Source: Rhodanobacteraceae bacterium
GTDB lineage: Bacteria; Pseudomonadota; Gammaproteobacteria; Xanthomonadales; Rhodanobacteraceae
Length of the DNA stretch: 32,358 bases
Assembly: GCA_009996615.1 (NCBI GenBank)
Contig: JAACZU010000027.1
Span: 1 to 32,358, forward strand
Direction of reading: 5' to 3'
The notes under the pieces were generated by a model. That model was given only the letters and a program-made list of their open reading frames with translations. It did not search any database and was not told where the DNA came from. The translations under genes and the position numbers were made by a program. Below, piece after piece: positions 1-32,358 of this stretch; within the stretch, counting starts at the first letter, position 1; each line of letters starts with the position of its first letter.

Positions 1-957
1 GTCGTCGAGGCGGCCGAAGTTCGGCTCGGCGCGTTCGCGCGTCGCGCCGGCCGGCGGCGGCGTCAGCGCGGCGAACGACTCGAGCGGCGGCGTGCGCGCT
101 TCCGGCCGCGCCGACATCGGCGGCGGCGCAGCCGCGGCCAGGTCCGGCAGCGCGCCGTCGGCGCGCCGGCGCTCGATCTCGGCGATCGCGGCGGCGACCT
201 CGTCGCCGGTCTGGAAGCGGTCCTCCGGCTGCTTGGCGAGCAGGCGCGCCAGCAGCGGCTGCAGCGCGGCCAGCGGCGCGGGCAGCTGCGGCAGCGGTTC
301 GGTCAGGTGCTTGATGCCGATCGCGAGCGAGTCGTCGGCGTGGTACGGCACGCGTCCGACCAGCAGCTCGTGCAGCACGATGCCGAGGCTGTAGAGGTCG
401 GCGCGGCCATCGATCTCGTTGCCACGCGCCTGTTCCGGACTCATGTAGTGCGGCGTGCCGACCACCGCGCCGGTGCGCGTCATGCTGGCGGTGGCGTCGA
501 GCGCGCGCGCGATGCCGAAATCGGTCAGCACGGCCGAGCCATCGTCACGCAGCAGTATGTTGTCCGGCTTGACGTCGCGGTGGACGAAGCCCTTCGCGTG
601 CGCGTAGGCCAGCGCACCGGCGATCTCGCGCACCACGCGCAGCGCGAACGCGACGTCGCGGCCGCGGCCGTCGCGCGGCAGCACCGCGCCGCCGGCCAGG
701 TACTCCATCGCGATGTAGTGGTAGTCGCCGGCACGACCGACGTCGTGGATGCCGACGACGTGGCGATGGTGCAGTCGCGCGGCGATGCGCGCCTCGCGCA
801 GGAAGCGCTCGCCGAAGTTCGGGTCGGCCAGCAGCGCCGGCGACATGACCTTGAGCGCGACCTCGCGGTCGACCGACTCCTGCACGGCGAGGTACACCGT
901 GGCCATGCCGCCGCGCCCGAGCTGGCGCAGCAGGCGGTAACCGGGAATCTCGATCAC
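1..957 (-). CDS. Serine/threonine protein kinase, PknB-like (3' end outside window)
   Basis: Hanks-type Ser/Thr kinase that phosphorylates protein substrates. The start is a GTG at 957-955 (V-I-E-I-P-G-Y). 319 codons are visible and the frame stays open to base 1, so the C-terminus is missing. Kinase motifs, in order: glycine loop GRGGMA (about residues 14-19), ATP-anchoring Lys36 in VALKVM, catalytic HRDVKPDN (126-133), DFG (146-148), and TPHYMSPEQA in the activation segment. After about residue 265 the sequence becomes a Pro/Ala-rich linker (PDLAAAAPPMSARPEARTPP), as in kinases that carry a sensor or membrane domain further on; that part is not visible. It lies 77 bp downstream of relA on the same strand and may be cotranscribed with it. 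The substrate is unknown. The kinase call is firm; the exact start is less so because no strong ribosome binding site is seen. Confidence 0.93.
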   Translation of the reverse strand, partial: MIEIPGYRLLRQLGRGGMATVYLAVQESVDREVALKVMSPALLADPNFGERFLREARIAARLHHRHVVGIHDVGRAGDYHYIAMEYLAGGAVLPRDGRGRDVAFALRVVREIAGALAYAHAKGFVHRDVKPDNILLRDDGSAVLTDFGIARALDATASMTRTGAVVGTPHYMSPEQARGNEIDGRADLYSLGIVLHELLVGRVPYHADDSLAIGIKHLTEPLPQLPAPLAALQPLLARLLAKQPEDRFQTGDEVAAAIAEIERRRADGALPDLAAAAPPPMSARPEARTPPLESFAALTPPPAGATRERAEPNFGRLDD

Positions 958-978
958 GTTGGAGTCTCTTCGCCTCGA

Positions 979-994
979 CCTGCCGCGTGGCAGG
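979..994. terminator. Small hairpin between relA and the kinase gene
   Basis: CCTGCC-GCGT-GGCAGG is a perfect 6-bp stem in the 77-bp gap between relA and the kinase start. There is no T-tract. It could attenuate relA transcription or sit in the kinase leader. Weak call from the sequence alone. Confidence 0.25.
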
Positions 995-1034
995 CGGAAG
1001 TCTTTCGAGCGCGGCAGGATAGCATCATGGGGCC

Positions 1035-3212
1035 TCAGCCAATCCGCCGCGCCTCGATCACGTTCGGCACCGCGAGCAGCTGCGCGAGCAGGCCGCTCAA
1101 CTGGCCGAAGTCGCCCACGCGCAGCGTGTAGCCCATCTCGGCGATGCCCTGGCGCGCGTCGACACGCGCGGTGGCGGCGACGACGTGCGCGTTGGCCGCG
1201 GCGATGGTGTTGCTGACGTCCTTGTGCAGCCACTTGCGGTCGTAGCCGCGCACGACGATGTCGACTTCGTAGGCCTGCGCGCGGCGCTTGCCCCATTCGA
1301 CCGCGATCACGCGGCTGGCGTCGCGTTCGCGCAGCTTGGCCAGCTGGCGGCAATCGGCGCGGTGCACCGACACGCCGCGCCCGCGCGTGATGTAGCCGGC
1401 GATCGCATCACCCGGCAGCGGCTGGCAGCAGCGCGCGAGTTGGTTGAGCAGGTTGCCGACGCCCTCGATCACGATCGCGCCCTGCTCGGCGGCGGCCGGG
1501 CGCGGCGGTGCGGCCGGCTCGGGCGCCTCGACGCGCGGCGTGGCCAGCTCGTGCAGCGCGCGCGCGAGCTGGCCGGTGCTGACGTCGCCGAGCGCGAGCG
1601 CCTCGAGCAGCTCGTCGTGGTTCTTCAGCTGGAAGCGCTCGGGCAGGCCGTCCAGGCTCGGCGGCTGCAGCGCCAGGCGCTTGAGCTCGCGCTCGAGCAC
1701 GGCGCGGCCGGCGGCCAGGTTCTGCGCCAGGTCGATGCGCTTGAACCAGGCGCGCACCTTCTCGCGCGCGCGGTGCGTGGTCAGGAAGCCGTGTTGGGTG
1801 GACAGCCAGTCGCGGCGCGGCTCAATGGTCTTGCCGGTCAGGATCTCGACGCGGTCGCCGCTGGCCGGCCGGAACGACAGCGGCACGATGCGGCCATTGA
1901 CCTTGGCGCCACGGCAGCGGTGGCCGACGTCGGTATGGATCGCGTAGGCGAAGTCGAGCACGGTCGCCTCGCGCGGCAGGTCGACGACCTGGCCCTTTGG
2001 CGTCAGCAGGTAGACGCGATCCTCGATCACCTCGGTGCGGAAGCCGGCCAGCAGCGCATCGTCGTCGCGCGCTTCCTTGCTGTCGAGCAGCTGGCGCATC
2101 CAGGCGATCTTGCGCTCGAAGCTCGCATCGGCGCCCGCACCGCCGGCGCTGCCTTCCTTGTAGCGCCAGTGCGCCGCGACGCCGAGCTCGGCGTGCCGGT
2201 GCATGTCCTGCGAGCGGATCTGCACCTCCAGCGTCTTGCCGGCGGGGCCGATCACCGCGGTGTGCAGCGACTGGTACTGGTTGCCCTTGGGGCGCGCGAT
2301 GTAGTCGTCGAACTCGCCCGGGATGCACGGCCACAGCGTATGCACGACGCCGAGCGCGGCGTAGCAGGCGGCGACGTCGTCGACCAGCACGCGCAAGGCA
2401 CGCACGTCGTAGAGCTCGGAGAACTCCAGGCCCTTGCGCTGCATCTTGCGCCAGATCGAATAGATGTGTTTCGGCCGCCCGGCGATCTCGGCATGCAGGC
2501 CGGCCTTGGCCAGCGCCGCGCCGAGCTGCTGCTTCGCGTCGGCGATCCACGCCTCGCGGTCGCCGCGGCGCTCGTCGAGCAGGCGCGCGATGCGGCGGTA
2601 CACATCCGGCTGCAGGAAGCGGAACGCGAGGTCCTCCAGTTCCCACTTGAGCTGCCAGATGCCAAGCCGGTTGGCCAGCGGCGCATGGATGTCGGCGGTG
2701 AGCTGGGCCAGCGCGCGCTGCTCGACCTCCGGCGCCTGCGTGGCGGCGCGCATGCGCACGAGCTGGCGCGCGAGCAGGATGAACACGACGCGCAGGTCGC
2801 GGATGATCGCCAGCAGCAGGCGGCGCAGGCCCTCGTTGCTGCCGGCGTGGCCGCGCGCGGCATACAGCGACCACACGCGTTCGGCCGCCTGCTGGCCGTC
2901 GACGAGGGCGCGCACGCCGGCCGGGAACGCCGCCAGCACGGCCTCGTCGATCCCGCCGCGGCTGGTCATCAGGGTGTGCAGCAGGCAGGCCGCCTGCGCC
3001 TCTTCGTCGAGGCCGAGGCCGGCGAGCACGTCGAGGGTGGCGAACAGCTCCGGCTGCGCCTTCAGCCAGGCGGCGTTGCCGGCCAGCGTCGCGTCCGCGA
3101 GCGCGAGCCGGCAGGCGCGCAGCGCCACGCCGTCGGGCGATTCTCGCTCGAGCCGTGCGGCCCAGGCGGCGAGGGCCGGCAATGAAGCGACGGGATTCAC
3201 GGTGGAAGGCAT
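1035..3212 (-). CDS. relA: RelA-type (p)ppGpp synthetase
   Basis: Stringent-response enzyme that transfers pyrophosphate from ATP to GDP/GTP when ribosomes stall on uncharged tRNA. The chosen ATG at 3212 gives 725 aa, close to E. coli RelA (744). The open frame continues upstream without homology. The N-terminal hydrolase-like domain has lost the HD pair (LLHT where SpoT has LLHD). The synthetase domain contains GRPKHIYSIWRKMQ, and its charged motif is EFDDY (300-304), the ExDD type of monofunctional RelA rather than the RxKD type of SpoT. It is followed by a TGS domain (about 395-455), a Cys-containing segment (ARCCQP near 594, HRADC) and a C-terminal ACT-like domain. The protein should therefore make but not degrade ppGpp. 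A hairpin upstream (3250-3272) separates it from the preceding gene. No clear Shine-Dalgarno sequence precedes the start, so a GTG at 3200 is an alternative. Confidence 0.95.
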   Translation of the reverse strand: MPSTVNPVASLPALAAWAARLERESPDGVALRACRLALADATLAGNAAWLKAQPELFATLDVLAGLGLDEEAQAACLLHTLMTSRGGIDEAVLAAFPAGVRALVDGQQAAERVWSLYAARGHAGSNEGLRRLLLAIIRDLRVVFILLARQLVRMRAATQAPEVEQRALAQLTADIHAPLANRLGIWQLKWELEDLAFRFLQPDVYRRIARLLDERRGDREAWIADAKQQLGAALAKAGLHAEIAGRPKHIYSIWRKMQRKGLEFSELYDVRALRVLVDDVAACYAALGVVHTLWPCIPGEFDDYIARPKGNQYQSLHTAVIGPAGKTLEVQIRSQDMHRHAELGVAAHWRYKEGSAGGAGADASFERKIAWMRQLLDSKEARDDDALLAGFRTEVIEDRVYLLTPKGQVVDLPREATVLDFAYAIHTDVGHRCRGAKVNGRIVPLSFRPASGDRVEILTGKTIEPRRDWLSTQHGFLTTHRAREKVRAWFKRIDLAQNLAAGRAVLERELKRLALQPPSLDGLPERFQLKNHDELLEALALGDVSTGQLARALHELATPRVEAPEPAAPPRPAAAEQGAIVIEGVGNLLNQLARCCQPLPGDAIAGYITRGRGVSVHRADCRQLAKLRERDASRVIAVEWGKRRAQAYEVDIVVRGYDRKWLHKDVSNTIAAANAHVVAATARVDARQGIAEMGYTLRVGDFGQLSGLLAQLLAVPNVIEARRIG

Positions 3213-3249
3213 GGACGCGGCCGGCGTTGGCCATCGATGGCACACGCCG

Positions 3250-3301
3250 GGCCGGCGCAGGGAGCGCCGGCCTGCCGTCGCGAAGTGCGGCCGCCGGCCG
3301 C
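3250..3301 (-). terminator. Two GC-rich hairpins downstream of the secreted-protein gene
   Basis: A 9-bp perfect stem (GGCCGGCGC, loop AGGGA, GCGCCGGCC; 3250-3272) and a second 6-bp stem (GCGGCC-GCC-GGCCGC; 3287-3301) fill the 94-bp gap between the stop of the leftward gene at 3307 and the relA start. The position fits transcription termination of that gene. No U-tract follows, which is common for stems in such GC-rich genomes. Confidence 0.45.
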
Positions 3302-3306
3302 CGACG

Positions 3307-4491
3307 TCAATGCATCCAGTCGAATACGATGTTGCTCGGGAAGCCGAACACCACGTCGTCGCCGGTGAACGCGTTGCCGGTCTCATGGCGCACGACGTCC
3401 GGCGAGGCGAACACTGCCACCGCCGCGACCGGTGCGTTGACGGACGGCGGGCTGCCGGGGATGACGTCGCGCACGACCGCGATGTAGCGTGAGGTGGCCT
3501 TGAACTGCGCCGCGTCCAGCCCGATGCGCTCCTGGATGGTGCCGTTCGCGTTGCTGGTGAAGATCACCGCGGCATCGCTGCAGACGTTGGCTGTCAGCGA
3601 GCCGCTGGCCGGCAGCGCGCGCAGGAAGCAGTAGCTGGCGGTCGCGCCGAGGTAGTTCGAGTCGAACGCGTCGCGGATCGCGATGTCGACGGAACCGGCC
3701 GTGGGCGCACTGAAGCCGGTCGGAGCCTGCGGGAAGTTGCCGTTCGGCGGGCCGGATTGCGGACCGATGCGCGCATCGATGCGTGCCAGATACACGAACT
3801 TGCCGCCGGCCATGGCCGTCCACATCGTGGCCGCGCGCTGGCCCCAGGTCTCACCCGTCGCGGGCCGGACGCCGGTGGCGGCGGCGCACACCGAGGCCTC
3901 GCTGACCAGCGGCGTGTCCACGTTGAGATCGAGCGTGCACGGATCGGTCGGCACGCCGGGCAGCACGCTGTCGCCGTTCGGCGACCAGCCGTTGAAGGCT
4001 ACGTCGGGTCGCCAGTTGACCATGCCGGCATAAAGCCGGTCGCGCGTCGGCACGAAGGCGTCCTGGAAGATCACGTCGCCATAGGGGCCATTCGGGTTGG
4101 CGGTGCCCTCCGAGGTGCGGACCGTGCAGGCCAGCGTGGATTCGACCGACAGCGTGTCGACCGGCTTGTTGACGCGCAGCATGCCGCCGCTGTAGCCCAT
4201 CGACTGCACGTCGACCACCGACGGCAGCGTCCAGCGCGGCCGGCTCGGCGTCAGCTTCTTCGAGGAGGTCGGAATGGCCGGCCCCACGTTGGCGCACAGC
4301 AGGAAACCGTCGCTGGTGACCCTCAGATCGCTGACGTTGCTGTCGGTGGCGGCGTAGGAGAACGTCGACACGGCCAACGGCGCCTCGTCGTTGACCATCA
4401 GGGTGGGGCTCGTCTGGGCCGCTGCGATCATCGGGATGGATGCAGCCGCTCCTGCGAATACGCACCCTGCAAACTTCTTGGCTGGCGACAT
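3307..4491 (-). CDS. Secreted protein of unknown function
   Basis: Not recognised. The start ATG at 4491 gives 394 aa and places a signal peptide at the N-terminus (MSPAKKFAGCVFAGAAASIP, then MIAAAQ), with likely cleavage after AAA-Q near residue 26. A purine-rich AAAGAG stretch lies upstream. The mature part is rich in Ser, Thr, Gly and Pro with scattered Cys (for example LLCANVG, LACTVRT, DPCTLD, SVCAAATG, YCFLRAL, NVCSDAA), which suggests a disulfide-bonded, mostly beta extracytoplasmic protein. No catalytic motif, repeat or C-terminal sorting signal is evident; the end is VFGFPSNIVFDWMH. It is divergent from the short secreted-protein gene at 4723 across an AT-richer 230-bp intergenic region. 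Codon use is less GC-biased than in the neighbours, so it may be a recent or lineage-specific gene. Confidence 0.75.
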   Translation of the reverse strand: MSPAKKFAGCVFAGAAASIPMIAAAQTSPTLMVNDEAPLAVSTFSYAATDSNVSDLRVTSDGFLLCANVGPAIPTSSKKLTPSRPRWTLPSVVDVQSMGYSGGMLRVNKPVDTLSVESTLACTVRTSEGTANPNGPYGDVIFQDAFVPTRDRLYAGMVNWRPDVAFNGWSPNGDSVLPGVPTDPCTLDLNVDTPLVSEASVCAAATGVRPATGETWGQRAATMWTAMAGGKFVYLARIDARIGPQSGPPNGNFPQAPTGFSAPTAGSVDIAIRDAFDSNYLGATASYCFLRALPASGSLTANVCSDAAVIFTSNANGTIQERIGLDAAQFKATSRYIAVVRDVIPGSPPSVNAPVAAVAVFASPDVVRHETGNAFTGDDVVFGFPSNIVFDWMH

Positions 4492-4722
4492 TCTCGGATT
4501 CTCTTTGCCTTCGTGAAATTTCGGTAAATTCGAATGCGCTCCGAAAGATTCAGCGATCATGCTGCTTCCAAAGCCCGTCCGGAGCAAAGCCGGCGGCGGC
4601 CATGCTACACTCAAACTGATCTGATTCTAAACGACTCGTGCGTCCCTACGCACCTGTTAACTTCGTGTAAGACAAGGATTTTTGCGGCTGCGGTCACACA
4701 CCGCCGTCTGCCGAGCCGACCT

Positions 4723-5196
4723 ATGCGCCCGATTTTCCGTCTTGTACCGATTTCCCTGCTCCTGACGCTGGCCAGCGCCGCCAGCGCCCAGACCTCCGCA
4801 CCGACGCTGGAAGAACGCATGTCGCAGGCGGAATTCCATGCCGCCGGCCTCGACAAGCTGTCGCCCGAGGAACTGGCCCAGCTCAATGCCTGGCTGCATG
4901 CGCATGGCGGCGCGACCGCCACACCGCGCGGCAGCCACGGCAAACCCCTGTTCTATCCCGACGATGCCGATCGCGCGCCGGTCAACGCGCACATCGCCGG
5001 CACCTTCACCGGCTGGCGCGGCAAGACCGTGTTCCGCCTGGACAACGGCCAGGAATGGCAGCAGGCCGAATCGGGCAGCTACAACGCCGGCGAGTTCACC
5101 AACCCGGGCGTGACGATCAAGCCGATGATCCTCGGCAGCTGGCTGATGTCGGTCCAGGGCTGCGGCTGCAGCGTGCGCGTGCAAAGAATCAAATAG
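4723..5196 (+). CDS. Small periplasmic/secreted protein of unknown function
   Basis: 157 aa from ATG 4723, which immediately precedes a clear signal peptide (MRPIFRLVPISLLLTLASAA, cleavage near ASA-Q). The frame is open further upstream to 4534 but that part lacks protein-like composition. The mature protein has a short helical segment (TLEERMSQAEFHAAGLDKLS, then PEELAQLNAWLHAH) followed by a small beta-rich part (GTFTGWRGKTVFRLDNGQEW) that ends with a GCGCSVRVQRI tail. The arrangement, a helix with 'L.peEL..LN.WL' and then a compact beta unit, resembles short hypothetical proteins common in Lysobacterales; no function is known to me. A TACACT at 4606-4611 could be a -10 box. The stop codon (TAG 5194) is embedded in a repeat that is copied 57 bp downstream. 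Confidence 0.8.
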   Translation: MRPIFRLVPISLLLTLASAASAQTSAPTLEERMSQAEFHAAGLDKLSPEELAQLNAWLHAHGGATATPRGSHGKPLFYPDDADRAPVNAHIAGTFTGWRGKTVFRLDNGQEWQQAESGSYNAGEFTNPGVTIKPMILGSWLMSVQGCGCSVRVQRIK

Positions 5197-5322
5197 AGCG
5201 GACCATGCCCGCGACCCGACACTGCGGCGGGCGCGTGCAAAAGATCATGTAGGAGCGGGCCATGCCCGCGACCAGAGCCCTGTGGCAGCCGCCATGGGGT
5301 TGCGGGCATGGCCCGCTCCTAC
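5175..5322. repeat. Palindromic repeat cluster at a convergent junction (GTAGGAGCGG family)
   Basis: Two structures overlap. A direct repeat of about 42 bp (5175-5216 and 5231-5273) starts inside the last codons of the upstream gene (GCGCGTGCAAA) and ends with CCATGCCCGCGACC. A perfect 21-bp inverted repeat begins GTAGGAGCGGGCC (5249-5269) and closes at 5302-5322. The right arm contains the TAG stop of hrpA, and the first direct copy contains the TAG stop of the upstream gene. The folded structure would serve both convergent genes as a terminator or 3'-end stabiliser. Related GTAGGAGCG elements occur at 10322 and 31921. Confidence 0.85.
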
Positions 5323-8300
5323 GCCCGCAAGCCTTCCACCAGCTTCGCGATCCGCTTCGGCGACACCGGTTCGGCGGTGCGCAGTTCCTGCGCGAACGTC
5401 GACACGCGCAGTTCCTCGATCGCCCAGCGCAGCTCGGCCAGCATCGCATCCTCGCCGCGCTCGGCGCGCAGCTTGAGGTAGTCGCGCCAGTAGCCCTGCA
5501 GTCCGAGCATGCGCGCCTGGTCGCGCGCCGGGTCCTGGCGCAGGCGCTCGGCGCGCAACTTCATCGCCTTCAGGTAGCGCGGAAACTGCGCCAGTCGGGC
5601 CTTGTCGACCTCGCGCAGGAAGCCCGGCGCGAGCAGATCGTCGAGCTGCTCGCGCAGGTCGTCGTAGTTCGCGCGCGCAAAGCCCATCAGCGGCGGCTGC
5701 AACAGCGGGCGCAACTCGGCGTAGGCGGCGATGATCGCCTCCGCCTGCTTGAGCCGCTCGACCGCGGCCGGGAACAGGCCACGCGCGATCGCTTCCCTGA
5801 CATGTTCGAACGCGGCGCGCTGGCGCACGTCGAGGTCGTGCGCGGCGAACTGCTCATGCAGCGCCGCCTCCACCAGATCTTCGCGCAAAGCCTCGGCCGT
5901 GCCGATCCCCGCCCACTTCAGCATCAGCGCGTTGTTGAGCGGCAGTTGCCGCTTCGCCTGCTTGAGCCTGTCGGCGAGCGCGCGCCGCAGCAGCCGTTCG
6001 ACGCCGCGGCGGTGCTCGGCCTGCGCCTCGTCGTGGCGCTCGAACACGCGCAGCGCGACCGTCTCGCCGAGATCGACCAGCGCCGGGAACGCGGTCAGGC
6101 CGCCGCTCGAGACGATGCTGGACGGGATGTCGTCGAAGTCGAACGCATCAACCTCGTCGCGCGTCAGCTCGACGTCGGCGCGGCGCGAGAACGCGGCGCG
6201 CGCGGCGCCGGTCCACTGCGCCTGGATCGCGGCGAGGTCGCGGCCTTCGGCCAGCACGGCGCCCTTGTCGTCCTGCACGCGCACGTTCATCGCCAGGTGC
6301 GACGGCAGCACCGCCTCGGCGAAATCGGCCGCGCCGACCGCCACGCCGGTGACGCGCTGCAGGTAGCGCGCGAGCGCGACGGCCAGCGACTCGTCGCGCG
6401 GCGCCTCGGCCTCGACGAACGCACGCGCGAAGTCCGGCGCCGGCACGAAGTTGCGGCGCAAGGCCTTCGGCAGGCCGCGGATCAGTTCGGCCACCTTCTC
6501 CGCAAGCAGCCCCGGCACCAGCCATTCGCAGCGCGCCGCCGGCAGTGCATTGACCAGCGCCAGCGGCACGTGCACGGTCACGCCGTCGGACGCATCGCCC
6601 GGCATGAAGCGGTAGGACAGGCGCAGCTTGTGGCTGGCGATGTGGAGCTCGGCCGGGAAGTCGCGCGCGCCGACCCCGGGCGACTCGCCGAGGACGTCGG
6701 CCAGCGACCAGTGCAGCGCGGCCTGCTCGGCCGGCGACGCCTTGCGGTACCACGCGTCGAGCGCGGCGCTGGTGTTGATGTCGGATGGCAGCTTGCCGGC
6801 GAAGAACGCGGCCAGTTCCTCGTCCGTGCGCAGCAGGCCGCTGCGCCGGCGCTTGGCCTCGATCTCGCGCGCCTGCGCGAGCACGCGCGCATTCGCGCGC
6901 ACGAAGTCGGCGCGCGCGTCGATCTCGCCGCGCGCAAGCGCCTCGGTCAGGAAGATGCGGTGCGCCAGCGCCGGATCCTGGCGGCCGAACTGCACCGTGC
7001 GCTGCTCGACCAGGTTCAGGCCGAACAACGTGACCTGCTCATGCGCGACCACCGCGCCGCGCTTGCGCGACCAGTGCGCATCGCGCCAGCTCTTCTTGAC
7101 CAGGTGCGCCGCCTGCTGCTCGATCCAGGCCGGCTCGACGCGCGCGCAAAGCATCGCGTAGACCTTGGCCAGATCGAGGATCTGCCCGGCCAGCAGCCAC
7201 TGCGGCGCTGCCTTCGCGGTCACCGAACCGGGAAAGATCGCGAACTTGCGCTCGCGCGTGCCGCGGTACTGGCCGCGCTCGTCCTTGCGCCCGACCTGGG
7301 TCGGCCAGCCGGACAGCAGGCAGCGGTGCACGGCTTCGTACGCCGACGCGCTCAAGCTCTCCGCTTCAACGCTTGAGCCCTCCCCTTCAAGGGGGTGAGC
7401 CGGGCTTTCGATCGCGGCAGCCGGGCCGCGATCGCCGGCGAACGGCCGCACAGGGATGTGCGGACCGGACGCGCGAGCGCAGGATGCGCGAGGATTGGGC
7501 GGGGATGGTTTTTTGCTTGCGCGCCCGTCGCGTCGCTCCGGCGATGGCGCCGTCTGCCCCACCCTGCCCTTGACGGGCCGGGCGGCGGGCTGTGCCTCGC
7601 CGAGCGACCACCCCAGCTCGTCCGTCACCAGCACCAGCAGCTGCCGATGCAGCTCGCGCCATTCGCGCATGCGCAGGAACGACAGGAAATGCGCATGGCA
7701 CCAGTCGCGCAGCTTCGACTGGGTCAGGTCCGCGTGCGCCTGGCTGTACGCGCTCCACAGCCGCAGCACGCCGAGGAAATCGGACTTCGGGTCGGCGAAC
7801 TGCGCGTGCGCGGCGTCGGCCTGCGCGCGCGCGTCGGCCGGGCGCTCGCGCGGGTCCTGGATGCTGAGGAAGCTGGCCAGGATCAGCAGCTCGCGCAGCG
7901 CGCCGCGCGAGCGCGCCTCGATCAGCATGCGGCCGAGCGCGACGTCGATCGGCAGCCTGGCCATGGTGCGGCCGATCTCGGTCAGGCGTTTCTCGTCGTC
8001 GATCCCTCCCAGCTCAGCCAGGCGCCGGTAACCATCCGCAATCGCGCGCTCGCCCGGCGCCTCGACGAACGGGAACTCGGCCGGATCGCCGAGCTTCAAG
8101 GCGAGCATGCGCAGGATCACGCCGGCCAGCGACGAGCGCAGGATCTCCGGATCGGTGTAGCGCGGCCGCTGCGCGTAGTCGTCCTCGTCGTACAGGCGGT
8201 AGCACACGCCCGGACCGACGCGGCCGCAGCGGCCCTTGCGCTGGTCGGCGGCGGCCTGCGAGATCGGCTCGATGTGCAGGCGCTCGAGCTGCGTGCGCGG

Positions 8301-9467
8301 GCTGTAGCGCTTGACGCGCGCGGTGCCGGTGTCGATCACGTAGCGGATGCGCGGCACCGTCAGCGAGGTCTCGGCGACGTTCGTCGCGAGCACGATGCGC
8401 CGCTGCGGGCCCGGCTTGAACACGCGGTCCTGCTCCGCCGCGGACAGGCGCGCGTACAGCGCCAGCACCTCGGTCTCGCGGTACTGGCGCCGCGACAGCG
8501 CCAGGTGCGCGTCGCGGATCTCGCGCTCGCCGGGCAGGAACACCAGCACGTCGCCGCGCGGGTCCTCGGCGGTGATCTCGTCGGCGGCGGCGACGATCTG
8601 CTCGGAGAGGGAAAGGGAAAGGGGGTCAGAGTCACCTTTCCGACGACGGGGCTCGGATGAACGATCTGCGTCCGCGGAAAAGTGACTCTGACCCTCTTTC
8701 CCCCGCCAGCGCACCTCGACCGGATACGTGCGGCCCTCGACCTCGATCACCGGCGCACCGCCGAAATGCTGCGCGAAACGCGACGTATCGATCGTCGCCG
8801 AGGTCACGATCAGCTTGAGGTCTCGCCGCTTGGCGAGCAGGCGCTTGAGGTAGCCGAGCAGGAAGTCGATGTTGAGGCTGCGCTCGTGCGCCTCGTCGAG
8901 GATGATCGTGTCGTAGGCGGACAGCCACGGGTCCGACTGCGTCTCGGCGAGCAGGATGCCGTCGGTCATGAACTTGATCAGCGAGGCGTCCGAAACCTGG
9001 TCGCTGAAGCGCACCTGGAAGCCGACCAGCTGGCCGACCTCGCTGCCAAGCTCCGACGCGACGCGCCGCGCGACGCTGCGCGCGGCGATGCGGCGCGGCT
9101 GCGTGCAGCCGATCAGGCCGGCGGTGCCACGGCCGGCGGCGAGGCAAAGCTTGGGCAGCTGCGTGGTTTTGCCCGAGCCGGTCTCGCCGGCCAGCACGAC
9201 GACCTGGTGCTGCCGGATCAGCGCGACGATCTCGTCGCTGCGCGCGGCGATCGGCAGCGATTCGTCGACGCGGATCGCCGGCACGCGCCCGGCGCGCGCG
9301 GCACGGCGGGAAGCCGAGGCCGCGATCGCCTCGCGCAGGCGCGCCAGTTCGGCGTCGGCCGGCGCCGCGCGCGCGCCGGACAGCCGGCGCCATTGCGCCA
9401 GCAGGCGGCCGAAGTCGCGCGCCATCACACCGTCGAGCGCGCTGCGCAGGGTTTGCAGATCGGACAT
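5319..9467 (-). CDS. hrpA: ATP-dependent RNA helicase HrpA (DEAH box), with two in-frame repeat insertions
   Basis: DEAH-box helicase, 1382 aa against 1300 for E. coli HrpA; in that family it acts on mRNA and collided ribosomes. Walker A is GETGSGKT (94-101), followed by the DEAH box (191-194), SAT (223-225) and motif [12 protein letters not shown]. The HA2/OB region contains SIQDPRERP, and the long HrpA-specific C-terminal part ([42 protein letters not shown]) is complete. Two segments absent from E. coli HrpA match palindromic repeats in the DNA: residues about 255-286 between the RecA domains (8609-8704) and about 627-697 (7376-7590). Both keep the frame. The stop TAG lies inside the inverted repeat at 5302-5322. 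The gene is divergent from dps. Start ATG 9467 is supported by the natural N-terminus ([13 protein letters not shown]). Confidence 0.95.
7376..7590. repeat. Composite palindromic element inside hrpA
   Basis: Starts with CCCTCCCCTTCAAGGGGG (7378-7395), a slightly degraded copy of the palindrome at 20666 and 23982. It continues with a 10-bp hairpin (CGATCGCGGC, 7409-7418, with GCCGCGATCG, 7425-7434) and a 6-bp hairpin (CCGCAC/GTGCGG, 7446-7463). It also holds ATTGGGCGGGGATGG (7494-7508), matching the GGGTGGGGATGG tail of the other copies. In HrpA it encodes roughly residues 627-697, a low-complexity Pro/Arg/Ser segment (for example [16 protein letters not shown]) that E. coli HrpA lacks. The outer boundaries are approximate. 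Confidence 0.7.
8609..8704. repeat. Inverted-repeat element inside hrpA (GTCAGAGTCAC type)
   Basis: The left arm GGGTCAGAGTCACCTTTCC (8623-8641) pairs with GGAAAAGTGACTCTGACCC (8676-8694) with one mismatch. The arms are flanked by purine/pyrimidine tracts (GGGAAAGGG and CTCTTTCCCC) and separated by a 34-bp loop. The whole is about 96 bp, or 32 codons. It encodes the HrpA segment [20 protein letters not shown], then [12 protein letters not shown], located after the strand [12 protein letters not shown], where E. coli HrpA has only a short linker. Confidence 0.8.
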
Positions 9468-9525
9468 GCGGAAAGATCACGAACCGCGCGGGCGCGCGGC
9501 GTCAGGTGCGTTGCCGGAGGGACAA

Positions 9526-9544
9526 CGATAATTGTGGCCTATCG
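9526..9544. promoter_or_regulatory. Possible OxyR-like site upstream of dps
   Basis: CGATAATTGTGGCCTATCG contains ATAA-N7-CTAT, matching one half of the OxyR consensus ATAG-N7-CTAT-N7-ATAG-N7-CTAT. The following 22 bp match the second half poorly (ATTC-N7-TGAT). It lies about 80 bp upstream of the dps start in the hrpA-dps divergent region. OxyR control of dps is established in other bacteria; here it is only suggested. Confidence 0.35.
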
Positions 9545-9625
9545 TCGCAATTCGCAAGCGTGATTTCACGCCCGCCGCCGCTTGCGTTACCTTGGCATCT
9601 CGTCCACGTCACCCAGGAGGCAAGC

Positions 9626-10093
9626 ATGGCCATCGATATCGGCATTGCGAAGAAGGATCGGGAGAGCATCGCGAAGAACCTGTCCAAGCTGCTGGCGGAC
9701 ACCTATTCGCTGTACCTCAAGACGCACGGTTTCCACTGGAACGTGACCGGGCCGATGTTCAACACGCTGCACCTGATGTTCGAGACGCAGTACAACGAGC
9801 TGTGGACCGCCGCCGACCTCGTCGCCGAGCGCATGCGCGCGCTCGACGTCTACGCACCCGGCTCCTACACGCAGTTCGGCAAGCTGACCTCGATCGCCGA
9901 GGAGACCGGCGTGCCGGACTGGAAGGCGATGGTGCAGCAGCTCGTCGACGGCCACGAAACCGCGGCGCGCACCGCGCGCGAGGTGTTCAAGGTCGCCGAC
10001 AAGGCCGACGACCAGCCGACCGCCGACCTCGCCACGCAGCGCATGCAGGAACACGAAAAGACCGCGTGGATGCTGCGCTCGCTGCTCAAGTAG
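9626..10093 (+). CDS. dps: Dps family DNA-protecting ferritin-like protein
   Basis: 155 aa from ATG 9626, preceded by a near-perfect Shine-Dalgarno (AGGAGG, 9615-9620). Dps dodecamers oxidise Fe(II) with hydrogen peroxide, store the iron and protect DNA during starvation and oxidative stress. The intersubunit ferroxidase ligands are all in place: His37 (GFHWNVTG), His49, Glu53, Asp64 and Glu68 align at the spacing of H51, H63, D67, D78 and E82 of E. coli Dps. The N-terminal extension is short ([20 protein letters not shown]), so direct DNA binding through a long basic tail is less evident than in E. coli. It is divergent from hrpA, with a possible OxyR-like site in between. The 3' end is followed by a 326-bp repeat-rich gap in which the last 13 bp of this gene recur. 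Confidence 0.96.
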
Positions 10094-10124
10094 GCTGGCC
10101 GGCGCCTTGGCGCGGACACGCACC

Positions 10125-10196
10125 CGCCGGCCGGCGCAGGTGGCTGTAGAGGCCGTAGCCGACGCCGACGAGGCCGGTGACCACCGCCAGCACGTA
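10125..10196 (-). pseudogene. Remnant of a DUF1275 gene 3' end
   Basis: Read on the minus strand it encodes TYVLAVVTGLVGVGYGLYSH followed by LRRPAG. The true C-terminus of the neighbouring DUF1275 protein is LYVPAAATGLVGVGYGLYSH followed by LHRPA and a stop. The copy has no start, no upstream gene body and no stop at the matching position, so it is a duplicated and diverged fragment. The substitutions keep a protein-like pattern, so it may come from an older paralogue whose body was deleted. Confidence 0.7.
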
Positions 10197-10203
10197 CGTC
10201 GTT

Positions 10204-10286
10204 GTAGCCCGTGTAAGCGAAGCGCACCCGGGGCTGTGCTGCTTGCATGCATCCCCGGGTGCGGCCTACGGCCTTACCCGGGCTAC
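10204..10286. repeat. Inverted repeat (TAGCCCG...GCACCCGGG type)
   Basis: TAGCCCGTGTAAGCG...GCACCCGGGG (10204-10232) faces ATCCCCGGGTGCG...ACCCGGGCTACG (10251-10287). The structure is a strong hairpin between the copied DUF1275 tail and the copied dps end. This repeat style is common in intergenic regions of Lysobacterales (recalled from general knowledge, not checked). Confidence 0.8.
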
Positions 10287-10321
10287 GTGGCTGCTCAAGT
10301 AGGGCCATCCGCCGGCTTTGC

Positions 10322-10394
10322 GTAGGAGCGGCTTCAGCCGCGATGCTTCTGAAGGCCGAGGGCCGAAGAGCATCGCGACTGAAGGCGCTCCTGC
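10322..10394. repeat. Inverted repeat (GTAGGAGCGGCTTCAGCCGCG type)
   Basis: The left arm (10322-10349, GTAGGAGCGGCTTCAGCCG...) pairs imperfectly with the right arm (10366-10394, ...CATCGCGACTGAAGGCGCTC). It shares GTAGGAGCG with the cluster at 5249 and GAGCATCGCG with the element at 31921. It lies 25 bp beyond the stop of the DUF1275 gene and could terminate transcription from both sides. Confidence 0.8.
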
Positions 10395-10419
10395 AGCCCG
10401 TCACGATCCCGCGGCGGCA

Positions 10420-11091
10420 TCACGCCGGCCGGTGCAGGTGGCTGTAGAGGCCATAGCCGACGCCGACGAGGCCGGTGGCAGCGGCCGGCACATACAGCGC
10501 GGCGTAGGCGAACGCCTGGAACAGCCAGGTGCCGGCGACCGCGCCGGCGAGGAACGCGCTGACCAGCGCCAGCAGCAGGCGCACGCGGCGCGTGTCGACC
10601 GGCAGGCCGCGCAGGCGGTGGCCGAGGAAGATGCCGAGGTCGGTCAGCGTGCCGGAGAAATGCGTCGTGCGCAGCACTGCGCCGCTGTAGGTGCTGGCCA
10701 TCGCGTTCTGCAGGCCGCAGGCCGCCGAGGCAAGGTATTCGCCGGCGACCTGGCCGGCACCGAGCAGCGGTACCGCCGCGACAAGCAGCAGCGCCTCGAC
10801 CGCCAGCACGACGCCGTAGCGGCGGCCCAGGCGCAGGGTCGAGTCCTGGATGATGACGCCGCTGGCGACGCAGCCGGCGACGAATGCGCCGATCAGCGCG
10901 GCGAAGTGCAGCATGGCCGCCACGTCGCCCTGGCCGATCGCGGTGCCGAGCAACGTGGTCGTGCCAGTCAGGTGCGTGATGCCCTGGTGCTGCACGCCGA
11001 GGAAGCCGGTCGCGTTGATGATGCCGGCGATGAACGCCAGCACGACGCCGCCGAACAGGACCCAACGCGGCAGGCGCGCGAACATCGTCAC
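10420..11091 (-). CDS. DUF1275 (YoaK-type) inner-membrane protein
   Basis: 223 aa with about six hydrophobic segments: VLFGGVVLAFIAGIINATGF, the VAAMLHFAALIGAFVAGCVA stretch, YGVVLAVEALLLVAAVPLLG, the RLLLALVSAFLAGAVAGTWL segment and a final LYVPAAATGLVGVGYGLYS. The N-terminal G-x-INA-x-GF and the conserved LQNAMASTYSGAVLRTTHFS with GTLTDLG are signatures of the DUF1275 family. The family is thought to contain membrane transporters, but no substrate is established. The start ATG overlaps the stop of the ThrE-like gene by 4 bp (ATGA), so the two are translationally coupled. A diverged copy of its last 72 bp lies 300 bp downstream. Confidence 0.9.
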   Translation of the reverse strand: MTMFARLPRWVLFGGVVLAFIAGIINATGFLGVQHQGITHLTGTTTLLGTAIGQGDVAAMLHFAALIGAFVAGCVASGVIIQDSTLRLGRRYGVVLAVEALLLVAAVPLLGAGQVAGEYLASAACGLQNAMASTYSGAVLRTTHFSGTLTDLGIFLGHRLRGLPVDTRRVRLLLALVSAFLAGAVAGTWLFQAFAYAALYVPAAATGLVGVGYGLYSHLHRPA

Positions 11092-12344
11092 AGCTTGCGC
11101 CTCGGCGGCACCAGCAGGTCGCCGAACAGCAGGCCGGCGACGATCGCGACCAGCAGCGTGACCAGCGTGATCGCGGTGTCGATGCCGAGCGCGACGTCAC
11201 GCTCGAACACGAAGCTGAGCGTGCGGAAGCCGACGCTGCCGGGCACCAGCAGGATGATGCCCGGCTCGCGCACGAGCGCGCCGGGGCGGCTCATCACGCG
11301 CGCGAACACGTTGCTGCTGGCGCCGATCACGAGGCCGCCGATGAACACGCCGAAGGCGGACGAGACGTACATGCCGCCGAGCTGCGCGCAGACGAAGCCG
11401 AGGATGACCGCGCCGACGACCACGCCGGTGTAGCGCAGCGGGCTGCCGAACAGCACCGCGAACGCGAACGCGCCGGCCGGCACCGCGATCCACTCGGTCC
11501 ACGCGGGCACGACGTCGAGCGGGCTGGCGGTCGGCGCCCAGCCGACCACCGCGCACAACTGGCTGCCGAGCACGGTGCCGAACGCCAGCTTCAGCAGCGT
11601 CGCCAGCGCGCCCATCATGCGCGCGGTGCCGGACACCAGGTGCTGGCTCGACAGCTCGCGCACCGCGGTGGTCAGCACCATGCCCGGCATCAGCACGATC
11701 AGGCTGGCGATCACGACCGAGCGCAGCGCCAGCGGCATGACGTGCACGGCGATCGCGGTCGCCACCACGGTCGCGACCAGCGCCGACAGCGCCTCGGCCG
11801 CGGCGGCGATGCTCGGCCGGCCGATCGCGGCGATGTTGATCAGGCCGATCAGCAGGCCGATCAGCGTGGCCGAGGCGACGCCGGGCCAGCCGGTGTGCAG
11901 GATCGCCGCGATGCTGCCGGCGGAGACGCCGAAGCTGGCGACCATCAGCGCGTACCAGCCGCGCGGGCGCCGCGCCTGGCCGAACTCGCGCAGGCGCCGC
12001 AGCCCGGCGGCGAGGTCCAGGCGCCCGTCGATGACCTGGTCGCCGATCTCGTCCACCTGGCACAGGCGCTTGAGGTTGACCTCGCCCGGCGGCACGCGCA
12101 CGACCTGGGTGATCTCGGCGAGGTCGTCGCCGCGCGCCGGATCGGAGAACGACATCACGATCGAGGTCGGCGTCGACAGCACGTTGCAGTGCAGGCCGAG
12201 CCGCGCGCTGACCAGGTTGACCACGTCCTCCAGGCGCGGCGCGGCGGTGCCGTACTCGTGCAGGCGCCGCGCCAGCTCGACGATGAAGCCGATGCGCGCG
12301 TTCATCGCGGTGCGGTCGTGGCGGTCGGTATCGTCCCTGGTCAT
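11088..12344 (-). CDS. ThrE-family threonine/serine exporter-like protein
   Basis: 418 aa from ATG 12344; ATG 12305 (MNARIGFIVE) is an alternative and neither has a clear Shine-Dalgarno. The N-terminal soluble part (FIVELARRLHEYGTAAPRLE, then DVVNLVSARLGL) matches the ThrE N-domain. It is followed by about ten membrane segments in two halves, the second corresponding to the ThrE_2 half (ASPLDVVPAWTEWIAVPAGA through LLFGDLLVPPRRKL). Members export threonine, serine or related small amino acids; the substrate here is inferred only. The gene is the first of a two-gene operon with the DUF1275 protein (ATGA overlap) and is divergent from the mla-type operon across 80 bp, which must hold both promoters. 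Confidence 0.88.
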   Translation of the reverse strand: MTRDDTDRHDRTAMNARIGFIVELARRLHEYGTAAPRLEDVVNLVSARLGLHCNVLSTPTSIVMSFSDPARGDDLAEITQVVRVPPGEVNLKRLCQVDEIGDQVIDGRLDLAAGLRRLREFGQARRPRGWYALMVASFGVSAGSIAAILHTGWPGVASATLIGLLIGLINIAAIGRPSIAAAAEALSALVATVVATAIAVHVMPLALRSVVIASLIVLMPGMVLTTAVRELSSQHLVSGTARMMGALATLLKLAFGTVLGSQLCAVVGWAPTASPLDVVPAWTEWIAVPAGAFAFAVLFGSPLRYTGVVVGAVILGFVCAQLGGMYVSSAFGVFIGGLVIGASSNVFARVMSRPGALVREPGIILLVPGSVGFRTLSFVFERDVALGIDTAITLVTLLVAIVAGLLFGDLLVPPRRKL

Positions 12345-12424
12345 CGCGCAATGATGCCGTGCGCGGGGCATGCTTGGGAACGCCGCGCGTTCCGCACTCG
12401 GCGCGGGCCTGCTAGCCTTGCGCG

Positions 12425-13534
12425 ATGACCCGCGCAGGCACCGCCACGATCGGCCACGATGCAAGCGGCGACGTCATCGTCGCCAGCGGCGACTGGACGC
12501 TCGCGTACGCGCCGGCGCTGGCCGGCCTCGTCGCCACCTTGCGCGGGCAGGCGCGGCCGGGCCTGCGCATCGACGCGCGCGGCCTCGGCCGGGTCGACAC
12601 CGCCGGCGCCGGCCTGCTGCTCGACCTCGCCGGCGTCGACGCGATCGACGGTCTCGACCCGCGCCGGCGCGCGCTGTTCGACGCGGTCGCGCGCGCGCAG
12701 GCCGCGCCGCCGGTGCCGGCCAAGCCCGAGGGCGGCCTCGTCGCGCTGCTCGCGCGCACCGGCGCCGCGGTCGAGCACATCGGCGACAACGTGCGCCGGC
12801 TGGTCGGCTTCATCGGCCTGATCCTCGCCACGCTGGCGCGCACGGTCCCGCAGCCGCGGCGCTGGCGCGTCACCTCGCTCGCGTTCCACCTCGAGCAGAC
12901 CGGCCTCGACGCGGTGCCGATCGTCGTGCTGATGAACTTCCTGGTCGGCGCGGTCATCGCGTTCCTCGGCGCGACCGTGCTGAAGGACTTCGGCGCCGCC
13001 ATCTTCACGGTCGACCTGATCGGCTATTCGTTCCTGCGCGAGTTCGGCGTGCTCTTGACCGCGATCCTGATCGCCGGCCGCTCCGGCAGCGCGTTCACCG
13101 CGCAGATCGGCTCGATGAAGTCGCGCGAGGAGATCGACGCGATCCGCACGCTCGGCCTCGACCCGGTCGAGGTGCTGGTGCTGCCGCGCCTGCTCGCGCT
13201 GCTGATCGCGCTGCCGCTGCTGACGTTCCTCGCGATGGCGGCCGGCATCGTCGGCGGCGGCGCCGTCTGCGCGCTGAACCTGGACATCTCGCCGACGATG
13301 TTCGTCACGCGCCTGCAGGACCTCGCCGCCACGCGCCACTTCTGGGTCGGCATGAGCAAGGCGCCGCTGTTCGCGTTCCTGATCGCCGCGATCGGCTGCC
13401 TGGAAGGCTTCAAGGTGTCCGGCAGCGCCGAGTCGGTCGGCGAGCACACGACCTCCAGCGTGGTGCAGGCGATCTTCGTCGCGATCCTGGTCGATGCGTT
13501 CGCCGCGATCTTCTTCATGGAGATCAACATATGA
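12425..13534 (+). CDS. MlaE-type ABC permease with N-terminal STAS (MlaB-like) domain
   Basis: 369 aa. Residues 1-85 form a STAS-like domain (SGDWTLAYAPALAGL, the RPGLRIDARGLGRVDTAGAG stretch), the job of the separate MlaB protein in E. coli. A linker (about 86-115) leads into the MlaE permease: LEQTGLDAVPIVVLMNFLVG, the SFLREFGVLLTAILIAGRSG and SAFTAQIGSMKSREEIDAIR signatures, then MFVTRLQDLAATRHFWVGMS and KAPLFAFLIAAIGCLEGFKV. MlaE dimers form the inner-membrane core of MCE-type lipid transporters that move phospholipids between the inner and outer membranes. The stop overlaps the start of the ATPase gene (ATGA at 13531). The operon order E-F-D-lipoprotein lacks a periplasmic MlaC and an MlaA here. 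Confidence 0.94.
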   Translation: MTRAGTATIGHDASGDVIVASGDWTLAYAPALAGLVATLRGQARPGLRIDARGLGRVDTAGAGLLLDLAGVDAIDGLDPRRRALFDAVARAQAAPPVPAKPEGGLVALLARTGAAVEHIGDNVRRLVGFIGLILATLARTVPQPRRWRVTSLAFHLEQTGLDAVPIVVLMNFLVGAVIAFLGATVLKDFGAAIFTVDLIGYSFLREFGVLLTAILIAGRSGSAFTAQIGSMKSREEIDAIRTLGLDPVEVLVLPRLLALLIALPLLTFLAMAAGIVGGGAVCALNLDISPTMFVTRLQDLAATRHFWVGMSKAPLFAFLIAAIGCLEGFKVSGSAESVGEHTTSSVVQAIFVAILVDAFAAIFFMEINI

Positions 13535-14355
13535 ACGCCACCGCGCGCGAGAAGGTCATCGAAGTGCGCGGCCTGCGCAACCAGTTCGGCACGCAGGTCG
13601 TGCACGAGAACCTCGACCTCGACGTGTACCGCGGCGAGATCGTCGGCGTGGTCGGCGGCTCGGGCAGCGGCAAGTCGGTGCTGCTGCGCTCGATCATCGG
13701 CCTGCTGCGCCCGGCCGCCGGCGAAGTGACGCTGCTCGGCGAGGACATGATGCGCATCTCCGATGCGCGCCGCAGCGCGATCGAGGCGCGCTGCGGCGTG
13801 CTGTTCCAGAACGGCGCGCTGTTCTCGTCGCTGTCGGTGGCCGACAACGTGATGGTGCCGATGCGCGAGCACTACCGCCTGCCGCTGCCGCTGATGCAGC
13901 GGCTGGCCGCGCTGAAGATCGCGCTGGCCGGCCTGCCCGCCAACGCCGGCGCGAAGTTCCCGGCGCAGCTGTCCGGCGGCATGGTCAAGCGCGCCGCGCT
14001 GGCGCGCGCGCTCGCGCTCGATCCGGACATCCTGTTCCTCGACGAGCCGACCGCCGGCCTCGACCCGATCGGCGCCGCCGCGTTCGACCAGTTGATCCTG
14101 ACCCTGCGCGACAGCCTCGGCCTGACCGTGTTCCTGATCACGCACGACCTCGACACGCTGTACACGATCTGCGACCGCGTCGCCGTGCTGGCGCAGAAGC
14201 GCGTGCTGGTCGCCGACACGATCGCGCGCGTGGAAGCGTGCGACGACCCGTGGGTGCGCGAGTACTTCCAGGGCCCGCGCGGGCGCGCGGCATGGGCGGC
14301 CGCCGCGCGCGAACGACAAGCCATCGCGGCCGATGCCGCCCCGACCAAGAGTTGA
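13531..14355 (+). CDS. MlaF-type ABC transporter ATPase
   Basis: 274 aa. ATPase of the MCE lipid transporter, energising the MlaE permease. Walker A is GGSGSGKS (42-49), the Q-loop region is LFQNGALFSSLSVADNV (91-107), the signature motif is LSGGM (147-151), Walker B is ILFLDE (167-172), and the switch His is in LITHDLDTLY. QNGALFSSLSV is characteristic of the MlaF/Mkl branch of ABC ATPases rather than of generic importers. It is translationally coupled to the permease by a 4-bp overlap and is followed after 3 bp by the MlaD-like gene. The C-terminal tail (RGRAAWAAAARERQ) is Ala/Arg-rich and not conserved. Confidence 0.95.
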   Translation: MNATAREKVIEVRGLRNQFGTQVVHENLDLDVYRGEIVGVVGGSGSGKSVLLRSIIGLLRPAAGEVTLLGEDMMRISDARRSAIEARCGVLFQNGALFSSLSVADNVMVPMREHYRLPLPLMQRLAALKIALAGLPANAGAKFPAQLSGGMVKRAALARALALDPDILFLDEPTAGLDPIGAAAFDQLILTLRDSLGLTVFLITHDLDTLYTICDRVAVLAQKRVLVADTIARVEACDDPWVREYFQGPRGRAAWAAAARERQAIAADAAPTKS

Positions 14356-14358
14356 ACC

Positions 14359-15303
14359 ATGGAAACGCGTGCGCATCACGTCCTCATCGGTGCCTTCACG
14401 ATCGGCGCGTTCCTGCTCGCGCTCGGCTTCGTGCTGTGGCTGTCCAAGGCCGGCAGCGAGCGCAGCTTCCGCGACTACGACATCGTGTTCACCGAGGCGG
14501 TCACCGGCCTGTCGGTCGGCGGGCTGGTTCAGTACAACGGCATCAAGGTCGGCGAGGTCGCGCGGCTCAGCCTCGCGCCGGACGATCCGCGCAAGGTCAT
14601 CGCGCGCGTGCGCCTGGACGCCAGCGCGCCGGTGCGCCAGGACACGCGCGCCAAGCTCGGCCTGCAGGGCGTGACCGGCCTGGCCTTCATCCAGCTGTCC
14701 GGCGGGACGCCCGGCAGCCCGCCGCTCGTGTCGACGCACGAGCATCCGGTGCCGGTGATCCCGTCGGAGGAGTCGGCGCTGTCCAAGCTGCTCGCGTCCG
14801 GCTCGGACGTGGTCACCAGTGTCAACGACATCCTGCTGCGCTTGGCCGAGGTGCTGTCGGACGAGAACGTGCGGCGCGTGTCGGCCACGCTCGAGCACGT
14901 CGACCAGCTGACCGGCACGCTGGCCGAGCAGCGCAAGGACATCGGCAACGCGCTGGCGCAGCTGGCGGCGGCGAGCAGCGAGCTGAAGACCACGCTGAAG
15001 TCGATGGGCACGATGGTCGACACCACCAACACGCTGCTGCGCGACGACGTGCGCGCGGTGCTGCAGTCGACGCAGAAGGCGCTCGACTCGGTCGACACCG
15101 TCGTCGCCTCGGCCAACGGCCTGATCGCCGACAACCGCGCCGCGATCGGTGCGTTCAGCAACCAGGGCCTGCGCCAGATCGGCCCGACCGTGAACGAGTT
15201 GCGCGAGGCGCTGCGCTCGCTCAAGCAGCTCAGCGACAAGCTCGGCGCCTCCGACAGCCTGCTGCTCGGCCGCAACCAGCCCAAGGAGTTCCAGCCCCGA
15301 TGA
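14359..15303 (+). CDS. MlaD/MCE-domain substrate-binding protein
   Basis: 314 aa. One N-terminal membrane anchor (about residues 9-27, IGAFTIGAFLLALGFVLWLS) is followed by a single MCE domain (about 38-115: YDIVFTEAVTGLSVGGLVQY, GIKVGEVARL, LGLQGVTGLAFIQLSGG). A long helical C-terminal region (about 150-300) carries many Leu/Ala/Ser heptads and should form the hexameric coiled-coil tube or stalk seen in this class. The protein would be anchored in the inner membrane with the MCE ring in the periplasm, conducting lipid to or from the MlaEF complex. The C-terminal helix is longer than in E. coli MlaD (183 aa), which suggests a bridge that may replace a soluble carrier such as MlaC. The stop overlaps the next start (ATGA at 15300). 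Confidence 0.92.
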   Translation: METRAHHVLIGAFTIGAFLLALGFVLWLSKAGSERSFRDYDIVFTEAVTGLSVGGLVQYNGIKVGEVARLSLAPDDPRKVIARVRLDASAPVRQDTRAKLGLQGVTGLAFIQLSGGTPGSPPLVSTHEHPVPVIPSEESALSKLLASGSDVVTSVNDILLRLAEVLSDENVRRVSATLEHVDQLTGTLAEQRKDIGNALAQLAAASSELKTTLKSMGTMVDTTNTLLRDDVRAVLQSTQKALDSVDTVVASANGLIADNRAAIGAFSNQGLRQIGPTVNELREALRSLKQLSDKLGASDSLLLGRNQPKEFQPR

Positions 15304-15944
15304 GCCCGCGTCCCCGCCTGATCTTACTGCTGCTGCCGCTGCTGCTGCCGCTGCTGCTGGCCGGCTGCTCCTCGCTGCTGAACGTGCAGCGCGCGCCGTT
15401 CACGACCTATTCGCCGCGCTACGCCGCGGATGCCGCGGTCGCGCCGGGGCCGCGGGTCGGCTGGCAGCTGGCGGTCGAGACGCCGATCGCCAGCGACGCG
15501 CTAGAGACCTCGCGCATGCTGGTCATGCCCACGCCCGGCGTGATCGAGGTGTTCCCGAACGCGCGCTGGCGCGATCCGGCGCCGGCGCTGCTGCGCGGCC
15601 TCGTGGTGCAGGGCTTCGAGCAGTCCGGCCGCATCGTCGGCGTCGGCAGCGCCGCTTCCGGCATGAGCGCCGACTATGCGCTGGCGATGGACCTGCGCGA
15701 TTTCCAGCTCGAACTGCGCGACGGCGCGCCGCATGCGGTGATCCGCTTCCAGGCGCGCCTGCTCGACTACACCACCAATCGCGTGCTCGCTTCACAGGCG
15801 TTCGCCGCCGACGCGCCGGCCAGCACCGCCGATGCGGCCGGCGCGTTCGTCGCATTCGAGGCCGCGCTCGACACGATCGTGCCGCAACTGGTCGACTGGA
15901 CGCTGCGCGAGGGCGAGCGCCGCCACGCCGAGCGGGGTGGCTGA
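15300..15944 (+). CDS. ABC-type transport auxiliary lipoprotein (PqiC/ABC_trans_aux type)
   Basis: 214 aa. A lipoprotein signal peptide contains a simple Leu/Pro repeat (LLLLPLLLPLLLAGC), with lipobox LAGC and the lipidated Cys at residue 23; the DNA there is a run of CTG/CCG triplets. The mature protein begins SSLLNVQRAPFTTYSPRY and has the pattern of the ABC_trans_aux family (GWQLAVETPIASDALETSRM, IEVFPNARWRDPAPALLRGL, VVQGFEQSGRIVGVG). This fold lies at the outer-membrane side of MCE systems, for example PqiC. As the last gene of the operon, it would anchor the periplasmic MCE bridge to the outer membrane. It is followed by a 15-bp stem at 15968-16000. Confidence 0.9.
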   Translation: MSPRPRLILLLLPLLLPLLLAGCSSLLNVQRAPFTTYSPRYAADAAVAPGPRVGWQLAVETPIASDALETSRMLVMPTPGVIEVFPNARWRDPAPALLRGLVVQGFEQSGRIVGVGSAASGMSADYALAMDLRDFQLELRDGAPHAVIRFQARLLDYTTNRVLASQAFAADAPASTADAAGAFVAFEAALDTIVPQLVDWTLREGERRHAERGG

Positions 15945-15967
15945 CGACGCCAGCCTTGCTTTCGAGG

Positions 15968-16000
15968 CGGATCGACGCGGATCCGATCCGCGTTGATCCG
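15968..16000. terminator. Strong bidirectional terminator-like hairpin
   Basis: CGGATCGACGCGGAT (15968-15982), loop CCG, and ATCCGCGTTGATCCG (15986-16000) form a 15-bp stem with a single G-T wobble. It sits in the 82-bp gap between the convergent mla-type operon and the dienelactone hydrolase gene, the expected place for a terminator shared by both. Confidence 0.7.
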
Positions 16001-16026
16001 TGGCCGAAGGCGCCGGCTCGCCCGGC

Positions 16027-16812
16027 CTACTTCGCGAACGCCTCGCCGAAGAACGCATGCATCAGCGCGAACGCGCGCTTCGCGGTGCGCTCGTCGTACT
16101 TGCAGCCCGGCACCGAGCCGTCGGCGGTCGGGATCGCGAAGCAGTGCACGGCGCCGCCGTAGCTGACGAACTGCCAGTCGGCCTTGGCGTCGCGCATCTC
16201 CTGCTGGAACGCGGCGATCTGCTCGGGCGACTCGAACGTGTCGTCGGCGCCGTGCAGCACGAGCACCTTCGCCTTGATCGCGTCGGCGAGCGCCGGCTCG
16301 CGCGACAGATTGCCGTGGAACGACACCACGCCCGCCACGTCGGCGCCGCTGCGCGCGAGTTCGAGCGTGGTCGCGCCGCCGAAGCAGAAGCCGAACGCGC
16401 CCCAGTGGCGGCCGTCGAGTGGCGCCTTGCCGGCCTGCGCCTTGAGCTGCGCCAGCGCGGCACCGATGCGTGCGCGCAGCCCGGCACGATCCTGATACAT
16501 CGCCTTCGTCGCTGCGCCGGCCTCGGCCGGCGTCTTCGGGCGCACGTCGACGCCGTAGACGTCGGCGACCAGCACCACGTAGTCCTTGCCGGCGATCTGC
16601 TTGGCCAGCGCGAGGTTGTCGGGCGTGATGCCGAGCCAGTCCGGCGTCATCACCAGGCCCGGCCGCGGCGTCTTCACCGCGTCGTCGTAGACCAGCACGC
16701 TCTGCATCGCCTTGCCGTCGACTGCGTAGTCGAGCGGGCGGGCGACCATCGCGGCCTGCAGTGGTGCGGCGAACAGCGTGGCGAGGGCGAAGGCGAACAG
16801 ACGCATGCGCAT
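16027..16812 (-). CDS. Secreted dienelactone hydrolase family protein
   Basis: 261 aa from ATG 16812, supported by a GAGGA ribosome binding site upstream and a signal peptide (MRMRLFAFALATLFAAPLQA, cleavage near 20). It has the alpha/beta-hydrolase fold of the dienelactone hydrolase family. The nucleophile elbow is GFCFGG with Cys143 in place of the usual Ser, as in classical dienelactone hydrolase (Cys-Asp-His triad). Asp190/191 lies in HGADDTFE and His223 in GGAVHCFA. The natural substrate is unknown; the signal peptide places it in the periplasm, unlike catabolic cytoplasmic enzymes of chlorocatechol pathways. It is convergent with the lipid transporter operon and divergent from the cytochrome c' gene (109 bp apart). 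Confidence 0.92.
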   Translation of the reverse strand: MRMRLFAFALATLFAAPLQAAMVARPLDYAVDGKAMQSVLVYDDAVKTPRPGLVMTPDWLGITPDNLALAKQIAGKDYVVLVADVYGVDVRPKTPAEAGAATKAMYQDRAGLRARIGAALAQLKAQAGKAPLDGRHWGAFGFCFGGATTLELARSGADVAGVVSFHGNLSREPALADAIKAKVLVLHGADDTFESPEQIAAFQQEMRDAKADWQFVSYGGAVHCFAIPTADGSVPGCKYDERTAKRAFALMHAFFGEAFAK

Positions 16813-16921
16813 GACGGAGTCCTCATCGAACGGGAGGCCGATCATACCTTCCGGCACGCGCCGCGGCGGTGCACTCCTATACACTCGGTCGTCCCGTTCC
16901 CCGCCCCACCGGAGCCGCCGC

Positions 16922-17377
16922 ATGCGTCGCCTTGCCCTGTCCTTGAGTCTCGTTTCCCTGGTCGCCGGCGCGGCCGTCGCGACCGCCGCGGTCAAGCCCG
17001 ATGCGGCGATCCGCTACCGCCAGAGCGCCTACACGATGATCGGCTGGAACTTCGGCCCGCTCGCGCAGATGGTCAAGGGCGAGGCGCCGTGGGACGCGGC
17101 CGCGTTCGCGCTGCGCGCCGAGCGCATCGCCGCGCTGGCGCCGCAGTTGCCCGAAGGTTTCCCGGCCGGTTCCGACACCGGCGCGAAGACCGAGGCGAAG
17201 GCCGAGGTCTGGAAGAACGCCGACGACTTCAAGGCGAAGATGGACGACTTCATCACGCAGGCGAAGGCGCTGGCCGAGGTCGCCAAGGGCGGCGACGAGG
17301 CGAAGATGAAGGAGCAGTTCAAGAAGACCGCCGGCACCTGCAAGAGCTGCCACGACGGCTACCGCAGCAAGGGCTGA
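16922..17377 (+). CDS. Cytochrome c' (class II c-type cytochrome)
   Basis: 151 aa with a signal peptide (MRRLALSLSLVSLVAGAAVA, cleavage near TAA-V). A single C-terminal haem-binding motif, CKSCH (140-144), lies in a four-helix-bundle sequence with the N-terminal pattern AIRYRQSAYTMIGWNFGPLA. Haem at the C-terminal helix is typical of class II cytochromes (cytochrome c', which binds NO/CO, or c-556). It has a GGAG ribosome binding site (16911-16914) and a TATACA at 16878-16883 that may be a -10 box. The cytochrome b561-type gene is convergent, with a large inverted repeat between the two; such b/c' pairs are common, which suggests the b-type protein as electron partner. Confidence 0.93.
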   Translation: MRRLALSLSLVSLVAGAAVATAAVKPDAAIRYRQSAYTMIGWNFGPLAQMVKGEAPWDAAAFALRAERIAALAPQLPEGFPAGSDTGAKTEAKAEVWKNADDFKAKMDDFITQAKALAEVAKGGDEAKMKEQFKKTAGTCKSCHDGYRSKG

Positions 17378-17408
17378 GGCCGGTCTCGCCGGCGCGGCCT
17401 ACGCGCGC

Positions 17409-17511
17409 GCGTAGGGTGGGACGCAGCGCCGAAGGCGCGAGTCCCACCGTGGGTGTCGGAACGGAAGAGATGGTGGGACTCGCCGCTGCGCGGCTGCGTC
17501 CCACCCTACGC
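17409..17511. repeat. Nested inverted repeat between cytochrome genes (GTAGGGTGGGAC family)
   Basis: The outer arms are perfect over 19 bp (GCGTAGGGTGGGACGCAGC, 17409-17427, with its complement at 17493-17511). The inner arms are perfect over 12 bp (GCGAGTCCCACC, 17437-17448, with GGTGGGACTCGC, 17472-17483). The right outer arm contains the TAG stop of the cytochrome b gene (17506-17508). The structure fills the convergent junction and is a likely bidirectional terminator. A related hairpin is at 26456-26486. Confidence 0.85.
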
Positions 17512-18168
17512 GGCCCGGACCAGCGCGCCGACCGCCGCCGCGCTGAGCGCGAGCAGCGCCAGCGCACGCCAGGACGACACGAAGCGCAGCGCGGGTGCGT
17601 GCGCGAAGCGCGCGCGGCCGTGCAGCATCGGCGCGACCAGGTTGTCGCGCCGCACGAGCCAGTGCAGCAGCACCGCGCCGACGTGCAGCACGATCAGGAT
17701 CACCAGCGCATCGGCGACCCAGTGGTGGATCTTCGTCAGCGTGCCCACCGCGGCACCCGACACATGCGCGGCGAGCGGTCCTTCCTCGCTGATGTCGTCG
17801 CTGGCGAACAGGCCGCTGCCGGCCTGCAGCGCGACCAGCGAGAGCAGCGCGAGCACCGACCAGCCGCCGAGCGGGTTGTGCCCGGGTGCGTGCGGCGCAC
17901 GCCCGCGCAGCGCGTCCGTCACGTATCGCAGCACCGCGCGCGGGCCGCGCACGAAATCGGTGAAGCGACTGGTCTGCGAGCCGAGGAAGCCCCACAGCAG
18001 GCGGAACACCAGCAGCGCCAGCGTCGTGTAGCCGAGCCGGAAATGCCATTGCATCGACAGCCAGCCGAACTCGCCGCTGGCGTACTGCAGCGCGATCAGC
18101 GCGACCAGCGTCCAGTGGAACAGGCGGGTCGGCAGGTCCCAGACCCTGGTGTCGGTGCCATCGTGCAT
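17506..18168 (-). CDS. Cytochrome b561-type membrane protein
   Basis: 220 aa with four main membrane helices (about 15-30, 43-62, 103-120, 150-170) and a fifth near the C-terminus (SWRALALLALSAAAVGALVR). Candidate haem ligands: His18 (RLFHW), His42 (MQWHFRLGY), His148/149 (KIHHW) and His162 (LIVLHVG). This is the pattern of the bacterial cytochrome b561 / Ni-Fe hydrogenase b-subunit family, which passes electrons between the quinone pool and periplasmic carriers. The convergent cytochrome c' gene is a likely partner. Start ATG 18168 gives the standard N-terminus (RVWDLPTRLFHW). The stop codon is supplied by the repeat at 17493-17511. Confidence 0.93.
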   Translation of the reverse strand: MHDGTDTRVWDLPTRLFHWTLVALIALQYASGEFGWLSMQWHFRLGYTTLALLVFRLLWGFLGSQTSRFTDFVRGPRAVLRYVTDALRGRAPHAPGHNPLGGWSVLALLSLVALQAGSGLFASDDISEEGPLAAHVSGAAVGTLTKIHHWVADALVILIVLHVGAVLLHWLVRRDNLVAPMLHGRARFAHAPALRFVSSWRALALLALSAAAVGALVRAA

Positions 18169-18223
18169 CGCTGCGCTCCGCAATCTTCGAACGCGCGAGC
18201 ATAGCAAGCGCGCCAACGACCGC

Positions 18224-19735
18224 TCAGGCGATGCCGAGTCCCTGGATCGTGCCGATCGCGGCAGGATCGAAGCCGGCCCATTGCGCGAATGCGTTGCCGC
18301 GCGCGGCGTAGTCCTTGAACTGGTCGAAGCTCGGCGCGCCGGGCGACAGCAGCACGACGCCGCCGGCCGGCGTGAGCGCGCGCGCGGCCTGCACCGCGTC
18401 GGCCAGCGTCGCAGCCGCGTCGAGCCGGTACGCACCACCGGTCGCCTGCAGCGACGCATGGATGCGCGCGCCGTTCGCGCCCATCGTCACGATCGCATAC
18501 GGCGGCAGCGCGCGTACCGCGTCGGCGAACGGCTGCCAGTCCAGGCCGCGCTCGAAGCCGCCGACCAGCACCGTGACCGCACGGCCGCGTAGGCTCGCCA
18601 GCGCCTCCAGCGTCGCGTGCGGCGTGGTCGCGATGCTGTCGTCGACCCAGCACAGGCCGTCGCGCTCGCCGAGCGTCTGCAGCCGGTGCGGCAGCGGGCG
18701 GAACGTCGCGATCGCCGGCGCGGCCGCGAGCGCATCCTCGCCGGCCGCCTCGAGCGCGGCGAGCGCGGCACACAGGTTCGCCGCGTTGTGCGCGCCGGGC
18801 AGCGGCGAAGCGGCCAGGTCGAACACGCGCCGTGCGCCGCGCCAGAGCGCAACGCCCTCGACATGCCAGCCGGCTGCATCGCCGAACGTGCGGCGCTGCG
18901 CGTGCGCCGCCGTGCGCGCCAGCAGTTCGGCCTGCGCGACGTTCACGACCAGCGTGCGCGCGACCGCGGCCAGCGCGAGCTTGTCGTCGGCATAGCGCGC
19001 GCGCGTGCCGTGCCAGTCGAGGTGCTCCTCGTAGACGTTGTTGAGCACGCCGACCATGACTGCGCCGGCCTCGCGCGTCTGGAAGCTCGACAGTTCGATC
19101 ACCCACCAGTCCGGCAGCGGCGACGGATCGAGCAGTTCCAGCAGCGGCAGGCCGATGTTGCCGGCCAGCGCGACGCGCCGGCCGCGCGCACGCAGCAGGT
19201 GCGCGATCAGCGCGGTGACCGTGCTCTTGCCCTTGGTGCCGGTGACCGCGATCACGCGCGCGGCGGGATGCTCGGCGAACCACAGCGCGGTGCCGGAGGT
19301 GAAGTGCGTGCCGTTGTGCTGCGCCTCGAGGATCTCCGGCTTGTACGCGCTGATGCCGGGCGACTTGATCACGACGTCGAACGCGGACAGGTCGGCGGCG
19401 GTGGGCTGACAAGGAACCACCTCGAAACCTTCATCGACGTCATTCCCGCGCAAGCGGGAATCCATTGTCTGGCCCGAAGCCGCAGGCGGCGAAGCTGGAT
19501 TACTCGCTGCGCTCGCCCCTGCGGGGCCGCCCTTCGGGCGTTCGGCGGCCTTCGCCCTTGTCCCGCTTGCGCGGGAATGACGCCCCAGGGAAATTTCCCG
19601 CGCCTCGGCCTCGCTGCAGAACAGCGTGACCGGCAGCTCCGGCAGGCGCGCGCGCAAGGCGGCCAGCGCCGCGCGGCCCTCGCGACCGTACCCCCAGACC
19701 GCAACGCGCCGGCCAGCCAGTTCAGCGAGTCGCAT
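18224..19735 (-). CDS. murD2: UDP-MurNAc-L-alanine--L-glutamate ligase MurD2, with in-frame repeat insertion
   Basis: Mur ligase adding glutamate to UDP-MurNAc-L-Ala. Next to MurL it should use L-Glu, as shown for the Xanthomonas enzyme, rather than D-Glu. 503 aa from ATG 19735 (MRLAELAGRRVAVWGYGREG); the frame continues upstream but inside murL. ATP-binding motif GTKGKST (166-172), Mur motif ELSSFQ, and the C-terminal domain with LVGGFERGLDW and LSPGAPSFDQF are present. Residues about 51-100 are an insertion encoded by a 145-bp palindromic element (19438-19582); it falls in the N-terminal UDP-binding domain after CSEAEAREIS and resumes at VVIKSPGIS. The start overlaps the murL end by 14 bp, so translation is coupled. 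Last gene of lysAC-murL-murD2. Confidence 0.93.
   Translation of the reverse strand: MRLAELAGRRVAVWGYGREGRAALAALRARLPELPVTLFCSEAEAREISLGRHSRASGTRAKAAERPKGGPAGASAASNPASPPAASGQTMDSRLRGNDVDEGFEVVPCQPTAADLSAFDVVIKSPGISAYKPEILEAQHNGTHFTSGTALWFAEHPAARVIAVTGTKGKSTVTALIAHLLRARGRRVALAGNIGLPLLELLDPSPLPDWWVIELSSFQTREAGAVMVGVLNNVYEEHLDWHGTRARYADDKLALAAVARTLVVNVAQAELLARTAAHAQRRTFGDAAGWHVEGVALWRGARRVFDLAASPLPGAHNAANLCAALAALEAAGEDALAAAPAIATFRPLPHRLQTLGERDGLCWVDDSIATTPHATLEALASLRGRAVTVLVGGFERGLDWQPFADAVRALPPYAIVTMGANGARIHASLQATGGAYRLDAAATLADAVQAARALTPAGGVVLLSPGAPSFDQFKDYAARGNAFAQWAGFDPAAIGTIQGLGIA
19438..19582. repeat. 145-bp palindromic element inside murD2 (CATTCCCGC...GCGGGAATG type)
   Basis: The ends are a perfect 22-bp inverted repeat with core CATTCCCGCGCAAGCGG (left arm 19438-19459, right arm 19561-19582). 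The interior holds smaller GC palindromes. The left half reads on the minus strand as the peptide MDSRLRGND, a signature of a repeat family scattered through many proteobacterial genomes. In MurD2 the element encodes about 48 extra residues rich in Ala, Ser, Pro, Arg and Gly. The frame is preserved. Confidence 0.9.
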
Positions 19736-21200
19736 CGAGGTAGCCGCGCAGGCGAACGGGAATCTGATGCGGGCCTTCCGGTTGCAGCAACTCCGCGAGC
19801 GCCGGCGCATCCGCCGCGAGCTGCGGCGCGATCTCGTCGGCGAAGCGCGCGACCAGCGCGTCTTCGCGCCACTCGGCGCGCTGGATGAGCGCCGCCATCG
19901 CCGCGCGCGACTCGCGCCCCTCGCCGACGCACTCGAACGGCTTGTGGTCGCGGTATTCCATCAGCGCATCGAACGCCGGCGCGAGGGCGATGTCGTCGAG
20001 CAGGTTGCGGCCGAAGATCGCGAGCAGGCGCGGCTTGGGCATGAACGGCGCCAGCGCGAGGAACACGAAGTGGCACTTCGGGCACTGGCCGCACCAGCGG
20101 TCGGCCGGTTTCGGGCCGAGGATGCGGAAGTTGCGGTTGCAGCTGGAGAACACGTCGTCGTAGCGCGCGCTGCGCGCGAAACGCTCGGCGACCGCGAGCT
20201 CGGACAGCGGCCGCAGCAGCGAGTAGTAGTCGAGGTCGGCCGCGACGCGCGACTTCAGCAGCGCATGGAAGTCGCGCTCGAAGTCCCAACCCTTGCTCCA
20301 CTGGTGGTTGACCGGCTGGCCGTCGTATTCGAGCGTCGCGCTCGAGGCCGAGCGCTCGTTCGAGAACGCGATCGCATCGAAGCCGTACAGGATTGCCGCG
20401 ACGACCAGGATCGCCGAATTGATCGCGGTGACCGGGATGTGGCCGTTGTACGCGCCGAGCTTGTTGTACTCGAACAGCACGGGCGACAGCTCGCGCCCGA
20501 TGTTCAGCCGCGGCAGGCCGGTGCGTTCGGCGCAGGCCGCGATCAGCGGCGAGTTGCCGATCCACACCGCGGTCGCGTCCTCGCCGGCGCTTTTCAGGAT
20601 CTCGACGCTGACCAGCGAATCCTTGCCGCCACCGATCGGCACCAGCGTGCGGTGCTGCCCTGAAGCCCTCCCCTTCAAGGGGAGGGTTTGGGTGGGGATG
20701 GTGTCGGTGTCGGACACGGCTGCGCGAACACCATCCCCTCCCCGGCCCTCCCCTTGAAGGGGAGGGAGAAAAGCGTGCCGGCCCTCCCCTTGAAGGGGAG
20801 GGAGAAAAGCGTGCCGGCCCTCCGCTTGAAGCGGAGCGGGAAAACGAATCCGCCCGCGCAGGTCGAGCTTGTTGTGGTAGGCGAACTCGCCGAGTCCGTG
20901 CAGGTACAGCGCATCGAGGAACGCCGCGGTTTCCGCATCGAGCGCGCTCGATTCGACACGGATCTCGGCCGGCACGCCGGCCTTGTAGTAGCTGACGCCG
21001 GCGATGAGGTGCAGCAGGTCGAGCGCGGCCTCGAACGCGGCGGCACGTTCCGGCACCGGCATCGGCGCATCCGGAAACACGATGCGCTCGATCAGCTCCG
21101 GGCCGTCGTCGAACGCGTAGACGAGCGAGGCGACGCCGTCGGCGTAGTCGCGGCGGACGAAGCGGAAGGCGTGGGCGGTGCGGGGATCGGACAGGCTCAT
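19722..21200 (-). CDS. murL: UDP-MurNAc-L-Ala-L-Glu epimerase MurL, with in-frame repeat insertion
   Basis: MurL epimerises the terminal L-Glu of UDP-MurNAc-L-Ala-L-Glu to D-Glu using ATP, an alternative to glutamate racemase known from Xanthomonas. 492 aa. Features: PP-loop-like GGGKDSL (190-196), GNSPLIAACAERTGLPRLNI, NGHIPVTAINSAILVVAA, SNERSASSATLEYDG with VNHQWSKG, and a CGQCPKCHFVFLALAPF cysteine cluster. Residues 121-182, between GRIRF and HRTLVPIGGGKDS, are encoded by palindromic repeats and contain a 12-residue unit in tandem (LPPLQGEGRHAF). Without them the protein would be about 430 aa. The ATG overlaps the lysAC stop (ATGA), and the end overlaps murD2 by 14 bp. The insert lies at a boundary between a small N-terminal domain and the ATP-binding domain. 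Confidence 0.93.
   Translation of the reverse strand: MSLSDPRTAHAFRFVRRDYADGVASLVYAFDDGPELIERIVFPDAPMPVPERAAAFEAALDLLHLIAGVSYYKAGVPAEIRVESSALDAETAAFLDALYLHGLGEFAYHNKLDLRGRIRFPAPLQAEGRHAFLPPLQGEGRHAFLPPLQGEGRGGDGVRAAVSDTDTIPTQTLPLKGRASGQHRTLVPIGGGKDSLVSVEILKSAGEDATAVWIGNSPLIAACAERTGLPRLNIGRELSPVLFEYNKLGAYNGHIPVTAINSAILVVAAILYGFDAIAFSNERSASSATLEYDGQPVNHQWSKGWDFERDFHALLKSRVAADLDYYSLLRPLSELAVAERFARSARYDDVFSSCNRNFRILGPKPADRWCGQCPKCHFVFLALAPFMPKPRLLAIFGRNLLDDIALAPAFDALMEYRDHKPFECVGEGRESRAAMAALIQRAEWREDALVARFADEIAPQLAADAPALAELLQPEGPHQIPVRLRGYLDATR
20666..20840. repeat. Composite palindrome array with 36-bp tandem unit inside murL
   Basis: Four copies of a palindrome with core CCTCCCCTTSAAGGGGAGG lie at 20666-20686, 20746-20766, 20782-20802 and (diverged) 20818-20840. 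The first is followed by GGTGGGGATGGTGT (20691-20704), whose complement ACACCATCCCC lies at 20728-20738, so copies 1 and 2 form a larger inverted pair. Copies 2-4 form a tandem array of a 36-bp unit (palindrome plus AGAAAAGCGTGCCGG). 36 bp is 12 codons, so the array reads as a tandem peptide repeat. Confidence 0.9.
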
Positions 21201-23857
21201 GGCAACACGATTTCTCCAGCCGGCTCGCGCAGGTTGTAGCGCGAGGCCATCACCGCGCCATAGGCGCCGGCCTGTGCGATCAGGATCACGTCGCCCTCAT
21301 GGCATTCGGGCAGGCGGCGGTTCGCGCCGAGCACGTCGCCGGTCTCGCAGATCGGGCCGACGACCTGCACCATCTCGCCGGCCGGCCAGTCGAGGCGGCT
21401 CAGGTTCACGATCGCGTGCCAGGCCTCGTACAGCGCCGGGCGGATCAGCGAGTTCATGCCGGCGTCGATGCCGACGTAGTTGACGAAGCCCTTGCGCTTG
21501 ACCTGCGTCACGCGCGCGAGCAGCACGCCGGCGTCGGCGACGAGGAAGCGGCCCGGCTCCATCCACAGCGCGAACTGCGGATAGGCGCGCTTGACCTCGG
21601 CCAGGCCTGCGCCGAGCGCGGCGAGGTCGAGCGGCTGCTCGTCCGGGCGCGACGGCACGCCGAGGCCGCCGCCGATGTTCAGCGATTCGACGCGGCGGAA
21701 GCCCTCGGCGAGCGCGGCGAGCTGCAGATACACCGAGCGCCAGTGGCCGGCGTCGAGGATGCCCGAGCCGGCGTGCGCGTGCAGGCCGACGATGCGCACG
21801 TGGTGCGTGCGCGCGAGCGCGCGGAACGCATCGAGCTGGTCGAGCGCGAGCCCGAACTTGGAGGTGTCGCCGCCGGTGCGCACCTTGTCGTGGTGGCCGC
21901 GGCCGATGCCGAGGTCGACGCGCAGGTGGATCTCGCGGCCGGCGAACAGCTCGCCCCAGTGCGCCAGCGGATGCAGCGCATCGACGGTCACGCGCACGCC
22001 CTGCGCGAGCGCGGCGGCGTATTCCTCGCGCGGCGCAAAGTTCGGCGTGAACAGGATGCGCTCGGACGGCAGCTGCGGCAGCGTGGCGCGCAGCGCCGCG
22101 ATCTCGCCGGGCGAGACGCATTCGAACGCGAAGCCTTCCTCGTCGAGCGCGCGCAGGATCGCCGGATGCGGATTGGCCTTCAGCGCGTAGTGCCAGCGGT
22201 CGACAATGCCCGAACCCTCACCCGGCCTTCGGCCACCCTCTCCCGGGGGGAGACGGAAAAGATTCATCAGCGCGCGCGCCTGCGCGCGGACGGTGTCGAG
22301 CGAATACACATAGCGCGGCGATTCCTCGCCCGCGAGCCGCAGCAGCGCGGCGCGCTCGCGCCGCCACCAGGTCTCCTGCGGCGCGCTGGCGCCGTCCTCG
22401 GCCAGTTCGCGCCAGCTCGGGCCGAACACCGCGCCGTCCTCGACGCGCAGCGCGTCGGCGCGGATCAAGAGCGCGTGCAGGCGCGGCACCAGCTCGTCGG
22501 CGAGCGCCTCGTCGACGACGAAGGTCAGGTTCAGGTTGTTCGACGACTGGCTGATCATGTGCACGTCGAGCGCGCCGAACTCGGCCAGCACGCCCGACAG
22601 CTTGTGCAGCAGCGAGCGCATGCCGCGGCCGACCAGCGTGATCGCGGCGCACGGCGCGATCACCTTGACGCGGCAGATTTTCGCCAGGTCCGTGGCGAGC
22701 GCGGACAGCACGTCGGAATCGACCAGGTTCTCGCTCGGGTCGAGCGACACGGTCACGTTCGTCTCGGCCGAACCGATCAGGTCGACCGACAGGCCGTGGC
22801 GCTTGAACTCGGCGAACACGTCGGCGAGGAAGCCGACCTGCTGCCACATGCCGACCGTCTCCATCGACACCAGCGTGACGCCCTTGCGCATGCTGATCGC
22901 CTTCACGCACGGCGCCGCGTCGGCCGCGGCGGCGCGGATCTCGGTGCCGGCCAGGTGCGGCCGGTTGGTGTCCTTGATCACGAGCGGCACGCCGGCGCGG
23001 CGCAGCGGGCCAAGCGAGCGCGGATGCAGCACCTTGGCGCCGGTGGTCGCGATCTCCTGCGCCTCCTCATAGCCGAGCCGGGCAAGCAGGCGCGCCTCCG
23101 GCACGACGCGCGGGTTCGCGCTGAACATGCCCGGCACGTCGGTCCAGATCTCCACGCACTCGGCCTTCAGCAGCGCGCCGAAGCAGCCGGCCGAGGTGTC
23201 CGAGCCGCCGCGGCCGAGCAGCACGGTCTCGCCGCCGTCGTTGCGCGCGATGAAGCCCTGCGTGATGAACACCTCGCCCAGGTCCGCCAGCGCGCCGGGC
23301 AGCGCCGGATCGGGCGCGGCGGGCACGCTCGCCGACAGGTAGCGCGCCCACGCGCCCTGGTTCGCCAGCGGCACCGCGCGCAGGTAGTCGCGCGCATCGA
23401 GCCAGCGCGTGGGCAGGCCGCGCGCGGTCAGGAACGCGGCACCGAGCGTGCTCGACATCAGCTCGCCGAGCGCGAACACCTCGGCCTGCCAGTCCAGCGC
23501 GCCGGAGCCGCGGCGCGGATCGGCGATCAACTGGTCGAGCCGCGCCAGCCAGCCGTCGAGCGCATTGCGCGTAGGCAGCTCGAGCGCGCGGTGCAGCGCG
23601 TGATGGCGCTCGACGATGCCGACCTGCGCCTCGCGGCAGCGCGCCTCGTCGCCGCGCGTCTCGGCGATCGCCTTGAGCAGGTCGGTCACGCCGGACAACG
23701 CCGACACCACGATCAGCACGCGCCGGCCGCGCGCGCGGTGCGCGGCGGCGATGCGCTGGATGGCCTCCCAGCGCGCGCGCGTGGCGACGCTGGTGCCGCC
23801 GAACTTGGCGACGACCCAGGGCGCGGGCGCCGGGACCGATGCGAGAGTCGAACTCAC
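21197..23857 (-). CDS. lysAC: Bifunctional aspartate kinase / diaminopimelate decarboxylase LysAC
   Basis: Fusion of the first (aspartokinase) and last (meso-DAP decarboxylase) enzymes of lysine synthesis, known from Lysobacterales. The chosen start is GTG 23857 (VSSTLASVPAPAPWVVAKFG), giving 886 aa; no suitable ATG exists near it. The kinase half has KFGGTS (18-23), FITQGFIARN, LGRGGSDTSAG, EIWTDVPGM and two ACT segments (VSMETVGMWQQVGF, ISQSSNNLNLTFVV), so feedback control is likely. The decarboxylase half has the PLP lysine Lys560 in YALKANPHP, GLHAHAGSG, NIGGGLGVP, EPGRFLVADAG and the ICETGD motif. Residues about 535-549 (PPGEGGRRPGEGSG) are encoded by a palindromic repeat 11 residues before Lys560. 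The stop overlaps the murL start. Confidence 0.96.
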   Translation of the reverse strand: MSSTLASVPAPAPWVVAKFGGTSVATRARWEAIQRIAAAHRARGRRVLIVVSALSGVTDLLKAIAETRGDEARCREAQVGIVERHHALHRALELPTRNALDGWLARLDQLIADPRRGSGALDWQAEVFALGELMSSTLGAAFLTARGLPTRWLDARDYLRAVPLANQGAWARYLSASVPAAPDPALPGALADLGEVFITQGFIARNDGGETVLLGRGGSDTSAGCFGALLKAECVEIWTDVPGMFSANPRVVPEARLLARLGYEEAQEIATTGAKVLHPRSLGPLRRAGVPLVIKDTNRPHLAGTEIRAAAADAAPCVKAISMRKGVTLVSMETVGMWQQVGFLADVFAEFKRHGLSVDLIGSAETNVTVSLDPSENLVDSDVLSALATDLAKICRVKVIAPCAAITLVGRGMRSLLHKLSGVLAEFGALDVHMISQSSNNLNLTFVVDEALADELVPRLHALLIRADALRVEDGAVFGPSWRELAEDGASAPQETWWRRERAALLRLAGEESPRYVYSLDTVRAQARALMNLFRLPPGEGGRRPGEGSGIVDRWHYALKANPHPAILRALDEEGFAFECVSPGEIAALRATLPQLPSERILFTPNFAPREEYAAALAQGVRVTVDALHPLAHWGELFAGREIHLRVDLGIGRGHHDKVRTGGDTSKFGLALDQLDAFRALARTHHVRIVGLHAHAGSGILDAGHWRSVYLQLAALAEGFRRVESLNIGGGLGVPSRPDEQPLDLAALGAGLAEVKRAYPQFALWMEPGRFLVADAGVLLARVTQVKRKGFVNYVGIDAGMNSLIRPALYEAWHAIVNLSRLDWPAGEMVQVVGPICETGDVLGANRRLPECHEGDVILIAQAGAYGAVMASRYNLREPAGEIVLP
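22211..22254. repeat. Short palindromic repeat inside lysAC (CCCTCACCCGG...CTCTCCCGGGGGG)
   Basis: CGAACCCTCACCCGGCC, TTCGGCC and ACCCTCTCCCGGGGGGAGA form a compact GC-rich repeat unlike the surrounding codons. It adds the Gly/Pro/Arg/Glu peptide PPGEGGRRPGEGSG. Other diaminopimelate decarboxylases pass directly from the helix to the strand with the PLP lysine. About 44 bp plus flanks, so roughly 15 extra codons. Confidence 0.7.
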
Positions 23858-24169
23858 GGTGTGCTCTTCAAAAAGGGGGTGTTGCGGATGGCGCGGCGCA
23901 GCATACCGCAATGGATCGGCGCGCTGCGGGCGCAAACGCGGCAACTGGGAGGCGGTATGCGGGCAGCGACCCGCGCTTTAGCCCTCCCCTTCAAGGGGAG
24001 GGTTGGGTGGGGATGGTGTTCGGTTTTCGCGTCACCCTCTCCGCAAAAACTGATCCGCGCCCCTGCGTTTTCCGCTCGCCTTCCGGCACTGCTGCGACTC
24101 AGGCATGATCGACGACTCGACCGGGGAATCGAGGTTCGTTTGCATGTGCCACCTGCTCGTCCGCTCGCC
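23858..24169. other. 312-bp divergent intergenic region, lysAC / phzF-like
   Basis: No gene is seen. On the lysAC side, a 9-bp inverted repeat GCATACCGC/GCGGTATGC (23901-23909 and 23952-23960) contains TATGCT on the minus strand, a possible -10 box about 40 bp before the start. No lysine riboswitch could be recognised. The centre holds the palindromic repeat at 23982-24023. A nine-codon reading frame (24144-24173, MCHLLVRSP) ends in an ATGA overlap with the next gene. Confidence 0.5.
23982..24023. repeat. Palindromic repeat (CCTCCCCTTCAAGGGGAGG + GGGTGGGGATGG)
   Basis: The 21-bp palindrome at 23982-24002 is identical to the one inside murL at 20666-20686, and is followed by TTGGGTGGGGATGGTGTTCGG, the same tail as in murL with one T less. 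This intergenic copy shows that the element found inside genes also occurs outside them. Confidence 0.85.
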
Positions 24170-25063
24170 ATGACCACGCGCCGCTTCGCCCAGGTCGACG
24201 TCTTCACCATGCGCGCCGGCTACGGCAACCCGGTCGCGGTCGTGCTCGATGGCGATGGCCTCGACGGCGCCGCGATGCAGCGCTTCGCCGCGTGGACGAA
24301 CCTGTCCGAAACGACGTTCGTGCTGCCGCCGACGCAAGCCGGCGCCGACTTCCGCGTACGCATCTTCACGCCGCGGCAGGAGCTGCCGTTCGCCGGCCAC
24401 CCGACCGTCGGCACCACCCACGCCGTGCTCGCGCTGCGCCCGGAGCTGGCCGCGCGCGCGCAGCTCGCGCTCGAATGTGCCGCCGGCGTGCTGCCGGTGC
24501 GCATCGAGGGCGACGGCGCACGGCGACGCATCTTCGTACGCGCGCCGGCCGCGCGGATCGACGCGCCGCTGCCCGCACTAGTGGACGAGTTCGCGCAGGC
24601 GCTCGGCGCGACGCCACTCGCCGAGCCCGCGCCGCGCCTGGTCGACAACGGCCCGCACTGGCTGGTCGCCGCGTTCGCCGACGCGGCCGCGGTGCGCGCG
24701 CTGCAGCCGGACCTCGCCGCGGTCGCCGCGCTGACCACGCGCCACGGCGCGGTCGGCGTGTGCGTGTTCGGGCGCGAACCGGAAGGCGGCGACGCCGCGC
24801 TCGCGGTACGCGCGTTCTGCCCGGCCGACGGCATTCCGGAAGACCCGGTCACCGGCAGCGCGAACGCCGCGATCGGCGCGTTCCTGCACGCGACCGGCAT
24901 GCTGGCGGACATCGGCCCGCGCTACCGCGCCAGCCAGGGCCGCGAGGTCGGCCGCGACGGCCACGTCGAGGTCGCGGTCGATGCGCACACCGGCGCGGTC
25001 GAGATCGGCGGCCAGTGCGTGACCTGCATCCGCGGCGAACTCGACCTGGGCGACTCCGCATGA
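24170..25063 (+). CDS. PhzF-family isomerase/epimerase-like protein
   Basis: 297 aa. Member of the PhzF family, whose model enzyme isomerises trans-2,3-dihydro-3-hydroxyanthranilate in phenazine synthesis. Here no other phenazine gene is present, so the substrate is unknown and an amino-acid-related isomerase is more likely. Visible motifs: NPVAVVLDGDGL, the catalytic Glu47 in NLSETTFV, FAGHPTVGTTHAVL with His77, and EDPVTGSANAAIGAFL in the second half of the pseudo-symmetric fold. Start ATG 24170 gives the usual N-terminus (RRFAQVDVFT). The stop overlaps the start of the amino-acid permease gene (ATGA at 25060), which suggests that the permease brings in the compound acted on by this enzyme. 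Confidence 0.93.
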   Translation: MTTRRFAQVDVFTMRAGYGNPVAVVLDGDGLDGAAMQRFAAWTNLSETTFVLPPTQAGADFRVRIFTPRQELPFAGHPTVGTTHAVLALRPELAARAQLALECAAGVLPVRIEGDGARRRIFVRAPAARIDAPLPALVDEFAQALGATPLAEPAPRLVDNGPHWLVAAFADAAAVRALQPDLAAVAALTTRHGAVGVCVFGREPEGGDAALAVRAFCPADGIPEDPVTGSANAAIGAFLHATGMLADIGPRYRASQGREVGRDGHVEVAVDAHTGAVEIGGQCVTCIRGELDLGDSA

Positions 25064-26391
25064 ACGACGCCCGCGTGGTCCCCGCGCTGGCGCCGGTCGG
25101 CTATGCGCGCCGGCTCGGCGCGTGGGATGCATCGATGGTCGTGGTCGGCGGCGTGATCGGCTCGGGCATCTTCCTGACCCCGGCCGCGATCGCGCGCCAG
25201 ACCGGCTCGGCCGCCGAGCAGTTGCTGGCCTGGGCGATCGGCGGCGTGCTCGCGCTGATCGGCGCGCTCTGCTACGCCGAACTCGGCGCGCGCCGGCCGG
25301 CCGCCGGCGGCGGCTACGTCAACCTGCGCGAGGCGTTCGGCCTGGTCGTCGCATTCGTGTACGGCTGGAACATGCTGGTCGTGAACTATTCCGGCAGCCT
25401 CGCCGCGGTCGCGACCGTGTTCGTGCAATACGCCGCGGCCGCGTGCGGGCGCGAGCTGGCCGATGCGCGACCGTATGCGATCGGCGCGATCGTGTTCCTC
25501 GCCGGCATCAACTGGTTCGGCATCCGCGCCGGCGCGATCACGCAGAACCTGTTGACCGTGCTCAAGCTCGCCGCGGTCGCGGCGCTGGTCGTGCTCGGCC
25601 TCGCCGCCGGCGGCGCACCGGCGCCGAGCACGCCGCCGGCGCCGCTGAACCCGCTCGCCTTCGGTGGCGTGCTGCTGCCGGTGCTGTTCTCGTACGGCGG
25701 CTGGGCCTACGTCAACAACATCGCCGGCGAGATCCGCGAACCGCAGCGCAACCTGCCGCGCGCGCTGCTGCTGGGCATGCTGCTGGTCGCCGCCTGCTAC
25801 CTGCTGGTCAACCTCGCCATGCTCGCCGTGCTCGGCCACGAGGGCCTGGCCGCGAGCCAGGCGCCGGCGGCCGATCTGATGCGCCACGTGCTCGGCGAGC
25901 CCGACGCGCGCCTGATCGCGGCCGGCATCGCGGTGTCGACGCTCGGCTTCTGCAACATCTCGCTGATCGCCGCGGCGCGCGTGTTCCAGGCGATGGGCGC
26001 GGACGGCGTGTTCTTCCGAGTCGCCGGCCGCCTGCATCCGCGCTGGCGCACGCCGAACGTCGCGCTGGCGCTGCTCGCCGGCTGGGCCGGCGTGCTGGCC
26101 TGGAGCGGCAGCTTCGATCAGCTGCTGAACTACTCGACCACTGGCGACTGGCTCGGCTACGCCGCGGTGGTGGCGACGCTGTTCTGGTACCGCCACGTAC
26201 ACGCCATCGAGGCGGTCGCATTCCGCACTCCGCTGTTTCCACTGCTGCCGCTGCTGTTCCTTGCCGCGGTGCTGTGGGTCGTCGCGGTGACGATCTGGAA
26301 CCGGCCCGGCGACGCCGGCATGGGCGCGCTGATCACGCTGGCCGGATTGCCGGTGTACTTCATCTGGCGGCGGCTGCCGGTGCGCGGGTAA
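25060..26391 (+). CDS. APC-family amino acid permease
   Basis: 443 aa with about 12 membrane helices. The N-terminal motif of the amino acid-polyamine-organocation superfamily is clear: VVGGVIGSGIFLTPAAIA in helix 1 (unwound GSGIF substrate site), then LCYAELGARRPAAGGGYVNL in helix 3. LFSYGGWAYVNNIAGEIREP with QRNLPRA in helix 6 and the following loop resembles LAT-type exchangers and the serine/threonine or basic amino acid group (YxGWxxxNxxxxEIxxPxRNLP). The cargo is probably a neutral or aromatic amino acid, but the sequence does not fix it. Translationally coupled to the PhzF-like gene. The 151-bp region downstream contains a repeat hairpin and then the convergent orphan gene. Confidence 0.93.
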   Translation: MNDARVVPALAPVGYARRLGAWDASMVVVGGVIGSGIFLTPAAIARQTGSAAEQLLAWAIGGVLALIGALCYAELGARRPAAGGGYVNLREAFGLVVAFVYGWNMLVVNYSGSLAAVATVFVQYAAAACGRELADARPYAIGAIVFLAGINWFGIRAGAITQNLLTVLKLAAVAALVVLGLAAGGAPAPSTPPAPLNPLAFGGVLLPVLFSYGGWAYVNNIAGEIREPQRNLPRALLLGMLLVAACYLLVNLAMLAVLGHEGLAASQAPAADLMRHVLGEPDARLIAAGIAVSTLGFCNISLIAAARVFQAMGADGVFFRVAGRLHPRWRTPNVALALLAGWAGVLAWSGSFDQLLNYSTTGDWLGYAAVVATLFWYRHVHAIEAVAFRTPLFPLLPLLFLAAVLWVVAVTIWNRPGDAGMGALITLAGLPVYFIWRRLPVRG

Positions 26392-26455
26392 GGGGGATGG
26401 CGAACCTCGTCGCACTTGCCATGCAAAGTGGCGCGCGCCCCACCATCATGTGGAC

Positions 26456-26486
26456 GGTGGGACTCGCCGCTACGCGGCGGCCCACC
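26456..26486. repeat. Palindromic hairpin (GGTGGGACTCGCCGC... family)
   Basis: GGTGGG (26456-26461) pairs with CCCACC (26481-26486), with an inner stem CGCCGC-TAC-GCGGCG (26465-26479). The sequence GGTGGGACTCGCCGCT is shared with the repeat at 17472-17487. It lies in the convergent junction between the permease and the orphan gene and is a likely terminator for the permease. Confidence 0.75.
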
Positions 26487-26542
26487 CTACCCGCTTTGTG
26501 CAACCGACGCGCTTTCCATCGCGGCCGGCCAATCCGGGTCAC

Positions 26543-27445
26543 CTAACGCCGGCCGATCAACGACATCACCTCGGCGACCATGCGATCGAGCCGCTCCACT
26601 TGCGCAGGCGGCACCAGCTCTTCCCTGAGGAAGGTCTCGTAGGACGCGTAACTGCACTGGCCCGAATTGATGCAAATGGAATCCATCGCCATCGATCCGG
26701 GGCCGCAGGCTGCGCCGATCCGACAGGCGGCGATGCCCCACGCGACCCCGGCCAGCGGATTGCCGACTACCTGCGCATGACGCTCGGACATGGCCCCCTC
26801 AACCGGCCGCAATGCCAGGTTCGACAGCTCCAGCATCGCGTCCGGATCGGGCGCCCGCGCGACGGCTCCGACGAGGTCGTCCATTTCTTGCGCAGACAGC
26901 GGCTCCAACGACGACACCCGCAGGTTGATCTTCGCGGCGACGGAACCGTTGCCCGCAGCGATCTCCAGCCACCCCTTGATCGCCTCGTGGGGAATCGGCT
27001 CGCCGGAGTCGACCTTGCTGCAACGATCCGCCATGCGCCGCTGCAGTCGCTCGATGCCTGCCCGGGAGGCCGGTGCCTGCCCGGCCATCGCATCGAGCGA
27101 TGCCAGGAACCTCGGTGGATCCAGGCTGTAGCTCTGGCACAGGCCGTAGATCTGGGCCAGATGCCACTGCGAACGCGCAACACCCTGCATCGCCTCGCTG
27201 CGGAGGCGATCGAAGTCCATTTCGGCCGTCAGGAGCGGCGTCCCCTCCGATAGGCGAGCCGGCGCCGCAGCGCTGCCGCCGGCTGATTCCAGCGGGACTC
27301 TTCGATCCGCGCCTGGGCCGTTCGTCGCGCCCCCTTCGGTATCCCGTGCCGGAAGGAACAAGCCGCCGCGCCAGCCGGCGATCACGAACCCGACGACGAC
27401 GGCTGCCGCACTCATCCAGAGCGCCAACCTTGCATGGAAGCGCAT
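26543..27445 (-). CDS. Membrane-anchored protein of unknown function (Lysobacterales-type orphan)
   Basis: Not recognised. 300 aa from ATG 27445, chosen because GAGG lies upstream and the frame then opens with an N-terminal membrane anchor ([20 protein letters not shown], then VIAGWRGG). The open frame extends further upstream but without protein-like content. The rest is mostly helical, with an [15 protein letters not shown] segment that recalls Sel1/TPR-like helices, and a Cys-rich C-terminal part ([45 protein letters not shown]) typical of uncharacterised Lysobacterales envelope proteins. The conserved paired Cys suggests disulfides in the periplasm. It is convergent with the permease and divergent from the molybdenum hydroxylase operon. 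Confidence 0.72.
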
Positions 27446-27641
27446 CGTCACCCTCGCCAATCCGTCAATGGCTTCAGGAACGCACGCACCGGCCAGAAAG
27501 GCAAGCATCAAGACGGCACGCCGCCAAGCGCATCGACCCGCGCGGTCCGGACTGCATGCGGCAGAAGCGGCGCCGCCGCCGTTCACGCCACAAGATACGG
27601 ATGCGACAATGCCCGATGCGCCGTCGCGCCCGGAGCCCTGC

Positions 27642-28166
27642 ATGACCCGCCACGCCGATCCACCCGCCGAATCCCCTGCCCCGGCCCCGCGCCGGCCGCT
27701 CGAGCCGCTGCCGATCACGATCAACGGCAAGCCGTATTTCCATGACGGCGATCCCGCGATGCCGCTGCTGTGGTTCCTGCGCGACATGCTGCGCCTGACC
27801 GGCACCAAGTACGGCTGCGGCATCGGCGCCTGCGGCGCATGCACGGTGCTGGTCGACGGCAAGGTGGCGCGCGCGTGCATGCTGCCGATGAGCGCAGCCG
27901 CGCACCACACGATCACCACGATCGAGGGCCTGGAAGGCGACGCGCTGCACCCGGTGCAGCAGGCGTGGATCGAGGAGGACGTCGCGCAGTGCGGCTACTG
28001 CCAGGCCGGCCAGATCATGGCCGCGGTCGAGCTGCTGCAGCGCAAGCCGAAGCCGGGCGACGACGACGTCGCCGCTATCGGCAACCTGTGCCGCTGCGGC
28101 ACCTATCCGCGCATCCGCCGCGCGATCGCGCGCGCGTCCGAGCTGATGCGGAGCGGCAAGAAATGA
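27642..28166 (+). CDS. [2Fe-2S] subunit of a molybdenum hydroxylase (IorA/CoxS type)
   Basis: 174 aa from ATG 27642 with GGAG 6 bases upstream; ATG 27609 would add 11 residues. Small electron-transfer subunit of xanthine-dehydrogenase-family hydroxylases. The plant-ferredoxin-type cluster is bound by Cys59, Cys64, Cys67 and Cys79 ([20 protein letters not shown], then C). The second, helical cluster is bound by Cys117, Cys120, Cys150 and Cys152 ([12 protein letters not shown]). The N-terminal proline-rich stretch (residues 5-22) is unusual for the family. It has no signal peptide and would be carried out with its Tat-exported partner. Coupled to the large subunit by an ATGA overlap at 28163. 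Confidence 0.94.
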
Positions 28167-30421
28167 GCACGCCCGTGAACCTTGGCCGCCGCCGCTTCCT
28201 CGCCGTGTCGCTGACCGCCAGCGGCGCGCTGCTGCTGGGCCTGCGCGCCGCGCACGCGGAGCCACCGCCGCCGGACCTGCCGCTGGCGTTGATCGGCGAC
28301 GACCTGACCGAGCTCGGTCCGTTCCTGCGCATCGAGCGCGACAACCGCATCGTGATCGGCGCGCGCGGCTGCGAGATCGGCCAAGGCGTGTTCACGTCGT
28401 TGCCGATGCTGATCGCCGAGGAGCTCGACGTCGACTGGAGCCAGGTGCAGGTCGTGCAGCTGCCGTATGGCTACATCGAGACCGACAAGGGTCCGTCGAA
28501 CCGCTACGGCGCGCAGGACGCCGGCGGCAGCACCAGCATCACCGACGGCTGGAAGGACCTGCGCCAGGCCGGCGCCACCGCGCGCTGGCTGCTGCTGCAG
28601 GCGGCGGCGCAGGAATGGGACCTGCCGGCCGGACAACTGCGCACGGCCGCCGGCACGGTGATCGCGCCCGACGGGCGCACACTGACCTACGGCGCGCTCG
28701 CCGCCAGCGCCGCCGCGATCGCGCCGCCCGCGCAGCCGGTCGCGCTGAAGGCGCCGGAGCAGTACCGCATCATCGGCCAGCCCACGCGCACCGCCGACGC
28801 GCGCGAGATCGTGACCGGACGCAGCCGCTTCGGCATCGACACCTATGGCGCGGACGCGCTGGTCGCGGTGATCGCGCGCTGCCCGTATCTCGACGGCACG
28901 CTGGACACGTTCGACGACAGCGAGGCGCGCAAGGTCGCCGGCGTGATCGACGTCGTCGCGATCCCGGGTCCTGCGCCGAACACGCCGTTCAGCGGCGTGC
29001 TGGCGGCCGGCGTGGCGGTGATCGCGCAGCACACATGGGCCGCGCTGCAGGGGCGCGAGCGCCTGAAAGTGACGTGGAAGCAGGGCCCGTGGGCGAAGGA
29101 ATCGAGCACCGCGCTGGCCGCCGCCGCGCACGCGGCGCTGGACAAGAACGAGGACGGCGTCGCGGTGCGCAACGACGGCGACTTCGCGCTCGCGCGCAAG
29201 CAGGCGCGCCAGCTCGTCGAGGCGCGCTACGAGATGCCGTTCCTCGCCCACGCGACGATGGAGCCGCCGGCCGCGCTGATCGAGCTGAAGCAGGACAGCG
29301 CGCTGTTGACCGCCTCGCTGCAGGACCCGGACGGCGCCTCGCGGCTGATCGCCGACCTGACCGGCCTGCCGCGCCGCGCGATCGAGGTGCGCATGACGCG
29401 CGCCGGCGGCGGCTTCGGCCGGCGCCTGAAGAACGACTACGTCGCCGAGGCGGTGCTGGTGGCCAAGGCCGCCGGCAAGCCGGTCAAGCTGATGTGGACG
29501 CGCGACGACGACCTGCAGCACGACTTCTACCGCCCGTTCGGCGTGCACGCGCTGGCCGCCACGCTCGACCGCAAGAAGCGCATCACCGGCTGGTCGCACC
29601 ACTGTGCGGCGACGCCGCTCGCGTACCGCCAGGCGAAGGAGCGGCCGCCGTACGCCGGCTGCCTCGAGCCGGACGACTTCCCGGCCGGCCTGGTCGCCAA
29701 CCTCGACAAGACCTTCTTCAGCGTGACCTCGGGCATGCCGCGCGGCGCGTGGCGCGCGCCGGTGCACACGTTCCACGCGTTCGCGGTGCAGAGCTTCATC
29801 GACGAGGTCGCGGTCGCGACCAAGCAGGACGCGGTCAAGCTGCGCCTGGACCTGCTCGGTGAGCCGCGCCAGATCCCGTTCCGCGGCCACGGCGGCCCGG
29901 TGTTCGACACCGGGCGCCTGGCCAACGTGCTCAGGCAGTGCGCCGACAGGATCGGCTGGGGCGTGCGCCGCACCGACGGCCACGGCCTCGGTATCGCCTG
30001 CCACTTCACGTTCGGCGGCTATGCCGCGCACGCGTTCGAGGTCTCGGTCGAGGGCAACGCGCTGCGCATCCATCGCGCGGTCTGCGTGGTCGATGTAGGC
30101 CGCGTGGTCAATCCGCTCGGCGTCGAGGCGCAGATGATGGGCGGCACGCTCGACGCGGTCTCCGCCGCGCTGAACCTCGCGATCACGGTCAAGGACGGCC
30201 AGTTGCAGCAGCACAACTTCCCCGACTACCCGCTCATGAAGATGGCGCAGGCGCCGCACAGCGTCGAGGTCGTCATCGTCGAGTCGGGCGCCGAGCCGAG
30301 CGGCGCCGGCGAGATCGGCGTGCCGAGCGCGGCGCCGGCGCTGGCGAACGCGGTCTACGCCGCGACCACCGTGCGCGTGCGCAAGCTGCCGCTGATGCCG
30401 GAGCTGCTGAGGATGCTCTGA
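28163..30421 (+). CDS. Molybdopterin-binding subunit of a molybdenum hydroxylase (IorB type)
   Basis: 752 aa. Large catalytic subunit carrying the molybdenum cofactor, related to isoquinoline 1-oxidoreductase beta and aldehyde oxidases. A twin-arginine signal ([18 protein letters not shown], 9-26, cleavage near AHA-E) sends the folded two-subunit enzyme to the periplasm. Family motifs: [78 protein letters not shown], and the catalytic Glu in [17 protein letters not shown] near the C-terminus. There is no FAD subunit, so electrons probably go to a membrane cytochrome. The substrate is unknown (an aldehyde or N-heterocycle). No XdhC-like maturation gene is visible in the window. Confidence 0.94.
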
Positions 30422-30426
30422 CGCGG

Positions 30427-30454
30427 GCGGCGAGACGACCGGGCGTCTCGCCGC
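30427..30454. terminator. Bidirectional terminator-like hairpin
   Basis: GCGGCGAGACG (30427-30437), loop ACCGGG, and CGTCTCGCCGC (30444-30454) form a perfect 11-bp stem between the convergent hydroxylase operon (ends 30421) and the symporter gene (ends 30471). No T-tract is present. Confidence 0.65.
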
Positions 30455-30470
30455 GCACGCTGCGCCCGTC

Positions 30471-31760
30471 CTACGCCGCCTCGTTCGCCGGCAGCGCCAG
30501 CGCGCTGGCGTCCTCGCGGCGCGCGACCACGACCGCAGTGGCAAGGTCGCCGGTCACGTTCAGCGCGGTGCGGCACATGTCGAGGAAGCGGTCGACGCCG
30601 AGGATCAGCGCGATGCCCTCCGGCGGCACGTGCAGGTAGGTCAGGATCATCGCGATCACCGGCAGCGAGCCGGCGGGCACGCCGGCGGTGCCGATCGAGC
30701 CGAGGACGCACAGGCCGAGCACCATGACCTGCTGGCCGAGGCCGAGCTCGACGCCGAAGCACTGCACCAGGAACAGCGTGGTCAGGCCCTCGAACAGCGC
30801 GGTGCCGTGGTGGTTCGCACTGGCGCCGATGGTCAGCACGAAGCGCGCGACCTTCGGCGGCAGCTTGAGGTTCTGCTCGGCCACCTTCAGCGTGGTCGGC
30901 AGCGTGCCGGTGCTCGAGGCGGTCGAGAACGCGGTCAGGATCGCCTCCTGCGACTCGCGGAAGAAGCGCAGCGGGCTCATGCCGCCCATCAGGCGCACCC
31001 AGGCCGGCAGCACCACGAACATGTGCAGCGCGATCGCCAGAATCACCGCGAACGCGTAGTGGCCGAGCTTGGCCAGGAGCTCCCAGCCGAAGCGCGCGGT
31101 CAGCGCGAACATCAGCGCGGCGACCGCGTACGGCGTCAGCCGGATGACCAGGCCGATCAGGGTCATCACGATTTCGTTGAGGCCCTGGATCATCTCCTTG
31201 AAGCGCAGCGTCGCCGGCGTCGGCTTCAGCACGATCGCCACGCCGATCATCAGCGCGAAGAACATCACCGCGAGCAGCTCGCCCTCGGCCGCCGCGTGCA
31301 CCACGTTGCGCGGCACGATGCCGAGCAGCATCTCGACCACCGAAAGCGACGGCCTGGCCTCGGTGATCGCCTTGGCCTGGCCGCTGCTGGCGATCGCCTG
31401 CTGCAGCATCTCCGGATCCATGCCGCGGCCCGGCTGCAGCAGGTGCACGACGAACAGGCCGATGCCGATCGCGATGCAGGTGACGGTGACGGTGTACAGC
31501 AGCGTGCGCCAGCCGATGCGGCCGAGCGAGGCAATGTCGCCGATCTCGGTCACGCCGAGGATCAGCGCGCTGAACATCAGCGGCAGCACCAGCATGAACA
31601 GCAGGCGCAGGAACAACTGGCCGGCCGGCGCGGCGACGTAGTCGATCAGGCCGGCGATCCAGACGTTGTCGGCGCCGATCAGGTGCGCCGCGGCGCCGCC
31701 GCCGATGCCGATCGCGAAACCGAGCAGGACTTTCCAGTGCAGCGGCCAGCGCGCGCTCAT
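30471..31760 (-). CDS. Dicarboxylate/amino acid:cation symporter (DAACS family)
   Basis: 429 aa. Glutamate/dicarboxylate transporter fold (GltP/DctA/GltPh family). Visible landmarks: LFLRLLFMLVLPLMFSALIL, the serine-rich hairpin AFSTASSTGTLPTT, and the helix-8 motif DRFLDMCRTALNVTGD that keeps the Asp, Arg, Asn and Asp used for substrate and cation binding. The helix-7 motif usually read as NMDGT is NHHGT here (Asn316-Thr320), so the Asp that binds a sodium ion in GltPh (Asp312) is His318. This suggests different cation coupling, perhaps protons. Eight membrane helices plus two re-entrant hairpins are expected. The cargo is probably a C4-dicarboxylate or acidic/neutral amino acid. The stop TAG is followed by GACGGGC, weakly resembling the repeat family at other gene ends. 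Confidence 0.92.
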   Translation of the reverse strand: MSARWPLHWKVLLGFAIGIGGGAAAHLIGADNVWIAGLIDYVAAPAGQLFLRLLFMLVLPLMFSALILGVTEIGDIASLGRIGWRTLLYTVTVTCIAIGIGLFVVHLLQPGRGMDPEMLQQAIASSGQAKAITEARPSLSVVEMLLGIVPRNVVHAAAEGELLAVMFFALMIGVAIVLKPTPATLRFKEMIQGLNEIVMTLIGLVIRLTPYAVAALMFALTARFGWELLAKLGHYAFAVILAIALHMFVVLPAWVRLMGGMSPLRFFRESQEAILTAFSTASSTGTLPTTLKVAEQNLKLPPKVARFVLTIGASANHHGTALFEGLTTLFLVQCFGVELGLGQQVMVLGLCVLGSIGTAGVPAGSLPVIAMILTYLHVPPEGIALILGVDRFLDMCRTALNVTGDLATAVVVARREDASALALPANEAA

Positions 31761-31920
31761 GGCGTGTGCACCGGCAGGAAGGAGGACATGCGCGGCACGC
31801 GCGGAAGGAAGACGCCGGCTGCCGGCATGGAACCACCTCGTACGGAAGAGCTAACCGGTCGATGGTACACGAGCGGCCCAAGAAGCTGGGCCCTGGCCGG
31901 GCCGAAGGGGCCTGCCTCCT

Positions 31921-32004
31921 GTGGGAGCGCCGGAAGGCGCGATGCCTCCTGGAGGCGAAGCCTGGCCGGCGGTGGAAGAGCATCGCGGCTGCCGCCGCTC
32001 CTAC
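31921..32004. repeat. Imperfect inverted repeat (GGGAGCG ... CGCTCC type)
   Basis: GTGGGAGCGCCGGAAGGCGCGATGC (31921-31945) faces GAGCATCGCGGCTGCCGCCGCTCCTACA at the right side (31978-32005). It shares the GAGCATCGCG and GCTCCT arms with the element at 10322-10394. It lies 10 bp beyond the stop of the BatD-like gene and upstream of the symporter gene. A nearby GGCCCAAGAAGCTGGGCC (31875-31892) forms a further hairpin. Confidence 0.7.
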
Positions 32005-32014
32005 AACGGCGGGA

Positions 32015-32358
32015 TCAGACCTGTGGGTAAAGCGGCGGCAGGGCCGACTCGGTGGCGCGCGGGGCCGCCGCGTCGCGCCAGGCGAGGCCCGGCTTGAATG
32101 CCTGCGCGAGGCGCGTGGCGAGGCCGTGGCCGTCGCCGCCGCGGTAGCGCACGCGCTGCAGTTCGGCCAGCGCCTCGCGCTGGGCGACGGCGTCCAGGCG
32201 GCTCGCCAGTTCGCCGAGGTTGCGCACGTCGGCGCGCTCGCGCCGCGCCCACGCAACCAGCGCACGCTCAGCGCCGGCCAGCTCGCCGAGCGCGCAGGCG
32301 CGCAGGAACTCGGCGCGCGCGGCGGCGCCGGCGGGAGCGGCGGACGGCGGCGACGCCG
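32015..32358 (-). CDS. C-terminal part of a BatD-like protein (5' end outside window)
   Basis: The frame is open from the right edge to the TGA at 32015-32017; about 114 codons are visible. The end reads FLRACALGELAGAERALVAW, ARRERADVRNLGELASRLD, ELQRVRYRGG, ALPPLYPQV. A helical C-terminal domain with 'LR.AC..G....A..AL..WAR......LGEL...L' and a final LPPLYP is what I recall from BatD proteins of Lysobacterales, which are encoded with MoxR ATPase and von Willebrand-factor proteins (BatA/BatB). The protein would be a membrane-anchored periplasmic protein with a cytoplasmic tail. The assignment rests only on this tail, so it is moderate. A repeat hairpin follows the stop. Confidence 0.6.
   Translation of the reverse strand, partial: ASPPSAAPAGAAARAEFLRACALGELAGAERALVAWARRERADVRNLGELASRLDAVAQREALAELQRVRYRGGDGHGLATRLAQAFKPGLAWRDAAAPRATESALPPLYPQV

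Follow-up and report, generated by a model that had tools for sequence, protein, structure and literature searches.

The window, by which we mean the whole stretch of DNA analysed (32,358 bases), is one entire contig (C27); the draft genome to which it belongs measures 3.91 Mb in 40 contigs. A similarity search returned Rhodanobacteraceae and Dokdonella as the nearest records to the MurL protein of the window, and the host genome appears to be Dokdonella-like, from the genus Dokdonella or one very near it. Five segments that the earlier note had described as in-frame palindromic inserts were located at the positions given in Table 1, inside the long open frames of hrpA (two segments), murD2, murL and lysAC. 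The hrpA product contains the Pfam domains DEAD, Helicase_C, OB and DUF3418, and the lysAC product contains AA_kinase and decarboxylase domains. The start of murD2 is likely to lie near residue 27.

Table 1. Host genes and repeat elements in the window.
Feature	Position	Strand	Remarks
hrpA, ATP-dependent RNA helicase, 1382 aa	5319-9467	-	two inserts; TIGR01967 equivalog, 1495.7 bits, in two stretches
H element and second degenerate P-like end	7376-7590		encodes most of hrpA residues 623-707
T element with inverted ends: one carries GGGGTCAGAGTCAC, the other has a single mismatch	8609-8704		reads KEGQSHFS...KGDSDPLS in hrpA
murD2, MurD-type ligase	18224-19810	-	host of U; TIGR01087, 309 bits; open frame
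U element, spacer between two inverted arms of the GTCATTCCCGCGCAAGCGGGAAT type	19438-19582		reads RHSRASG...MDSRLRGND in murD2
murL, UDP-MurNAc-L-Ala-L-Glu epimerase	19722-21200	-	host of P; NF041275 MurL, 760 bits, in two stretches
P array in murL	20666-20840		includes a P / inverted-P pair (20666-20766); other parts in the text
lysAC, fused aspartate kinase / diaminopimelate decarboxylase	21197-23944	-	host of S; NF006515, 1237 bits
S element in the decarboxylase half of lysAC	22211-22256		reads FRLPPGEGGRRPGEGSG; core palindrome 22236-22256
Single P unit beyond the 5' end of lysAC, outside long genes	23980-24020	+	

Several repeat families are involved, as had been proposed, and all of them (P, H, T, U and S) are dispersed in the genome. 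The P unit comprises about 41 bases around CCTCCCCTTSAAGGGGAGG, and 171 cores were found genome-wide at ≤2 mismatches; the S core occurs at 61 sites, and the U core at 29 positions in 21 places, 8 of which are pairs by our own count. The reversed-pattern controls gave 0 for each of these three cores. Similarity matches to the window segments within their own genome, including the segment itself and both strands, numbered at least 92 for P (with 40 of 182 first-look candidates scored), at least 27 for H (40 of 357), at least 24 for U (40 of 112), 16 for S and 7 for T. Alignment of 21 copies showed that H is a P unit (41 bases) opened by about 98 bases. Family T is rare, being found in hrpA, in a cluster at C11:64 kb, where the copies read in frame in an FAD-monooxygenase gene, and in a short frame at locus L164; the T-like pair at this last locus was considered as a further gene insert and was not counted, as it sits in a frame of 52 residues.

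Inverted pairs with a spacer are present in murL and murD2. In the murL array, 36 bases are moreover duplicated in tandem (20742-20813), and a fourth unit is degenerate. The core palindrome of S, with 8 of 9 positions paired, extends two bases past the end noted originally (22254). No Rfam family matched when the window was scanned. Fifteen congeners, of which four are <90% complete, have 0 to 19 P cores per genome compared to 171 here, and P has therefore expanded in this genome, in agreement with the proposed spread of the repeats within it. Other repeats seen in the window are an inverted repeat at 17408-17512, whose 41-base arms are 88% complementary and which resembles another palindromic family, a 73-base direct repeat with 89% identity (10125-10197 and 10423-10495) and a copy of repeat K close to the contig end (31881-32000).

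The folding of each segment was scored against 200 dinucleotide shuffles. The hrpA T (z of −9.1), murD2 U (−7.0) and murL P (−10.2) segments fold far better than their shuffles, as does the murL P / inverted-P pair alone (−10.6), while hrpA H has a z of −2.6, with 2 of 200 shuffles equally good. Four of the five segments thus fold better than shuffles, but the 44-nucleotide lysAC piece, as bounded, is not a strong hairpin: its z was +1.1, and 181 of 200 shuffles folded equally well. A first description of all five as strong hairpins therefore does not hold for lysAC. Across long loops in general, the advantage in folding over controls is modest, with z of <−2 in 19 of 72 compared to 27 of 200.

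All five segments are read in frame without stops. The lengths of four of them (215, 145, 175 and 44 bases), however, are not multiples of three, and retention of the frame must therefore depend on changes at the junctions as well; in murL, native loop residues have been lost. AlphaFold2 gave confident folds overall for MurL and MurD2 (mean pLDDT of 83.7 and 83.6, respectively). Stretches with pLDDT of <50 were residues 127-131, 133-169 and 418-421 in MurL and residues 53-98 and 495-502 in MurD2, and in each protein the long stretch is the insert. In these models, the inserts of both proteins are predicted to be low-confidence loops without regular structure in otherwise confident folds, and an inserted repeat probably forms an extra disordered loop. 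Five inserts in 15 kb appear dense, but no statistic can be attached to this density, because the window was chosen for those inserts.

Relatives were compared for HrpA (29 sequences), MurD2 (78), MurL (80) and LysAC (78), and each insert of the window falls in a loop of variable length. Typical loop lengths in relatives are 4 residues in murD2, 18 in murL and 3 in lysAC, compared to 53, 64 and 19 here. The two hrpA loops are long and variable in many relatives, with medians of 18 and 47 residues and ranges of 8 to 44 and 13 to 98, compared to 30 and 94 here. The solved HrpA chain 9ggr, which we take to be from Escherichia coli, has 4 residues where the HrpA of the window has 85 (623-707), and other sequences lie between the protein stretches flanking this site in the hrpA genes of relatives. 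The murD2, murL and lysAC loops are thus short in most relatives, and the sequences of the loops are not conserved.

Judged by sequence, the same loops appear to carry different repeats in related bacteria. A T insert is present at the same hrpA site in relative L120, and murD2 of L045 has a U-type RHSRESGNP...DSRFRGND in the same loop. In murL, the loop contains the likewise U-type RHSREGGNP...DPGLRRGDG in L075, with a similar stretch in L042, and SPLRGEGRGEG types in L083, L090, L105 and L112. A neighbouring loop of lysAC in L111 reads PSPHGRG...PSPRGRG, while hrpA (L120, L121) and murD2 (L060) hold other repeats. Outside the four genes, a valine--tRNA ligase of Dyella jiangningensis contains an S pair in frame (L114:17471-17583).

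Enrichment was assessed with 60 linkers at least 10 residues longer than usual (the median or, for the second hrpA site, the lower quartile) and 600 segments of equal length taken from the same genes outside linkers. The search space was 1.05 Mb of DNA from relatives, in which the four genes had been masked. At ≥40 bits in ≥2 foreign loci, 13 of the 60 long linkers and 3 of the 600 controls gave matches, and at ≥44 bits in ≥2 foreign loci, 12 of 60 and 0 of 600 did so. Excluding the rows of the window left 12 of 55 and 3 of 550 at 40 bits and ≥2 foreign loci (Fisher test, 3.6e-11) and 11 of 55 and 0 of 550 at 44 bits. Some of these cases are shared by descent (e.g., the four murL loops of the SPLRGEG type), and the 12 matches are therefore not 12 events. 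Among other linkers, 1 of 173 matched at 40 bits and 0 of 173 at 44 bits, with 5 of 1,730 of their controls at either threshold. At the loosest setting (36 bits, one locus), 22 of 60 long linkers and 98 of 600 controls matched, and at the main threshold (40 bits, ≥2 foreign loci), no foreign-repeat match was found for 47 of the 60. None of the relatives compared had an empty site near enough to reveal junctions or a target duplication.

A codon model trained on 16 gene segments of the window was applied to 111 repeat blocks after 4 blocks at contig edges had been dropped, with an offset allowed for blocks shorter than the insert. Twelve of the 111 were classified as in frame and open; murD2, whose upstream flank overlaps murL, was for that reason included manually as a further case. 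Since this set had been seeded by the in-frame copies of the window itself, two further samples were taken in contig order. In the first, drawn from the earliest sites in that order, 5 of 51 exact P cores, in four genes, were in frame; the remaining 46 included 5 in a shared frame with stops, 10 between different frames of the same strand, 4 between opposite strands and 27 without a confident coding call on one or both sides. In the second, only two of the 15 exact S cores examined were in frame, and each of these lay in RibD. Sixteen copies with close flanks but no read-through were also translated on either side and the products searched for domains; in none of the 16 had a gene been split into halves. 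In one case the two products were tandem acetyltransferase domains, each of them complete; one gene on the left ran off its locus, and for one left-hand product the match was weak. The ends of some genes are overlapped by copies, e.g., the tail of a CcmF protein.

In-frame copies are carried by nine genes outside the window, encoding MetG, RsxB, RibD, DsbD, HrpB (with both K and P copies), MetH (above the curated cutoff) and, below the cutoff, a formate-dehydrogenase-like protein, an FAD-monooxygenase of the VioC/KMO type and a large fragment of a putative Lhr-type helicase, a label that is our own reading of a match to an ATP-dependent helicase. A single reading register per family was considered and dropped, as S uses all three registers and P is mixed. 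Among 17 compiled cases in which a second register was open, 13 used the most hydrophilic of the open registers; 4 of 17 were against this, 6 further cases had no alternative and the cases were hand-picked, making the test weak. The register data are modest evidence that tolerance at the protein level sorts the copies.

Additional stretches were noted at some loci. Two P units (L186:1743-1782 and 2376-2416) form the C-terminal tail of a CcmF protein and lie at the start of the frame for a CcmH protein. A helicase frame of >1,000 residues (L227, C1:397295-400313) has a P unit; inspection by eye also showed GNGESGIV...DSRFPIPDS and a stretch resembling K. The MetH frame (L173, C10:67074-71130) has an S pair; a different loop of it reads GNRESGNGNRE, which resembles a further repeat family.

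The genome contains two Y1_Tnp genes. One of them, on C8 (L149:1349-2190, near 68.4-69.2 kb), encodes 232 aa (open reading frame at 1462-2160) and is closely flanked by inverted GGGGTCAGGTTCACTT ends resembling T, forming a TIRYT-like unit; GGGGTCAG is located at L149:1349 and its complement at 2167, i.e., in both inverted ends. In the T element of the window, one end has the GGGGTCAG octamer, and the opposite end has a form of it with one mismatch. The bases following the octamer differ between T and the ends of the C8 gene (AGTCAC against GTTCAC), and this locus gave no T match in BLAST; the link between T and the Y1 gene is therefore plausible, not proven. The second Y1_Tnp gene (L150, C3 near 7.4-10.8 kb) lies beside arrays of family K with a spacing of about 88 bases. 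No matches of >12 bases to P, H, U or S were found in the 3.3 kb around either gene. The suggestion that a tyrosine (Y1) transposase mobilized the repeats can thus be retained for T, whose octamer and near-match make movement by a RAYT/TIRYT-type enzyme plausible, but neither gene could be linked to P, H, U or S.

We consider it probable (about 0.85) that the five segments belong to several unrelated families of short mobile repeats, copies of which inserted widely and survived in frame in loops tolerant of length change. This reading draws on comparison of sequences, which documents the dispersal of the families, their in-frame reading, their absence from most orthologues, their position in variable loops and the foreign-repeat matches in the loops of relatives. 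Repeats of the REP, inverted-REP-pair or MITE type would have spread through the genome, presumably by transposition, with insertion probably blind to genes. Copies that broke genes would have been removed by selection, leaving those outside genes or at gene ends and an in-frame, stop-free minority in length-tolerant loops. A repeat in frame would be translated as an extra, probably disordered loop and would then drift, and the same loops in related species would be filled by other repeats. Of the two meanings that "selection for readable copies" might have, survival of harmless insertions fits the absence of split genes among the 16 copies examined, but elements that evolved for readability are unsupported.

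The segments could instead have been kept because they are useful, whether to the protein as linkers, to the mRNA of long genes as hairpins or at the DNA level as sites of the REP type. Usefulness might explain why the same loops are reused across species, why relative L120 has a T insert in the same hrpA loop and why the most hydrophilic open register prevails among the hand-compiled cases. It is less easily reconciled with the lack of conservation in loop sequences and with the short murD2, murL and lysAC loops of most relatives, and the register test, with its exceptions, its cases without an alternative and its hand-picked sample, adds little; we regard this explanation as unlikely.

Much less probable still is that slippage in a GC-rich genome produced the long loops as ordinary linkers of low complexity, which would then only resemble repeats. 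Such an origin would accommodate the wide variation of hrpA linkers in all relatives, the large number of long linkers that match no foreign repeat at the main threshold and the unremarkable folding of the lysAC piece. For the inserts of the window, it is contradicted by near-exact copies elsewhere in the genome, by the long inverted arms in hrpA T, murD2 and murL and by the enrichment of long linkers over same-gene controls, although slippage may account for part of the other long linkers. An artefact of assembly or annotation is the least credible explanation: the genome is a draft in 40 contigs, some of which end in H copies (C6:1-64 and C9:150556-150619), but the frames are open across all inserts, and similar inserts occur in records of named isolates such as Frateuria terrea, Rhodanobacter glycinis and Dyella jiangningensis.

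With the segments read as surviving copies of mobile repeats, the genome provides a case, outside Rickettsia, in which several conserved genes carry in-frame copies from several repeat families, and it belongs to a bacterial family whose species could be compared to follow insertion, tolerance and decay. It is also a warning that such peptides in protein alignments can be derived from repeats. A broader and doubtful extension, which we offer tentatively, is that mobile palindromes are a main source of new loop sequence in housekeeping enzymes across Rhodanobacteraceae; a small number of length-tolerant loops would be recurrent landing sites, filled independently by unrelated families in different species, a hydrophilic register would tend to be kept and the inserts would wear into ordinary-looking linkers.

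In-frame palindromic elements were, according to reviews, first described in Rickettsia. The outcome seen here, palindromic repeats in frame within conserved genes, is like that of the Rickettsia elements as those reviews describe them, in accordance with the earlier note; this likeness is one of description rather than sequence, and the present host is a gammaproteobacterium with a 3.9-Mb genome and families of units of ∼40 to 145 bases. The implied restriction of such inserts to Rickettsia does not hold, since a 2013 study (PMC3733652) reports intragenic GTAG/CGTC REPs in many species, including Xanthomonas, Stenotrophomonas and Opitutus. Those REPs are mostly intergenic, but some lie within genes, among them genes for RNA helicases, for tRNA synthetases and for repair. 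Dimers or groups make up more than half of the intragenic REPs, different REPs occupy approximately the same recB site in two Xanthomonas species, and loops and linkers were proposed as tolerant sites (PMC3733652). Among the titles listed in literature searches, which is no proof of absence, there was none on palindromic inserts in Dokdonella or Rhodanobacteraceae.

Inverted pairs of short palindromes with a spacer, as in murL P and murD2 U, are also characteristic of REPINs (PMC3116915). In contrast to REPINs and their RAYTs, neither P, H, U nor S was found flanking a Y1 gene here; the commonest 16-mers of that study, with 1,067 occurrences, overlap genes in only 14 cases. Family T resembles the TIRYT type, described in PMC3733652 as a Y1 transposase gene with inverted repeats matching GGGGWSAS and a few dispersed copies of similar ends: the C8 Y1 gene has inverted ends matching GGGGWSAS, but T is found in frame inside hrpA and a monooxygenase gene, and its ends differ from those of the gene after the octamer. 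Intragenic ERIC/MITE fusions of enterobacteria (PMC2229807) are likewise mobile elements fused in frame to genes, in another host group, and are likened to the present inserts by description. The P unit, as typed from the alignment, shares with the GTAG/CGTC REPs its short palindromic form and its presence in some genes but has neither tag on either strand. Since intragenic in-frame REPs beyond Rickettsia are already in print (PMC3733652), the present case is broad but of a known type. It differs from the REPs reported there in having several families in one genome and loop reuse at several sites in four genes across a bacterial family, and it is this reuse of the same loops by different families that appears to extend beyond the known cases.
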